Source of the DNA: Billgrantia tianxiuensis
GTDB taxonomy: Bacteria > Pseudomonadota > Gammaproteobacteria > Pseudomonadales > Halomonadaceae
Direction of reading: 5' to 3'
DNA: 64,000 nt
NCBI RefSeq assembly: GCF_009834345.1
Contig: NZ_CP035042.1
Span: forward strand, 1,860,001 to 1,924,000
Below the pieces are notes generated by a model that made no database searches, was not told where the DNA came from, and saw only the letters and a list, made by a program, of their open reading frames with translations. How positions within the stretch are numbered: position 1 is the stretch's first letter; each line of letters begins with the position of its first letter. This document shows positions 1 through 64,000 of the stretch, piece by piece. The translations under genes and the position numbers were made by a program.

Positions 1-392
1 CGTGAATTCGTCAGCGCCCGCCTCGATCGCTATGACGCCGGCAACGGTGAGCGTCGGGTACGCGTGGATGCCGCCGGTAAGGTGGCGCGCACCCGCTTCG
101 CCGTGCGCGAAGCCCTGCCCAAGGCAACGCTGATCGAAGCCGAGCCGGTAACCGGGCGCACCCACCAGATCCGCGTGCATGCCGCTCATGCCGGCTACCC
201 GTTGCTCGGCGACGACAAGTACGGTTCCCGCGAAGGCGAGTCGCTAGCGCGGCATCTCGGCCTGTCGCGCCTGTTCCTGCACGCTGAGTCGCTGACCTTT
301 CCCGAGCCCAGTAGCGGGCGGCCGGTACAGATCCGTGCACCGCTGCCGATGAGCTGGAGGCGGCGCTCGCCCAGGCGCGCAACGCACGTTGA
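1..392 (+). CDS. rluC: 23S rRNA pseudouridine synthase RluC, C-terminal part (5' end outside window; one frameshift)
   Basis: Codes for about the last 130 residues of an RluA-family pseudouridine synthase, which in the RluC branch modifies three uridines of 23S rRNA. The conserved motif GRTHQIRVHAAHAGYPLLGD is read in frame 1; the catalytic Asp motif lies upstream of the window. Around 346-348 the frame is lost: after APLP the expected DELEAALAQARNAR-stop is read one frame over, ending at the TGA at 390-392. One missing base restores it. Without that correction the reading frame runs falsely into the next gene. The neighbouring HAD phosphatase and sppA give the usual gammaproteobacterial order, which supports RluC over RluD. 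Confidence 0.85.
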
Positions 393-444
393 GTTTCGGC
401 CTCGCTGGGCCTGCCTATCGACACTATCAATGACCGGAGCCAGC

Positions 445-1095
445 ATGCGCTATCGACTGGTGATCTTCGACTGGGACGGCACCCTGATGGATTCCGTCGC
501 CCGTATCGTGACTTGCATGCAGGCGGCGGCCCGCGATGCGGGCTGGGGGCACCTCGAGGAGGCCGCGGTGCGCGACATCATCGGTCTAGGGCTGCCCGAG
601 GCCATCGATCGGCTGTGTCCGGGTATCGATGCCGAGCGCTTCGAACTCTTGCGCAGCCGCTATGCCTATCATTTCGTCGAGGGCAGTCGTACGCCGATGC
701 CGTTCTTTGCCGGCGTCGAGGCGGGCATCGCGAGGCTGCGCGAACTCCCGGCACGACGCCTTGCCGTGGCGACCGGCAAGAGCCGGCGAGGCCTCGACAG
801 GGTCTTTCGCGAGAGCGGCAGCGGCGCTTGGTTCCATGCCAGTCGCACCGCCGACGAGACCCGTTCCAAGCCGCACCCGCAGATGCTCGAAGAGTTACTG
901 GTCGAGCTCGACGTACCGGTCGAGGAGGCGGTGATGGTAGGCGATACCGAGTACGATCTGGAGATGGCGCGGGCCCTGGGCATGGATCGGGTCGCGGTGA
1001 CCTGGGGCGTGCATGCCCCGGAACGCTTGGCGGCCAGTCGCCCCGTCTATACTGCCGTGGCGGTCGAGGCGCTGTTCGACTGGTTGGCAAGTTAG
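445..1095 (+). CDS. HAD-superfamily hydrolase (phosphoglycolate phosphatase-like)
   Basis: A 216-residue haloacid-dehalogenase phosphatase. Motif I is DWDGTLMDS near the N-terminus with the nucleophilic Asp; motif II is the Thr in AVATGK; motif III/IV are SKPHP and GDTEYDLEMA. A helical cap of the IA type lies between motifs I and II. Substrate is unknown; Gph-like phosphatases act on small phosphorylated metabolites. The ATG at 445 was chosen because GGAG at 433-436 lies 8 bases upstream; an ATG at 430 is in frame but lacks a ribosome site. It sits between rluC and sppA, as in many gammaproteobacteria. Soluble, cytoplasmic. Confidence 0.85.
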   Translation: MRYRLVIFDWDGTLMDSVARIVTCMQAAARDAGWGHLEEAAVRDIIGLGLPEAIDRLCPGIDAERFELLRSRYAYHFVEGSRTPMPFFAGVEAGIARLRELPARRLAVATGKSRRGLDRVFRESGSGAWFHASRTADETRSKPHPQMLEELLVELDVPVEEAVMVGDTEYDLEMARALGMDRVAVTWGVHAPERLAASRPVYTAVAVEALFDWLAS

Positions 1096-1138
1096 CAGAC
1101 GAGAAAGTTGGCAGACGAGAAAGTTGGCAGGCGATAAA
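1091..1138 (+). repeat. Three tandem 16-bp repeats between HAD gene and sppA
   Basis: Three head-to-tail copies of a 16-bp unit, gttggcagacgagaaa, at 1091-1106, 1107-1122 and 1123-1138. The middle copy is the reference; the first has one difference and the last two. The first copy contains the stop codon of the HAD gene (1093-1095). The array ends 14 bases before the sppA start. Confidence 0.8.
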
Positions 1139-1152
1139 GGGAAGATGAGTCC

Positions 1153-2229
1153 ATGAGCGACGACAAGCGTGAAGACCGCTGGACCGAAGGACCGGAGCTG
1201 ACCCCCGAGCAGGCGCGTGAGGCGCAACAGGCGAAGCAGGAAAAGCCAGTGCCGCCTCCGGAGAGCGCCGAGACGCTGCGCGAGCGTCAGCGTCTGGCGC
1301 AGCAGGAGATGCTCGACCGCTGGATCGACGGGGTGCTGGTCGAGCAGCGTCGCTCGCGGCGCTGGAAGTTGTTCTTCCGCTTCTTTTTCGCCGCGCTGAT
1401 CCTTGCCTCCCTGGCGGCTACCTTTTATAGCCTGTTCGGCGATCCCACCCGCGAGCCGGAGCGACGCCACCTGGGCGTGGTCGAAGTGCACGGGGTGATC
1501 GACAGTGAATCGCCGGCCAGCGCCGAGCGTATCATCGAGGGGCTCAATCGCGCCTGGGAGGCAGCCAATGCCGCCGTCGTGGTGCTGCACATCGATAGCC
1601 CAGGAGGCAGTCCGGTGCAGTCGCAGCGCGTCTACGACGAGATCATGCGTCTGCGCGAGGAGGGCGGCAAGCCCATCATCGCGGTGATCGAGGATGTCGG
1701 AGCCAGCGGCGCCTACTACATGGCGGCGGCGGCCGATGAGATCGTGGCGGCTCCGGCCAGCCTGGTGGGGTCGATCGGGGTCATCTTCGCCAGCTTTGGC
1801 TTCGAGGAGGCCATCGACCGTCTCGGTATCGAGCGGCGAGTCTATGTCAGTGGCGAGAACAAGGGCTTTCTCGACCCCTTCTCGCCAGTGGCGCCCGAAG
1901 AGCGTGAGTTCTGGCAGACGGTCATGGATACCACCCATGGCCAGTTCATCGAGGCGGTGCGTCAGGGGCGTGGCGAGCGTCTGGCCGAGGACGAGCGGCT
2001 CTTCAGCGGCTTGATCTGGAGCGGGCAGCAGGCGCTGGAGCTGGGCCTGATCGATGGAATCAGCAGTCTCGATGCCTTGAGCCGTGAGCTGTTCGGTGAG
2101 GTGCGGCTGCACGACTACACGCCGCGGCTGGACCCGTTCGAGCGGCTGAGCCGCCAGTTCGGTCGGGTCGCCGCGGAGTGGATGGGGGTGCCTTCCAGCC
2201 GCTCGCCGGTGCGCTATCAGCTGCCCTGA
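1153..2229 (+). CDS. sppA: Signal peptide peptidase SppA, 36 kDa type
   Basis: A 358-residue inner-membrane serine protease that degrades cleaved signal peptides. The charged N-terminal cytoplasmic stretch (1-70) is followed by one membrane segment at about 74-95. The peptidase S49 domain follows, with the catalytic Ser185 in DVGASGAYYM and the general-base Lys237 in SGENKGF, which is the Ser-Lys dyad of the short, single-domain SppA form. HIDSPGGSP is the conserved strand-turn before the active site. Its last 13 bases overlap the end of maf on the other strand. Start ATG at 1153; upstream is the 16-bp repeat array rather than a clear ribosome site. Confidence 0.92.
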   Translation: MSDDKREDRWTEGPELTPEQAREAQQAKQEKPVPPPESAETLRERQRLAQQEMLDRWIDGVLVEQRRSRRWKLFFRFFFAALILASLAATFYSLFGDPTREPERRHLGVVEVHGVIDSESPASAERIIEGLNRAWEAANAAVVVLHIDSPGGSPVQSQRVYDEIMRLREEGGKPIIAVIEDVGASGAYYMAAAADEIVAAPASLVGSIGVIFASFGFEEAIDRLGIERRVYVSGENKGFLDPFSPVAPEEREFWQTVMDTTHGQFIEAVRQGRGERLAEDERLFSGLIWSGQQALELGLIDGISSLDALSRELFGEVRLHDYTPRLDPFERLSRQFGRVAAEWMGVPSSRSPVRYQLP

Positions 2230-2810
2230 TCTCCCAGTGGATCGAGGCCTGCTTCGAGCAACAGCGCGCACAGCCGGATCAGTGGCAGGCCGATCAGCGT
2301 GTTGGGGTCGTCCCCCTCGAGCCGTTCGAACAGGGCAATGCCCAGCCCCTCCATGCGAAAGCTGCCGGCGCTGTCCAGCGGTTGCTCGCGTTCCACGTAG
2401 TGGGCGATTTCTGCGTGTGTGAGGCGGCGAAAGTGGACGTCATATCGTTCGTGGCAGACCCAGTGGCGTGCGGCGCGGGTGTCGATCAGTGCCAGTCCGG
2501 TGAGAAAGGTCACCTGGTGGCCTGAGAAGCGTGTGAGCTGGGCGCGTGCCGTGGCGGCGTCTCCCGGCTTGCCCAGTATCTCGCCATCGAACACGGCGAC
2601 TTGGTCGGAGCCTATCACCAGGTGGTCGGGATACTCCTCTGCCACCCGGCTGGCCTTGGCCAGTGCCAGGCGGTGCACCAGACTCTCGGGGGCTTCGCCG
2701 GGTCGCGGCGTCTCGTCGATGTCGGGGCTTGTCCAGGCGTAGGGTAGCCCCAGTCGATCAAGGAGTTGGCGGCGCCAGCGGGAGCCGGAAGCGAGAACGA
2801 GTCGAGGCAT
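2217..2810 (-). CDS. Maf/YceF-like nucleoside triphosphate pyrophosphatase (7-methyl-GTP type)
   Basis: A 197-residue Maf-family protein. It begins with LVLASGSRWRRQLL, the P-loop-like phosphate-binding motif, and has the catalytic IGSDQVAVFDG segment about residue 67. The family hydrolyses modified NTPs to monophosphates. The YceF subgroup, which acts on 7-methyl-GTP, is typically found beside yceD-rpmF as here, so that subgroup is inferred. Ribosome site CAGGAG precedes the start. It is convergent with sppA (13-bp overlap) and divergent from yceD, with a 118-bp shared upstream region. Confidence 0.9.
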   Translation of the reverse strand: MPRLVLASGSRWRRQLLDRLGLPYAWTSPDIDETPRPGEAPESLVHRLALAKASRVAEEYPDHLVIGSDQVAVFDGEILGKPGDAATARAQLTRFSGHQVTFLTGLALIDTRAARHWVCHERYDVHFRRLTHAEIAHYVEREQPLDSAGSFRMEGLGIALFERLEGDDPNTLIGLPLIRLCALLLEAGLDPLGDQGS

Positions 2811-2890
2811 GGATGCGCTCCTGCGTTATACGGTGAGAGGTTCCTGGGGGTTCGGGCGAGCGGGTATTGTAACTCGCTGAGATAGCGTCT

Positions 2891-2919
2891 TTGACAGGGG
2901 CAGGGGGAGTGCCTATCAT
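2891..2919 (+). promoter_or_regulatory. Strong sigma-70 promoter for yceD-rpmF
   Basis: A perfect -35 box TTGACA (2891-2896), a 17-base spacer and a near-consensus -10 box TATCAT (2914-2919). The yceD ATG is at 2929, only 10 bases after the -10 box, so the transcript would have a leader of 0-4 bases. No ribosome-binding site is visible before the start codon. Confidence 0.72.
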
Positions 2920-2928
2920 TGCGCGCCT

Positions 2929-3456
2929 ATGTTGACCTCACGACTTCCCATAAGGGTCGAGCCTTATCGGCTCGCCGCACGTGCCGAAAGCCTCTCCGGC
3001 CTGATGGCGCTCGACCGGTTCGAGCGCCTCGCCGCGCAGGTCGGGGCACAGTCGGGCGACTGCCAGGTGTGGCTCGATTTCGGTATCGATGCTCAGGGCC
3101 GCCGCGAAATTCGCGGCCGTCTCGAGGCCGAGCTGCAGCTGCCTTGCCGGCGCTGCCTCGAGCCTATGGCGCAGCATGTCGAGAGCGAATTCCTGCTGGG
3201 CATGGTCTCGAGCGATGCACTGGCAGCAGAGCTGCCGAGCACCCACGAGCCGGTGCTGGTGGAAAACGAACAGCTGAACCTGCTGGAGGTGGTCGAGGAT
3301 GAGTTGATTCTCAGCCTGCCCCAGGTGGTTTACCACGACGAGGCGCATTGCCGTGTCTCGCGCGACCAGCTGAGCAGCGGCGAGGAGGCCGAATCGAGCG
3401 AGCCGACTCCCGCAAGTCCTTTCGAGGTGCTGCGTCACCTCAAGGGCAAATCCTGA
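2929..3456 (+). CDS. yceD: YceD / DUF177 23S rRNA accumulation protein
   Basis: A 175-residue DUF177 protein. The family is encoded next to ribosomal protein L32 and is needed for normal 23S rRNA levels in bacteria and chloroplasts; its biochemical action is unclear. Seen here are the conserved Cys pair in [10 protein letters not shown], the second part [15 protein letters not shown] with a further Cys (HCRVS), and the C-terminal [12 protein letters not shown], all matching the E. coli YceD layout. The start aligns with E. coli YceD, so the ATG at 2929 is probably correct although no ribosome site precedes it. First gene of the rpmF-plsX-fab cluster. Confidence 0.88.
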
Positions 3457-3487
3457 TTGTTTATCGTCTCACTTCGGAGTGACACCC

Positions 3488-3658
3488 ATGGCAGTTCAAC
3501 AGAATCGTAAGACCCGTTCCAAGCGCGGCATGCGTCGTAGCCACGACGCCCTGAGCGCGCCGACCCTGTCCCAGGACAAGGAAACCGGTACCACTCACCT
3601 GCGTCATCACGTTTCTCCTGACGGTTTCTACCGTGGTCGCAAGGTGGTCGACGCCTGA
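3488..3658 (+). CDS. rpmF: 50S ribosomal protein L32
   Basis: A 56-residue basic protein starting [20 protein letters not shown], the unmistakable L32 N-terminus. It continues through [20 protein letters not shown] and ends YRGRKVVDA, the usual length and C-terminus for proteobacterial L32 of the cysteine-free type. GGAG at 3476-3479 is the ribosome site. It follows yceD by 31 bp and precedes plsX, the standard coupling of ribosome and lipid synthesis genes. Confidence 0.97.
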
Positions 3659-3687
3659 GTCGACCCGCTGTCGATGACCGTCGGCAC

Positions 3688-4724
3688 TTGAGCGTGCGGA
3701 TTGCCATCGATGCGATGGGTGGAGATGTCGGTCCTGCCGCTGCCATCCATGGCGCGGCAGCTGCGGTGCAGGCCTGTCCGGGGTTGGAGGTCGATCTGTT
3801 CGGCCCCGGTGATCGACTGACGACCGAGCTCGAGAACCTGCCGCGGCATCTCGCCGCGGCGGGTTCGCATCTGTCCATCCATCATGCGCCGGGTCTGATT
3901 CGGCAGAATCAGCGCCCGTCCGACGCGCTCAGGCGTGGCGGCGACACCAGCATGGCGCTGATGCTTTCCCATGTGGCCGAACGCCATGCCGTGGCCGGTG
4001 TCAGTGCGGGCAATACCGGCGCGCTGATGGCCCTGGCTCGGCGCGCTCTTGTACCGTGGCGGATATTCCGCGTCCGGCGATCTGCACTGCCATCCCTACC
4101 CGCAACGATGGCCGCTGCTACCTGCTGGATCTGGGGGCCAACGTCGATGTCTCCGCGAGGCGGCTAGTGGATTTCGCTCGCATGGGGGAGGTCATGGCAC
4201 GCCACGTGGACGGCCTTGCGGCTCCCAGGGTGGCATTGCTCAACGTGGGCAGCGAAGGTACCAAGGGCAGCGAGGCGGTGCGTCAGGCGGACTCGCTACT
4301 GAGTATGGCGGGCTCGCTGAACTATATCGGCTTCATCGAGGGAGACGGCATCTTCGCCGGCTCCGCCGATGTGGTGGTGTGTGATGGTTTCGTTGGCAAC
4401 GCGGTGCTCAAGGCCAGCGAGGGATTGGCTCGCATGCTGATTGAGCGGGTTCAGGCGACCTTCGAGTCGCACTGGAGCAGCCGCCTGGTCGGCATGCTGG
4501 CGAGGCCGGCGCTGCGTCGGTTGAAGAGCGAGCTCGATCCGGTGCGCTACAATGGCGCCAGCCTGCTGGGACTCGACGGCATCGTGATCAAGAGCCACGG
4601 CAGTGCCGATGCCACTGGCTTTTCCTATGCTGTGCTGCGGGCCGTGCAGGAGGTCAGGCGCGGCTTGCCGGAGCGGCTCGCCATGGAGCTGGGCGTCCGG
4701 CGTGACAGCACTCAACAAGAGTAA
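3688..4724 (+). CDS. plsX: Phosphate acyltransferase PlsX (one frameshift)
   Basis: PlsX makes acyl-phosphate from acyl-ACP for phospholipid synthesis. The N-terminal [14 protein letters not shown] and the [16 protein letters not shown] segment are in one frame. The remainder, from [16 protein letters not shown] through the conserved [15 protein letters not shown], is one base over. One missing G near 4051 (CTTGTACC for CTTGGTACC) joins them into a 345-residue protein of normal length. The start is uncertain: TTG at 3688 or, equally plausible, GTG at 3694 giving [11 protein letters not shown]; neither has a good ribosome site. The stop codon overlaps an ATG upstream of fabD, so translation is probably coupled. 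Confidence 0.88.
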
Positions 4725-4735
4725 TGGTGAACGAC

Positions 4736-5686
4736 ATGACTCAACCCCTTGCCCTCGTATTCCCCGGGCAAGGCTCCCAGCAGGTGGGCATGCTGCGGGA
4801 GCTGGCGGAACGCTACAGCGTCGTGCGGACGACCTTCGAGGAAGCCGCCGACGCCTTGGGCTACGACCTGTGGAAGGTGGTCCAGGAGGGGCCTGACGAG
4901 GCTCTCAATGCCACCGCCTGTACCCAGCCGGCGCTGCTGACGGCCAGCGTGGCCATCTGGCGGGTATGGCAAGAGCTGGAAGGCCCGCGTCCCGGGGCCA
5001 TGGCGGGGCATAGCCTGGGCGAGTACAGCGCCATGGTGTGTGCCGGTGTCATGGGCTTTGCCGATGGTGTGCGCTTGGTGCGCCTGCGCGGCGAGGCGAT
5101 GCAGGAGGCGGTGCCGGTCGGTCGTGGCGCCATGGCAGCCATTCTGGGGCTCGACGATGCCATCGTTGAAACGGCCTGTGCCGAGGCGGCGCAGAATGAG
5201 GTCGTGGCGGCGGTGAACTACAATGCCCCTGGCCAGGTAGTGATCGCCGGCGACAAGGCCGCCGTGGAGCGGGCCATTGTCCTGTGTCAGGAGGCGGGGG
5301 CCAAGCGCGCCATGCCGTTGCCGGTTTCGGTGCCCTCGCACTGCGCGCTGATGCGACCGGCCGCCGAGCGGCTCAAAACGGCCATGGCTGATCTCGACAT
5401 GCGCCCGCCGCGCTACACCGTGTATCAAAATGTCGATGCCCAGGCGCATGCCGACGTCGAGACGCTGCGTACGCGCCTGGTCGAGCAGCTTTACCAGCCG
5501 GTGCGCTGGACCTCCTGTGTCGAGGCGATGGAGGCGGCGGGTGCGTCGGTTTTCATCGAGTGTGGGCCGGGCAAGGTGCTCACCGGTCTCGGCAAGCGCA
5601 TCGCCAAGGGGAGCAAGGGATTGGCGGTCAACGACCCCGACAGTCTCGAGGCGGCGCTTGCGTTGGCGCACGAGGCCGGCCAGTAG
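4736..5686 (+). CDS. fabD: Malonyl-CoA:ACP transacylase FabD
   Basis: A 316-residue transferase that loads malonyl groups onto acyl carrier protein. VFPGQGSQQVGM forms the oxyanion region, Ser93 in GHSLGEYSA is the nucleophile and His202 in VPSHCALM completes the dyad; both positions are within one residue of the E. coli enzyme. The start at 4736 was chosen from GGTGA at 4726-4730. An in-frame ATG at 4724, overlapping the plsX stop, with AAGAG before it is the alternative and would add four residues. Second step gene of the fatty acid cluster plsX-fabD-fabG-acpP-fabF. Confidence 0.95.
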   Translation: MTQPLALVFPGQGSQQVGMLRELAERYSVVRTTFEEAADALGYDLWKVVQEGPDEALNATACTQPALLTASVAIWRVWQELEGPRPGAMAGHSLGEYSAMVCAGVMGFADGVRLVRLRGEAMQEAVPVGRGAMAAILGLDDAIVETACAEAAQNEVVAAVNYNAPGQVVIAGDKAAVERAIVLCQEAGAKRAMPLPVSVPSHCALMRPAAERLKTAMADLDMRPPRYTVYQNVDAQAHADVETLRTRLVEQLYQPVRWTSCVEAMEAAGASVFIECGPGKVLTGLGKRIAKGSKGLAVNDPDSLEAALALAHEAGQ

Positions 5687-5767
5687 CCGAGCGGGGCGCG
5701 GCCAGAATAACCAACAAGCAGGGGCTCGAGCCCCAGAACCAAACAGCAATCGGAGCGGGAACAGGCT

Positions 5768-6511
5768 ATGTCCAGCGAACGCAGAATTGCCCTGGTGACC
5801 GGTGCCAGCCGTGGCATCGGCCGGGCCATTGCCCACGAACTCGGCCGCCAGGGGCGCGTGGTGATCGGAACGGCCACCACTGAGTCGGGCGCGGCCAAGA
5901 TCGACGAAGACCTGCGTGCCAACGGCATCGAGGGGGCCGGCAAGGCGCTTGACGTGACCGACCTGGCCAGTGTGGAGGCGCTGGTCAAGGCCGTTACCGA
6001 AGAGTTCGGTGCCCCCACCATCCTGATCAACAATGCCGGCATCACGCGTGACAACCTACTGATGCGCATGAAGGAAGACGAGTGGGATTCGGTGCTCGAC
6101 ACCAACCTCAAGTCGGTGTACCGCGTCACCAAGGCGTGTCTGCGCGGCATGACCAAGGCTCGCTTCGGGCGGATCGTCAACATCAGCTCGGTGGTGGCGA
6201 CCATGGGCAATCTCGGCCAGACCAACTATGCTGCCGCCAAGGCGGGCATGGAAGGCTTCACCCGTGCCCTGGCGCGGGAGGTGGCTTCTCGGGCGATCAC
6301 CGTCAACGCGGTGGCGCCGGGCTTCATCGCCACCGACATGACGCACGCATTACCCGAGGAGCAGCATAAGGCATTGCTGACCCAGATTCCGCTGGCGCGC
6401 CTTGGCGAGCCTGAGGAGATTGCCGCTGCCGTCGGTTTCCTGACCAGCGAGAGTGCCGGTTATATCACCGGTGAGACTCTGCAGGTCAACGGTGGCATGA
6501 ACATGCGTTGA
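5768..6511 (+). CDS. fabG: 3-oxoacyl-[ACP] reductase FabG
   Basis: A 247-residue short-chain dehydrogenase that reduces 3-ketoacyl-ACP with NADPH in fatty acid elongation. The nucleotide fold motif is TGASRGIG (residues 11-18), followed by NNAG (88-91). The catalytic triad is Ser141, Tyr154 and Lys158 in NISSVV and YAAAKAG. The C-terminus ends GGMNMR, as usual for FabG. An 81-bp gap with a small GC-rich inverted repeat separates it from fabD. Confidence 0.96.
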   Translation: MSSERRIALVTGASRGIGRAIAHELGRQGRVVIGTATTESGAAKIDEDLRANGIEGAGKALDVTDLASVEALVKAVTEEFGAPTILINNAGITRDNLLMRMKEDEWDSVLDTNLKSVYRVTKACLRGMTKARFGRIVNISSVVATMGNLGQTNYAAAKAGMEGFTRALAREVASRAITVNAVAPGFIATDMTHALPEEQHKALLTQIPLARLGEPEEIAAAVGFLTSESAGYITGETLQVNGGMNMR

Positions 6512-6632
6512 AGCTCCCGCGGGTCGGCGGTTGCGCCGACGGGGGGCGTCTATAAACTACCCCGCAGCTTGAGTTTGCGGACCAAACGGCTGGTCATCTG
6601 AACGGCTAACTTGAACGACTGGAGTACGTATA

Positions 6633-6866
6633 ATGAGCACCATCGAAGAGCGCGTGAAGAAGGTTGTGGCCGAGCGCCTGAACGTCAAGGAAGAAGACAT
6701 CCAGAACAGCTCCTCCTTCACCGAGGACCTTGGCGCTGATTCCCTGGATACCGTCGAGCTGGTCATGGCGCTCGAAGAGGAATTCGATACTGAAATTCCC
6801 GATGAAGAAGCCGAGAAGATCACCACCGTTCAGGAAGCCATCGATTACGTCAATGCCCATCAGTAA
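6633..6866 (+). CDS. acpP: Acyl carrier protein
   Basis: A 77-residue acidic protein beginning [16 protein letters not shown]. Ser37 in [10 protein letters not shown] is the phosphopantetheine attachment site. Helix [13 protein letters not shown] and the C-terminal [13 protein letters not shown] match proteobacterial AcpP. It carries growing acyl chains for the enzymes encoded on either side. CTGGAG lies before the ATG. A TATAAA at 6551-6556 in the 121-bp upstream gap may be the -10 of a private promoter, as acpP is usually expressed far above its neighbours; the -35 is not clear. Confidence 0.97.
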
Positions 6867-6917
6867 GGGCGCGGTCGTCACCGCTTGCTGAGGTGAAGGG
6901 CATCGCATGATGCCGGG

Positions 6918-6948
6918 AAAGCCGTCCTGAGACACAGGACGGCTTTTT
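6918..6948 (+). terminator. Rho-independent terminator after acpP
   Basis: A 9-bp perfect GC-rich stem (gccgtcctg / caggacggc, 6921-6929 and 6935-6943), extended by an AAA/TTT pair on each side, with a 5-base loop and a T5 run. It ends the acpP transcript and implies fabF has its own promoter. Confidence 0.9.
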
Positions 6949-6993
6949 GCTTTGTGTCGGGACCATGGCTGCCCAAGCGAGGAGCATGTCCGG

Positions 6994-6999
6994 TATAAT
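6994..6999 (+). promoter_or_regulatory. Candidate -10 box for fabF
   Basis: A perfect TATAAT between the acpP terminator and fabF, 59 bases before the fabF start. No good -35 hexamer lies 16-18 bases upstream, so the assignment rests on the -10 box and on the need for a promoter after the terminator. Confidence 0.5.
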
Positions 7000-7058
7000 G
7001 CGCGCAATGACGGCCTGGGAGATGGGCCGTGTCATCAAGGTTGTCTGGAGGATTACTG

Positions 7059-8297
7059 ATGGCTCGTAGAGTTGTGGTGACCGGGCTGGGACTGGTCACG
7101 CCGGTGGGCAACACCGTCAAGGAGAGCTGGGAGAACATCCTGGCCGGCAAGAGCGGCATCGCCCCCATCGAACATTTCGATGCCACCGGCTTCAACACTC
7201 GCTTCGGAGGTTCGGTCAAGAACTTCGACATCAGCCCGTACCTGAACCCCAAGGATGCGCGCAAGATGGACCTGTTCATCCAGTATGGGGTGGCGGCGGG
7301 CGCCCAGGCCATCAGGGACGCAGGGCTCGATTGCACCGAGGAGAACGCCGAGCGCATCGGCGTGGCCATCGGCTCCGGCATCGGCGGGTTGCCGATGATC
7401 GAACAGAACCACAACGCCCTTAACAAGGGCGGCGCGCGTCGTATCTCGCCCTTCTTCGTCCCCGGTTCGATCATCAACATGATCTCCGGCAACCTGGCCA
7501 TCCAGCATGGCTTCCGGGGCCCCAACATCGCCATCACCACGGCCTGTACCACTGGCACCCACAATATCGGTTACAGCGCCCGCACCATCGCCTATGGCGA
7601 TGCCGACGTGATGATCTGCGGGGGGGCCGAGATGGCCACGACACCGCTGGGGTTGGGTGGATTCTCCGCCGCCCGGGCACTGTCGACCCGTAACGACGAC
7701 CCGCAGGCCGCCAGTCGCCCCTGGGACCGCGACCGTGACGGCTTCGTGCTTTCGGACGGCGCCGGCGTCCTGGTGCTCGAGGAGTACGAACACGCCAAGG
7801 CACGTGGGGCGCGCATCTACGCCGAGCTGACCGGCTTCGGCATGAGCGATGACGCCTACCACATGACCGCACCGCCCGAAGACGGCAGCGGAGCGGCACT
7901 GTCGATGCGCAATGCGATTCGCGATGCCAAGCTCGATCCTGCGGCGGTGCATTATATCAACGCGCACGGCACCTCTACCCCGGCAGGCGACCTGGCCGAG
8001 AGCCGGGCCGTCAAGAAGGTGATGGGCGAGAGCGCGCACAGCGTGGCCGTGAGCTCGACCAAGTCGATGATCGGCCATCTGCTGGGTGCTGCCGGTGCCG
8101 TCGAGGCGGTGTTCTGCATTCTGGCCATCCGCGACCAGGTGGCACCACCGACGATCAACCTGGACAATCCCCAGGAAGGCTGCGACCTGGACTATGTGCC
8201 GCATACCGCGCGTGAAATGAAAATCGACGTGGCGCTGTCCAATTCGTTCGGCTTCGGTGGCACCAACGGCACACTGGTCTTCTCCCGGCTGCGCTGA
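7059..8297 (+). CDS. fabF: 3-oxoacyl-[ACP] synthase II FabF
   Basis: A 412-residue condensing enzyme that elongates acyl-ACP with malonyl-ACP. The active-site residues fall exactly at the family positions: Cys163 in TTACTTGT, His303 in [11 protein letters not shown] and His340 in [12 protein letters not shown]. The C-terminal [15 protein letters not shown] is conserved. GGAGG at 7047-7051 fixes the ATG at 7059; an upstream GTG at 7029 has no support. pabC follows after 24 bp, in the usual order acpP-fabF-pabC-mltG-tmk-holB. Confidence 0.96.
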
Positions 8298-8321
8298 GCC
8301 GGGGCGTCGCGAGCGTGTGAC

Positions 8322-9143
8322 ATGACGCGGCCGCAAGTAGAGCCCTGGGTGCCGGCCGACGATCGCGGCCTGGCCTATGGCGACGGATTGTTCGAGACCA
8401 TACTGGTCCGCGATGGTGAGCCTCTGTTGTGGCCGCAGCACATGGCTCGGCTGGGTAGGGGTTGCCAGAGGCTGGGCATCCCCATGCCCGCCGCCGCCGA
8501 GCTCGACGGCTTGCCCGCCCAGGCGGGGCCAGGACTCAAGGTGCTCAAGCTGATCCTCACCCGGGGCAGCGGCGGGCGCGGCTACTTTGCCCCGCCAATC
8601 GCCAAGCCACGGCTGCTGTGGCAGGCGTTCGATTTCGCGCCCCAGCCGCAGCACTGGGAATCGGGTGTGCGGGTGCGCCATTGCCGGTTGCAGCTGAGCA
8701 TTCAGCCATTGCTTGCCGGGCTCAAGCACCTCAATCGGCTCGAGAACGTGCTGGCGCGCAGTGAGTGGGATGATCCGGATGTGGCTGAGGGAGTGCTTTG
8801 CGACACTCAGGGACACCTGGTCGAGGCCACCTGCATGAACCTGTTCTGGCAGCGCCGGGGATGCTTGGAGACGCCTCGTCTGGACGGCAGCGGCGTGGCC
8901 GGGACGTTGCGTGCTGTCCTGATGGAGCGCCTGGAGATCAATGAAGTCACCATGGGGCCGGAGGTGCTGGCCGAAGCCGAGGCCGTGTGGCTCGGCAACT
9001 CGGTTCAGGGTCTCTGGCCCGTGGTGCGTCTGGATGACGCCGATGGCTCCCGGCAGCTGAACTGGACCCTTGGCCCCGTGCACCGGACCTTGCAGGGCAA
9101 GGCTCACGAGCTGCTGGGCTATCCGGCTACTTTCGCGCGCTGA
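8322..9143 (+). CDS. pabC: Aminodeoxychorismate lyase PabC
   Basis: A 273-residue fold-type IV PLP enzyme that releases p-aminobenzoate and pyruvate from aminodeoxychorismate for folate synthesis. It shows the N-terminal DRGLAYGDGLFETI motif shared with branched-chain aminotransferases, the PLP-binding Lys in GLKHLNRLENVLAR and the later VEATCMNLFW segment. Its place between fabF and mltG is characteristic of PabC and separates it from D-amino-acid or branched-chain transaminases of the same fold. Confidence 0.92.
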   Translation: MTRPQVEPWVPADDRGLAYGDGLFETILVRDGEPLLWPQHMARLGRGCQRLGIPMPAAAELDGLPAQAGPGLKVLKLILTRGSGGRGYFAPPIAKPRLLWQAFDFAPQPQHWESGVRVRHCRLQLSIQPLLAGLKHLNRLENVLARSEWDDPDVAEGVLCDTQGHLVEATCMNLFWQRRGCLETPRLDGSGVAGTLRAVLMERLEINEVTMGPEVLAEAEAVWLGNSVQGLWPVVRLDDADGSRQLNWTLGPVHRTLQGKAHELLGYPATFAR

Positions 9144-9189
9144 AGCGCATAGAAGATGCATAGCAGAGAAGCGGGTTACGAGGAAGCGC

Positions 9190-11892
<2,703 letters not shown>

Positions 11893-11914
11893 GGCAGGGC
11901 TGGGAGGAGAAGGG

Positions 11915-12250
11915 ATGGCATCGCAGAAGGCATTGTCGTTGACGATCCATGACGAGCAGACGCTGCTCTCCGCCTTCATGCCGCTGCTGGAGCGGGGTGG
12001 TATCTTCGTGCCCACGCGCGAGCGCTACGAGCTGGGGCAGGAGGTCTACCTGTTGCTGACCCTGCCCGGCGAGAACGAACGAGTGCCGGTCACCGGTCAG
12101 GTCGTCTGGGTTTCCCCCGATGGTGTGACGGGGCAGCGGGTGCCGGGCATCGGGATCCACTTCAGCACCGAGGACCTGGGCGTGCGTGACCGTATCGAAA
12201 CCCTCCTAGCAGGCCAACTGGACAAGGACATCCCGACCCATACCTTCTGA
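11915..12250 (+). CDS. pilZ: PilZ-domain protein, type IV pilus assembly PilZ
   Basis: A 111-residue single-domain PilZ protein. The segment FVPTRERYELGQEVYLLLTLP and the later VTGQVVWVSPDG plus GIGIHF are typical of the founding PilZ family. That protein is needed for type IV pilus biogenesis and lacks the RxxxR cyclic-di-GMP binding motif, which is also not seen here. Position directly after holB is as in Pseudomonas. GGAGGAGAAGGG is the ribosome site. Confidence 0.88.
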   Translation: MASQKALSLTIHDEQTLLSAFMPLLERGGIFVPTRERYELGQEVYLLLTLPGENERVPVTGQVVWVSPDGVTGQRVPGIGIHFSTEDLGVRDRIETLLAGQLDKDIPTHTF

Positions 12251-12301
12251 GTCGGAACGTAGCGCCATTCAACGCCATTCACCGAACGAGCTTCAATCTG
12301 C

Positions 12302-13146
12302 ATGTTTGTCGATTCGCACTGTCATCTCGACCGTCTCGCTTCCACCACTCACGGGGGAAGTCTTGCCGCCACCCTGGAAGCGGCCAGGGCGCGTGACGTC
12401 CGCCAGTTCCTTGCCATCGCGGTAACCCTCGACGACGTACCGGTCCTGGCCCGGATCGGGCGTGAACACGATGACGTGGCGATCACCGCCGGCGTGCACC
12501 CGCTGCATCTTCTCGAGCGCGAACCGAGATCGAGACCATCAAGGAGACGGCCGAGCGCTTCGGAGCCGTGGCCATCGGCGAATGTGGCCTGGACTATCAT
12601 TACCTCGACAAGACACCCGATCGCGTGCCATCGCGGGAGGTCCAGCGCGAACGCTTCCGGCGCCAGCTGATTGCCGCCACCGAGCTGGAGTTGCCGGTGA
12701 TCGTGCACACCCGTGATGCGCGCGAGGATACGCTGGCGCTGATTCGCGAGCATAGCGACCCTGCCATCGGTGGGGTGTTGCACTGTTTCACCGAGGATCT
12801 CGAGATGGCGCGGGAGGCGGTGCGCCACGGCTTCTACATCTCGCTGTCGGGGATCGTCACCTTCCGCAACGCCGAGTCGCTGCGCGAGGTGGCGCGCCGG
12901 GTGCCGCTCGACCGGCTGCTGATCGAGACCGACAGCCCCTACCTGGCGCCGGTGCCGTATCGCGGCAAGCCCAACGAACCGGCCTGGGTGGTGGAGGTTG
13001 CCGAGTGCATCGCTGAAGCGCGGGGTATCAGCGTCGATGAGGTCGCCATGCAGACCACGGCCAACTTCTACCGCCTGTTCCGCGGTGCAGCGCCCGAGCC
13101 CAGCGCCGAGACGCGCGACATCCTGGCCCGAGCCGGCCTGGTGTAG
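12302..13146 (+). CDS. TatD-family metal-dependent deoxyribonuclease (one frameshift)
   Basis: A TIM-barrel hydrolase of the TatD/YcfH family (DNase and quality-control roles in E. coli). The first metal-binding pair is His6/His8 in DSHCHLD. After HLLEREP the frame moves by one: the expected continuation EIETIKETAERFGAVAIGECGLDYHY, carrying the metal Glu of ECGLD, is read one base over. A missing C at about 12524-12525 explains it. Later ligands are in IVHTRDA, LHCFTED and IETDSPYLAP. The joined protein is 281 residues. It follows holB-pilZ as in many gammaproteobacteria. Confidence 0.88.
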
Positions 13147-13180
13147 CAGAAAAAGGGAGTTTCATGTCGAAGGAGGGCGT

Positions 13181-13738
13181 ATGAACCTGGATCCGCTGCT
13201 CAATCACGTCGAGTCCGATGGCGCCATTCCTCCGCTGGATCGCTGGCAGCCGGGGCAGGTAGGCGAAATGGACCTGGAGATTGCCGCCGACGGCCGCTGG
13301 TTCCACGAAGGCAGCGAAATGACGCGACCTCGCCTGGTCCGGCTGCTCTCGACACTGCTACGGCGTGAGGAGGACGGCCGCTACTATCTGGTCACGCCGG
13401 TCGAGAAACAGCGTATTCACGTGGTCGATCGTCCTTTCGTGGTGGTCGACGCCGAATACGAGGAGGCCGCCGGCTGCTGGTGGCTGACTACCCATGCCGG
13501 CGATCGCCTGCGCTTGGACGAGGTGCACCGGCTTAGCGTCAGTGCCACTCCCGATGGCGCCTTGGTGCCTGAGGTCCCGGTGCGCTTCGGCCTTGCCGCC
13601 CGGCTGGGGCGCAACGTCTTTTACCGTCTGGTGGAGCATGCCGAGCAGCAGCGTGGGGAAGATGGCGTGATCGAACTCGGGCTGACCAGCGCCGGCTGTT
13701 GGCAACCCTTGGGCGAACTGCCCGCCGAGGCCTCGTGA
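13181..13738 (+). CDS. DUF1285 family protein
   Basis: A 185-residue cytoplasmic protein of the DUF1285 family; function is not established. Recognisable features are the N-terminal PPLDRWQPGQVGEMDLEIA, the central block with LLRREEDGRYYLVTPVEKQR and the VDRPFVVVDAE strand. AGGAGG before the ATG at 13181 fixes the start. The stop overlaps the GTG start of the helicase gene (GTGA at 13735-13738), so the two are translationally coupled. Confidence 0.75.
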   Translation: MNLDPLLNHVESDGAIPPLDRWQPGQVGEMDLEIAADGRWFHEGSEMTRPRLVRLLSTLLRREEDGRYYLVTPVEKQRIHVVDRPFVVVDAEYEEAAGCWWLTTHAGDRLRLDEVHRLSVSATPDGALVPEVPVRFGLAARLGRNVFYRLVEHAEQQRGEDGVIELGLTSAGCWQPLGELPAEAS

Positions 13739-15956
13739 GGCTGACGGAAGAGCAGCGAGCCGTCGTCGAGCATGGAGCCGGCCATGCGCGTGTAGCCGCC
13801 GTGGCGGGGGCCGGCAAGACTACCACGCTGGTTGCCCGCGTACTGTACCTGCTCGAGCGCGGCGTACCGGCGAGCCGGATCCTGGTGTTGATGTTCAACC
13901 GCTCGGCACGCGAGGATTTCCAGCGACGGCTCGTCGAGATGGCCCCTGCCGGGCAGCGCCTGCCGGACGTGCGTACCTTTCATTCCCTGGGACATCGCCT
14001 GACGGCGACGCTGACCCGCTGGGGCGTGTTGGCGCCGCGCCGCCTGATTGCCGCCGACTGGCAGGTCGAGAGGCTGCTGCGCCAAGCCACCCTCGAGGTA
14101 CTGGAGGATGACGATCGGCGCGAGATGGCTCTCGAGGCCGATACCCTCGAAGCATTGGCGCACTTCTGCGGTCTGGTGAAGGCCGAGATGGTACCGGCGG
14201 CCACGCTGCTGGAGCGGCTAGACGATGGCGAGGGCAGCGAGCACTTTGCCGAGGCCTACGAGCGCCTCGAGTCGCTGCTCGCCGAGCATGGCCTGATGAC
14301 CTACTCGGACCTGCTCTATCGTCCGCTGCGTGCCCTGGAGGCAGATGCGGGGCTGGCCCGGCGGGTCCAGGGCTACCTCGACCAGGCCATCGTCGATGAA
14401 TATCAGGACATCAACCAGGCCCAGCTGCGCTTGCTGGCGCTGCTCGCCGGCCGCGACGCCGACGTGATGGCGGTGGGGGACGCCAACCAGTGCATCTACG
14501 AGTGGCGTGGCGCGCATCCCGACACCATGCGCGAGCACTTCACCGCCACCTTCGGCCCGGCCGCCGATTACCCGCTTTCCACCACCTTCCGCCACGGTCA
14601 TGCCCTGGCGCTGTTGGCCAACCATGCCATTGCCGCCAACCGGCGGCGTCCCGACCAGCTGTGCCTGGCGGCTCCCGGCAACCCACATACCGACCTCGCC
14701 GTCGAGCAGGGCGGCGCTGCGCTGCTGGCGTCCCTCGACCAATGGCAGCGTGGGGGGCGAAGGTTGGACGAAGCCTGCTTGCTGGTGCGTAGCTGGGCGC
14801 TATCGGTGCCGGTGCAACTGCAACTGCTGCAGGCCGGTATCCCGTTCCGTCTCTCGCGCGAGGATCGCTTCGTATTTCGCTTGCCACTGGTACAGGCCCT
14901 GGCCGGCTACCTGCGCCTGGCGCGCACGCCGGCTCTGCTGTTCGATCCGGCGCATCTGCTGCGCCTGTTCGAGCAGCCTACGCCGTTCGTTGCACGCGAG
15001 CGCCTGGTGGCCTTGGCGCAGCGCCTGGCGCAGACGCAACGTTACCCCGAGCGCGACGATCCGCTGCTGGCCGGCCTCAAGCCCATGCAGCGGCGCAATC
15101 TCAAGCGACGCTGGACGCTGCTGTGCGAACTGCCGCGTCTCGGCGCCTGGCCGCCAGCACGTCTGCTGACACATATCGTCGAGGCCCTGGATGCCGAAAA
15201 GGTGCTCAAGCGAGCGGCCGCGCGCCGCGAGAAGGGCGAAGAAGACGTGCGCCTGCTCGATGTGCTCGTCGAGCAGGCCGGTGAGACACAGGACATCGAC
15301 ACCTTCATCGAGCTGCTCGAGCGGCCCGTGGAGAATCATGCCGGTGGCTTGTTGATCACCACCGTGCACGGGGCCAAGGGGCTCGAGTGGCCGCTGGTGG
15401 TGGTGGCTGGCGTCAACGAGGAGGATTTTCCCCACTACAGTCGCGACAACCCGCTTTCCCCCGCGCGCCTGGAAGAGGAGAGGCGGCTGTTCTATGTCGC
15501 CGTGACCCGGGCCCGCGAACACCTGTTGCTGCTTCACGATCGCGGTGAGCATCGGCCCAGCCGCTTCCTGGCGGAAACGGCATGGGAGGATTGCCGGCGT
15601 ATCGCGGCACGCCTCGCGGTGCCTGAGGAAGAGGTTCGCCTGGCGGTGGTTTCGCCTCAACTGGTCTCGCGCTATCTGGCTACCTTGGGCCATGATGGGA
15701 TCAAAGTCACACAGCGTGAGCCTGAGGTCGGCGAGACGCGGGCAGCCTATGCCGCGCAGCCCTATCGACCGGGGCAGCGGCTGCGTCACGCGGTATTCGG
15801 CGAGGGTGAGGTGATCGTGGTCGAGGGCGATCCCGCCGACCCGGTGATCGAGGTCGATTTCACTCAGGCCGGCCGGCGTCGCTTGCTGGCTTGTCGAGCT
15901 CCCATCGAGCTGCTCGCTGGCGAGGCGAAGACCGAACGTGCCCAAGGAGAACGCGC

Positions 15957-15960
<4 letters not shown>
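13735..15960 (+). CDS. UvrD/Rep-like superfamily 1 DNA helicase
   Basis: A 741-residue SF1A helicase. Motifs in order: I AVAGAGKTTT, Ia FNRSAREDF, II VDEYQD, III GDANQCIYEWRGA, IV STTFRHGHAL, V VHGAKGLEWP, VI YVAVTRAREHL. The last about 60 residues (PGQRLRHAVFGEGEVI...PIELL) resemble the C-terminal Tudor-like module of UvrD/PcrA that contacts RNA polymerase; that role is an inference. It is not RecB or AddA because no nuclease domain is present. GTG start overlaps the DUF1285 stop; the rhodanese gene overlaps its own stop. Confidence 0.88.
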
Positions 15961-17851
<1,891 letters not shown>

Positions 17852-17866
17852 GTGGAGGGCGGGCGC

Positions 17867-18961
17867 ATGAATTTCATCGACCTTGCCGCCCAGCAGACCC
17901 GGATCAAGCCCCAGCTGGATACCGCCATTCAGGCCGTACTGGAACACGGTCGCTATGTGATGGGGCCCGAGGTTGCCGAACTGGAGCAGCGCCTGGCCGA
18001 TTATGTGGACGTGGCCCACTGCATCGGCTGCGCCAATGGCACCGATGCATTGCAGATCGCCCTGATGGCGCTGGAGATTGGCCCGGGGGACGAGGTGATC
18101 GTACCCGGTTTCACCTTCATCGCCAGCGCCGAAAGCGTAGTGCTTGCCGGGGCCAGGCCGGTCTACGTGGACATCGATCCACATACCTATCTGATCGATC
18201 CCGAGCGGGTCGAGGCCGCTATCACGCCACGCACCCGTGCCATCATGCCGGTCTCCATGTTCGGCCAGTGCGCCGACATGGAGGCGATCGAGACGCTGGC
18301 GCGCAAGCACGACCTGGCCGTGGTGGAGGATGCCGCCCAGAGCTTCGGTGCCACACGGCATGGGCGCCGCTCCTGTGGCCTGTCGCGCATTGCCTGCACC
18401 AGTTTCTTTCCCAGCAAGCCCCTCGGAGCCTATGGCGATGGCGGTGCGCTGTTCACCGATGACGACACCCTGGCCGAGGCGGTTCGCTTGGTGGCACGCC
18501 ACGGCGAGTCGAGTCGCTATCACCATACCCGTATCGGTATGAACAGCCGATTGGATACCCTGCAGGCCGCTATCCTGCTGGCTAAGCTCGAGCTGTTCGA
18601 CGAGGAGGTCGTACTCAGGCAGCAGGCGGCCGAGCGCTATGACGCTCTGCTGGCCGAATCCGGCATCGTCAACACGCCGCGCGTGGCGCCTGGCAATACC
18701 AGCGTCCATGCCCAGTACAGCATTCGTGTACCGCGGCGCGACGAGGTGCGGGCCAAGCTTGCCGACACCGGTATCCCCACGGCGGTGCACTATCCGCTAC
18801 CGCTCAACCATCAGCCCGCCGTGGCCGACCCCGACTGCAAGCTGCCAGTCACCGAAACGGTCTGCCGGGAAATCCTCAGCTTGCCGATGCACCCTTACCT
18901 CGAGGCGGGGCAACAGCGGCAGGTGGTCGAGGCGCTGCGCCAGGCTTCGCCTGGAGTTTGA
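17867..18961 (+). CDS. wbpE: UDP-3-keto-GlcNAcA aminotransferase, WbpE/WlbC type (DegT/DnrJ/EryC1 family)
   Basis: A 364-residue fold-type I PLP aminotransferase. It begins MNFIDLAAQQTRIKPQLD; GCANGTDALQIAL is the cofactor phosphate region, VVEDAAQSFGA holds the PLP Asp, and Lys in SFFPSKPLGAYGDGGA forms the Schiff base. VHYPLPLNHQP near the C-terminus is typical of sugar aminotransferases. Next to wbpB it would aminate the 3-keto sugar to UDP-2-acetamido-3-amino-glucuronate for O-antigen or capsule. GGAGGGCGGG precedes the ATG at 17867, 15 bp after wbpB. Confidence 0.9.
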   Translation: MNFIDLAAQQTRIKPQLDTAIQAVLEHGRYVMGPEVAELEQRLADYVDVAHCIGCANGTDALQIALMALEIGPGDEVIVPGFTFIASAESVVLAGARPVYVDIDPHTYLIDPERVEAAITPRTRAIMPVSMFGQCADMEAIETLARKHDLAVVEDAAQSFGATRHGRRSCGLSRIACTSFFPSKPLGAYGDGGALFTDDDTLAEAVRLVARHGESSRYHHTRIGMNSRLDTLQAAILLAKLELFDEEVVLRQQAAERYDALLAESGIVNTPRVAPGNTSVHAQYSIRVPRRDEVRAKLADTGIPTAVHYPLPLNHQPAVADPDCKLPVTETVCREILSLPMHPYLEAGQQRQVVEALRQASPGV

Positions 18962-18981
18962 AGAGCGGCGCTGCGCGCCTG

Positions 18982-19026
18982 GAAGAGGGAAGGGAGGATG
19001 GTCTTCCCTCTTCCCTCTTCCCTCTT
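18982..19026. repeat. 7-bp tandem repeat and hairpin between convergent wbpE and ETF-QO
   Basis: Three exact copies of tcttccc at 19002-19022, running up to the ETF-QO stop codon. A complementary purine stretch (gaagagggaaggga, from 18982) lies just upstream, so the transcript can fold into a long hairpin in either direction. It may act as a bidirectional terminator for the convergent genes, although no T-run follows. Confidence 0.55.
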
Positions 19027-20694
19027 ACATATTGGGATAGTTGGGTCCGCCGCCGCCCTCCGGCGCCACCCACCGGATGTTCTGTGCCGGGTCCTTGATG
19101 TCGCAGGTCTTGCAGTGCACGCAGTTCTGGAAGTTGATCTGGAAGCGCGGCTTGCCGTCGTCGTCCTCGACCACCTCGTAGACCCCGGCCGGGCAATAGC
19201 GCTGGGCCGGTTCGGCGTACTTGGGCAGGTTCTCGCGGATAGGGAGTTCCGGATCCACCAGTTTCAGATGACTCGGCTGGTCCTCCTCGTGGTTGGTGTT
19301 CGACAGGAACACCGAGGAGAGCTTGTCGAAGGAGAGCTTGCCGTCGGGCTTGGGGTAGTCGATCTTCTCGAACTCGCTGGCCGGTTTCAGGGCCGCGTGA
19401 TCCGGGGTGGTATCGTGGACGTTGGGCAGCTTGCCGCCCAGCAACTGGTTGAGGAAGTTGTAGGCCCCGCCGCCCACGGTGCCGTATTTGTGGATCGCCG
19501 GGCCGAAGCTGGCGCTCTCCTTGAGTTCGGCATAGGCCCAGCTCTGCTCCCACTTGTGGGTGAAGGCAGTCAGCTCCTGCCCCCCCTCGTCACCGCCGGC
19601 GATGGCCTCGAATACCGCTTCGGCGGCCACCAGGCCGGATTTCATCGCCGTATGCAGGCCCTTGATCTTGGCGAAGTTCAGCGTGCCGGCATCGCAACCG
19701 ATCAACAGACCGCCGGGGAAGGTCATCTTCGGCAGACAGTTGAGGCCGCCCTTGGTGATGGCCCGCGCACCGTAGGCGACCCGCTTGCCACCCTCCAGGT
19801 GCTTGGCCAATACCGGATGATGCTTCATGCGCTGGAACTCGTCGAACGGCGAGAGCCAGGGGTTCCGGTAGGAGAGGTCCATGATCAGGCCGACGACCAC
19901 CTGATGGTTCTCGGCGTGATAGAGGAACCAGCCGCCGTGGGTGTCCTTGGCCAGCGGCCAGCCCGAGCCGTGCAGTACCAGCCCTGGCTCGTGCTGCTCG
20001 GTGGGGATGTCCCACAGCTCCTTGAGGCCGATACCGTAATGTTGGGGGTCGCGTCCCTCGTCGAGCTTGAAGCGAGAGATCAGGCTCTTGCCCAGGTGAC
20101 CGCGGGCGCCCTCGGCGAACAGGGTGTACTTGGCGCGTAGCTCCATGCCCGGCATGTAGCTGTCCTTGGGCGTACCGTCGGCGGCCACGCCCATGTCGCC
20201 GATGAGAATGCCGCGCACGGTGCCGTCGTCATCGTGGATGACCTCCTGGGCGGCGAAGCCGGGGAACACCTCGACGCCGAGCCCCTCGGCTTGTTCGGCC
20301 AACCAACGGCACAGGTTGCCGGCGCTGATCACGTAGCGCTTCATGTCGCCGCCGGTGTTGTGCATGCTCTTCGGTACCAGGGCGTTGGGCAGCTTCTGGG
20401 CCTTCTGGGCATCCTTGAGCAGGTAGACCTCATCGCGGGTGGCCGGGGTGGTCAGCGGAGCGCCACGCTCTTCCCAGTCGGGGAACAGCTCGGCCAGCGC
20501 GCGGGCTCGAACACGGCGCCCGAGAGAATATGGGCGCCGACTTCGGAGCCTTTTTCCACCACGCACACCGTCAGCTCCTGACCGGCCTCGTTGGCCTGCT
20601 GCATCAGGCGGCAGGCTGCCGAAAGCCCGGAAGGGCCGGCACCGACGATCACTACGTCGAAGTCCATCGAATCGCGTTCTACTTGCTCAGACAT
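19025..20694 (-). CDS. Electron transfer flavoprotein-ubiquinone oxidoreductase (one frameshift)
   Basis: ETF-QO is a membrane-associated FAD and 4Fe-4S enzyme that passes electrons from ETF to ubiquinone, linking fatty-acid and amino-acid oxidation to respiration. The FAD motif VIVGAGPSGLSAA is at the N-terminus. The cluster ligands are in YCPAGVYE and NCVHCKTCDIKDP near the C-terminus. After GAHILSGAVFEP the frame is lost; RALAELFPDWEERGAPL continues one base over. A missing base in the G-run at 20503-20505 (+ strand) restores a 556-residue protein. Start ATG at 20694; divergent from its partners etfBA. Confidence 0.92.
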
Positions 20695-21044
20695 CCACTC
20701 GCTCCTCCCTCGGTTTCGGCGTCGGAGCAACTGCCACCAACGTCGAAGGAAAATAAAACGGTCGTTTGCTTCTCGATATTCTCCATGATAGGCATAATAA
20801 ACGACTCAGGACAGCCCTACGATGGCAATGTACGCCGACTCCACCCGCAGCGGCGGGGAAGGGATTGTTGCCACAGGCCTGGCTGTGGCACATTGGCAGG
20901 GTTTTTCGATACGGCGCCTATCAAACGCTTGCATGAAACGTATAAAGGAATAGCAAACGGTTCTAAGGGGTCGTTGACCTTCCGCCAAGGACGTCAGCGA
21001 GTCCAAAACCAAACGGTTCACCCACTGAACCAAGTGAGGACACC
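20695..21044. promoter_or_regulatory. Divergent control region between ETF-QO and etfBA
   Basis: A 350-bp gap holding the promoters of both ETF units. An 8-bp perfect inverted repeat (tgccacag / ctgtggca, 20869-20876 and 20883-20890) with a 6-base spacer looks like an operator or a small hairpin. AT-rich stretches near 20790-20800 (cataataaacg) and 20938-20950 (tataaagg) could be -10 regions, but no convincing paired -35 was found. A short reading frame from 20822 has no ribosome site and was not called. Confidence 0.45.
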
Positions 21045-21794
21045 ATGAAAGTACTCGTCGCGGTCAAACGCGTCATCGACTACAACGTCAAGATCCGGGT
21101 CAAGCCGGATCACTCCGACGTCGATCTCACCAACGTGAAGATGGCCATGAACCCCTTCTGCGAGATCGCCGTGGAAGAGGCGGTACGGCTGAAGGAGAAA
21201 GGCGTCGCCACCGAGGTGGTCGCCGTGACCATCGGCCCCAAGGCCGCCCAGGAACAGCTGCGTACCGCGCTGGCGCTGGGTGCCGACCGTGCCGTGCATG
21301 TCGAGACCGAAGAGCGCGTCGAGTCGCTGGCCGCGGCCAAGCTGCTGGCCAAGGTGGTGGAAGAGGAGCAGCCGGGGCTGGTGATCCTCGGCAAGCAGGC
21401 CATCGATACCGACAACAACCAGACCGGCCAGATGCTCGCCGCCCTGGCCGGCCTGCCCCAGGGTACCTTCGCCTCCGAGGTGAAGGTGGACGGTGGCAAG
21501 GTCCAGGTGACCCGTGAGGTGGACGGCGGCCTGCAGACCGTCGAGCTGACCCTGCCGGCGGTGATCACCACCGACCTTCGCCTCAACGAGCCGCGCTACG
21601 CCAAGCTGCCCGACATCATGAAGGCCAAGAAGAAGCCGCTCGACGTCAAGAGCCCGGCCGATTACGGCGTCGAGGTCGCCAGCAAGCTCACGCTGCTCAA
21701 GGTCGAATCGCCGGCCGAGCGCAAGGGCGGTATCAAGGTGGGCTCCGTCGACGAGCTCGTGGACAAACTCAAGAACGAAGCCAAAGTGCTTTGA
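21045..21794 (+). CDS. etfB: Electron transfer flavoprotein beta subunit
   Basis: A 249-residue small subunit of ETF, the soluble carrier that collects electrons from acyl-CoA and other dehydrogenases. [20 protein letters not shown] is the typical start. [31 protein letters not shown] and [18 protein letters not shown] are conserved, the last forming part of the AMP-binding site and the recognition-loop region. GTGAGGA precedes the ATG. etfA follows after 14 bp; the acceptor ETF-QO is divergent upstream. Confidence 0.95.
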
Positions 21795-21808
21795 GGGGAG
21801 CTGATTTC

Positions 21809-22735
21809 ATGAGCATTCTGGTACTTGCCGAACATCACGACGGCCAGCTTGCCGGCGCCACCGCCCACGTGGTCGCTGCGGCCCAGGCTATTGGCGGCGA
21901 CATCGATGTGCTGGTGGCCGGCGAGAACGTCGGCGCCGTGGCCGAGGCCGCTGCCAAGCTCGACGGTGTGAGCAAGGTGCGGGTGGCCGACAACGCCGCC
22001 TACGCCCACCAGCTGGCCGAGCCCCTGGGTGCGCTGCTGGCCGAGCTGGCCGGTGACTATTCCCATCTCCTCGCTGCTGCCTCCACCACCGGCAAGAACG
22101 TGCTGCCGCGCGTCGCCGCATTGAAGGACGTCAGCCAACTCTCCGAGATCGTTGAAGTGGTCGATGCCGACACCTTCAAGCGCCCGATCTACGCCGGCAA
22201 CGCCATCGCCACGGTCAAGAGTGCCGACAGCCTCAAGGTGATCACCGTGCGCACCACGGCGTTCGATGCGGTGTCAGCCGGCGGTAGCGCCAGCGTCGAG
22301 AGCGTCGAGGTCGTGGCCGAGAACACCCAGTCCACCTTCATCAAGCAGGAACTGGCCCAGAGCGATCGCCCCGAGCTGGGCGGTGCGCGGGTGGTCATCT
22401 CCGGCGGGCGCGGCATGGGCAGCGGCGAGAACTTCAAGCTGCTCGAAGGTATCGCCGACAAGCTGGGGGCCGCCATTGGCGCCTCGCGGGCGGCGGTGGA
22501 CGCCGGCTTCGTGCCCAACGACATGCAGGTGGGCCAGACCGGCAAGATCGTCGCGCCGGAGCTCTACATCGCCGTGGGCATCTCGGGAGCCATCCAGCAC
22601 CTGGCCGGCATGAAGGACTCCAAGGTGATCGTGGCGATCAACAAGGACGAAGAGGCACCGATCTTCCAAGTGGCGGATTACGGCCTGGTCGGCGACCTGT
22701 TCGAGGTGCTGCCGGAGCTGGAAAGCAAGCTGTAA
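21809..22735 (+). CDS. etfA: Electron transfer flavoprotein alpha subunit
   Basis: A 308-residue large ETF subunit that holds FAD. The C-terminal FAD domain shows [45 protein letters not shown] and [20 protein letters not shown], all signature segments of EtfA. AGGGGAG precedes the ATG at 21809; the in-frame TTG at 21791 was not used. Ends at a strong terminator 16 bp downstream, so etfBA form a two-gene operon. Confidence 0.96.
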
Positions 22736-22751
22736 AGCGCACCCATGCGTG

Positions 22752-22785
22752 ACGAAGCCGGCCCTATGGCCGGCTTCGTTCTTTT
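22752..22785 (+). terminator. Rho-independent terminator after etfBA
   Basis: A 12-bp perfect stem (acgaagccggcc / ggccggcttcgt, 22752-22763 and 22768-22779) with a CTAT loop, followed by TCTTTT. Confidence 0.93.
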
Positions 22786-22921
22786 AGGCAGTTCATCAAC
22801 CTTGGCTATATCAAGCCTGCGCAATCGCTATTAGCGTGAATCGCCACTCTTTGCCATGCTTGCTGGATGCAGTCATGGGGATTGTTTCCCCTTTATCCGT
22901 TGTTTTCATGGAGGAGCGAAC

Positions 22922-23533
<612 letters not shown>

Positions 23534-23559
23534 CGTCATCGCGAGGCCTTTGCCCATTC

Positions 23560-23592
23560 ATCGCCGCAGCCAACAGGCTGCGGCGATTTCGT
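23560..23592. terminator. Terminator between convergent sodA and fhuC
   Basis: A 12-bp perfect stem (atcgccgcagcc / ggctgcggcgat, 23560-23571 and 23576-23587) with AACA loop and a T-rich tail on the + side. It lies between the sodA stop and the fhuC stop on the other strand. Confidence 0.85.
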
Positions 23593-23662
23593 TTGTCAGG
23601 CCGCTGCGTCGGCGCGGCGCATTTCGGCGTGGGCGATCCGCAGGGGAGGGGTGCGAGGAGGC

Positions 23663-24430
23663 TCAGTGGGCAACGGCGATGCGGTGCTCGCCGCTGGGGT
23701 GCGGCATGACACGCATGGGCAGACCGTAGATGGCTTCCAGTGTGGCTTCGGTCATCATCGTGTCGGGAGCCCCATGGGCCAGGATCCGGCCACCGTGGAG
23801 CGCGAGCAGTTCGTCGCAGTAGCGCGAGGCCATGTTGATATCGTGCAGCACGATGATCACGCCGAGCCGCAAGTCGTTGCACAGTTTGCGGATCAGGGCC
23901 AGCACCTCCACTTGGTGCGCGATGTCCAGTGCGGCCAAGGGTTCGTCGAGTAGTAGAAAGCGGCTCTGCTGGGCCAGTAGCATGGCAAGCCATACGCGCT
24001 GTCTTTCGCCGCCCGACAGGGTATCCACCAGGCGATCGGCGAAGGCTTCGGTGTGGCTGAGTTCGATGGCGCGTCGTATGGCGGCCTTGTCCTCGGCGGT
24101 ATGGCGCCCCAGCAGGCCGTGCCAAGGATAGCGACCGAAGCCGATCAGCTCGCGACCGGTCAGGTTCTCGGCACTGGGAAGGTGCTGGGGCAGATAAGCG
24201 ACCCGGCGGGCGAATTCGCGCTGGCCCCATGCACTCAGCGGACGGCCGTCGAGGCGGATCTCCCCCTGGCTCGCCGGTTGCTGTTGAGCGAGCAGTTTGA
24301 TCAATGTCGATTTGCCCGACCCGTTATGCCCGATCAGGCCATAGACCTTGCCTTCCTCGAAGCGATATTCGACGGGCTCGAGCAGGCGCTTGCCGTTGAC
24401 CTCGAAAGTCGTGTCTTTGACTTCGAACAT
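23663..24430 (-). CDS. fhuC: Hydroxamate siderophore ABC transporter ATPase FhuC
   Basis: A 255-residue ABC ATPase powering import of ferric hydroxamates. Walker A GHNGSGKST (34-42), signature LSGGERQRVWLAM, Walker B LLLDEPLAALD and the switch His in VLHDINMASRYCD are present. Segments such as VAYLPQHLPSAE, GRYPWHG and DIAHQVEVLALI follow E. coli FhuC rather than FepC or BtuD. AAGGGAA precedes the ATG at 24430. It follows an unrecognised 134-residue gene by 20 bp on the same strand, and the membrane subunit FhuB is divergent. Confidence 0.92.
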   Translation of the reverse strand: MFEVKDTTFEVNGKRLLEPVEYRFEEGKVYGLIGHNGSGKSTLIKLLAQQQPASQGEIRLDGRPLSAWGQREFARRVAYLPQHLPSAENLTGRELIGFGRYPWHGLLGRHTAEDKAAIRRAIELSHTEAFADRLVDTLSGGERQRVWLAMLLAQQSRFLLLDEPLAALDIAHQVEVLALIRKLCNDLRLGVIIVLHDINMASRYCDELLALHGGRILAHGAPDTMMTEATLEAIYGLPMRVMPHPSGEHRIAVAH

Positions 24431-24450
24431 GCGGGTTCCCTTGTGAGTTC

Positions 24451-24855
24451 CTACCAGCCCAGCCAACTGAGCAGTCGCTGGCGAGGTGAGGTGATGCGGC
24501 TGGCCGAGGCTTGGCCACGCTTTCCCGACAGCTGCAGCATGGCCTCCTGCAGAGGTGCCATGATCGCCTCGAGATGATGCTGGCAAAGCCGTCGATTGAG
24601 CGCGCCGGGACACTGGGCCATGAGCAGGCCGCAGTGGTAAATGGCGGTATCAAGCGATGCTTCGATGTGCTTGAAGGGCGACGCTTCCCAGCGGCAGCGC
24701 TGCAGTTCGCGACAAAGCAATTTGAGCGTATGCGCATCCAGCCAGCAGGGAGTCTCGTCGCCGGCAGGGGAGCGTGTCACCGCATTCCGTATTGCCTGAA
24801 AAGAGACATGCAGGAAGACACAGGTGTAGTAGAGCTGGGAGCGTTGCGATGGCAT
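24451..24855 (-). CDS. Unrecognised 134-residue cysteine-rich protein upstream of fhuC
   Basis: Not recognised. The reading frame encodes 134 residues with seven Cys (12, 37, 48, 54, 75, 82, 91) and six His (16, 42, 63, 74, 93, 94), no signal peptide, no membrane segment and a basic tail ending SWLGW. It does not show the CC-x10-CxxC pattern of FhuF reductases. The ATG at 24855 was chosen because GAGGG stands eight bases upstream and because a Fur-like palindrome (24877-24895) covers the longer in-frame options. It ends 20 bp before fhuC, so the two likely form a Fur-controlled operon. That it is a real gene rests on spacing, ribosome site and composition. Confidence 0.5.
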   Translation of the reverse strand: MPSQRSQLYYTCVFLHVSFQAIRNAVTRSPAGDETPCWLDAHTLKLLCRELQRCRWEASPFKHIEASLDTAIYHCGLLMAQCPGALNRRLCQHHLEAIMAPLQEAMLQLSGKRGQASASRITSPRQRLLSWLGW

Positions 24856-24876
24856 CAGGATCGCCCTCATCGCACT

Positions 24877-24895
24877 AATGAGATTGATTTGCATT
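24877..24895 (-). promoter_or_regulatory. Fur box before the 134-aa gene and fhuC
   Basis: AATGAGATTGATTTGCATT matches 15 of 19 positions of the AATGATAATnATTATCATT form of the Fur site. It lies just upstream of the ribosome site of the minus-strand unit. Confidence 0.6.
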
Positions 24896-24966
24896 TTGGA
24901 TGTGAGAGTTGCTCCTGTCAAACTCACTCCGCAGGCAAATGAGAATAGGTTGTAACACGGTTCTAT

Positions 24967-24981
24967 TGATAATCGTTTTCA
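24967..24981 (+). promoter_or_regulatory. Fur box before fhuB
   Basis: TGATAATCGTTTTCA fits the 7-1-7 Fur pattern TGATAATnATTATCA at 12 of 14 positions, with a perfect left half. It is 45 bp before the fhuB start. Confidence 0.65.
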
Positions 24982-25026
24982 GCTAGGATGCCGCTGCAAC
25001 TCGCGAAGACGATCAGGAGCCAAGGC

Positions 25027-27029
25027 ATGCCAGGGGGAATGCGGACATTCGAGCAGGTGAAGAGTGGGCTTTCGCCGTTCCTTACCTGCTTGTTGCTGAG
25101 CCTGCCCTTGGTATTGCTGCTCGGGTACGGGCTGCTGGAACAGGGTGGCATTGAACTGGGGTTGAAGGCATTGGTCGCCCCTACGCCACAGGAGTCTCGC
25201 GAGCTGCTGCTGCACTACGCTTGGTGGCCGCGACTCGCCGTATCGCTGTTGGCCGGTGCCGGCCTGGCCATGGCCGGTGTGCTGATGCAGCAGGTACTAC
25301 GCAATCCGCTGGCATCGCCCACGACGCTGGGTGTGGCCGCTGGTGCCAACCTGGCGCTGATGGCAGCCACTCTGCTGGCGCCGGGACTGCTGGCGCTGGG
25401 GCGTGAATGGGTGGCCTTGGCTGGCGGTGGGCTGGCGATGGCCCTGGTGTTCCTGCTCGCTTGGCGCCGGGGGCTGGCGCCCGTGGTGGTGGTATTGGCA
25501 GGTCTGGTGGTCAACCTCTACCTGGGAGCGCTGGCGACGGCGTTGTTGCTGTTCAATCACGAGTTGCTGTCGGGACTGTTGATCTGGGGGGCTGGATCGC
25601 TGGCTCAGAATGGCTGGAACGGAGCAGCCACGCTGTGGCCGCAGCTCGCCATCGGTGCCGTGGCAGCCTTATGCCTGCTGCGCCCGTTGGCGGTGCTGGA
25701 GCTGGATGATGCCAGTGCCAAGAGCCTCGGCGTATCGCTCAAGGCGTTGCGCCTTGCCGGCTTGGGGCTGGCCGTCTTTCTGACCGGCAGCGTAGTGAGC
25801 GTGGTGGGCATCATCGGCTTCATCGGGCTGGCGGCTCCCAATATCGTGCGGCTGGCCGGAGCACGTCGCCTCGGCCAGCGTCTGCTGTGGGGAACGTTGC
25901 TGGGAGCAGTGCTGCTGGCTACGACCGATCTGCTGTTGCAGCACTTCACCGGGATGCTGCCGACGCTGGTACCCACAGGGGCCGTGACCGGGGCCTTGGG
26001 GCACCTCTATTGATGTGGCTGATCCCACGCTTGAAGCTGCAGGCCAACCGGGCGCCCCAGCCAGCCGCCGTGCTGGCGAATCGACATGCTGCGCCGGCGC
26101 GGCCGACGATAGTTCTGCTCATTGCACTCTTGCTGGCAGTAGGACTCGGTCTGCTGCTGGGGCAGGGCGCCGATGGTTGGTACTGGTTGGCACCCCACGA
26201 CTGGAGTGTGATGCAGTGGCGCGTGCCCCGGGTCGTGGCGGCGGCAGCCAGTGGATTGATGCTGGCCATTGCGGGCACGTTGCTGCAGCGTCTTTCCGGC
26301 AACCCCATGGCAAGCCCCGAGGTGCTGGGAGTCAGCGGTGGCTGTGCCATCGCGCTGATGCTGGGGATCTTCCTCATGCCTGCCCCCAGTAGTGGAACGC
26401 TGGTCGTAGTGGGGACCTTGGGGGCACTCGCCTCGCTATTGGTCCTGGTGGCGCTCAATCGCCGCAGCGGCTTCGTGCCTGAGCGTCTATTGCTGTGCGG
26501 GGTGGCGATTGGTGCCCTGTTCGATGCGGTGCGCAGCGTATTGCTGGCCGGCGGCGATCCGCGCGGCCAGCAGATCATGGCCTGGCTGGCCGGTTCCACC
26601 TACTACGTCGACCTCACCAGTGCCCTGGCGATGGGCCTCGTGGCCGCGACACTGGCACTCTTGGTCCAGCCGCTTGCGCGCTGGCTGGACATCTTGCCGC
26701 TGGGAGCGCCGACCGCGCTTGCGCTGGGCATTTCATTGAGTCGCGCCCGCCTGGTGCTGCTGCTGCTAGTGGCCCTGCTGACGGCTTGCGCCACTTTGAT
26801 GGTCGGGCCGCTCTCCTTCGTTGGGTTGCTGGCGCCCCACCTGGCCAGGCTGATCGGCCTGTCGCGGGCGCGCCACCATCTGCTGGGAGCGGCACTGGTG
26901 GGAATGTTGCTGATGGTGCTGGCCGATTGGGTAGGGCGCCAGGCCATTTTTCCCTATGAAATCCCTGCCGGCCTGGTCGCTTCCCTGATCGGCGGTGCCT
27001 ACTTCATGTGGGGGCTTAGGCGTTTGTAA
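25027..27029 (+). CDS. fhuB: Hydroxamate siderophore permease FhuB, fused two-domain form (one frameshift)
   Basis: Inner-membrane channel of the Fhu importer. Two FecCD-type permease domains stand in one gene: the first to about 25995, with AGAGLAMAGVLMQQVLRNPLASP and GFIGLAAPNIVRL, the second with ASGLMLAIAGTLLQRLSGNPMASP and SFVGLLAPHLARLIG. The frame breaks between them: PTGAVTGALG should continue APLLMWLIPRLKLQ, read one base over. A missing G in the run at 25998-26001 restores a 667-residue protein, close to the 660 of E. coli FhuB, so two separate permease genes are less likely. AGGAG at 25015-25019 selects the ATG at 25027; a Fur box lies upstream. Confidence 0.88.
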
Positions 27030-27051
27030 TGAGGCCATCGTTGATGTCATG

Positions 27052-27077
27052 GCCCGCTCGTCGATGAACGAGCGGGC
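27052..27077. terminator. Inverted repeat between convergent fhuB and iucD
   Basis: A 10-bp perfect stem (gcccgctcgt / acgagcgggc, 27052-27061 and 27068-27077) with 6-base loop, 22 bp after fhuB. No T-run follows on either side, so termination is likely but not certain. Confidence 0.55.
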
Positions 27078-27116
27078 TGAAACATTGAATAATGAGCGCC
27101 TCCCAGCGAGTCAAGG

Positions 27117-28424
27117 TCAAATTGCCTGGACCCAGCGCTGTTCAGTTATGGGCTGCCACTCGATAGGACCTTCATTCTCGCTCAGATCGAAGGCCTGGTG
27201 GCCGGCGATATGGTTGAGGATGGTCGCCGAACGCCAGGCCATTAGCGACAGCTGCGGCTCCGCTATGCCGTGACTGTGACGGCCTGCATTGACCGCATAG
27301 ATGCGATGCGCCGTGGGACCGTCCCAGCTCGCCTCGAAGTGGGGGCCCAGCACCAGCTCGCCATGAGCATCTCGCTCGAGTCGCGGGGTCAGCTCGGCCA
27401 AGCAGTCCGGCAGATGCGAACAGAAGCCGGTGGCAAAGACCACCACGTCAGCATTGAAGTGTTCTCGATCGCCGGTAAGCCCATGCTGGGTGGTCAGGAC
27501 GAAGCCTAGGCCGCTTCGGCTCAGGGCGACGGCCTCGCGGTGTGGAAAGAGTCGCGCCCAGCGGGGCTCGCCGAGCACGTCGAAACGGTGGTAGAGCTCG
27601 CGGTAGAGCGATTGCAGGGCGGCAGGGGTGATGCCGTCGCTGGCCAGCTTCTGGGCCGCCACTTCACGCGCGCGAACCTCGCGGGGCAGACCGTGGAAGC
27701 CGCGGGTATAGTCGGGCGTGAAGTACTCGTTGGTGAAGGCGGTCTCGTCGAGGGGTTCGAAATTGCGCCGTCGCGAGATCCAATGCAGCTCCCGTGGCTG
27801 GCCCCAGTGCCCGCGCAGGGCATTGAGAAAGATGTCGGCGCCGCTCTGACCGCCGCCGACCACCACCACCCGGCGCCCGCTGAAGTCACGTTGGGTCCTG
27901 GCGATCTCGGCGGCGTGCAGGCAATGGGAGCCACGCAACGCCTCGGCGAAATCCGGTAGCCAGGGACGTTTGCCGGTGCCCAGGCTAAGGTGGCGGGCGC
28001 GGTAGTCGCCGGCGTCGGTGCGTATCCGGAAGCCGCGGGCGTCGAGCCGGACCTCCCGCACCGCTTCGCCGAGGGCGACGTTTTCCAGGCGCCGGGCGGC
28101 CCAGCCGAGGTAGTCGGAAAACTCGGCACGGCTGACGGTACCTAGCTCGGCGTTGAGGAAGCGGTAGAAGCGGCGGTGCTCGACCAGATAGCTGAGGAAG
28201 GAGTGGCGGCTATCCGGCGCCACGGCGGTGACCAGATCCTTGAGGAAGCCGGTCTGCAGATGGGTATCGGGGAGCATCAGCCCTGGGTGCCAGACCGGGT
28301 CGTGGCGGCGCTCGAAAAAACGTGTGGCGAGTCGTGTCAGGTGCGAGTCGGCCAGCGCGGCGATGCTCAGGTTGAAGGGCCCGGCGCCCAGGCCGGCCAG
28401 GTCGAGAACGTTGGAGTCAGACAT
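27117..28424 (-). CDS. iucD: L-lysine N6-monooxygenase (aerobactin type)
   Basis: A 435-residue FAD- and NADPH-dependent N-hydroxylase that begins hydroxamate synthesis by oxidising the side-chain amine of lysine. The FAD motif is LAGLGAGPFNLSIAALA; MLPDTHLQTGFLKDLVTAVAP is the substrate-side block; VVVGGGQSGADIFLNAL binds NADPH; and VVFATGFCSHLP is the C-terminal ATG-type motif. Lysine rather than ornithine or a diamine is inferred from the iucA-B-C-D order. AGGAGG precedes the ATG at 28424, and the gene overlaps the end of iucC by 8 bp, so it is the last gene of the operon. Confidence 0.92.
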   Translation of the reverse strand: MSDSNVLDLAGLGAGPFNLSIAALADSHLTRLATRFFERRHDPVWHPGLMLPDTHLQTGFLKDLVTAVAPDSRHSFLSYLVEHRRFYRFLNAELGTVSRAEFSDYLGWAARRLENVALGEAVREVRLDARGFRIRTDAGDYRARHLSLGTGKRPWLPDFAEALRGSHCLHAAEIARTQRDFSGRRVVVVGGGQSGADIFLNALRGHWGQPRELHWISRRRNFEPLDETAFTNEYFTPDYTRGFHGLPREVRAREVAAQKLASDGITPAALQSLYRELYHRFDVLGEPRWARLFPHREAVALSRSGLGFVLTTQHGLTGDREHFNADVVVFATGFCSHLPDCLAELTPRLERDAHGELVLGPHFEASWDGPTAHRIYAVNAGRHSHGIAEPQLSLMAWRSATILNHIAGHQAFDLSENEGPIEWQPITEQRWVQAI

Positions 28425-30228
28425 TGGACACCTCCTGTGTCTTGGCGATGCCGGCCGCATCGGCCGGCTGACGGACGAAGTGCAGCGGGTTGTCGACACG
28501 CAGCTCCATCTCCGCGAGCATGCGGTCCGCAGCCGCGTCAGTGGCATGCAGGAACTTGGCGCGGTTGAGCGTCAGGCGCAGGATGCGTGGGGCGAACAGC
28601 TCGAAGCGGTCAAAGCGCTCGGCCAGCTCGGGATGCCGCCCCCGATAAGCCGTGAGCACGTCACCACAGAGTCGATAGAAGCACGCTTCCGAGACCCCGC
28701 AGATGCCGGCGAGGGGGGCGATGAAGCGCAGGGTGGTGACGAAGTGGCCGGTCTGCAGATCATGGATCAGCTTATCCGGCGGTAAGCGCACCGTGACGTC
28801 CTTGAGCTCGACGGGCAGGTCGTGAGCCTCCGGGAAGTCCTCATCGGCCAACCGCAGGTCGCCCTGGAAGTCCTTGAGGGCCAGGCGATGGGGCCAACCG
28901 TCGCGCAGGATCAGGGTGAGGTTCTGACCGTGGGCGATCAGTGACACGCCGTAGCGGCACATCAGGTGCCAGAGCGGCACCAGGGTGACCTCGAACATTC
29001 GTGTGAGCCAGGCCTGCGCCGTTTGGGTGTCGTGGGCGCCGGCGGCCGTGAGGTAGGCGGCGAGCCAGGGCCGCCCGTCCTCGTCGACCTGCATCAGCTC
29101 GGCCATCAGCAAGGCCTGCTCGTTGGCCGCCAGGCGCGGTGCCAGGGCTTCGCGCCAGATCACCCCGAACAGCTCGCGGTAGCGGTAGGGCGACTGCGGC
29201 AAGCGGGAATATTGGGCATGGGGCAGCACGGCCCCCGCGGGCTCGGCGAGGACCTCCAGGTGCACGCGGGCGAACTCGTCGTCATCGCGCGCCCGGGCCT
29301 TCAGCCAGGCCGAGGCGGCGGGGCCGGCGAGCAGGAAGCGCCCGGGAATGCCGCGGTAGCAGGAGGTATTCATGATGGTCAGCGGCAGCTTGATGTCGTA
29401 GGCCGACGGTCGGCTGACGTTGGTCAGGGTGCGCAGTGATTGCTGGGGCACGTAGGCATCGCCGAATTCGCCGAGATAGACCAGGCGACGATGAGCGATG
29501 TCGGCGGCGTGAAGGGGGCCGAGCCATTGCTGCCACTGCCAGGGGTGAACCGGCAGCAGCCGATAGGCGCCGGGGTCCGTTACCCGCTCGGCCAGCGCCC
29601 GGTGCAGGCGGGTCTTCTCGTCCTCGTCCAGCGCCGAGTCGAGCAGGGGAGCGGCGTCGACGGGGCCGCCACCACAGGCCAGGGCATTGACGTCGATGGC
29701 CACCCAGCCGAGACGGAAGGTGTTGCCGTGCTCCGGGGCGAAGCGTGCCAGGGCCTCCAGTCCCCAGCCGCGACGGCCCTTGTTGAACAGGAACTTGGGA
29801 TGGCCGTCGAGCAGGCGCTGACGTTGCGGCTCGGGCAGCAGAATGGCCACGTCGGCACTCAAACCGCGGCGAGCCTCGCGCAGCCGGCAGTCGGCGCGCA
29901 GAGTGGCAAACAGATCTTCCAAATGTTCGGCGACCTGGGCGTCGCTCATGCCGAGCTCCGGTGCCAGGGCGAGGAGGAAGTCGGCGGCCTCGAGGGAGGC
30001 GCCGGCGGGCGGCACCAGGCTCGCGGGGTCAACCCGGGGTTGCCGCCAGAGGTTGGAGCTGGCCTGGAAGCGCCAGGCCCCACTCTCGCCCAGGTCGAGC
30101 CGCTGGCCGTCGCCGTCGTTTGTCAGGACGATGACCTGTTCATAAGCCAGCTCACCGATCATCTTGGCGATCAACTCTCGATTGGCCGCTTCCCAGTGCG
30201 GCGCCAGACAGGTGTCGAGCGGCTCCAT
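28417..30228 (-). CDS. iucC: Aerobactin synthase IucC (NIS synthetase)
   Basis: A 603-residue NRPS-independent siderophore synthetase of the IucA/IucC family, followed by the FhuF-like C-terminal region of that family. It adds the second acetyl-hydroxylysine to the citrate intermediate. Shared with E. coli IucC are LSADVAILL, DGHPKFLFNKGRRGWG, LPVHPWQWQQ, LPLTIMNTSCYRGIPGRF, SLIAHGQNLTL and KDFQGDLRL; the ATP and carboxylate sites lie in these blocks. ATG at 30228 with GGGAGG upstream; a GTG one codon earlier is the alternative. It overlaps the iucB stop by one base. Confidence 0.94.
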   Translation of the reverse strand: MEPLDTCLAPHWEAANRELIAKMIGELAYEQVIVLTNDGDGQRLDLGESGAWRFQASSNLWRQPRVDPASLVPPAGASLEAADFLLALAPELGMSDAQVAEHLEDLFATLRADCRLREARRGLSADVAILLPEPQRQRLLDGHPKFLFNKGRRGWGLEALARFAPEHGNTFRLGWVAIDVNALACGGGPVDAAPLLDSALDEDEKTRLHRALAERVTDPGAYRLLPVHPWQWQQWLGPLHAADIAHRRLVYLGEFGDAYVPQQSLRTLTNVSRPSAYDIKLPLTIMNTSCYRGIPGRFLLAGPAASAWLKARARDDDEFARVHLEVLAEPAGAVLPHAQYSRLPQSPYRYRELFGVIWREALAPRLAANEQALLMAELMQVDEDGRPWLAAYLTAAGAHDTQTAQAWLTRMFEVTLVPLWHLMCRYGVSLIAHGQNLTLILRDGWPHRLALKDFQGDLRLADEDFPEAHDLPVELKDVTVRLPPDKLIHDLQTGHFVTTLRFIAPLAGICGVSEACFYRLCGDVLTAYRGRHPELAERFDRFELFAPRILRLTLNRAKFLHATDAAADRMLAEMELRVDNPLHFVRQPADAAGIAKTQEVSNV

Positions 30229-31133
30229 CACAGCACCTCCCGGAAGAAGCGTTCGCGCTGCCCCATTACCAGGCTGGCGCGCTTGTGAGGAAAGTCGAAG
30301 TCACGTAGCCGCGACAGGCCCAATCGCTCGAGATGGCGGAACAGGCGGTGATTGTCGTGGCGCGGCTCCAGCACCAGGCGGCGGGTGCGCGGCTCGGCGA
30401 GGTAGGCGTAGTGGGACAGCCCGCCCAGCCAAGCATCGACGAAGCGGGCACCGCGGACATCCTCTTCGCCCACCAGCAGGTGCAGGCCGCGATCGAAAGA
30501 GGCCCAGGGATAATAGGGAGCGAGCCGGTCCTCGGCAGCCCAATAGAGTTCAAAATAGCCGAAGGGGAGGCCGTCGAACTCGCCGATCAGCGGCAGAGTG
30601 TGCGGATCGGCGAGGCGCTGCGCTACGAAGTCGGCGAGCTCGTCGGCGGGCCAGGCTTGCTCCCAGAACTCCGCGACCCGCGGCAGGTGCATCCAGCGCA
30701 CGAAGCGTTCGAGGTCGCGTTCGGGCTCGATCAGGCGCAGCGAGAAGGTGCGCTCTAGGCGTGGATCGGCGCGCCGATAGACGAGACCGTTCGGCTTGGC
30801 GGGGCGCCTGGGATGGCCGCTCCCGACCTCGAAGGGAGACTGTTCCGGTCGGCTGGGTGGGTGCTGCAGCCAGTGCCACGGCTGCTGGTAGAAGTCGCTG
30901 CGCAGGATGCGGCCGCCGCCGAGCGCCTCGCTCAACCGGGGCCAGTCGGCATGATCCATCCAGTCGGACGGCTCCAAGACCAGTAAGGCCAGATCGGGAT
31001 GATGGGCAAAGACAGCATCGATGCACTCGATCAGTGAGCCCGTCGTATCGTCGCGATCCAGGCGGGCCGCTTCGTCTTGCAGCGGGACTAGGGCGATATC
31101 GGCACGCGGACGTGTGGCCAGGGTGATGCTCAT
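30228..31133 (-). CDS. iucB: N6-hydroxylysine O-acetyltransferase-type enzyme IucB
   Basis: A 301-residue acyltransferase of the siderophore-specific GNAT group. In aerobactin synthesis it acetylates N6-hydroxylysine. The C-terminal half is typical: RWMHLPRVAEFWEQAWP, LPLIGEFDGLPFGYFELYWAAEDRL, DRGLHLLVGEEDVRG and RLVLEPRHDN. The acyl group used (acetyl or longer) cannot be read from the sequence. The ATG at 31133 overlaps the iucA stop as ATGA; longer in-frame extensions upstream are only the shadow of iucA. About the expected size (E. coli 315). Confidence 0.9.
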   Translation of the reverse strand: MSITLATRPRADIALVPLQDEAARLDRDDTTGSLIECIDAVFAHHPDLALLVLEPSDWMDHADWPRLSEALGGGRILRSDFYQQPWHWLQHPPSRPEQSPFEVGSGHPRRPAKPNGLVYRRADPRLERTFSLRLIEPERDLERFVRWMHLPRVAEFWEQAWPADELADFVAQRLADPHTLPLIGEFDGLPFGYFELYWAAEDRLAPYYPWASFDRGLHLLVGEEDVRGARFVDAWLGGLSHYAYLAEPRTRRLVLEPRHDNHRLFRHLERLGLSRLRDFDFPHKRASLVMGQRERFFREVL

Positions 31134-32881
31134 GCCGGGACTCCTTGGTGGTGGTTGGTGGTGGTAGCGGCCGTCAGAGGATTTTCCAGCGGCAGGTAGA
31201 GGCGTGCCGGATCGGCGAGAGTGGCCTCGTTGATGCCGCTCAGGTAGCAGAAGAAATTGCCTTTGGCCTCCAGCCGATCGGCATGCAGGGCGTGAACCAG
31301 GCAGTCGAGGTCGCCGTCGAGCCGTTCGCGCAATCCAACGAGATGGGAGCGTAGGTCGCGCAGCAGGGTGGCTTCGTCGATCAAGCCATCGGCCGCCAGG
31401 GCGCTGGTAACGGCAAAGGTGGAGTTGACCAGCAGGTAATAGAGGAAATAGCGGCGCTGGGTGGCCTGCGGCCAATGGTTTTCCGGCGGAAGTTCGAGTT
31501 GCGGATGCCGTTCCAGGAAGCGGTCGCCTACGCCGCTGCCTTGGCAGTCGCGGTAGAACATGCCCACCGGCCAGCCATCGTCGAGCCGCAGTACGATGTT
31601 CTGCTGATGGGCCAGCAGCACGATGCCGTCCTCTACGGCCAGGCCGAACAGGGGCGTCAGCACGCATTCGCAGAAGGCAGTGAACCAGCTGCGCGTTACC
31701 CGGGGCAGCGGCTCGCCCAGTGCCTGGGCCTTGGCGCGCAGGCGAGACGCGAGCAGGGTCTGGTGGCCAGGGCCGAGCGGCTGCTGCGTCAGGGTGGCTA
31801 GTACCACTGCCTCGGCATCAGCCGCCCCGAGCAGCAGGTTTTCACGTAGCACCACCAGACTGGCGGGATCGATGTCGCCGTTGGCATCGCGCCAGCCTAG
31901 CCAGGCAGGCTCTTGCATCACGGCGAAGCCGGGAAAGCGCCGGGCCACGTCGAGCCCACGCATCCAGCGATCCAAGTTCAGGCCGCGTCGGACCTCCTTG
32001 ACGCTGAGCAGGCGCAACGAGTTGGTCAGGCGTGCCGACAGCGAACCCTTGACCATCCAGGGCGCTTGGGGCGCGTAGAGTGAGCGGTGCGACGAGGTTG
32101 GCTGCCACTCCGCGACACTGCTGCCCAGCCACTGCAGCCCTCCGTACCTCTCCTGCGCCTGGATCCATGGCTGGCGCTGCAACTGGCGTGCCTGCCAAGG
32201 ATGCATGGGCAGGGCGGTGAAGCCGGCCGGCAGACGTGCGGCGAGGTCTGCAGGCAGCAGGTCGAGGGCGAGATCGGTGGCGCTGGAGTCGCGGCTGGAG
32301 TCGCCCGCTGCGAGCTGCGGGGCTACTGCCCACCAGGCGAGGCCGAAGCGGGCACGGTGCTCGGGGCAGTAGGCGCGTGCCTCGGCTTCGCTGAACGGTG
32401 CGCGGGACTTGGGAGCTGGATGGAAGGCGTGGCCAGCCAGAAGGCCCTGCTCCGCCTCGGCGAAGGTCAGTGGGCCGCGTTGCAGGTGGGCGAGATCGTC
32501 CCGGTCGTCGAGGCTGGCTCGGGTATTGGCCTGGCTCTCCAGCACCCGCTCGCGGAAGGCCTGACGGGTAGTAGGGTCGAGTGTGCCCACCAAGGCAGGT
32601 GTCGCCAGGATGTGCCCCAGGGCCGTGGCGAAGTCGGTCGTTCGGGGAGGCGCGCCCTCCTTGCGCCACAGGATGGGCCACTGGAAGCGGCATTCACCGC
32701 TGGCACTGCGGTGGCGTAGACGCAGCTGCAGTTCGCCGTCGGTGACGGGCAGGTAGACCACTTCTCCTTGGGAAGTGGTGTCGAGCTGCCAGCCCCGGGT
32801 TTCCCTCAGCAGGGCATTGAAGAAGCAGCTCGCGGCCGGGTCGACCTCCGGCAAGGGGAGAGCATCGGTAGTTATCGCCAT
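31130..32881 (-). CDS. iucA: N2-citryl-hydroxylysine synthetase IucA (NIS synthetase)
   Basis: A 583-residue NIS synthetase that joins citrate to the first acetyl-hydroxylysine, first committed condensation of aerobactin. Blocks shared with E. coli IucA include AASCFFNALLRETRGWQL, FAEAEQGLLAGHAFHPAPKS, LPMHPWQARQLQ, PTSSHRSLYAP, LSARLTNSLRLLSVKEV, FYRDCQGSG and YYLLVNSTFAVTSAL. AAGGAGG lies before the ATG at 32881, and a Fur-like box stands a few tens of bases upstream. First gene of iucABCD, all overlapping, with ShiF upstream. Confidence 0.94.
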   Translation of the reverse strand: MAITTDALPLPEVDPAASCFFNALLRETRGWQLDTTSQGEVVYLPVTDGELQLRLRHRSASGECRFQWPILWRKEGAPPRTTDFATALGHILATPALVGTLDPTTRQAFRERVLESQANTRASLDDRDDLAHLQRGPLTFAEAEQGLLAGHAFHPAPKSRAPFSEAEARAYCPEHRARFGLAWWAVAPQLAAGDSSRDSSATDLALDLLPADLAARLPAGFTALPMHPWQARQLQRQPWIQAQERYGGLQWLGSSVAEWQPTSSHRSLYAPQAPWMVKGSLSARLTNSLRLLSVKEVRRGLNLDRWMRGLDVARRFPGFAVMQEPAWLGWRDANGDIDPASLVVLRENLLLGAADAEAVVLATLTQQPLGPGHQTLLASRLRAKAQALGEPLPRVTRSWFTAFCECVLTPLFGLAVEDGIVLLAHQQNIVLRLDDGWPVGMFYRDCQGSGVGDRFLERHPQLELPPENHWPQATQRRYFLYYLLVNSTFAVTSALAADGLIDEATLLRDLRSHLVGLRERLDGDLDCLVHALHADRLEAKGNFFCYLSGINEATLADPARLYLPLENPLTAATTTNHHQGVPA

Positions 32882-32914
32882 GACGGCAACCTCCTTGTTG
32901 AGAATAATAAAGCT

Positions 32915-32933
32915 AATGAGAATGTTTAAATTT
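32915..32933 (-). promoter_or_regulatory. Probable Fur box before iucABCD
   Basis: AATGAGAATGTTTAAATTT matches the Fur palindrome at 13 of 18 scored positions; a second TGAGAAT half-site lies 18 bp away (32899-32905). The pair sits 34-52 bp upstream of the iucA start. Confidence 0.5.
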
Positions 32934-32975
32934 TTAAGGTAATTATGGTTCCTCCCGACCCGTCACGTGGGCCAA

Positions 32976-34170
32976 TCAGTCGTGGGTGGTGGCGATCCGC
33001 GAGACTGCCCGAGTGGTCTGGAAGCGACTTCGAGTCATGGGAACGAGCAGCATAAGGACACAGGCGGCAGCGAGCGACAGTGACAGTAACCGAGAAGCGG
33101 TGACCAGGCTGACCGTCAGCGTCGCGACACCGTAGCCCAGGGTATGGGCCATGGCCAGCAGGCCGGCGCTGGCGCCCGGGGGCCGCTGACGCGTGGCGGC
33201 GTCGGTATATCCGGGCACGGCCAGGGCGGCGCCGACGCTTGCGATCATGATGCCCAGGCCAAAGCCGGCCGGACCGACGGCTATCGTCAGCAGTCCGTAG
33301 CCGGCCACCAGCCCCAGTGCCCCAGGACCAGCAGGGTATAACCGGACAGCCGATGGCGACGAGTGATTCCCAACTGGGCGGCCAGGGCACTCAACGCGCC
33401 AAGCGACAGCAGGATGCCCATCAGGTGACCGGCCTGGGTGGCATCGATGTCGAGCCGGCCCTGGAGAGCCCCGGGCAGGCCCAGTTGCATCAGCGAGACC
33501 GAAATTGCCAGCAGCAGGGCGATGGCCAGGCAGGGCAGCAGGTCGAGGGTGCCGCGTGGCAGTTGAGCGGTTTGGTCGGCGGCAGACGGGACGCGGGGGT
33601 CGGTATCCCCTGAAGCATTAGTAGGGCCAGCGCGCCGCACAGCAGCATCACCACGAAGGGCGCATGGGCGGAGAGGCTCAAGCTGGCGGCAGCGACCAGC
33701 GGCCCCAGCAGGCGACCGCTGCTGAGCCCGGCGCTGATGGCGGCCAGCGCCTTGACCCGCTCCTCTCCGCCATGCAGTGCCAGCGACCACTGCTGGCAGG
33801 CCGGCACCATGCCCGAGACCGTCAGGCCGTACAGCACCCGGGCCAGGGCAACCACGGCCAGCAGAGCACCTTCGCTCAGCCAGCCCTGAGTTGCTGCCCA
33901 CAGGGCCGCCCCGATCAGGGCGAAGCTTGTCACGTAGCCCAGCAGGGCCTGGATCACCACACCTCGGGCACCGTGGCGGTCGGCCACCCGCCCCCAGAAG
34001 GGGCTGCCAAGGAGGAACAGCATCGACCCCAGCAGGATCAGTCCGGCCCACTGCGACAGTGATAGGCCGAAGCGCTCCACCAGCACCGGCAGCGCAACCA
34101 GCAGGCCGTTCTGGCCAAGGCCGACTAATGCCGCGCAGGCACTGATTCGCCACAGGGGAGGAAGGCGCAT
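32976..34170 (-). CDS. MFS transporter, ShiF-like siderophore exporter (two frameshifts)
   Basis: A 12-helix major-facilitator protein. The N-terminal half has GLGQNGLLVALPVLVERFGLS and the loop motif GSPFWGRVADRHGARG between helices 2 and 3. Two single-base losses break the frame: one in the G-run at 33595-33599 (PTPASR to VPSAADQTAQLP) and one in the C-run at 33320-33323 (LLVLG to ALGLVAGYGLL). With both restored the protein is 398 residues. The place directly before iucA matches shiF of aerobactin plasmids, so export of the siderophore is the inferred role. AAGGAG precedes the ATG at 34170; a Fur box is at 34195-34209. Confidence 0.82.
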
Positions 34171-34194
34171 GACCGGCTCCTTGGTAAATACAAT

Positions 34195-34209
34195 TGAGAA
34201 TTGTTATTA
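34195..34209 (-). promoter_or_regulatory. Fur box before shiF-like gene
   Basis: TGAGAATTGTTATTA fits the 7-1-7 Fur pattern at 11 of 14 positions, 25 bp upstream of the start codon. Confidence 0.55.
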
Positions 34210-34273
34210 AATGAGTGATTGACGTCAAGCCGGAAAATGTATCGGCTTGTGAAAGGCGGATTGCTGCCAGATG

Positions 34274-34298
34274 TAAAAAAGCCCACCGCAGGGGTGGG
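34274..34298 (-). terminator. Rho-independent terminator after iutA
   Basis: On the minus strand: gcccacc, loop, ggtgggc, then a T6 run (34274-34279 on the + strand as A6). It lies 37 bp after the iutA stop and separates iutA from the shiF-iuc unit. Confidence 0.9.
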
Positions 34299-34334
34299 CA
34301 TAAGACGAACGAGTAGCATCGCGATGAAGGAGAA

Positions 34335-36446
34335 TCAGTAGTCCATCGACCAAGTCAGGCTGTAGGTACGCCCCCGTCCTTGGTAGTCATAGAGATACTC
34401 CGGACCATAGAAGGGTGAGTAGAACATTGCCGCACGCTGGCCCCAGACCGTGGAGTAGCTCTCGTCCAGCAGGTTTTGCACGCCAAGGCTGAACTTGCCG
34501 AAGTCGGTCTGCTGGCTTAGCGCCAGGTCCAGGGTGGTATTGCCATCGATCCTGCGCTCGGCATCATCCTTGAGGTCGAAGGTATGGTTGGCCTGCAACC
34601 GCGCCGAACGGACATGGTCTCGCCAGCCAACGAAGGCGGTAGCCGAGGAGAGCGAGGCGTAGCGGGCATCACGTTTTTCCCACCTGCCTTGGTCACTCTC
34701 TTGCTCGGAGCGCACCAGGTGGAGAGTGCCGCCGGCTTCGACGCCGCCTGAGAAGTAGTGGGTCAAGGCGCCCTCTAGGCCGTAGTCGCGCTTCCTGTCG
34801 TCGATCACGTCGACACTCAGGTCACCGCTGTTGACCTCCAGGGCTTTGTCGGACCAGGCATAGTAGGCTGCTGCCTGGGCCACCCAATCGCCGCCCAGGT
34901 AGCGCCAGCCGAGTTCGACCTGGTCGGTCTCGATGGCGGAGAGCGGGTTCTCGCCGACGCTGATCCCTGGTCGGCCGTAATATTTGGCAGGATCGGGAAG
35001 CTCGAATCCTTGACTGTAGCGCAGCCAGTTCTGATGGCCGTTGCCGAAGTCATAGAGTGCGCTGGCGTTGAGTAGGGTGGCCTCATAGTCGTTTTCGCCA
35101 CCGGGAATGCCATTGAAGTCGTCGACTTCGACGTCGGAGTGCTGTCGCCTGACACCGGCCGATAGCTTGAGGGCCTCTGTCACCTGCCAGTCCGCCTGGG
35201 CGAAGGCGGCGAGGCTGTCGACCCGGTAACCGGGATAGCGCGGTGCGATGCTGGCCTGTTCCTGTACCAGCCCGCCAGTGGCGTCGGTGACGGCCCGGTC
35301 GAAGCTCATCTGGCTGGCATCGAAGCTTTCACGGTCGAAATCCAGGCCGTAGGTGAGGCCGATGCGGTCAGTCAAGCGGGCGTCGAACAGCGCCTTGAGG
35401 CCGCTGAGTCGGGTGTTCTGCTTGGAGGCAGCGAAGTCATAGGCCTCGGGTGTCTGCCAGTTGGGTGTGGGGTAGGGGAAGGCCTGGAAGCTGGCCTCCT
35501 CCTCGCGGTGAAAGGCCTGCAGATAGAAGTTCTGCCCCAGCAGGTCACCATGGTGGTACTGCAGGTTGAGCATCCGACGATCGGTGGCCGGGTCGCGATC
35601 CGAGCGATAGCCACCGCGGATTTCGGCGTCGTTCAGATTCGGTGTGCCGGCATCCAGATTGGGAAAGTAGACCCCTCTATTACCTTCAAAGCGTGAGCGG
35701 TAGAGTTGGGCGCCGAGTTCCAGGGTCTGATTGTCGTCCAAATTGAAGCTCAGGTTGCCGAGCACGTCGATGCTGCGGTTGTCTTGCAAGTCGGTCTGAG
35801 CGAGATCGGGAAAGATCTCGTTACCGCGACCGTCGAACTGGCGACCATTATCCTGAAAGGCGGTTCCAAGATAGGCCTGCACTCGCTCGTTGCCACCGCT
35901 GATCGATTGGGAGATACGCTTGTCGAGGTCGTCGCCGTCATTGAAACCTGTGGTGATGCCGGCCTCGGTACGCCAGTCCGGTCCGCCGGCCCTGCCCTTG
36001 CGGGTGATGATGTTGATGATGCCGCCGGTGGCGCCGCCGCCATAAAGGCTGCTGGCTCCCGAGAGCACCTCGACGCGTTCGATGTTGAAGGGATCGATGG
36101 AATCGAACTGGCGGGACAGACCTCGGGAACTGTTCATCGACACGCCGTCGATCAATACCTGGACGGTGCGGCCACGCAGGTTCTGGCCATAGTTGGTGCG
36201 CCCTTGGGGGGCCATGTCCAGGCTGGGCACGAGCCTACCCAGAGCCGTCTTGAGATCAGCACCGGCTTCGATCTGTTGCTGTAGCTCCTCCTTTTCTATT
36301 ACCCACACTGCGCCAGGTATCTGGCTGATCTGGGTGGGGGTGCGCGATCCCACCACCACCATGGTTTCCTGATGTTCCTGAGCGTGACCGAGCGTCGATG
36401 CCGAGCCGACGATTACGGCGAAGCCGAGGGATATTGGTTTCTTCAT
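34335..36446 (-). CDS. iutA: Ferric aerobactin TonB-dependent receptor IutA
   Basis: A 703-residue outer-membrane receptor. It has a signal peptide MKKPISLGFAVIVGSASTLGHA, a TonB box ETMVVVG and the plug domain with RTNYGQNLRGR, VLIDGVSMNSSRG, SIDPFNIERVEVLSGASSLYGGGATGGIIN, followed by the beta barrel. The C-terminal SYSTVWGQRAAMFYSPFYGP and LYDYQGRGRTYSL match E. coli IutA closely and separate it from FhuA or FepA types. AAGGGA precedes the ATG at 36446, and a Fur box lies about 70 bp upstream. The receptor feeds FhuD-FhuB-FhuC encoded nearby. Confidence 0.94.
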   Translation of the reverse strand: MKKPISLGFAVIVGSASTLGHAQEHQETMVVVGSRTPTQISQIPGAVWVIEKEELQQQIEAGADLKTALGRLVPSLDMAPQGRTNYGQNLRGRTVQVLIDGVSMNSSRGLSRQFDSIDPFNIERVEVLSGASSLYGGGATGGIINIITRKGRAGGPDWRTEAGITTGFNDGDDLDKRISQSISGGNERVQAYLGTAFQDNGRQFDGRGNEIFPDLAQTDLQDNRSIDVLGNLSFNLDDNQTLELGAQLYRSRFEGNRGVYFPNLDAGTPNLNDAEIRGGYRSDRDPATDRRMLNLQYHHGDLLGQNFYLQAFHREEEASFQAFPYPTPNWQTPEAYDFAASKQNTRLSGLKALFDARLTDRIGLTYGLDFDRESFDASQMSFDRAVTDATGGLVQEQASIAPRYPGYRVDSLAAFAQADWQVTEALKLSAGVRRQHSDVEVDDFNGIPGGENDYEATLLNASALYDFGNGHQNWLRYSQGFELPDPAKYYGRPGISVGENPLSAIETDQVELGWRYLGGDWVAQAAAYYAWSDKALEVNSGDLSVDVIDDRKRDYGLEGALTHYFSGGVEAGGTLHLVRSEQESDQGRWEKRDARYASLSSATAFVGWRDHVRSARLQANHTFDLKDDAERRIDGNTTLDLALSQQTDFGKFSLGVQNLLDESYSTVWGQRAAMFYSPFYGPEYLYDYQGRGRTYSLTWSMDY

Positions 36447-36517
36447 TGGGGTCCCTTGCCTGGAAGTCTTCGATGATGCTTGCAAGAGGCGAGGATAGCA
36501 TTACAAAAAATAATATC

Positions 36518-36536
36518 AATGATAATTGTTCGTATT
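36518..36536 (-). promoter_or_regulatory. Fur box before iutA
   Basis: AATGATAATTGTTCGTATT has a perfect AATGATAAT half and matches about 14 of 18 scored positions. It lies between the fhuD stop and iutA, so iutA probably has its own iron-regulated promoter. Confidence 0.62.
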
Positions 36537-36564
36537 CATGCGTATGCTAATAGGTCTATTGCCG

Positions 36565-37443
36565 CTATCGGGAGCGCGACTGCAGCAGTGCGGGAACGAG
36601 AAGTTCGGCGAAGCGTTGCGCCGAGGGGAACGCACCGAAACTCCATGTCGGTGGCAGGGTGATCAGGCTGCCGTCGCGCACGCTGGGGTGATGTTGCCAG
36701 AGGGCGCTTTCGGCCAGTTTGGCCTCGACGCCGGTCGGATAGGGCTCCACTACCACGAGGCGGGCATCCAGTTCGAGCAGCGTTTCTATGCCCACCAGGG
36801 CAAATCCCCAGGCATTGGTCGACCCAGGCCAGGCGTTCTCGAGGCCCAGCCGATCCAGCACGGCCTGGAACAGACCGTTTTCGCCGAAGACGCGTACGTG
36901 CCGTTCGTCCATGAACTGGACGATCAGCAGTGGCGGCACTGTTTCCGGCAGTTGAGCTGCAAGCTCCGCCATGCGCGCTTCGGTGGAAGAGATCAGCGCT
37001 TCGGCCGACTCCCAGTCTCCATTCAGTTCGCCCAGCTCCCGGGTCAGGCCAAGTATCTGCTCCCAAGTGGCTTCTCCCGGCGTGTAGAGCGCCATGCTGT
37101 TTACGGTGCCAATGCGGCTCAGCCGAGGTGTCAAATGCGCGAACATGGGCGTGAGCAGGATGTGCTCCGGAGCCATGCGAGCCAGTAATTCGACGTTGGG
37201 CTGCGTACGCAGGCCGATATCGGTCACGCGGCTCGGCAGTCTCGGCTCACCGACCCAGCTGTGGTAATCACTGACTTGGGCGACCGCATCGGGCGGGTCG
37301 CCCAGGGCGACCAGTGTCTCGGCCAGGGTCCAGTCGAGCGTCGCCAGACCGGCTGTATCACTGGCCAAGGCCGGCGTGGCAATCAGCCATAGCCAACCAA
37401 GAGCCCGGGTCAGGAGCCGGAATGAGAAGAGCAATGTGGCCAT
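36565..37443 (-). CDS. fhuD: Periplasmic hydroxamate siderophore-binding protein FhuD
   Basis: A 292-residue class III binding protein that delivers ferric hydroxamates to FhuB. A Sec signal peptide ends near TPALAS, without a lipobox. Shared with E. coli FhuD: LDWTLAETLVALGDPP, the YHSWVGEPRLPSRVTDIGLRTQPN binding segment, FMDERHVRVFGENGLFQ, LGLENAWPGSTNAWG and the C-terminal WSFGAFPSAQRF. Length and order fit. AAAGGAAG lies upstream of the ATG at 37443. It is divergent from a FhuA-like receptor, sharing two Fur boxes. Confidence 0.9.
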   Translation of the reverse strand: MATLLFSFRLLTRALGWLWLIATPALASDTAGLATLDWTLAETLVALGDPPDAVAQVSDYHSWVGEPRLPSRVTDIGLRTQPNVELLARMAPEHILLTPMFAHLTPRLSRIGTVNSMALYTPGEATWEQILGLTRELGELNGDWESAEALISSTEARMAELAAQLPETVPPLLIVQFMDERHVRVFGENGLFQAVLDRLGLENAWPGSTNAWGFALVGIETLLELDARLVVVEPYPTGVEAKLAESALWQHHPSVRDGSLITLPPTWSFGAFPSAQRFAELLVPALLQSRSR

Positions 37444-37515
37444 GAAGAGAATTGGCTTCCTTTGAGGCTATCGAGTCGCCTGGAGGCGACGATGGAATTT
37501 ACTTTTTGATCACGT

Positions 37516-37579
37516 AACGATAATGGTTTGCATTTTATTTATCAAATGATAAGCATACCGTATGATGCAAATTATCATT
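37516..37579. promoter_or_regulatory. Two Fur boxes in the fhuD / fhuA-like divergent promoter
   Basis: Site 1, AACGATAATGGTTTGCATT (37516-37534), and site 2, ending AAATTATCATT (37561-37579), each match the 19-bp Fur palindrome at 14 of 18 scored positions. The AT-rich stretch between them (ttatcaaatgataagc) has further half-sites. One array could repress both directions. Confidence 0.68.
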
Positions 37580-37655
37580 CGATACTGATTGTTATCGAAT
37601 GGTGTGCGCGCATCACTGCTTGCTCTCACTCTCTATAGCCCAGAGGTCACTTACC

Positions 37656-39746
37656 ATGTCTCATGCCCATCCTCCTTCTCAGCCGAACGCACTGGCTCGG
37701 GCGATACGCCTTGCCCTTGGCCTTACGCTAGGGGGCGCGCTGTTCGGAGCAACACCGCAGGCGCTTGCCGAGGAAACTCTCGAGGCAGAGACACTGGTGG
37801 TGGTGGGCACGGCGCTGAAGACCGAGACGCCGGCGTTGGAAACGCCACGGTCCGTTTCGCTGGTGACGGAGGAGGAGCTAGAGACCCGTGCCGTCACGAA
37901 GTACGACGAAGCCTTGCGCTATCGCAGCGGCGTGTTGGCTGGCCACTACGGTCGCGACACCAAGGCCGACTGGTTCTTCCTGCGTGGCTTCAGTGGCGAG
38001 AACTCCACCTACCAGGATGGCCTGCGCCTCTTTCGTGAAGGGGGCTATTTCTGGTGGCAGACCGAGCCCTTCGGCTTGGAGCGAATCGAGGTGCTCAAGG
38101 GGCCGGCCTCCATTCTCTATGGTGAGGCACCCCCGGGCGGGGTGATCAATGCCATCAGCAAGCGACCCACCGAGCAGGCTCGTGGCCTGTTGTCGCTGCA
38201 GGGGGGCAACAAGGGGCATCGCCAGCTGGGCATCGACAGTTCGGGGCCGGTGGGCGAGCGCGACGACGTGCGCTACCGCATGGTCGGGCTGTTCCGAGAG
38301 GGGGGCGGCGACATCGACGGAACCGACAACCAGCGGGTCTACCTCGCGCCCAGTCTCGAGGTCGACCTGAGCGACAGGACATCGATCACACTTCTCGGCA
38401 GCTACATGCGCGACCATGGTACGCCCACCAACGGCTTCTATCTGCCTTATGGGACGCTAGAAAACACCCCGTTCGGTCGCGTCCCGCGAGGCACCAATCT
38501 GGGCGAGCCAGGCTACGATCGTCGTGAGGTGACCCAGCTATCGCTGGGGTACGAACTCGAGCACGGAGTCAGCGATACCTGGCGTTTCCAGCAGAACCTG
38601 CGCTACAGCGAGTTCGACATGCTGTTGCGAGGGGCCTACCTGTTCTGGATGCTGGACGACAGGCAGGCGGCGCGTGGTCTGACCTATCGGGACGGTAGCT
38701 ACGATGCCTTCACCGTCGACAACCGGATGGTGGGCAACTGGTACACCGAGAGCACCGAAAATACGCTACTGGTGGGGCTCGACTATCAGAAATTCGATGT
38801 GGAATACGGCAATGGCGACAACTTTGCTTTCGACCCGATCGATATCTTTGACCCTCGACACGGCAACTTTACCCCCGCGAGAATTCACACTCGGCACGAG
38901 GAGGGCAAGGAGCAACTCGGCCTCTACGTGCAGAACCAGCTGACATTGCAGGATCGCTGGATCCTTCTGGCCGGGCTGCGCCGCGATAGCGTCGACGTGA
39001 CCAATCGTGAAGAAGGCCGTGCCGATCAGGATTTCAGTGACTCCCAGCTCTCCTTTACGGGCGGTGTCATGTATCTGGGTGACCATGGCCTGTCACCCTA
39101 CCTGAGCTATAGCGAATCCTTCAGTCCTCTGGTCGGCAGCGATCCGGATGGCAATGCCTACGTGCCCAGTGAGGGTGAGCAGTGGGAGCTGGGTGTGAAG
39201 TACGCGCCGCACTGGCTCGACGGCTACGTCAATGCCGCTGTGTTCGACCTCAAGGAGAGCAACACCCTCTACACCAGCGGGGAGGCCAGTAATAGGCAGG
39301 GTGGAAGGCGCCATTCCCGTGGCTTCGAACTCGAGGGTGTCGGCTATCTGACCGATCAACTGCAGCTTGTCGCTGCCTACACGTATACCGATACACGCGT
39401 CGATATCAGTCCTCAGGCGACCAACTTGCGTGCAGGCTTGATTCCACGCCACCAGGCTTCGCTCTGGCTCGACTATGGCTTCGATTCGGGACTGCTGGCA
39501 GGTCTGAGCGTCGGCGGTGGGGTGCGCTACGTGAGCGACAGCGTCGACCTGCCGCAATACAGCGACACCGAAGTTCCGTCCTACACGCTTTATGATGCCA
39601 AGGTGAGCTACGACCTCGATGAGAGCTGGACCGCTCAGCTCAACGTCAACAACCTCACCAACGAAGAGTACGTCAGCGGCTGCGACTACTGGTGCTTCTA
39701 CGGCGAATCGCGCAGCGTGATCGGCAGCCTCAGCTATCGCTGGTAA
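37656..39746 (+). CDS. TonB-dependent ferric hydroxamate receptor, FhuA family
   Basis: A 696-residue outer-membrane receptor. The signal peptide ends QALA before EETLEAE; the TonB box is ETLVVVG. The plug has FFLRGFSGENSTYQDGLRL, GLERIEVLKGPASILYGEAPPGGVIN, and the barrel ends with LTNEEYVSGCDYWCFYGESRS, the Cys-containing signature typical of FhuA/ferrichrome-type receptors. The ligand (ferrichrome, coprogen or another hydroxamate) is not known. ATG at 37656 with GAGGT upstream. Divergent from fhuD, whose product would accept the same class of ligand. Confidence 0.85.
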   Translation: MSHAHPPSQPNALARAIRLALGLTLGGALFGATPQALAEETLEAETLVVVGTALKTETPALETPRSVSLVTEEELETRAVTKYDEALRYRSGVLAGHYGRDTKADWFFLRGFSGENSTYQDGLRLFREGGYFWWQTEPFGLERIEVLKGPASILYGEAPPGGVINAISKRPTEQARGLLSLQGGNKGHRQLGIDSSGPVGERDDVRYRMVGLFREGGGDIDGTDNQRVYLAPSLEVDLSDRTSITLLGSYMRDHGTPTNGFYLPYGTLENTPFGRVPRGTNLGEPGYDRREVTQLSLGYELEHGVSDTWRFQQNLRYSEFDMLLRGAYLFWMLDDRQAARGLTYRDGSYDAFTVDNRMVGNWYTESTENTLLVGLDYQKFDVEYGNGDNFAFDPIDIFDPRHGNFTPARIHTRHEEGKEQLGLYVQNQLTLQDRWILLAGLRRDSVDVTNREEGRADQDFSDSQLSFTGGVMYLGDHGLSPYLSYSESFSPLVGSDPDGNAYVPSEGEQWELGVKYAPHWLDGYVNAAVFDLKESNTLYTSGEASNRQGGRRHSRGFELEGVGYLTDQLQLVAAYTYTDTRVDISPQATNLRAGLIPRHQASLWLDYGFDSGLLAGLSVGGGVRYVSDSVDLPQYSDTEVPSYTLYDAKVSYDLDESWTAQLNVNNLTNEEYVSGCDYWCFYGESRSVIGSLSYRW

Positions 39747-39765
39747 TTCGTCAGGGTGTTAAGCA

Positions 39766-39793
39766 AGACACCCGGCCGCTGGGCCGGGTGTCT
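39766..39793. terminator. Terminator between convergent FhuA-like genes
   Basis: A 12-bp perfect stem (agacacccggcc / ggccgggtgtct) with GCTG loop, 20 bp after the plus-strand receptor and 27 bp before the end of the minus-strand one. Confidence 0.85.
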
Positions 39794-39820
39794 GCGTTTG
39801 GCTTAGGCTTCGTCAAGACG

Positions 39821-41922
39821 TCAAAAAGCGTAACTCAGCGTGCCGAGCACACCGCGTTCAGCGCCGAAGTAGCAGAACTCGAGGGAGTTGCACGAAGCGA
39901 CGTACTCTTCGTCGGTGAGATTGGTGACGTTGAGGCGCGCGCTCATGCCGTCGAGGCCTAGCCGGCCGAGGTCGTAGCCCAGGGTGGCGTCGACCAGGGT
40001 ATACGCCGGCACCTCGGCGGTGTTGGCCCGGTCGGCCTGGATGTCGGCGTAGTAGCGTATCCCCAGTCCCGCATCGAGCCCGGCCAGCGCACCGTTCTGA
40101 AAGGCATAATGCCCCACAGGCTGGCCTGGTGACGTGGTGCATAGATGGCGCGGTTGCCCTGGTTGCCGTCGTCACTGCGCTTGTAGGTGATGTCGGTATA
40201 GCTATACGCCGCCTGCAGTCTCAGGCTGTCGGTCAGGTGGGTGTACGCCTCGAGCTCGAGCCCCTTGGATTCGATCTCGCCCACGGCGCGATAGGGGTCG
40301 GTAGGCTGTTCCTTGGTCGCCACGTTCTCCTGGTTGATCTGGAACAGCGCCGCGCTGTAGCGATCCCGGGTTCCCGCCGGCTGATACTTCAGGCCGGTCT
40401 CGATCTGCCTGCCCTCCATCGGGGGGAGCAAGTCGCCCTCGGCATCAACGAAGCTGGTCGGCGTGAAGGCGGTAGAGTAGCTGACGTAGGGAGCGACGCC
40501 GTTGTCGAACAGGTAGAGCAGGCCGGCGCGGCCGCTGAGCTGGGTGTCGTCGAGTTCGCTGGTGTCGCCGCTGTCCCGGTTGGTGTTGGCGATATCGACC
40601 CAGTCGTAGCGTCCGCCCAGCGTCAGCCGCCAGTTGCCCAAGGCCATCTGGTCCTGCAGGTAGATGCCGGTCTGGCGGAGTTCGTGGTCCTCACGCAGGG
40701 GAGCGAACATGGCGGTCGGTCCGGCGCCGTATTGCGGGTCGAAGGCATCGATGTTGGGGAACATGCCGGAGGGCCACTCGACGCGATTGTCGCGCCGTTG
40801 ATAGTCGGCGCCAACCAGCACGGTATGGTCGATGAAGCCGGTGGACAGGCTGGCTTCGAGCTGGTTGTCGAGGGTCCAGGCTTCCAGGGACTCGTCGGAA
40901 CCCGAATAGTAGCGGATCAGCTCGCTGTCGCTGCCGGGAGCCCAGCCGTAGGCATAGACCTGATTGAGCGTCACGTCTGCGTTGAGGTAATTCAGCCGCT
41001 GACGCCCTGTCCAGGCCTCGTTGAAGCGGTGCTCGAGTTCGTAGCCCAGCAGTCGCTGGGTGCGCTGGTACTTGTCGTACTCGTCTTCGCCCTCGAAGAA
41101 ACTATTGGATATGCGTCGGCTGCCGCGATCCACCGCGGTGCCCTCATAGGGCAGGCCGGCATGATAGCCTCCCTCGGGATCCTGCTGCAGGTAGGCCTTG
41201 AGCGTCAGGCTGGTAGCGTCGTTGAGGTCCCAGGTCAGGGAGGGGGAGATGGCATAGCGCTCCTCTTCCACTGGGCCGAACTGGGTGTCGGCGGCCCTGG
41301 CCAGGCCGACGAGTCGGTAGGCGACGCGCTGCTGCTCGCCCAGTGGTCCCGTCAGGTCGAAGGCGACACTGCGCTGGGCGTTGTTGCCCGCGGAGAGGCG
41401 TAGTTCGCCGCCTTGCTGGAACTGTGGGCGCTTGCTGGTGAGGGCGACGACGCCGCCCGGCGAAGCCTGGCCATAGAGTACCGATGCCGGCCCGCGCACC
41501 ACCTCGATGCTGTCGAGAAACCATGGATCGATGGTCATCGAGCTATGCGAGTTGGTATCCCCCATCAGCTTTAGGCCATCGAGGAAGGTATTGCTGAGGC
41601 TGCCGTCGGAGAAGCCGCGCAGCACCAGGTAGTCGAAGCGGTTGGAGGCGCCGATCTGGTTGGTGAAGACGCCTGGAGTGTAGTCCAGGGCGCGCTGCAC
41701 GGTTTGGGCGCCGCGGCTTTCCCACTCTTCGCGCTCGATGGTGGAAGTCGACTGTGGCGTTTCGACGAACGGCGTCTCGGTCTTGGTCGCGGCCTGCCCG
41801 GTAATGGTCAGCGCCTCCAGGGTCTCGGCCGGTGTCTCGGCGGACTGTTGTGCCTGGGTCTGGATGGCAACGAGGGCAGACACGAGAGAGATGCTCAGTG
41901 CCAGTGGGCGGGGTGTCGGCAT
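39821..41922 (-). CDS. TonB-dependent siderophore receptor, FhuA family (one frameshift)
   Basis: A second FhuA-like receptor of 700 residues after correction. Signal peptide MPTPRPLALSISLVSALVAIQTQA; TonB box EALTITG; plug blocks YLVLRGFSDGSLSNTFLDGL and SIEVVRGPASVLYGQASPGGVV. The frame breaks near the C-terminus at the C-run 40112-40115: APRHQASLWG should continue HYAFQNGALAGLDAGLGIRY, read one base over, and end YVASCNSLEFCYFGAERGVLGTLSYAF. The ligand is unknown. AGAGGAA precedes the ATG. A weak Fur box lies upstream, then an AraC-type regulator on the same strand. Confidence 0.84.
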
Positions 41923-41955
41923 GGTGGTTCCTCTGCGGAATGTTATCTCATCGGT

Positions 41956-41974
41956 AATGAGAATTATTCCTTGT
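41956..41974 (-). promoter_or_regulatory. Weak Fur box before the second FhuA-like receptor
   Basis: AATGAGAATTATTCCTTGT: good left half (8 of 9), poor right half. It lies 34 bp upstream of the receptor start, between it and the AraC-type regulator. Confidence 0.4.
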
Positions 41975-42024
41975 CCTGGATGTCGCCGTCCTCTGCCGTG
42001 CGCTCAGTTTTCTCTGCGCGGCGC

Positions 42025-42960
42025 TCAGCCTGCACCGCGCAGAGAACTTGGCGGATAACCGTAGCGCTGGCGGAAGGCTGTGGTGAAATTGTTGGCATGC
42101 CGATAGCCGGCGCACTGGGCGGCGCGCTCGATACCGTGGCCTTGCAGCAATAGTTCGCGGGCGAGTTCGAGACGCCGTTCGCGCAGAAAATCGAAGACGG
42201 AGCAGCCATATGCCGCCTGGAACTTGCGGCGCAGGGTGGCGGGGCTCATGGCGGCCTGTTCGGCCAGCGCTGACAGGCTATGCGAGCGTGCCGGGCAGCT
42301 TTGCAACTGTTCGCGGACACGCTCCAGGCGCTGCCACTCCCCGGGAGAAAGCCGGGCGGAGGATACGTCCAGCTCTGTTGGCAGGCCATGAGCCAACAGC
42401 TGAAGCGCCAGCCCTTCCCATTGCAGACGCGATGCCATACCGTCCAGAGGGGAATTCAGGGCCTGGTCGATCAACTGCTGCAAGCCGGAGGGCAACGTCC
42501 AGGCATGTAGGCTCGAGCCTGGCCGTGACGGTTTGCCGCCCAGCGTAGCGGCCAGGCGCGGTGCGTCCAGAGCCAGGGTTAGGGCGCGTATGCGCTGGCC
42601 GGGAAGCTGCATGGCCTGCAGACCCTGGTGCTCGTCCAGCCGCACACTCAGCGCCATGCCGGAGGTGAATGCAAGGCGTTTCTCGCCCAGACCGATCTGC
42701 GCGCGCCCCTCCAGCATGACGATGATCGACAGCGGGGCAGGGCGGTGCGAGCAAGAGTCGTAGCGCTGCAGCACCTCGATGTCCGAAGCGATCAACTGCA
42801 TGCCGGCCGCCGGGGCAAGCTCGAGGATGTGTCCGCGAAGTACGGCCTGCCCAGCCGCTGCTGGTGGCTGCGTGGGAAAGCGGTAGTCGATACCGTAGCG
42901 TTCCCCGTAGGTCCGCAGGTCGCGGGAGGTATGCTGGCAGACGGCGGTGGACAACGTCAT
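42025..42960 (-). CDS. AraC-family regulator, PchR/AlcR-like
   Basis: A 311-residue regulator. The C-terminal third has two helix-turn-helix motifs: LSALAEQAAMSPATLRRKFQ and IERAAQCAGYRHANNFTTAFRQRYGYPPS. The N-terminal part, with LSIIVMLEGRAQIGLGEKRLAFTSG, resembles the sensor half of PchR-type regulators, which activate siderophore genes when ferric siderophore is present. Its targets are inferred to be the neighbouring receptors or the iuc genes. GGAG seven bases before the ATG at 42960 decides the start over three upstream in-frame starts. Divergent from the TonB operon; two Fur boxes in the gap. Confidence 0.82.
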   Translation of the reverse strand: MTLSTAVCQHTSRDLRTYGERYGIDYRFPTQPPAAAGQAVLRGHILELAPAAGMQLIASDIEVLQRYDSCSHRPAPLSIIVMLEGRAQIGLGEKRLAFTSGMALSVRLDEHQGLQAMQLPGQRIRALTLALDAPRLAATLGGKPSRPGSSLHAWTLPSGLQQLIDQALNSPLDGMASRLQWEGLALQLLAHGLPTELDVSSARLSPGEWQRLERVREQLQSCPARSHSLSALAEQAAMSPATLRRKFQAAYGCSVFDFLRERRLELARELLLQGHGIERAAQCAGYRHANNFTTAFRQRYGYPPSSLRGAG

Positions 42961-43262
42961 GCCATCGCTCCGCATGTGGTGCAGAGAATAGCCGGGCGGT
43001 TGCCATGGCAAGCCGAGGCAGCGATAGCGGCATGAGTATGCAATGGCATGGGAGCGACAGTGCCAATCTTGATGTGGGCGATGAGGGCAGTATAACGTTT
43101 GTGCTTACAATCTCAATGATAAGGATTGTGATTATGATTTGTCTCTAGAGGTTGGCGGTACGCCGATTTCATTGATAACGGTTATCATTTATGGCATCGT
43201 CTTGCCCTGTCCGCATGGGCGGCACCATCTGTTCATTGAGTGTTTCTGCCAGGAGTCCGCAC
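42961..43262. promoter_or_regulatory. Divergent control region of the AraC regulator and TonB operon, two Fur boxes
   Basis: A 302-bp gap. AATGATAAGGATTGTGATT at 43115-43133 matches the Fur palindrome at 15 of 18 scored positions. TGATAACGGTTATCA at 43173-43187 is a perfect 7-1-7 inverted repeat differing from consensus at two symmetrical bases, the best site in the window. AGGAG at 43251-43255 is the ribosome site of the first gene of the TonB operon. No other gene was seen. Confidence 0.72.
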
Positions 43263-44035
43263 GTGAGATCGTTTCGCCAACCATGCCTCTGGGGGCCATG
43301 CTCTGGCTGGGTCTGGCCGCCTCGGCCTCCGCAGACCCCGAGCTACAGCAGGAGACGAGAGAGGCTCAGCGTAGCCAGGCCGAACTGCAGGCCAGTATCG
43401 ACGCCGCCGACGACGAGGCGCGAGCCATGCTCGAGGAACTGCGTGAGCTGGAGCGTGCTGAGCGCCGCCTTGCGCGAGAGAACGCCGAGCTGGCGCCGCG
43501 GCTCGAGCGCCAAGCCGCCATGCTGGATCGTCGCGAGGCGGCACTCGATACCTTGGCGGAAACCCGTGAAGCCTTGCCGGTACTGCAGGAGCGCCTGATC
43601 GAGCGGCTCGAGCAGTGGGTCGACGACGATATGCCGTTCCTACGCGAGGAGCGTCAGGCACGGGTTGCCAGCCTGCGCTCCCAGGCCGATGAACTGACCA
43701 GTGCCGAACGCTGGGAGCGGATCGTCGCGGCGTGGCGCACCGAACTGGATTACGGACGCGAAGTCGATGCCTGGCGCGGCTACCTCGGAGAGGGAGATTC
43801 GCGCCGCGAGGTGGACTACCTGAGGCTTGGGCGAGTGGGCTTCTATTATCTGACCCCGGACGGCCGCGCCGGGCGCGTGTGGCAGGCTGATACCGGCAGT
43901 TGGGCACCGCTCGACGAAGCCCAGCGTCGCGATGTGCGCAATGGCCTGCGCATCGCACGCGATCGCCGCGCCCCCGAACTGCTCGAGCTACCCATTTCGC
44001 AGCCGCTCGAACGCACCGAGGAGGGCGGCGCATGA
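43263..44035 (+). CDS. DUF3450 periplasmic coiled-coil protein of the TonB2 operon (one frameshift)
   Basis: A DUF3450-family protein, usually first gene of TtpC-type TonB operons. It is strongly helical: about residues 25-130 are an E/A/R-rich coiled coil, followed by LGRVGFYYLTPDGRAGRVWQ. With a GTG start at 43263, which has AGGAG seven bases upstream, the N-terminus is VRSFRQP and then MPLGAMLWLGLAASASA, a good signal peptide. The two parts are one base out of frame at 43281-43282, so one base is probably missing. Without correction, the only start (ATG 43283) lacks a ribosome site and positive charge. Corrected length is 257. It overlaps ttpC (ATGA). Confidence 0.8.
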
Positions 44036-45426
44036 GACTGTCGCGTTTTGCTCCAGGCCTTCTGCTGCCAGGCCTTCTGTTGATAGTAATAGGCCTCATG
44101 TGTATCTCGACGAATCTCCAGGCACAGTCGGAGCCGTTGACCACCCTGCGCGCCGAGCGTGAGGCTGCCGAGGCTCGCGACCGGGCGCGTCTGGCCGAAT
44201 TGCTCGAGGACCGGGATGCCCTGGAAGCCGCTCTCGAGGAGGCCCGCGCCGCCCATGGTCAGGCTGAGGCGCGCAACAGCGAGCTTAGGGCCGAGGCCGA
44301 GGCGTTGAACGAGCGCCAGGCCGAGCTCGAGGCGCGCCAACAGGAGCAGGGGGATGACCTCGAGGCGATCCTGGCCTCGCTTGCCCAGCACAGCGGCGAA
44401 TTGCGCGATGGCCTGGCCGACAGCTGGCTGATGGTGCAGGGTGCTGGGCTGCCGCCGCGACTCGACGATGCTGAAGTGCTCGAACTCGAGCATCTCGAAG
44501 CCTTCGCCGATAGTCTGGTAGCGCTGACCGCGGATACCGCGCGGGTGGTTCGCTTCGAGGCGCCGGTGGCCGCGGCCGATGGCGAGATTGCGCCGCGCGA
44601 AGTGATCCGCGTCGGCGATTTCACTGCCTTCACCGACGGTCACCTGCTGCGTCGCGGCGTCGACGACCGGGCCCTGTCGGTGGTCGAGCGTACCCCGCGT
44701 GAAGTCGCCGCGAGCCTGGCGGCCTTCCATGCCGGCGAATCGCGCTCGCTGACGTTCGATCCGACACGCGGCCAGGTCATGGCGGCCCTGGCACAGCGAC
44801 CGAGCCTGCTCGAACGCTTCCATCAAGGTGGGGCGGTCGGCTATGTGGTGGTGGGGCTGGGGGCCATCGGCCTGTTGGTTGCCCTGCTGCAATATGCCTA
44901 TCTGCTGCGCGTCAGTCTGGCCATGCGTCGCCAGTTGCGCGATCTCACCACATTGCGCGAGGACAATCCGCTCGGCCGCGTGCTGCTGCGCTTCGGGGCG
45001 CTGAGGGACGACCCGGTGCCGGAAGCGCTGGAGGCCCGCCTCGACGAAGCGGTGCTGGCCGAGCTACCGCGCCTCGAGCGCGGCCAGCCGCTGGTCAAGC
45101 TGCTGGCCGCCGTGGCGCCGCTGCTGGGGCTGCTGGGCACCGTCACCGGAATGATCGTGACCTTCCAGGCGATCACCGTATTCGGTACCGGCGATCCGCA
45201 GCTGATGGCCGGCGGCATCAGTCAGGCACTGGTGACGACCGTGCTGGGCCTGATTACCGCCGTGCCGCTGCTGTTCGCGCATACGGCGCTGGCGGGTCGC
45301 AGCCGTCGCCTGGCGGGGCTGGTGGAGGGACAGGCCAGCGCCGCCCTGGCCGAGCAGCTCGAGCAGCGCCCGCATGGGCCCGACAGCATCACCGGGAGTG
45401 CCCGCCGTGATCCCGCTCTGGCTTGA
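44032..45426 (+). CDS. TtpC-type MotA/TolQ/ExbB proton channel protein
   Basis: A 464-residue inner-membrane protein. A signal or anchor segment lies at 8-28, then a long charged coiled coil (about 35-110) and a periplasmic domain, then three membrane segments at about 268-293, 355-380 and 398-420. The channel block LVKLLAAVAPLLGLLGTVTGMIVTFQAI is the MotA/TolQ/ExbB signature. The extended N-terminus distinguishes it from ordinary ExbB and matches TtpC, an accessory subunit required by TonB2 systems of Vibrio. It overlaps both neighbours, so expression is coupled. Confidence 0.86.
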   Translation: MRLSRFAPGLLLPGLLLIVIGLMCISTNLQAQSEPLTTLRAEREAAEARDRARLAELLEDRDALEAALEEARAAHGQAEARNSELRAEAEALNERQAELEARQQEQGDDLEAILASLAQHSGELRDGLADSWLMVQGAGLPPRLDDAEVLELEHLEAFADSLVALTADTARVVRFEAPVAAADGEIAPREVIRVGDFTAFTDGHLLRRGVDDRALSVVERTPREVAASLAAFHAGESRSLTFDPTRGQVMAALAQRPSLLERFHQGGAVGYVVVGLGAIGLLVALLQYAYLLRVSLAMRRQLRDLTTLREDNPLGRVLLRFGALRDDPVPEALEARLDEAVLAELPRLERGQPLVKLLAAVAPLLGLLGTVTGMIVTFQAITVFGTGDPQLMAGGISQALVTTVLGLITAVPLLFAHTALAGRSRRLAGLVEGQASAALAEQLEQRPHGPDSITGSARRDPALA

Positions 45427-45943
45427 GCCGCTGCAGCGCCTGGTCGAGGCGGGCGGCTCGGTCCTGGTGGTGATCGCGCTGGTCGCCATGCTGCTGTTCA
45501 GCCTGGCGCTGGAGCGGGTGTGGTATTTCCGCATCACCTACCGCCGCGCGCGGCGTGCCCTGATCGCTCGCTGGATGGCGCGCCAGGATCACTTGAGCTG
45601 GAGCGCGCTCACGCTGCGCGAAGCCTGGGCGCGTGAGCTGATCGGACGGCTGCGCCGTCCGCTGCCGTGGCTCAGGCTGCTGGTGGCGCTGTGCCCACTG
45701 CTGGGGCTGCTGGGCACGGTGACCGGCATGATCGCCGTGTTCGACAGCCTGGCGATGACCGATACCAGCCAGGCCCGCGCCATGGCCGATGGCGTGGCCC
45801 GGGCTACCCTGCCGACCCTGACCGGCATGGCGGTGGCGGTGGTGGGGCTGCTGTTCACCAGCCGCCTCGAGCAGATCATTCGTCGCGAGGACCAGCGGCT
45901 GCACGACCGCTTGGCCCGTGCCGTGGAGGATACCGATGCGTAG
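45407..45943 (+). CDS. exbB: ExbB-type proton channel subunit
   Basis: A 178-residue three-helix protein that uses proton flow to energise TonB. The first membrane segment is about 18-38, and the conserved channel block is LLVALCPLLGLLGTVTGMIAVFDSLA with the third segment TLPTLTGMAVAVVGLLFTS. It is the short ExbB of TonB2 systems (E. coli ExbB is 244). The GTG at 45407 with GGAG upstream was chosen; it overlaps the end of the TtpC gene by 20 bp. Confidence 0.87.
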   Translation: MIPLWLEPLQRLVEAGGSVLVVIALVAMLLFSLALERVWYFRITYRRARRALIARWMARQDHLSWSALTLREAWARELIGRLRRPLPWLRLLVALCPLLGLLGTVTGMIAVFDSLAMTDTSQARAMADGVARATLPTLTGMAVAVVGLLFTSRLEQIIRREDQRLHDRLARAVEDTDA

Positions 45944-46343
45944 ACGCCGCCTTGGCGCCGATGACGGCGAGGCCAGCGAAGTCAACCTGACGCCGATGCT
46001 GGACGTCGTCTTCATCATGCTGATCTTCTTCATCGTCACCACCAGCTTCATCAAGGAGAGCGGGGTGGAGATCGAGCGACCCGAATCCAGCGCCGCTTCC
46101 CCGCGGCCCGATGCCCAGGTGATGGTTGCCATCACTCCCGAGGGGGCGGTATGGGTCGACGGCCGCGCGGTGGACCTGCATCGCGTCGGTGGCGAAGTGG
46201 CCTCGCTGGTGAGTGATGACGGCTCGGTGGTGATCCAGGCTGACCGCGACTCCACCACCGGTCTGCTGATCGAAGTGATGGATCGCATCCGCGAGGCCGG
46301 CGTGGAGCAGGTGGCCGTGGCCGCCAGCCGGAGCAGGCCGTGA
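45936..46343 (+). CDS. exbD: ExbD biopolymer transport protein
   Basis: A 135-residue inner-membrane protein with one N-terminal transmembrane segment, VNLTPMLDVVFIMLIFFIVTTSF, carrying the essential membrane Asp of the ExbD/TolR family, and a periplasmic domain ending IREAGVEQVAVAA. GGAGG before the ATG at 45936 sets the start, inside the last codons of exbB. Partner of ExbB in the TonB energizer. Confidence 0.9.
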   Translation: MRRRRLGADDGEASEVNLTPMLDVVFIMLIFFIVTTSFIKESGVEIERPESSAASPRPDAQVMVAITPEGAVWVDGRAVDLHRVGGEVASLVSDDGSVVIQADRDSTTGLLIEVMDRIREAGVEQVAVAASRSRP

Positions 46344-47100
46344 CGCGTATACCGTTCTCTGCATTGGGCGGGGTGGCTCTCGCATTGTTGTTGTTCTGGC
46401 TGCTGGCACTGCTGGTGGCGCCGCCGGAAGAGGAGTTCGACGTCATCGACGAGAGCCTGACACTGAGCATGGTCGAGGCCCCAGAGCCGGTGCAGGAGGA
46501 AGTGGTCGAACCCAGCGCCGAACCGCCGCCTCCCCAGGCCGAAGCGACGCCACCGCCTCAGCCGGAACCGCTGCCACCGCTGGAAAGCGCGATCGCCATG
46601 CCCGAACCGGAGCTGCCGCCGGAACCGGTGGAACCGCTCGAACTCGACACCAGCTTGCCCGAGCTCAGCGAGGCCCGGCCGGAACCTCCGCCGGAGCCCG
46701 CTCCGCAGCCTCGGCCAGAGCCCGAGCCGACGCCCGAGCCAGCACCGTCATCCCAGCCGAGCCCGTCGCCGGCACCCAGTGCGGCCCCTGCCGAGTCCGC
46801 CCCCGTTGAACCTGCGCCCGCCGAGCAGGGGCCGGTGGATGTAGGCCAGATCGCCCCGACCAATCGCGTACCGCCGGAGTACCCCCGCGTGCACAGCGGC
46901 GCGGCCTGGAAGGGCACGTGGAGCTGCAGTTCCTGATTCGTCCCGACGGCAGCGTCGATCGCTCATCCATCCGTGTGGTCGAGTCTCAGCCGCGCCACGT
47001 CTTCGATTCGGCCGCCGAGCAGGCCGTGGCGCGCTGGCAGTTCGAGCCGGCCAGCGGCGTGCGGCGTGCGCGGCAGCGCCTCGAATTCCAATTGAGGTAA
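46340..47100 (+). CDS. tonB: TonB energy transducer (one frameshift)
   Basis: A 253-residue protein: N-terminal anchor (about 8-28), a very proline- and glutamate-rich linker (about 48-165, PEP/PAP repeats) that spans the periplasm, then the C-terminal TonB domain. The frame is lost at the C-run 46882-46886: VPPEYP should continue PRAQRRGLEGHVELQFLIRP, read one base over, and end ARQRLEFQLR. One missing C restores it. GTG start overlaps the exbD stop (GTGA). It would energise the three receptors in this window. Confidence 0.88.
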
Positions 47101-47103
47101 ACC

Positions 47104-48198
47104 ATGGCGATGCGTGCCGTACGATATCTCGTGGTTTGTGGTCTCGTCGTCTGTGCCGGGCTGCTGGTATCCGCTTCGGCGATGGCCCAGGCGCCGGCGC
47201 TCTCCGGCGATATCATTGCCGACCTGGAGCAGCTTCAGCAGGCGCTACGGCAAGGCGAACACGAGCGGGTGGCCGAACGTGCTCGTGCTCAGGCGCAGCG
47301 TTTTGAGGGAGGCAATGCCGCCGACCGCTGGGCCAGCGCCCTGTATCGTCAACTGGCCGCGGGTGCCGCGGCCGGAGTAGGGCAGCATGAGGCAGCCGCC
47401 GAGCAACTGCGCCAGGCGCGCCGCATCCAGGAGGCACCGCAGGTGCAGCGTGACCGTTGGCTGCAGGAAGAAGCCCGGCTGCGCTTGGCTGCCGGCCAGA
47501 TGGAAGAGGCAGTAACGCTGTGGCTCGACTGGCATCAGCGACATGACGGCAGCCCCGACGACCGTTGGCGTCTGGCGCGTGCTTTGGCGGAGCTGGAGCG
47601 CTGGGAAGAAGCGGCGCAGTGGGTCGAGCGTGCGTTGGCCGACGACCCGGCCCCGGGTGAGCGCCGCCAGGCGCTGGCGGCTACCGTATTCCAACGTGCC
47701 GGGCGCGGCGAGCAGGCGCTGGCAAGATTGGAAGCTTCGCTGAACGCACAGGCCGAGCCCGCCGCGTGGCGCCGGGCGGCGGCGTTGGCCCAAGGGCTTG
47801 GCGATGCGCAGCGGGCTGCGGCGATATGGGAGGCCGGCTGGCGTCTCGGGGCGTTGGCAGGGGAGGACGACCTGCGTCAGCGCATCGAGCTGCACCTGGC
47901 CGCCGGCACTCCGGCCCGGGCCGCCGAATATCTACAAGCGGCGCTGGAGGAAGGGGCACTGCCCGACACCGTTGATCATCGGCGTCTGTTGGCTCGTGCC
48001 TGGGAAGCGGCCCGTGATCGCGAGCGCGCGCTGGAGGCTTGGCGTGAGCTGGCGCGGCGCAGTGGAGAAGGCCAAGACTGGCGGCGCCTGGGCCTGCTGG
48101 CCCACGCCTGGGGGCGGCCCGAGCTGGCCCGGCAGGCCATGCAACAAGCGCAGCGCCGCGGTGAAGAGATCGATCCGCGCTGGCTCTCGACCCTTTAG
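47104..48198 (+). CDS. TPR-repeat protein of the TonB2 operon
   Basis: A 364-residue exported protein. A signal peptide ends near SASAMAQ; the rest is a run of degenerate tetratricopeptide repeats, such as WLDWHQRHDGSPDDRWRLARALAELERWEEAAQWVERAL. TPR proteins are often the last gene of TtpC-type TonB operons, where their role is poorly known. It starts 3 bp after tonB, so it is the sixth gene of this operon. It is convergent with xthA, and no clear terminator lies in the 34-bp gap. Confidence 0.78.
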   Translation: MAMRAVRYLVVCGLVVCAGLLVSASAMAQAPALSGDIIADLEQLQQALRQGEHERVAERARAQAQRFEGGNAADRWASALYRQLAAGAAAGVGQHEAAAEQLRQARRIQEAPQVQRDRWLQEEARLRLAAGQMEEAVTLWLDWHQRHDGSPDDRWRLARALAELERWEEAAQWVERALADDPAPGERRQALAATVFQRAGRGEQALARLEASLNAQAEPAAWRRAAALAQGLGDAQRAAAIWEAGWRLGALAGEDDLRQRIELHLAAGTPARAAEYLQAALEEGALPDTVDHRRLLARAWEAARDRERALEAWRELARRSGEGQDWRRLGLLAHAWGRPELARQAMQQAQRRGEEIDPRWLSTL

Positions 48199-48232
48199 GG
48201 AGGAGCTTCCCCACGGGCCGAGGCGTCTGGTT

Positions 48233-49066
48233 TCAGATGTCGAAGTCGGTCCACACTGGAGCGTGATCCGAAGGCCGTTCCATGCCGCGCAGGTCGTAGT
48301 CGATGCCGGCGTCGCGCACCTGCTTGGCCAGGGGATCGGTGACCAGAATGTAGTCGATGCGCAGCCCGCGCCGTGGTTCGCGTTCGAAACCGCGGGAGCG
48401 GTAGTCGAACCAGCTGAAGCGGTCATCCACCTGTGGGTAGCGCACGCGATAGCTGTCGGTAAGCCCCCACGCCTTGAGCGTGCCGAGCCACTCCCGTTCG
48501 ATAGGCTGGAAGCTGGTCTTGCCTTCGCGCAGCCAGCGCTTGCGGTTGTCCTCGCCGATGCCGATGTCGATGTCCTCGGGGGAGATGTTGAAATCCCCCA
48601 TCACCGCCAGCCGCTCGTCGGGGCGGTGCCGTTCGCGCAGCAGTTGGATCAGTTGGGCGTAGAACTCACGCTTGTTGGGAAACTTGGTCGGGTGGGCGAT
48701 GTTCTCGCCCTGCGGGAAGTAGCCGTTCCACACGGTCAGTGTCTCGCCATCGGCGGTGCGCAGCCGTGCCCCGATCAAGCGGCGCTGGGACTCTTCGCCG
48801 TCGCCGGGCAGGCCGAAGAAGACCTCCTCCGGCCCGCTGGGGCAGAGCGCCTTGTGACACATCAGTGCGACGCCGTAGTGGCCTTTCTGGCCATGATAGT
48901 GGACGTGGTAGCCCATGGCCTCGACTGCCTCGCGGGGAAACTCGTCGTCGTGAACCTTGGTTTCCTGCAGTCCGATCACCAACGGCTGGTGAGTGGCGAT
49001 CAGCGCCTCGAGCTGGTGCATGCGGGCGCGCAGCCCATTGATGTTGAACGAGACCAGGCGTATCAC
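48233..49066 (-). CDS. xthA: Exodeoxyribonuclease III family AP endonuclease
   Basis: A 277-residue Mg-dependent endonuclease/exonuclease/phosphatase fold enzyme that cuts DNA at abasic sites. It begins [25 protein letters not shown] holds the metal Glu, [12 protein letters not shown] the Asp and Asn, and [13 protein letters not shown] the catalytic His. Start is GTG at 49066, overlapping the stop of the upstream small gene (GTGA), so coupled translation is likely. Confidence 0.92.
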
Positions 49067-49311
49067 TCGTCGCGCTCCTCACTAGATGTCGATGTGGGTT
49101 CGGGGTGGATGGCGATGCTGGCGCCCTGTTCCTGGCGGGCCAGCTTGCGCGCCGCCTGCAGCTTGCGTTGCTGGCGCTTCTTCTGGGTGAAGCGGCGCGA
49201 CGAGGTTACCTGGTCGGGATTCTCGTGGCGCCACTTCTTGTAATCCTTGCGTTTGCCGGTGCGGATGGTCACCTTGTCGGCCAGCGAGCGAGTCTTCTTG
49301 CGGCGTGTCAT
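49063..49311 (-). CDS. Small, highly basic protein upstream of xthA
   Basis: Not recognised. It has 82 residues, very rich in Lys and Arg ([37 protein letters not shown]), ending in an acidic tail. Composition suggests binding to RNA, ribosome or DNA; this is inference only. GGAG stands nine bases before the ATG at 49311; an ATG at 49326 is also possible. Its stop overlaps the xthA start. Confidence 0.6.
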
Positions 49312-49504
49312 CGGGCCTGGCTCCATGGGTGTTGAGTGGCTGCTGAGCGTGCATTCTACCAGTCCGATGCAAGAGACGCGCCCTCATCGCCATAGGCTGG
49401 TACAATATGCGGCTGTACGAAGTTCAGGAAATGCTGAACGAATCGACGAGCGAGTTGAACGCAGCGTTTCCTTCACCCATTGCAACGGACAAGACACACA
49501 GCCT

Positions 49505-50779
49505 ATGAGCGAGTCGGAACAGACCACAGCCCCGGCCGAGAACCGCAAGCCCAAGCGTCGTCGTCGCAAGCCGCGCCGTCGCCAGTCGAACTGGGATCTG
49601 CGCCAGTTTCAGGTGCCTGCCGTGGCGGGCAAGTGGCGCTTTCACGACTTCGATCTGCCCTTGCCGCTGATGCGCGCCATCCATGCGCTGGGCTTCGAGT
49701 ACTGCACGCCGATCCAGGCCGAGGCGCTGGCCCACACGCTACTGGGCGGCGACGTGGTCGGCAAGGCCCAGACCGGCACCGGCAAGACCGCCGCCTTCCT
49801 GATCTCGATCCTGGCCTACTTCCTTGAGGAAGAGGTGCCGGACGGGCAGAAGCCGGGTGCGCCGCGGGCCCTGATCGTGGCGCCGACCCGTGAGCTGGCG
49901 CTGCAGATCGAGAAGGACGCCAAGGCGCTGGCGCGTTTCACCGACCTCAACGTGGCCAGCGTGGTCGGCGGCATGGACTACCAGAAGCAGCGCGACAACC
50001 TGGGCAAGAAGCTCGACATTCTAGTGGCCACTCCCGGGCGACTGCTCGACTTCCACGAGAAGCGCGACGTCGACCTGACCCAAGTCGAGGTCCTCGTGCT
50101 CGACGAGGCCGATCGCATGCTGTCGATGGGCTTCATTCCTGACGTCAAGCGCATCATCCGCCACACGCCGAAGAAGGAGGAGCGCCAGACCTTCCTGTTC
50201 TCGGCCACTTTCTCCCAGGACATCCTCAACCTGGCCAGCCAGTGGACGCATCAGCCGACCCACGTTGAGATCGAGGTCACTGTCGACAACAAGGCCAACA
50301 TCGATCAGCGTGTCTACGTGGTTAGCGACGACGACAAGCCGAAGCTGCTGATCAACCTGCTCAAGCAGGAAAGCTTCGACAGGGTGATGGTGTTCGGCAA
50401 CCGCCGCGACCTGGTGCGCAAACTCGAGAGCCTGCTCAAGAAGGCCGACGTCAACGTGGCGATGCTCTCCGGCGACGTGCCGCAGAATCAGCGCATCAAG
50501 ACCCTGGAGCGCTTCCGCGAGGGTGAAGTGCAGGTGCTGGTGGCCACCGATGTGGCCGGCCGCGGCATCCATATCGAGGATGTCAGCCACGTGATCAACT
50601 ACACCCTTCCCGAGGATCCGGAGGACTACGTTCACCGTATCGGCCGTACCGGCCGTGCCGGGGCCACCGGGGTGTCGATCAGCTTCGTCGGCGAGGAGGA
50701 CGCCTTCTCGCTGCCCGAAATCGAGCGCTACATTCAGGACAAGCTGCCCTGCGAGCATCCGCCCGAGGGATTGCTGTAA
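49505..50779 (+). CDS. rhlB: DEAD-box RNA helicase RhlB
   Basis: A 424-residue ATP-dependent RNA helicase, degradosome partner in enterobacteria. An Arg/Lys-rich N-terminal tail (residues 13-27) precedes the Q motif [12 protein letters not shown]. Then follow [40 protein letters not shown] and [12 protein letters not shown]. Overall layout and [19 protein letters not shown] follow Pseudomonas RhlB; assignment among DEAD-box paralogues rests on that. No strong ribosome site precedes the ATG at 49505. TACAAT near 49400 may be its -10 box. Confidence 0.87.
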
Positions 50780-50959
50780 AGCCTGCTGCCCTCGCCGAGA
50801 GGGCGCCGGGGACAGGTTGAAGAGGAGGTCTTTTACCAAGGATGGCAAAAGTAGCGCCCAGGGAGGGGTTCACAGCGCCTCCTCGGAAACCTGTCGACGA
50901 CGCCGAAGCCACCACCGCCAGGCGTTCCCCCGACAGTAAGTCTTCTAGAGAGTGAGGCC

Positions 50960-53094
50960 ATGCTCGACGAGGCCCTCAAGGGCGAGATACAGGGCGCCTA
51001 CCGCCGCGTGCTGGAGGCCCAGGGGCTGACGCCTCGCTACGGCCAGCGGCTGATGATTGCCGAGATCGCCCGCACGCTCAGCGCCATCGAGGCCGACGAT
51101 GCTGGCCGGCGGCTCTCGGACGAGCACGTCTGCGTGCTCGAGGCGGGCACCGGCACCGGCAAGACCCTGGCCTACCTGCTGGCGGCGCTGCCGGTGGCCA
51201 AGGCAAGGGGCAAGCGCCTGGTGGTGGCCACCGCCACCATCGCCCTACAGGAACAGGTGCTGCTGCAGGACCTGCCCACCCTCAAGGCCCACAGCGGCCT
51301 CGATTTCGACTACGCCCTGGCCAAGGGGCGCGGTCGCTACGTCTGCCTGACCCGCCTGGAGCAGGCGCTCGATGGCGTCGAGGACAACCCGACCCTGTCG
51401 CTGTTCGAGCAGAGCCTGGCCCAGGGCGCCGGCGACCATTTCCTGGCGCTGGTGCAGGAGATGGCCGAAGCCTATGGCAGTGGCCGCTGGGAAGGGGATC
51501 GCGAGAGCTGGCCGGAAGCCATCGAAGACACCGATTGGCGACGCCTGACCATCGATCACCGCCAGTGCACCAACCGCCGCTGCGGCCATTTCGCCGCCTG
51601 TGCCTTCTTCCGTGCCCGCCGTGACCTGGAAAGTGCCGACATCATCGTTGCCAACCACGATCTGGTGCTGGCCGACCTGTCGCTGGGTGGCGGCGTGGTG
51701 CTGCCGCCGCCCGGCGACTGCATCTACGTCTTCGACGAAGGGCACCACCTGCCGGACAAGGCGCTGAATCATTTTGCCCACCGCGTAGGTATCAACGGCA
51801 CCCTGCGTTGGCTGGGAAATCTGAAGAAGTCGCTGACCGAGCTCAACCAGGCGCTGGCGATACAGCCGACCCTGGCGCGGCTGCTGGCCGGGTTGCCGGA
51901 AACCATCGCCGCACTGGAGCCGCGTCTGGGGGAGGCCTTTTCGCTCGGCCACCAGTTGGCCGGGCGCCAGCACGGGCTGGAAGAGGGCGAGGAGAGCCAT
52001 CAATACCGCTTCGAGATGGGACGCGTTCCCGATGCCCTGCGCCAGCATGCTAGCAACCTGCTGGTGGTTTCGCCGAGCTTTCACGCACGTTGGAAACCAT
52101 GAGCGACATCTTGCGTGAGAGCCTCGACCCCGACAAGCACACCGGGCTGCCGCGTGAGCAGGCCGAGGCGTGGCTGCCGCTGCTGGCGCTGTTGCACGGC
52201 CGTGCACTGGAGGCGCATGGGCTGTGGGAAGCCTACGCTGAAACCGACATGGAGGGCGAGGCGCCGAGAGCGCGATGGCTGACGCTGGAGCGCTTCGGTA
52301 GCGAACCCGAGCTGGTCTTCTCGGCGAGCCCCGTGTCGGCGGCGCCGACCCTGGCCAAGAGCCTATGGGGAAGCTGCTTCGGTGCCGTGGTGACCTCGGC
52401 TACGCTCACGGCGCTTGGCCGCTTCGAGCGCCTGCAGGAGCGTGCCGGGCTGGCCAATCGCTACCGCTACCAGCGCTTGCCAAGTCCCTTCGATTATTCC
52501 CGCGCGGTGCTCAGCGTGCCGCGCGAGGCGGTGGACCCCGGCGACCGTGACGCCCACGAACGGACCATTGTCGATTTCGTCAGCGGGCTGGGCGACAGGG
52601 AAGCGGTGCTGATGCTGTTCTCGTCGCGGGCGCAGCTGCGTGCGGTGGAAAAGGCGCTGCCGGCGAAGTGGCGCGAGCGGGTGCTGGCCCAGGATAGGCT
52701 GCCCAAGCGCGAGCTGATCGAGCGCCATCGTGCCCGAGTGGATGCCGGGGAGGGCAGCGTGATCTTCGGCTTGGCTAGCTTCGCCGAAGGCATCGACCTG
52801 CCCGGCGATTACCTGACCCATGTGGTGATCACCCGGCTACCGTTTGCCGTGCCCGACGATCCAGTGGGGGCGACCCTGGCCGAGTGGATCGAGAGCCGGG
52901 GCGGTAACCCCTTCATGCGCATCAGCGTGCCCGATGCTTCGATCAAGCTGGTGCAGGCCTGCGGCCGGTTGATCCGCAAGGAAGCCGACCAGGGACGCAT
53001 CACACTGCTCGACCGGCGCGTGCTCACGCGACGTTATGGCCAGGCGCTACTCGACGCCTTGCCGCCGTTCAGGCGCGAAATCGAAGGTGTCTAG
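50960..53094 (+). CDS. dinG: ATP-dependent DNA helicase DinG (one frameshift)
   Basis: An XPD-like superfamily 2 helicase with a 4Fe-4S cluster, which unwinds R-loops and damaged DNA. RYGQRLMIAEIA is the Q-like region; EAGTGTGKTLAYLL is Walker A. Cluster Cys lie in RYVCLTR and CTNRRCGHFAACAF; VFDEGHHL is the DEAH variant. After SPSFHAR the frame ends falsely at about 52102. LETMSDILRES and the second RecA domain (VTSATLTAL, IFGLASFAEGIDLPG, QACGRLIR) are read one base over. One missing base near 52088-52090 gives 711 residues, the DinG size. GAGG before the ATG. Confidence 0.9.
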
Positions 53095-53120
53095 CCGCTA
53101 GCGGAGTGCGCCAAGCAAAA

Positions 53121-53146
53121 AGGCCCGCATCTAACGATGCGGGCCT
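53121..53146 (-). terminator. Terminator between convergent dinG and DAHP synthase genes
   Basis: An 11-bp perfect stem (aggcccgcatc / gatgcgggcct) with TAAC loop. On the minus strand it runs into TTTTTGC, so it mainly ends the DAHP synthase transcript. Confidence 0.9.
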
Positions 53147-53159
53147 TGGCGTGACGAGA

Positions 53160-54236
53160 TCAATCCTGGCGACGTTTGGCCAGCACCGGTGCGAGCTTCT
53201 GCGCCATTCTGGTAATGGCCTCTTCGGTGGTCGGCCAGTCGATACAGGCATCGGTGACGGAGACGCCGTACTGCATCTGGCTATGATCGTCGAGGATCTT
53301 CTGGTTGCCCCAGCCGATGTGCGATTCGACCATCAGCCCCATGATCGAGCGATTGCCCTCGAGGATCTGGTTGGTGACGTTGTCCATCACCAGCGGCTGC
53401 AGCGCCGGATCCTTGTTGGAATTGGCGTGGGAACAGTCGATCATGATGTTGGGCTTGATCTCGGCCTTTTTCAGCTCCTGCTCGGCCAGTGCCACGCTGA
53501 CGCTGTCGTAGTTGGGCTTGCCGTTGCCGCCGCGCAGCACCACGTGGGCGTAGGCGTTGCCGCGGGTGCGGATGATCGCCACCTGGCCGCTCTGGTTGAT
53601 GCCGAGGAAATTGTGCGGGTGCGACACTGACTGCAGCGCGTTGATCGCCACGTCGAGGCTGCCGTCGGTACCATTCTTGAAGCCCACCGGGCTGGAGAGG
53701 CCGGAAGACATCTCGCGGTGGGTCTGGGATTCGGTGGTGCGGGCGCCGATCGCCGACCAGCTGATGCAGTCCTGCAGGTACTGCGGCGAGATCGGGTCCA
53801 GCGCCTCGGTGGCCAGCGGCAGGCCGAGCTCGGAGAGTTCGACCAGCAGCTTGCGGGCAATGTGCAGACCCTCCTCGATCTCGAACGAGCCGTTGAGATG
53901 CGGGTCGTTGATCAGTCCCTTCCAGCCGACCGTGGTGCGGGGCTTCTCGAAGTAGACGCGCATCACGATGTAGAGGCTGTCCTTTACTTCGTCGGCCAGG
54001 CGGCGCAGGCGGCGCGCGTAGTCCAGGGCCGCGTCGACGTCATGGATCGAGCAGGGGCCGATCACCACCAGCAGTCGTGGGTCGGTACCATCGAGAATGT
54101 TCTGGATCGTCCGGCGACCCTCGATCACCGTTCTCTCGGCGGTTTCGCTGAGGGGGATCTCGTTCTTGAGGGCTTCGGGGGTGATCAGTACGTCCTGGGA
54201 CAGGACGTTGAGGTTGCTGACCTGCTGATCTGACAT
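53160..54236 (-). CDS. 3-deoxy-7-phosphoheptulonate synthase (class I, AroF/G/H type)
   Basis: A 358-residue DAHP synthase, first enzyme of the shikimate pathway. LLVVIGPCSIHD, MRVYFEKPRTTVGWKGLINDP, GARTTESQTHREMSSGLS, GFKNGTDGSLDVAINA, IMIDCSHANSNKDP and MGLMVESHIGWGNQ hold the PEP, erythrose-4-phosphate and metal sites of the E. coli-type family. Which amino acid inhibits it cannot be told. ATG at 54236 with AGGTAG upstream. TATAGT on the minus strand near 54280 may be its -10 box. Confidence 0.93.
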   Translation of the reverse strand: MSDQQVSNLNVLSQDVLITPEALKNEIPLSETAERTVIEGRRTIQNILDGTDPRLLVVIGPCSIHDVDAALDYARRLRRLADEVKDSLYIVMRVYFEKPRTTVGWKGLINDPHLNGSFEIEEGLHIARKLLVELSELGLPLATEALDPISPQYLQDCISWSAIGARTTESQTHREMSSGLSSPVGFKNGTDGSLDVAINALQSVSHPHNFLGINQSGQVAIIRTRGNAYAHVVLRGGNGKPNYDSVSVALAEQELKKAEIKPNIMIDCSHANSNKDPALQPLVMDNVTNQILEGNRSIMGLMVESHIGWGNQKILDDHSQMQYGVSVTDACIDWPTTEEAITRMAQKLAPVLAKRRQD

Positions 54237-54532
54237 GTTGCTACCTGTGTCGTGATGCGTTGATGGCGAGAAGATGAACTACTATACACCCGCCGAGGGA
54301 AAAAGCGGCAATCACAACGGAACCCGACGGCCGCGGGATTGTCACAGCCCGGCGGCATGGCGGCTGGCTTGATGCGCGGCCAAGAAACAGGAACACTTGT
54401 CGGGACGGACGTAAACGTCCAGGGATTTTCAGCGGCCAACGGGCTCCAGGTTGATACCATGCATGCAGACTACCTAACGATGCTTTTACGGCTCATCCCG
54501 CTTCAGGGTACCGCCCTGCCGGGGGAGCGTGA
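54237..54532. promoter_or_regulatory. Divergent region between DAHP synthase gene and rpoE
   Basis: A 296-bp gap. Seen: a possible minus-strand -10 for the DAHP synthase gene near 54280, a palindrome gacgtaaacgtc at 54408-54419, and the rpoE ribosome site GGGGGAG at 54521-54527. A GGAAC at about 54389 recalls the -35 of sigma-E promoters, but no matching -10 (TCTGA type) follows at the right distance. No gene was seen. Confidence 0.45.
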
Positions 54533-55137
54533 ATGGGTAATCGGAAAGCGATCAACAGCTCGTGGAGCGTGCGCAGAAAGGCGATACGCGAGCCTTCGAT
54601 CTGCTGGTCAAGAAGTACCAGCACAAGATCATCGGGTTGATCGGACGCTATATACAGGACCATGCCGAAGTGCAGGACGTGGCCCAGGAGGCTTTCATCA
54701 AGGCCTATCGTGCACTCGGTAAGTTTCGCGCCGAGAGTGCCTTCTATACCTGGATGTACCGCATCGCCATCAACACGGCCAAGAACCATCTTGTCTCGAA
54801 GGGGCGGCGTCCGCCCGGCAGCGATCTCGACATCGTCGATGCCGAGATCCTCGACCATAGCGGCCGGCTCTCCGACATCGAGACACCGGAGTCGTCGCTG
54901 GCCCGGGACCAGCTCGAGGCCGCGGTATTCGAAGCGATCGAGAACCTGCCCGACGACCTGCGCACGGCCATTACCCTGCGCGAACTCGATGGGCTTTCCT
55001 ACGAGGATATCGCCAATATCATGCAGTGCCCGGTGGGCACGGTGCGGTCGCGAATCTTTCGTGCACGGGAGGCGGTGGACCAGCATATCCAACCGCTGAT
55101 GACCACGGCGCGGACTCGCGAATCGTTGACGGAGTGA
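54533..55137 (+). CDS. rpoE: Envelope-stress sigma factor RpoE/AlgU (one frameshift near start)
   Basis: An ECF sigma factor of 201 residues. Region 2 shows LLVKKYQHKIIGLIGRYIQDHAEVQDVAQEAFIKAYRALGKFR and FYTWMYRIAINTAKNHL; region 4 shows LPDDLRTAITLRELDGLSYEDIANIMQCPVGTVRSRIFRAREAVD, nearly AlgU. The only good start, ATG 54533 with GGGGGAG five bases upstream, is one frame off. Adding a base at about 54550 (GCGATC to GCGGATC) gives MGNRKADQQLVERAQKGD, matching the family. The uncorrected frame has no credible start. It heads rpoE-rseA-rseB-mucD. Confidence 0.9.
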
Positions 55138-55160
55138 AGTTTTCGGCAATGTTTTTGTTT

Positions 55161-55219
55161 CGACGCTGAACTGTCTCGCGTCGATGACGTCTGAAGCATT
55201 GACCGCTGTATGACAGCGG
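55161..55219 (+). other. Two hairpins in the rpoE-rseA gap
   Basis: The 181-bp gap between rpoE and rseA contains cgacgc...gcgtcg (55161-55166 and 55178-55183) and ccgctgt-atg-acagcgg (55203-55209 and 55213-55219). Neither has a T-run after it. They could act on mRNA stability or attenuation between sigma and anti-sigma factor. Confidence 0.4.
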
Positions 55220-55318
55220 CAATCCATGGGCTGTCGGCATTCTGGTTGGGTGCGGTCGGGAATGCCGGGAATCATTGATAGCGAGGCAGGGTGCCTTGCC
55301 AATGTGGGGGTGTTAGGA

Positions 55319-56028
55319 ATGAGTCAGAATGCACGGGAATCGCTTTCTGCCCTGATGGACAACGAAGGTGATGATCTCGAGCTGCGCCGGGTGCTGAAAA
55401 CGCTCGAGAGCGAGCCGGATGCAGCAGAGGCATGGCGGCGCTACCATCTGATGCGCAGCCTGCTGAGGCGGGATCATGACATCGATGTCAGCACGGATCT
55501 TTCGGCAGGCATCATGGCCCGTCTGGACGCCGAGCCTGCACCGGCGATCGAGGAGCCTCGTCTCGCACCGCGTCGCTCTTCCTACTCTCTGAGCCGTAGC
55601 GCGGGGATTGCCGCCGCTGTCACCCTGATGGTGATCACCGGGGTACAGTTCTACCAAGGCAGCGATTTCACCAGCACCGGGGGAGACGCCCAATTGGCCG
55701 ACGGCGAGGCGCGTTCCTCCTCGGCTCAGCCACAGCGCAGCCTGGCTGCTCAGGCTGGCGGTGGTAGCCAGGCCGTACCCGTCGGTATGCCGCTGTTCTC
55801 TCCGGCTTCCTCAGGCGCGCAGTCCGGCCTGATGCCGGTAGGTGCCGGTCTCGACTCCCCCTTGTTCATGACGCCCAACCCCGTCAATCGCAGCGCAACG
55901 ACCAGGAGCAGGCGCGCTTGCTGCAGTCCTATCTCGACCGGCATGCCGAAGGGGCCACCTACGGTAGTGGCGATGTCTGGATGCCTTTGCTACGGGCTTC
56001 GGGTAACGAGACACTGGGGCAGCGCTGA
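55319..56028 (+). CDS. rseA: Anti-sigma-E factor RseA/MucA (one frameshift)
   Basis: A single-pass membrane protein that holds sigma-E at the membrane until proteolysed under envelope stress. The N-terminal sigma-binding domain is SQNARESLSALMDNEGDDLELRRVL with AWRRYHLMRSLLR. One membrane segment is at about residue 97-115 (GIAAAVTLMVITGV). In the periplasmic part the frame shifts at 55891: NPVNR should continue QRNDQEQARLLQSYLDRHAEGATYG, read one base over, and end at TGA 56026-56028. One missing C explains it; the corrected protein has 236 residues. Its stop overlaps the rseB start (ATGA-like). Confidence 0.88.
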
Positions 56029-56993
56029 TGGTGGGCAGGCGTATCGCAAGGCGCCTGGCCTTCCTCAGCAGCGCCGCGCTGCTGTTCCCTCTCTCTTCCG
56101 CCATTGCCGAAACGCAGGCTGAGCCGTCGCAGGCCGAACGGTTCGACTGCCGGCAACTGGCTGAGTGGGAGCAGCCTGGCTCGCCGCTGGAATGGTTCGA
56201 GCGCAGCCTGTGGGCCAGTCATTGTCATACTTTTCAGGCGCGTGCGGTACGCATCGGCATCGATGGCGTGCGTACCCTGGCGCTCTCGCGGGATATCCAG
56301 GACGGCATCGAGCGGGAGGTGGCGCGTTTCCTCGATGGTCCGTCGGTGTTCTTCGAGCGGCGTGGGCTCATCGGTCGCATGACATGGTCGAGCGACGACG
56401 AGGAAGTGCCGGCTTCTCCGGCCGGTATCGCCCGGCATATCGAGCAGTACTATCGGCTCGGCATGGGCAGCGACGAACGCATCGCCAACCGTAGCGCAGT
56501 GCGCCTGGATATCGAGCCGCTCGATGGCATGCGTTTCGGCCAGCGTCTCTGGCTCGACTCGCAGACGGCCTTGCCGTTGAAGCGCGAGCTGATCGACGAC
56601 CGCGGTCGTGTGGTCGAGACTTTCCAGCTGACCGAGCTGCAGCCGCCTGAACTGCATAGCGGCGGGGTGGTGCTGGATGCCCAGAGGCCGCCGCCGGAGC
56701 ATCCGTGGCGCCCCGGGTGGCTGCCGGAGGGCTTCATCGACCAGCCGATCGATACCCATGATGAACAGCACGGCCGGGCGATAGGGCATCGCCTCTACAG
56801 CGATGGCCTATCGACGCTCAGCCTGTTCGTCGAGCCCATAGAGGAGGGACAGGAACGCCTGATTCCCGGGCTGCATCGGTTGGGCATCTCGCTTGCCGTG
56901 GTGCGCCATGTGGTGGCGAACGAGCACCCCATGCAAGTGGTGGTCATGGGGGAGCTGCCTCCCGGGTACTGGTACAGGTGGCGGAAAACCTGA
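56028..56993 (+). CDS. rseB: Periplasmic sigma-E regulator RseB/MucB
   Basis: A 321-residue exported protein. The signal peptide ends SSAIAETQ. It binds the periplasmic part of RseA and protects it from cleavage. Typical MucB/RseB segments are FEGxx-like YHTFQ replacement (here SHCHTFQARAVRI), QYYRLGMGSDERIANRSAVRLDIEP, DGMRFGQRLWLDSQTALPLKREL and the C-terminal RLYSDGLSTLSLFVEP. The ATG at 56028 shares its A with the rseA stop, so translation is coupled. Confidence 0.87.
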   Translation: MVGRRIARRLAFLSSAALLFPLSSAIAETQAEPSQAERFDCRQLAEWEQPGSPLEWFERSLWASHCHTFQARAVRIGIDGVRTLALSRDIQDGIEREVARFLDGPSVFFERRGLIGRMTWSSDDEEVPASPAGIARHIEQYYRLGMGSDERIANRSAVRLDIEPLDGMRFGQRLWLDSQTALPLKRELIDDRGRVVETFQLTELQPPELHSGGVVLDAQRPPPEHPWRPGWLPEGFIDQPIDTHDEQHGRAIGHRLYSDGLSTLSLFVEPIEEGQERLIPGLHRLGISLAVVRHVVANEHPMQVVVMGELPPGYWYRWRKT

Positions 56994-57059
56994 CGTGGCG
57001 CGAAGCGCCTTCCCGGGAATGAATGCCACCAGGCGACGAAGCGGCAAAAACAGTAAGGC

Positions 57060-57116
57060 AAGGGTTTGAAACACAAGGGTTTGAAACGCGATCTTTTAAA
57101 CGAAAGGGTTTGAAAC
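57060..57116 (+). repeat. Three copies of a 13-bp direct repeat between rseB and mucD
   Basis: AAGGGTTTGAAAC occurs exactly at 57060-57072, 57075-57087 and 57104-57116. A degenerate copy (gatcttttaaac) lies between the second and third, so the unit spacing is about 14-15 bp. The last copy ends 31 bp before the mucD start. Confidence 0.8.
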
Positions 57117-57147
57117 CTGGTGCAAGCAAGCTGATGCAGGAGCTTAT

Positions 57148-58575
57148 ATGAAGTCATTGACGCGACAATTCTTTCTCGGGGCGCTGATGCTGGCAGTGCT
57201 GATGTCGTGGCAGTCTGTCTTCGCCCGTGACTTGCCCGATTTCACCGAGCTGGTCGAGCAGGCGGCCCCCGGGGTAGTCAATATTTCCACCACACGGGCC
57301 ATTCCGAACCGTCCTCAGCCTTTTGAAGGCTTCGGTGGCCAGGAAATTCCCGATATTTTCCGGCACTTCTTCGGCGATCGCTTCCCGGCCCCGCCGGGCG
57401 GGGGCGGAGGTCCGGGGCGCGGTGGCGAGCGGCAGTCGCTGGGGTCTGGGTTCATCATCAGCGAGAACGGCTACATCCTGACCAATGCCCATGTGGTCGA
57501 AGGAGCCGACGAGATCCTCGTGCGTCTCAACGATCGCCGCGAGCTCGAGGCCGAACTGGTGGGCGCCGATACCCAGACCGACGTGGCTCTGCTCAAAGTG
57601 GATGCCTCGGATCTGCCGACGCTGAATATGGGCGATTCCGATGAGCTGCGCGTAGGAGAGTGGGTAGCCGCTATCGGCTCGCCGTTCGGCTTCGATCATT
57701 CGGTGACCGCCGGTATCGTCAGTGCCATCAATCGCACGCTGCCGCGTGACGCCTACGTGCCTTTCATCCAGACCGACGTGGCCATCAACCCCGGTAATTC
57801 GGGAGGCCCACTGTTCAACCTCGACGGCGAAGTGGTCGGCATCAACTCGCAAATCTTCACCCGTAGCGGCGGTTTCATGGGCTTGTCGTTCGCAATTCCC
57901 ATCAACGTGGCCATGGACGTGGCCAACCAATTGCGCGAGGACGGCCGCGTCCGTCGTGGTTGGCTTGGCGTGATGATTCAGCCGGTATCCCGCGATCTGG
58001 CCGAGTCGTTCGGCATGGATAGCGCCAGCGGTGCCCTGATCGCCGATCTCGACCCTGAAGGGCCCGCCGCCCAGGCCGGCTTGCAGGCAGGCGATATCGT
58101 GCTCGAGGTCGATGGCGAAGAGGTCGAACGCTCACGCAATCTGCCTCGCCTAATCGGCAGGGTCGCGCCGGGCAACGAGGCTGAGCTGACCATCATGCGC
58201 GATGGCGAGCGCCAGGACGTCACGGTGACCATCGGCGACTGGCCCGACAGCGAGCAGATGGCGCAGGCGCGCCCCGGCGATTCCGACGCCCAGGCGCGTC
58301 TGGGACTCGCCATCGCCGAACTCGACGATGCCGAGCGCCAGCGCCTGGGCATCGACAGCGGCGTGCTGGTGCGTGATGTCGAACCCGGCGGTGCGGCCAA
58401 TAATGCCGGTATCATGCCGGGCGACGTGATCGTCAGCATCGATCATCATGCAGTCGAGAACGCCGCCCAGCTGCGTGAGCTGGCTCAGGCGCTGCCCACC
58501 GATCGCGCCGTGCCCGTGCGCCTCTATCGTGACGGCCGTTCGCTGTTCGTAGCACTGAGGCTCGGTCGCGGCTGA
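57148..58575 (+). CDS. mucD: Periplasmic serine protease/chaperone MucD (DegP/HtrA family)
   Basis: A 475-residue HtrA protease. The signal peptide ends VFARD; the trypsin-like domain has His115 (TNAHVV), Asp145 (QTDVALLK) and Ser218 (NPGNSGGPLF). A glycine-rich loop (84-92) precedes the protease core. Two PDZ domains follow, RRGWLGVMIQPV to about residue 370 and the C-terminal GVLVRDVEPGGAANNAGIMPGDVI. It clears misfolded envelope proteins and restrains the sigma-E response. It lies 154 bp after rseB, behind the 13-bp repeats, and is followed by a strong terminator. Confidence 0.94.
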   Translation: MKSLTRQFFLGALMLAVLMSWQSVFARDLPDFTELVEQAAPGVVNISTTRAIPNRPQPFEGFGGQEIPDIFRHFFGDRFPAPPGGGGGPGRGGERQSLGSGFIISENGYILTNAHVVEGADEILVRLNDRRELEAELVGADTQTDVALLKVDASDLPTLNMGDSDELRVGEWVAAIGSPFGFDHSVTAGIVSAINRTLPRDAYVPFIQTDVAINPGNSGGPLFNLDGEVVGINSQIFTRSGGFMGLSFAIPINVAMDVANQLREDGRVRRGWLGVMIQPVSRDLAESFGMDSASGALIADLDPEGPAAQAGLQAGDIVLEVDGEEVERSRNLPRLIGRVAPGNEAELTIMRDGERQDVTVTIGDWPDSEQMAQARPGDSDAQARLGLAIAELDDAERQRLGIDSGVLVRDVEPGGAANNAGIMPGDVIVSIDHHAVENAAQLRELAQALPTDRAVPVRLYRDGRSLFVALRLGRG

Positions 58576-58599
58576 TTCTTCGCTGGGAATCGAGTCACG

Positions 58600-58634
58600 G
58601 GCACCTCCTGGCATGCCAGGAGGTGCCTTCGTTT
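58600..58634 (+). terminator. Rho-independent terminator after mucD
   Basis: An 11-bp perfect stem (ggcacctcctg / caggaggtgcc, 58600-58610 and 58617-58627), loop gcatgc, then TTCGTTTT. Confidence 0.9.
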
Positions 58635-58770
58635 TGGTGGCTCATGGATGGCTGTGCTGTCCAACCCTTGGCCATGCCGGTACAATACCGGCCATCGAAT
58701 TCATATGACGTGAACGGGCGCCGATGACTCCGCCGCTGCCGCGCTCGTGTCGAACACCGGACTGGGCTAG

Positions 58771-60588
58771 ATGAGCAACGAAGCAAGCAACGAAAAACTG
58801 AAGCACATTCGGAATTTCTCGATCATTGCCCATATCGATCACGGCAAGTCGACCCTGGCAGATCGTCTGATCCAGAGCTGCGGTGGCCTGACCGAGCGCG
58901 AACTCAAGGAACAGGTGCTCGATTCGATGGATCTCGAGCGCGAGCGCGGCATCACCATCAAGGCCCAGTCCGTCACGCTGGATTACCACGCCCAGGACGG
59001 CAACACCTACCAGCTCAACTTCATCGACACCCCGGGGCACGTTGATTTCTCCTACGAGGTGTCGCGTTCGCTCTACGCCTGCGAGGGCGCGCTGCTGGTG
59101 GTGGACGCCGCCCAGGGTGTCGAGGCCCAATCGGTGGCCAACTGCTATACCGCCATCGAGCAGGGGCTCGAGGTCCTGCCGGTGCTCAACAAGATGGATC
59201 TGCCCCAGGCCGATCCCGACAAGGTGGCCCACGAGATCGAGGAGATCATCGGCCTGGACGCCACCGATGCCTGCCAGGTGTCGGCCAAGAGCGGGCTCGG
59301 CATCGATGCGCTGCTCGAACGCCTGGTGCGCGACATTCCACCTCCGAAGGGCGATCCCGACGCGCCGCTGCAGGCGCTGATCATCGACTCCTGGTTCGAC
59401 AACTACCTCGGTGTGGTGTCGCTGGTGCGCATTTTCGATGGCACCCTGAAGAAAGGCGAGAAGATTCGCATCAAGTCCACCGGTCGCGACTGGCAGGCCA
59501 ACGAGGTGGGTATCTTCACGCCCCTGCGCAAGGAAACCAACATCCTGCGTGCCGGCGAGGTGGGTTTCGTGGTGGCCGGCATCAAGGACATCCACGGTGC
59601 GCCGGTGGGTGACACCATCACCCATGCCAAGACACCGGACGTCGAGCGGCTGCCCGGCTTCCAGAAGGTCAAGCCGCAGGTCTACGCCGGTATGTTCCCG
59701 GTCAGCGCCGACGACTACGAGGACTTCCGCGACGCGCTGGAGAAGCTGGCGCTCAACGACGCTTCGCTGGAGTACGAGCCCGAGAACTCCGACGCCCTGG
59801 GCTTCGGTTTCCGGGTCGGCTTCCTCGGTACGCTGCACATGGAGATCATCCAGGAACGGCTCGAGCGCGAGTACGACCTGGACCTGCTCACCACGGCGCC
59901 GACCGTGGTCTACGAACTGGCGATGAAGAACGGCGACGTCAGGTACGTCTCCAACCCCTCCAAGCTGCCCGATATGGCCGACGTGGATGAGATGCGCGAG
60001 CCGATCGTGCGTGCCAGTATCCTGGTGCCGCAGGAGTTCGTCGGCAACGTCATCGCCGAATGCGAGAACCGCCGAGGTACCCAGAAGGACATGCAGTTCC
60101 TTGGCAGCCAGATCCAGCTCACCTACGAGCTGCCCATGTCCGAAGTGGTGATGGACTTCTTCGACCGCCTCAAGTCGATTTCCAAGGGTTATGCCTCGCT
60201 GGACTACAACTTCGAGCGCTTCGAGGCGGCCAGGCTGGTGCGTCTGGACGTGCTGATCAACGGCGACCGGGTCGATGCGCTGGCGGTGATCATCCACCGT
60301 GACCATGCGCACTCGCGTGGTCGGGTGCTGGTGGAGAAGATGAAGGAGCTGATCCCGCGTCAGATGTTCGACGTGGCGATCCAGGCCGCCATCGGTGGAC
60401 AGGTGGTGGCGCGCTCCACCGTCAAGGCGCTGCGCAAGAACGTGACGGCCAAATGTTATGGCGGCGATGTGACGCGCAAGAAGAAACTGCTCGAGAAACA
60501 GAAGGCAGGCAAGAAGCGCATGAAACAGGTCGGTCGGGTAGAGATTCCCCAGGACGCTTTCCTGGCCGTACTCAAGGTGAACGACTAG
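58771..60588 (+). CDS. lepA: Elongation factor 4 (LepA)
   Basis: A 605-residue translational GTPase that acts on stalled or mistranslocated ribosomes. GTP-binding motifs: AHIDHGKST (G1), [10 protein letters not shown] (G2), DTPGHVDFS (G3), [10 protein letters not shown] (G4) and SAKSGLG (G5). The LepA-specific C-terminal domain ends [42 protein letters not shown] in several short conserved blocks. It is the start of the lepA-lepB-rnc-era-recO-pdxJ order. A small inverted repeat with TACAAT (58674-58690) lies upstream and may be part of its promoter. Confidence 0.97.
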
Positions 60589-60601
60589 GACCGGCGATAT
60601 T

Positions 60602-61405
60602 ATGGATTTCTCACTTCTGCTGGTGGTGGCCGTGGCCATCACGGGGCTGATCTGGCTGCTCGATCTGGTCTGGTGGCGCCCGGCGCGTCAACAGCGTCTG
60701 GCCGCCGTCGAGGCGGGTACCACCGAGGGGCTCGACCAGACCGCCCGCGAGCGCGCCATGAAGGAGCCTTGGCCGGTCGACTATGCGCGCTCCTTCTTTC
60801 CGGTGTTGCTGGTGGTGCTGCTGCTGAGAAGCTTTCTGGTGGAGCCGTTCCAGATACCTTCCGGTTCCATGCGCCCGACCCTGGAAGTGGGCGACTTCAT
60901 CCTGGTCAACAAGTATGCCTACGGCTTGCGCCTGCCGGTGACGCACACCCGCATCGTCGAGGTGGGCGAGCCGCAGCGTGGCGATGTCATGGTGTTCCGC
61001 TTTCCCAGCGAACCCTCGGTGAATTTCATCAAGCGTGTGGTGGGCTTGCCGGGCGATACCGTGCGCTACGAGGACAAGCAACTGTTCGTCAATGGCGAGC
61101 CGGTGCCCAAGCGCCTGCTGGACGAAGCGCCTGTCTCGGCGCCTGGCGAATGGCTGCTGGAAGAGCGGCTGGGCGAGGTCAGCCATCATATCTACAATAA
61201 TCCACGTGACCCGGGGCCCCGCGTGCGTGAAATCGTCGTGCCCGACGGACACTACTTCACCATGGGTGACAACCGCGACCACTCCAACGACAGCCGCTAC
61301 TGGGGCTTCGTGCCCGAGGAGAACGTCGTCGGGCGGGCGTTTGCCGTGTGGATGCACTGGGATGGTGGTCTGCCGAGCTTCACCCAGGTTCGCCGTATCC
61401 ATTGA
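60602..61405 (+). CDS. lepB: Signal peptidase I
   Basis: A 267-residue inner-membrane protease that removes Sec and Tat signal peptides. Two N-terminal membrane segments (about 5-23 and 64-80) precede the catalytic domain. Ser89 in IPSGSMRPTL and Lys144 in FIKRVVGLPGD form the Ser-Lys dyad; GDNRDHSNDSRYWG is the conserved box E. It starts 13 bp after lepA and is followed by rnc, the standard order. Confidence 0.95.
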   Translation: MDFSLLLVVAVAITGLIWLLDLVWWRPARQQRLAAVEAGTTEGLDQTARERAMKEPWPVDYARSFFPVLLVVLLLRSFLVEPFQIPSGSMRPTLEVGDFILVNKYAYGLRLPVTHTRIVEVGEPQRGDVMVFRFPSEPSVNFIKRVVGLPGDTVRYEDKQLFVNGEPVPKRLLDEAPVSAPGEWLLEERLGEVSHHIYNNPRDPGPRVREIVVPDGHYFTMGDNRDHSNDSRYWGFVPEENVVGRAFAVWMHWDGGLPSFTQVRRIH

Positions 61406-61429
61406 TGGATCAGAAATAACAGGAATTTC

Positions 61430-62122
61430 GTGAGCAAATCCCTTTCCGCCTTCAGCCGACGTATCGGTCATACCTTCCGCGACATCGCCTTGCTGGAACT
61501 GGCCATGACCCATCGCAGCTTCGGGGGCCAGAACAACGAACGGTTGGAGTTCCTCGGTGACTCCATCGTCAATTTCGTCATCGCAGAGGCGCTCTACGCG
61601 CGTTTTCCTCAGGCCCGTGAAGGGCAGCTGTCGCGGCTTCGTGCCCGCCTGGTGCGTGGCCAGACCTTGGCCGAGCTGGCCCGTGAGATGTCCTTCGGTG
61701 AATGCTTGCGCCTGGGCTCCGGCGAGATGAAGAGCGGCGGGCATCGGCGCGATTCGATCCTGGCCGATGCGGTCGAAGCCGTGCTGGGCGCGATCTACCT
61801 CGATGCCGGCATGGACGTGGCGCGTGCCCGTGTGCTGGCCTGGTACGCCGAGCGTCTGGAATCGATCGACCTGCAGGATACCCAGAAGGACCCCAAGACA
61901 CGGTTGCAGGAGTTCCTGCAGTCGCGTCAGTCGCCGCTGCCGCGCTACGAGGTGGTGTCGGTGGAGGGCGAGGCTCACGACCAGACCTTCACCGTGGAGT
62001 GCCACGTCGAGCTGCTCGACTCGCACACCTTGGGCACCGGCTCCAGCCGTCGCCATGCCGAGCAGCAAGCCGCCGAACTCGCCTTGCTTCAGCTCGAAAA
62101 CCAGAAGGGGGCCAGATCATGA
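61430..62122 (+). CDS. rnc: Ribonuclease III
   Basis: A 230-residue double-strand-specific RNase that processes rRNA and mRNA. The catalytic signature is [12 protein letters not shown], with later acidic residues in [16 protein letters not shown]. The dsRNA-binding domain spans about 157-226 ([29 protein letters not shown]). Start is GTG at 61430 with AGGA upstream. The stop overlaps the era start (ATGA). Confidence 0.95.
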
Positions 62123-63018
62123 GCGAGACCTGTGGCTTCGTGGCCATCGTCGGCCGTCCCAATGTCGGCAAGTCGACCCTGATGAACCGCATTCTCGGGC
62201 AGAAGATCTCGATCACCTCGCGGCGGCCCCAGACTACCCGACACCAGGTCATGGGCATCAAGACCGAGGGGGAGGCACAGTTCATCTACGTCGACACCCC
62301 GGGCATCCATATCCTCGGGCGTGACCGCAACAAGGCGATCAACCGCTTCATGAACCAGGCGGCCACCCAAGCCCTGCGCGACGTAAACTGCGTGGTATTC
62401 ATCATCGACCGCACGCGCTGGACCGACGAGGACCAGGTGGTACTCTCGCGCCTGGAGCACGTCGAGGCGCCGGTGATTCTCGCCGTCAACAAGGTCGACA
62501 GGCTCGAGGACAAGAGCACGCTGCTGCCCTGGCTCGCCGAGGTGGGGGCGCGGCGCGAGTTCGCCGCCATCATCCCCATTTCCGCCAAGCACGGCACCAA
62601 CGTGCCCGAGCTCGAGGCGGAGGTGGCCAAGCACCTGCCCGAGAGCATTCATTACTTCCCCGACGACCAGATCACCGACAAGAGCCAGCGCTTCCTTGCG
62701 GCGGAACTGGTGCGCGAGAAGATCATGCGCCAGCTCGGCGACGAACTGCCCTACCAGGTCACGGTAGAGATCGAGGAGTTTCGCGACGAGGGCAAGGTGA
62801 TTCACATTAGTGCCCTGATCCTGGTGGAGCGTCCCGGACAGAAGAAGATTCTCATCGGCGACAAGGGCGAACGAATCAAGAACATTGGCCGCGAGGCACG
62901 GCTCGACATGGAACGCGCGCTGGACGCCAAGGTCATGCTCAACCTGTGGGTCAAGGTGAAGCGTGGCTGGTCGGACGATGAGAGAGCCCTGAAGAGTCTG
63001 GGCTACGACCTTGACTGA
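62119..63018 (+). CDS. era: GTPase Era
   Basis: A 299-residue essential GTPase for 16S rRNA maturation and 30S assembly. GTPase motifs: [26 protein letters not shown] and SAKHGTNV. The C-terminal KH domain shows [26 protein letters not shown]. The ATG at 62119 overlaps the rnc stop; the much longer open frame upstream is only the shadow of rnc. Confidence 0.96.
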
Positions 63019-63047
63019 ACTCGCCCCTAACTGGCAAGCGCCCGATC

Positions 63048-63748
63048 ATGCAGCCGCAGCCGGCCTTCCTCCTCCATAAGCGTCCCTATCGCGAGACCAG
63101 TGCGCTGGTCGAGCTGCTCACTCTCGATCATGGCCGCGTGCGCGCGGTGGCCCAGGGCGTGCAGCGCCCGGGCTCGCGCTCCCGCGGGCGGCTTCAGCCC
63201 TTCGCTCCATTGCATGTCACCTGGGTGGGGAAGGGGAGCTCAAGCGCCTGCGCCTGATGGAGAGCCGCGGGGCGGCAGCGTTGCTTGTTGGCGAAGGCTT
63301 GCTCTGTGGGCTCTACGCCAACGAGCTCTTGACGCGGACGCTGCCAATCGAGCTGCCGGCGGCGGAGGTCTTCGCCTTCTATACGGCGCTGCTCGAGGCA
63401 TTGCCGCGTCCCGATGGCCGCGCCGTAGCACTGCGGCGCCTGGAGTTCTCTCTGCTCGACACTCTGGATGCCGCACCACGCTTTACCACGCCGGAAGGCG
63501 GCGAACTCGACCCTCACGGCCGCTATCGCTTCGATGCCCCCTCACGGGCTTTCGTGCCTGGCGAGCCGGGGCTCGATGGCCGCACCCTGCGTCTGTTGGC
63601 CGGCGGCGACTGGGCGGCGCCGGGCCTGGCCGGTCCGGCCAAGGCGATTGCACGTGCGGCGCTGGCCCCCTTGCTCGGCTCGCGGCCGTTGCGCTCGCGC
63701 GAGCTGATGCGTCAACTTGCCGAACGACGCCGTTCCCCCTCACACTGA
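63048..63748 (+). CDS. recO: DNA repair protein RecO (one frameshift)
   Basis: RecO helps load RecA on SSB-coated DNA. The N-terminal OB-fold part is FLLHKRPYRETSALVELLTLDHGRVRAVAQGV and PFAPLHVTWVGKG. The frame then ends falsely at 63257; ELKRLRLMESRGAAALLVGEGLLCGLYANELL continues one base over. One missing G in the run at 63233-63236 restores a 233-residue protein of normal size. Position between era and pdxJ is the usual one. No strong ribosome site is seen before the ATG at 63048. Confidence 0.87.
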
Positions 63749-63782
63749 TTGCCACTTCCCCGACCCGTAGCTGGAGAGTCTC

Positions 63783-64000
63783 ATGCATCCCCGCGCATTC
63801 TGCTTGGCGTCAATATCGACCACATTGCCACGTTGCGTCAGGCGCGCGGCACGCGCTATCCCGACCCGGTTCAGGCGGCGCTATTGGCCGAAGAGGCGGG
63901 AGCCGATGGCATCACCATTCATCTGCGTGAGGATCGACGGCACATTCAGGAGCGCGACGTGCGCCTGCTGGCCGAGGTGCTCAATACCCGCATGAACCTG
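63783..64000 (+). CDS. pdxJ: Pyridoxine 5'-phosphate synthase PdxJ, N-terminal part (frameshift; runs off window)
   Basis: PdxJ joins aminoacetone-3-phosphate and deoxyxylulose phosphate to make pyridoxine phosphate. After the start ATGCATCC the frame is one base out; adding one C to the run at 63789-63792 gives [20 protein letters not shown], the unmistakable PdxJ start. [28 protein letters not shown] and the following [10 protein letters not shown] are then in frame to the window edge. It follows recO as in most gammaproteobacteria. Confidence 0.9.

Follow-up and report, generated by a model that had tools for sequence, protein, structure and literature searches.

Aerobactin systems on enterobacterial plasmids comprise iucABCD-iutA and shiF, with the synthesis genes in the order iucA-iucB-iucC-iucD. 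In the available part of a report on Vibrio, deletion mutants of V. vulnificus lacking tonB2, ttpB2 or ttpD2 of the TonB2 operon (ttpB2-ttpC2-exbB2-exbD2-tonB2-ttpD2) were unable to use aerobactin (PMC6957404). The accessible portion of a genome note on H. elongata names an aerobactin transport system in the annotation (PMC6318351). The same gene set and order as in the plasmid systems were found in a 24.5-kb block within the stretch analysed here (the window; 64 kb of Billgrantia tianxiuensis contig NZ_CP035042.1). The locus differs from the plasmid systems in being chromosomal and in having fhuBCD and a TonB2-type operon adjoining, and its IucA and IucC are 44% and 50% identical to their best plasmid relatives. 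The block is probably one of the alleles at a variable slot for iron acquisition, where cassettes are exchanged beside the TonB2-type operon, and the slot pattern across the genus is well supported.

Gene content of the block

Genes were assigned by profile and sequence searches, which recovered the families named in an earlier note on this DNA: iucABCD, FhuC, FhuD, FhuB with its two FecCD halves, three TonB-dependent receptors, an AraC-type regulator and the energiser genes. The left anchor, sodB (superoxide dismutase; 22922..23533, + strand), was named by sequence recognition; 80 of the 90 genomes of the genus carry its ortholog (E<1e-100). A terminator scan placed a terminator-like hairpin after it (23560..23587, + strand). 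Beyond it lie fhuC (23663..24430, - strand; ABC ATPase, PF00005), which is 86-97% identical in G079, G010 and G057, and fhuB (25027..27029, + strand), which encodes a double FecCD permease and has a frame break near 26.0 kb in the assembly. Between the two is a conserved orphan gene of ~134 aa with conserved Cys/His residues (24451..24858, - strand), which was missing from the earlier list of genes and matched no Pfam family.

The synthesis genes iucD (27117..28427; lysine/ornithine N-monooxygenase family, PF13434), iucC (28417..30231; NIS synthetase, PF04183), iucB (30228..31130; GNAT acyltransferase, PF13523) and iucA (31130..32881; NIS synthetase, PF04183) lie on the - strand, each abutting or overlapping the next. 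The best solved relatives were 5jm7 (aerobactin synthase IucA, E 3e-115) for IucA and 6cn7 (aerobactin synthase IucC, E 3e-167) for IucC; the IucB acyltransferase and IucD monooxygenase, assigned at Pfam level, share their operon. The proposal of an NIS aerobactin-type route was borne out at the level of gene content, and synthesis, export, receptor, importer and TonB2-type energiser genes adjoin on the chromosome.

A shiF-like MFS exporter gene (32976..34170, - strand; MFS_1 on the N-terminal part) is broken at 33.3 and 33.6 kb. It is followed by an iutA/rhtA-type TonB-dependent receptor gene (34335..36449, - strand; NCBIfam RhtA, E 1.5e-186, 621.8 bits against a model cut-off of 1100) and by fhuD, encoding a periplasmic binding protein (36565..37443, - strand; PF01497; NCBIfam FhuD E 1e-54, below the cut-off). 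Two further TonB-dependent receptors are present, both FhuA-like according to the earlier note. Receptor 2 (37656..39746, + strand) is of hydroxamate type. For receptor 3 (39958..41922, - strand; cut short at its C-terminus by a frame break near 40.1 kb) the description was revised: it scored as FoxA-like (ferrioxamine), with 1022 bits to NCBIfam FoxA over its first 601 residues (model cut-off 1300) and FoxA/CntO entries as top PDB matches. Next comes the regulator gene (42025..42975, - strand), PchR-like in the earlier note and assigned here as AraC-type by its DNA-binding domain (PF12833).

The right anchor is the first gene of the energiser operon, a ttpB-type DUF3450 gene (43283..44035; PF11932), followed on the same + strand by ttpC (44029..45426; PF01618), exbB and exbD (45374..46343; PF01618, PF02472), tonB (46340..47097) and a ttpD-type TPR gene (47104..48198), the last assigned by position and by weak TPR matches below Pfam cut-offs. 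The tonB gene is frame-broken near 46.9 kb, with the C-terminal domain PF03544 (window 46882-47058) in a different frame from the N-terminus. The order DUF3450-ttpC-exbB-exbD-tonB-TPR is that of TonB2/TtpC energisers. The available part of the Vibrio report gives the same six-gene order, with a DUF3450-type gene first and a TPR-type gene last, and Fur-box-like sites precede both operons (PMC6957404). The Billgrantia operon differs in adjoining a variable siderophore slot and in having tonB broken in the assembly, and its role is predicted.

The energiser is a fixed core apart from the siderophore genes. Because ttpC was present in 89 of the 90 genomes and NIS synthetase genes (PF04183) in 44, the block is not one transferable module. 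Elsewhere in the genome there are further FecCD permeases and, at 2.58 Mb, a second TonB with an adjoining ExbB-family gene; functional self-sufficiency is therefore neither required nor demonstrated. A local gene set that looks complete does not necessarily move as a unit.

Fur-box-like sites and frame breaks

At a cut-off of at least 13 of 19 matches to the consensus, seven Fur-box-like sites were found in the window, all inside the block, while shuffles of the block averaged 0.23. These sites are clearly non-random; the earlier estimate of about ten is too high at this cut-off. Two (24880 and 24962; 24880..24980) lie between the orphan gene and fhuB, one (32912..32930) before iucA, and two (43118 and 43174; 43118..43192) before the TonB2-type operon. 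Product, regulation and transport roles are predicted as follows. Under iron limitation Fur would leave its boxes, IucD and IucB would convert lysine to N6-acyl-N6-hydroxylysine, and IucA and IucC would couple two of these to citrate. ShiF would export the siderophore product, the IutA/RhtA-type receptor would import the iron complex powered by the adjoining TonB2-type operon, and FhuD with FhuBC would move it into the cytoplasm.

The system had been called complete. As assembled it is not: four block genes are frame-broken, namely fhuB (two frames), shiF (three frames), tonB and receptor 3. If the breaks were real, the system would be decaying and the strain would have no working aerobactin pathway. 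We consider this improbable. Frame breaks were just as frequent outside the block: comparison with G036 showed 8 across 31.3 kb there, and the 24.5-kb block has 5 clear ones. Those outside struck housekeeping genes whose sequence on either side of the break was 97-100% identical, among them an ETF-dehydrogenase-like gene near 20.5 kb. Comparisons of relatives with one another gave 0, 0, 1, 0 and 1 frame breaks in 35-41 kb, and intact frames were found for shiF in six loci, for fhuB in three and for tonB in G010. Other parts of the genome also contain a FecCD gene split into two adjacent pieces and two receptors with short frames. Since housekeeping genes are broken as densely and relatives almost never, the breaks are probably sequencing or assembly errors rather than decay.

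The sodB-ttpC slot across the genus

The slot would span the region from the sodB hairpin to the DUF3450-ttpC-exbB-exbD-tonB-TPR operon, and in this strain would contain fhuC-orphan-fhuB, an iucDCBA-shiF-iutA cassette, fhuD and a second set with the FoxA-like receptor and the AraC regulator. Both anchors, sodB and ttpC, were located on one contig and no more than 45 kb apart in 54 of the 90 genomes, with start-to-start distances of 1.6-2.5 kb in 16 genomes and 5-43 kb in 38; in the remaining genomes they were far apart on one contig (6), on different contigs (19), or one was not found (11). Contents of the 54 slots were classed as empty (16), aerobactin (3), staphyloferrin-B-like (8), desferrioxamine-like (4), uptake without synthesis (20, of which G051, G066 and G071 were so classed from a receptor alone) or ribonucleotide reductase (RNR) only (3). 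Conserved anchors, unrelated alternative contents and empty alleles, the pattern of an exchangeable cassette, were thus found together. On the left, homology stopped 58-65 bp past the sodB stop in all five occupied alleles compared with the empty site of G043; in the window it ends at position 23593, just beyond the hairpin. The right-hand boundary varied by ~190 bp.

Of 44 genomes bearing PF04183, 36 had a sodB ortholog and 28 of these had a match within 45 kb of it; in one of the 36 the match was 566 kb away and in seven it was on other contigs. In all, 65 of 78 NIS matches lay near sodB. In the 44 genomes read, the slot makes up 0.43% of the summed genome length and has 68 receptor ORFs, where the genomes as a whole gave 219 plug-domain matches.

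The staphyloferrin-B-like class was defined by profiles on proteins of two of its eight genomes (G053, G068) and by BLAST and clustering in the rest; of the set SbnC, SbnF, SbnG-like and SbnH-like, G053 gave SbnF (E 3e-161) and SbnC (E 6e-108), both below curated cut-offs, and aldolase and decarboxylase families were matched as well. The desferrioxamine-like cassette has an acyltransferase-synthetase fusion and a decarboxylase (profiles on G088) and a monooxygenase found by BLAST to IucD (32-33%); it occupies the slot of G088, G074, G085 and G033, the last three placed by BLAST and clustering, and lies near sodB in G018, G047, G026 and G021. Non-iron cargo comprised phage-tail-like genes in G061, DUF3584 in G071 and an RTX/CBM protein in six genomes.

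The genes would have been scattered in close relatives had the earlier reading been wrong in the way its author foresaw. The outcome was mixed: G079, G010 and G008, the nearest of the aerobactin carriers, have them at the same sodB-anchored site, and more distant carriers have them in other surroundings. Recent acquisition as a mobile island, or as an aerobactin module derived from a plasmid, would account for the lack of iucDCBA in the slot of the closest relative, G036, but is highly improbable: the site is shared with G079 and G010, the energiser occurs without aerobactin genes, there was no tRNA gene in the 64-kb window, the scan of 30 window ORFs reported no integrase, transposase or other mobility domain, and no plasmid relative was at least 60% identical to IucA (1718 records) or IucC (1826 records). 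The same observations tell against the self-sufficient, transferable module of the earlier note.

Nucleotide identities show the strain's own slot to be a mosaic, with the backbone nearest G036, sodB-fhuB nearest G057 and iuc nearest G079. The backbone had a median of 95.4% to G036 (67 windows of 500 bp), whereas sodB-fhuC (83.7%) and orphan-fhuB (78.1%) fell under all 67. To G057 these segments were 92.5% and 88.2% identical (backbone median 87.8%), and exbB-exbD was 96.8% identical (exbB 98.0%, exbD 95.4%), exceeding all 75 backbone windows; iucDCBA was missing from the G057 stretch also. To G079, iucDCBA was 90.2% identical, exceeding all 32 backbone windows (median 83.0%), which were drawn mostly from the right flank. 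To G010, iuc was at backbone level (86.5% against a median of 85.6%), and therefore no recent transfer is needed there.

Backbone-level identity to G010 would also fit a large iron locus of long standing next to sodB that held several siderophore systems and underwent lineage-specific loss with little exchange. So would the size of the transport-without-synthesis class, the largest at 20 of 54, the staphyloferrin-B-type importer and receptor kept in G036 where the synthetases are absent, the IutA-like genes without iuc in G004, G005, G027, G041, G050 and G068, and the staphyloferrin-B-like and desferrioxamine-like sets near one sodB in G075. We regard such a history as unlikely, given the mosaic with G036, G057 and G079, the closeness of iuc to G079 beyond any backbone window, the foreign exbB-exbD tract inside the "fixed" operon, and differences in gene order and orientation among carriers (fhuB lies between fhuD and iutA in G010 and beside iucD in G000 and G079).

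The six slot states required at least 15 changes (least possible 5; shuffled mean 29.1) on a tree of SodB and TtpC, slot-flanking proteins that may themselves recombine; single-protein trees gave 21 (SodB) and 15 (TtpC), and such counts do not separate gain from loss. On this tree G079, which has aerobactin genes, and G043, whose slot is empty, are sisters, and the scatter of the aerobactin rows, three only, was no stronger than in shuffles.

In the preferred reading, cassette exchange at the slot, the siderophore part would be gained, lost and replaced across the genus while the anchors stay; we infer homologous recombination in the conserved flanks as the simplest route. On a broader proposal opinion is evenly balanced. 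This is a Halomonas "plug-in bay", in which the TonB2 energiser with its Fur-box-like sites and the sodB hairpin are fixed walls, and aerobactin, staphyloferrin-B-like and desferrioxamine-like systems, pirate receptors and iron-sparing nrdIEF are swapped through homologous recombination; whatever siderophore system arrived would then sit beside a ready energy supply.

Relation to known systems

Turnover of siderophore types at one chromosomal site beside a fixed energiser would make a bacterium's siderophore readable from one PCR-sized locus, and the question of why siderophore genes are where they are becomes testable. Empty, pirate-only and producer alleles form a natural series within one genus for testing the origins of public-goods producers and cheaters, and the slot adds aerobactin-type and staphyloferrin-B-like NIS pathways to Halomonas predictions beside lipopeptides and desferrioxamine E. 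No report of the sodB-ttpC slot locus was found in searches of open-licence papers. Capsule/O-antigen-type exchange loci have conserved flanks and an interchangeable middle, as does the slot, whose cargo is iron acquisition beside an energiser.

The desferrioxamine E cluster of Halomonas gemina matches the desferrioxamine-like cassette in receptor, HTH regulator, siderophore reductase, MFS, monooxygenase and decarboxylase genes, and the available part of that report mentions no site common to other siderophores (PMC10291192). Siderophore systems of the Vibrionaceae, aerobactin included, likewise combine vertical descent, loss and transfer, with no common exchange site described in the portion of the source available (PMC5812596). 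Siderophore clusters in flexible islands of Acinetobacter baumannii are likewise gained and lost, in one species; as far as the available part of that source extends, one cluster occupies two insertion sites there, whereas in Halomonas different systems occupy one site (PMC4507327).

Gene content and broken reading frames

The window covers positions 1,860,001-1,924,000 of a 5.0-Mb genome assembled as one contig. For biosynthesis and ABC import, profile searches of the block (23663..48198) recovered FhuC, two FecCD permease halves, IucD, IucC, IucB, IucA and a periplasmic binding protein, and for its other genes three TonB-dependent receptors, an AraC-type regulator, DUF3450, TtpC, ExbB and ExbD. 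The TonB C-terminal domain and the N-terminal part of the MFS exporter (shiF) were also matched, and the TPR protein gave weak matches. Two aerobactin synthases were the best solved relatives of IucA and IucC. Fur-box-like sites numbered 7 in the window (expected 0.23), all inside the block. The earlier note had described a complete aerobactin-type system; the families assigned were largely right, as matched by profiles, though several reading frames are broken in the sequenced version, which is hence not complete.

Within the block, frame changes were found in fhuB, shiF (twice), receptor 3 (the FoxA-like receptor, 39958..41922, minus strand) and tonB; two extra breaks, near 42.0 and 45.4 kb, were rated doubtful, each being seen with one relative only. 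Outside the block, comparison with G036, the closest genome by backbone, gave 8 more frame changes in 31.3 kb (near 9.9, 11.9, 12.5, 20.5, 49.3, 52.1, 55.9 and 63.2 kb of the window), several with 97–100% identity to G036 on either side. The genes broken there include those for a DinG-like helicase and for an ETF-dehydrogenase-like protein. As a control, relatives were compared with each other and showed 0, 0, 1, 0 and 1 frame changes in 35–41 kb, the two single changes falling in the same gene of G010 (taken as B. ethanolica). Pseudogene decay was rejected as the main reading because the breaks also lie outside the block and are rare between relatives; breaks in genes outside the block indicate an indel-rich assembly. 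The frame changes are therefore read as probable assembly indels, with the aerobactin system probably intact in the living strain. Elsewhere in this genome, two receptors have short frames, and a FecCD permease is split into two adjacent pieces (C1:3323669-3324582), probably by another frame break.

The slot between sodB and the energiser operon across the genus

The genus set comprised 90 genomes, one per species and the window's own included. ttpC was found in 89 of the 90 and a sodB ortholog in 80; both were on the same contig and no more than 45 kb apart in 54. In the other 36 genomes the anchors were far apart on one contig (6), on different contigs (19), or one of them was not found (11). 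Start-to-start distances were 1.6–2.5 kb in 16 of the 54 linked genomes, with room for the DUF3450 gene alone, and 5–43 kb (mean 19.9 kb) in the remaining 38. The slot, from the sodB hairpin to the DUF3450-ttpC-exbB-exbD-tonB-TPR (energiser) operon, was read fully in 44 linked genomes; ten with short gaps entered the tree only.

The aerobactin genes of the window fill three of the 38 occupied slots: those of G000 (the window's own genome), G079 (taken as H. alkalisoli) and G010. A fourth carrier, G008 (taken as B. desiderata), is split over two contigs, and iuc likewise adjoins sodB. A staphyloferrin-B-like set (SbnF/SbnC/IucA-like synthetases, HpcH/HpaI aldolase and decarboxylase) occupies 8 slots, a desferrioxamine-like set (acyltransferase-synthetase fusion, decarboxylase and monooxygenase) 4, permeases and/or receptors without synthesis genes 20, and nrdIEF only 3; of the 20 slots with uptake genes alone, 8 also contain nrdE. 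Summed over the 44 genomes read, the slot takes up 0.43% of genome length, yet 68 receptor ORFs lie in it; plug-domain matches in the same genomes add up to 219 (from per-genome totals). A scan of the slots with NRPS motifs returned no A-domain match and only two chance-like C-domain matches.

NIS synthetase genes (the IucA/IucC type) were found in 44 of the 90 genomes, of which 36 have a sodB ortholog and 8 lack one. The NIS gene lies within 45 kb of sodB in 28 of those 36; in the remaining 8 it is on another contig (7) or 566 kb off (1). Two of the empty-slot genomes (G015 and G046) carry an NIS gene elsewhere. Eleven more genomes with staphyloferrin-B-like or desferrioxamine-like NIS genes near sodB have ttpC unlinked or on another contig; in the seven stretches read, the sodB region retains fhuBCD, exporters, FoxA-like receptors, AraC and FhuF together with one of the two sets (both in G075).

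Between fhuC and fhuB lies an orphan gene (24451-24858, minus strand; ~134 aa), relatives of which are present in 21 slots of other genomes. No Pfam domain was matched in its product. Its 75 relatives have as named sources Halomonas, Billgrantia, Modicisalibacter, Salinicola, Pistricoccus and one 'Pseudomonadota bacterium', and C38, C83, C92, H75 and H95 are invariant in 36 aligned members. The predicted model is helical (mean pLDDT 85.5); a fold search with it against the PDB gave no match at E ≤0.001 (best 0.088).

Other cargo was also seen. Directly after sodB, nrdIEF stands in ten slots (G004, G009, G027, G048, G056, G062, G064, G073, G084 and G087) and is broken in that of G080; it encodes a class Ib-type ribonucleotide reductase with NrdI, a class known from iron starvation. 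The G061 slot (L084-L086) carries ~30 kb of contractile-tail-like genes with phage baseplate/tail domains (Baseplate_J, Tail_P2_I), and in six slots (G041, G050, G053, G057, G065 and G082) the gene immediately before DUF3450 codes for a long protein (1149 aa in G053) that combines RTX repeats with a cellulose-binding part.

Slot edges, identity mosaic and turnover

Relative to the empty site of G043, homology stopped 58–65 bp beyond the sodB stop in five of five occupied alleles (G079, G010, G000, G057 and G036), in the window just beyond a 12-pair terminator-like hairpin. On the right it restarted at points ranging from ~20 bp before the called DUF3450 frame to 175 bp within it, a spread that makes this edge less sharp.

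Backbone identity to G036 had a median of 95.4% (67 windows). In the slot it fell to 83.7% over sodB-fhuC and 78.1% over orphan-fhuB, both under every backbone window, and identity to G057 was higher (92.5 and 88.2%). iucDCBA, with no counterpart in the compared G036 or G057 stretches, was 90.2% identical to G079, exceeding all 32 G079 backbone windows (median 83.0%); as counter-evidence, iuc was 86.5% identical to G010, not above the G010 backbone (85.6%). Receptor 3, araC and DUF3450-ttpC tracked G036 again (88.0 and 91.2%). exbB-exbD (45404-46343) was 96.8% identical to G057, exceeding all 75 backbone windows, with the genes around it tracking G036; on these identities it is an apparent short foreign tract within the energiser operon.

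Six content states were mapped on a SodB + TtpC tree of the 54 linked genomes. They needed 15 changes (minimum possible 5, shuffled mean 29.1, 0 of 200 shuffles as low), a count that does not separate gain from loss and is drawn on flanks that may themselves recombine. It indicates that slot contents follow descent in part but have changed often. For the aerobactin rows, three in number, three changes were needed, the same as the chance expectation for three rows. G079 is sister to the empty G043.

Function and known systems

Going by known families, IucABCD would make aerobactin, ShiF would export the product, and IutA with the Fhu proteins would take up its ferric form. The product may be ochrobactin-like, IucB loading a longer acyl group instead of acetyl. 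FhuBCD may serve aerobactin alone or other substrates as well, and the AraC-type regulator may be PchR-like, as the earlier note had it.

A homologous six-gene TonB2 operon with a predicted Fur site is described for V. vulnificus, and deletion of tonB2, ttpB2 or ttpD2, each alone, abolished aerobactin use there (PMC6957404). The neighbourhood therefore makes functional sense, with hydroxamate uptake next to its energiser. Dependence on the local operon is only a prediction, since the genome has a second TonB + ExbB-family pair at 2.58 Mb. In an uncultured Halomonas (L008, 4619-16696), DUF3450-ttpC-exbB-exbD stands directly before shiF-iucABCD-fhuC and is a second arrangement uniting energiser and aerobactin genes.

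A plasmid origin of the aerobactin genes was rejected, all plasmid relatives of IucA and IucC being less than 60% identical. A mobile-island reading of the block was also rejected, with no tRNA gene in the window and no integrase or transposase domain among the 30 of its ORFs that were scanned. The transferable module proposed in the earlier note gives way to a sodB-anchored exchange slot, a pattern akin to known cassette-exchange loci, for which we infer the mechanism.
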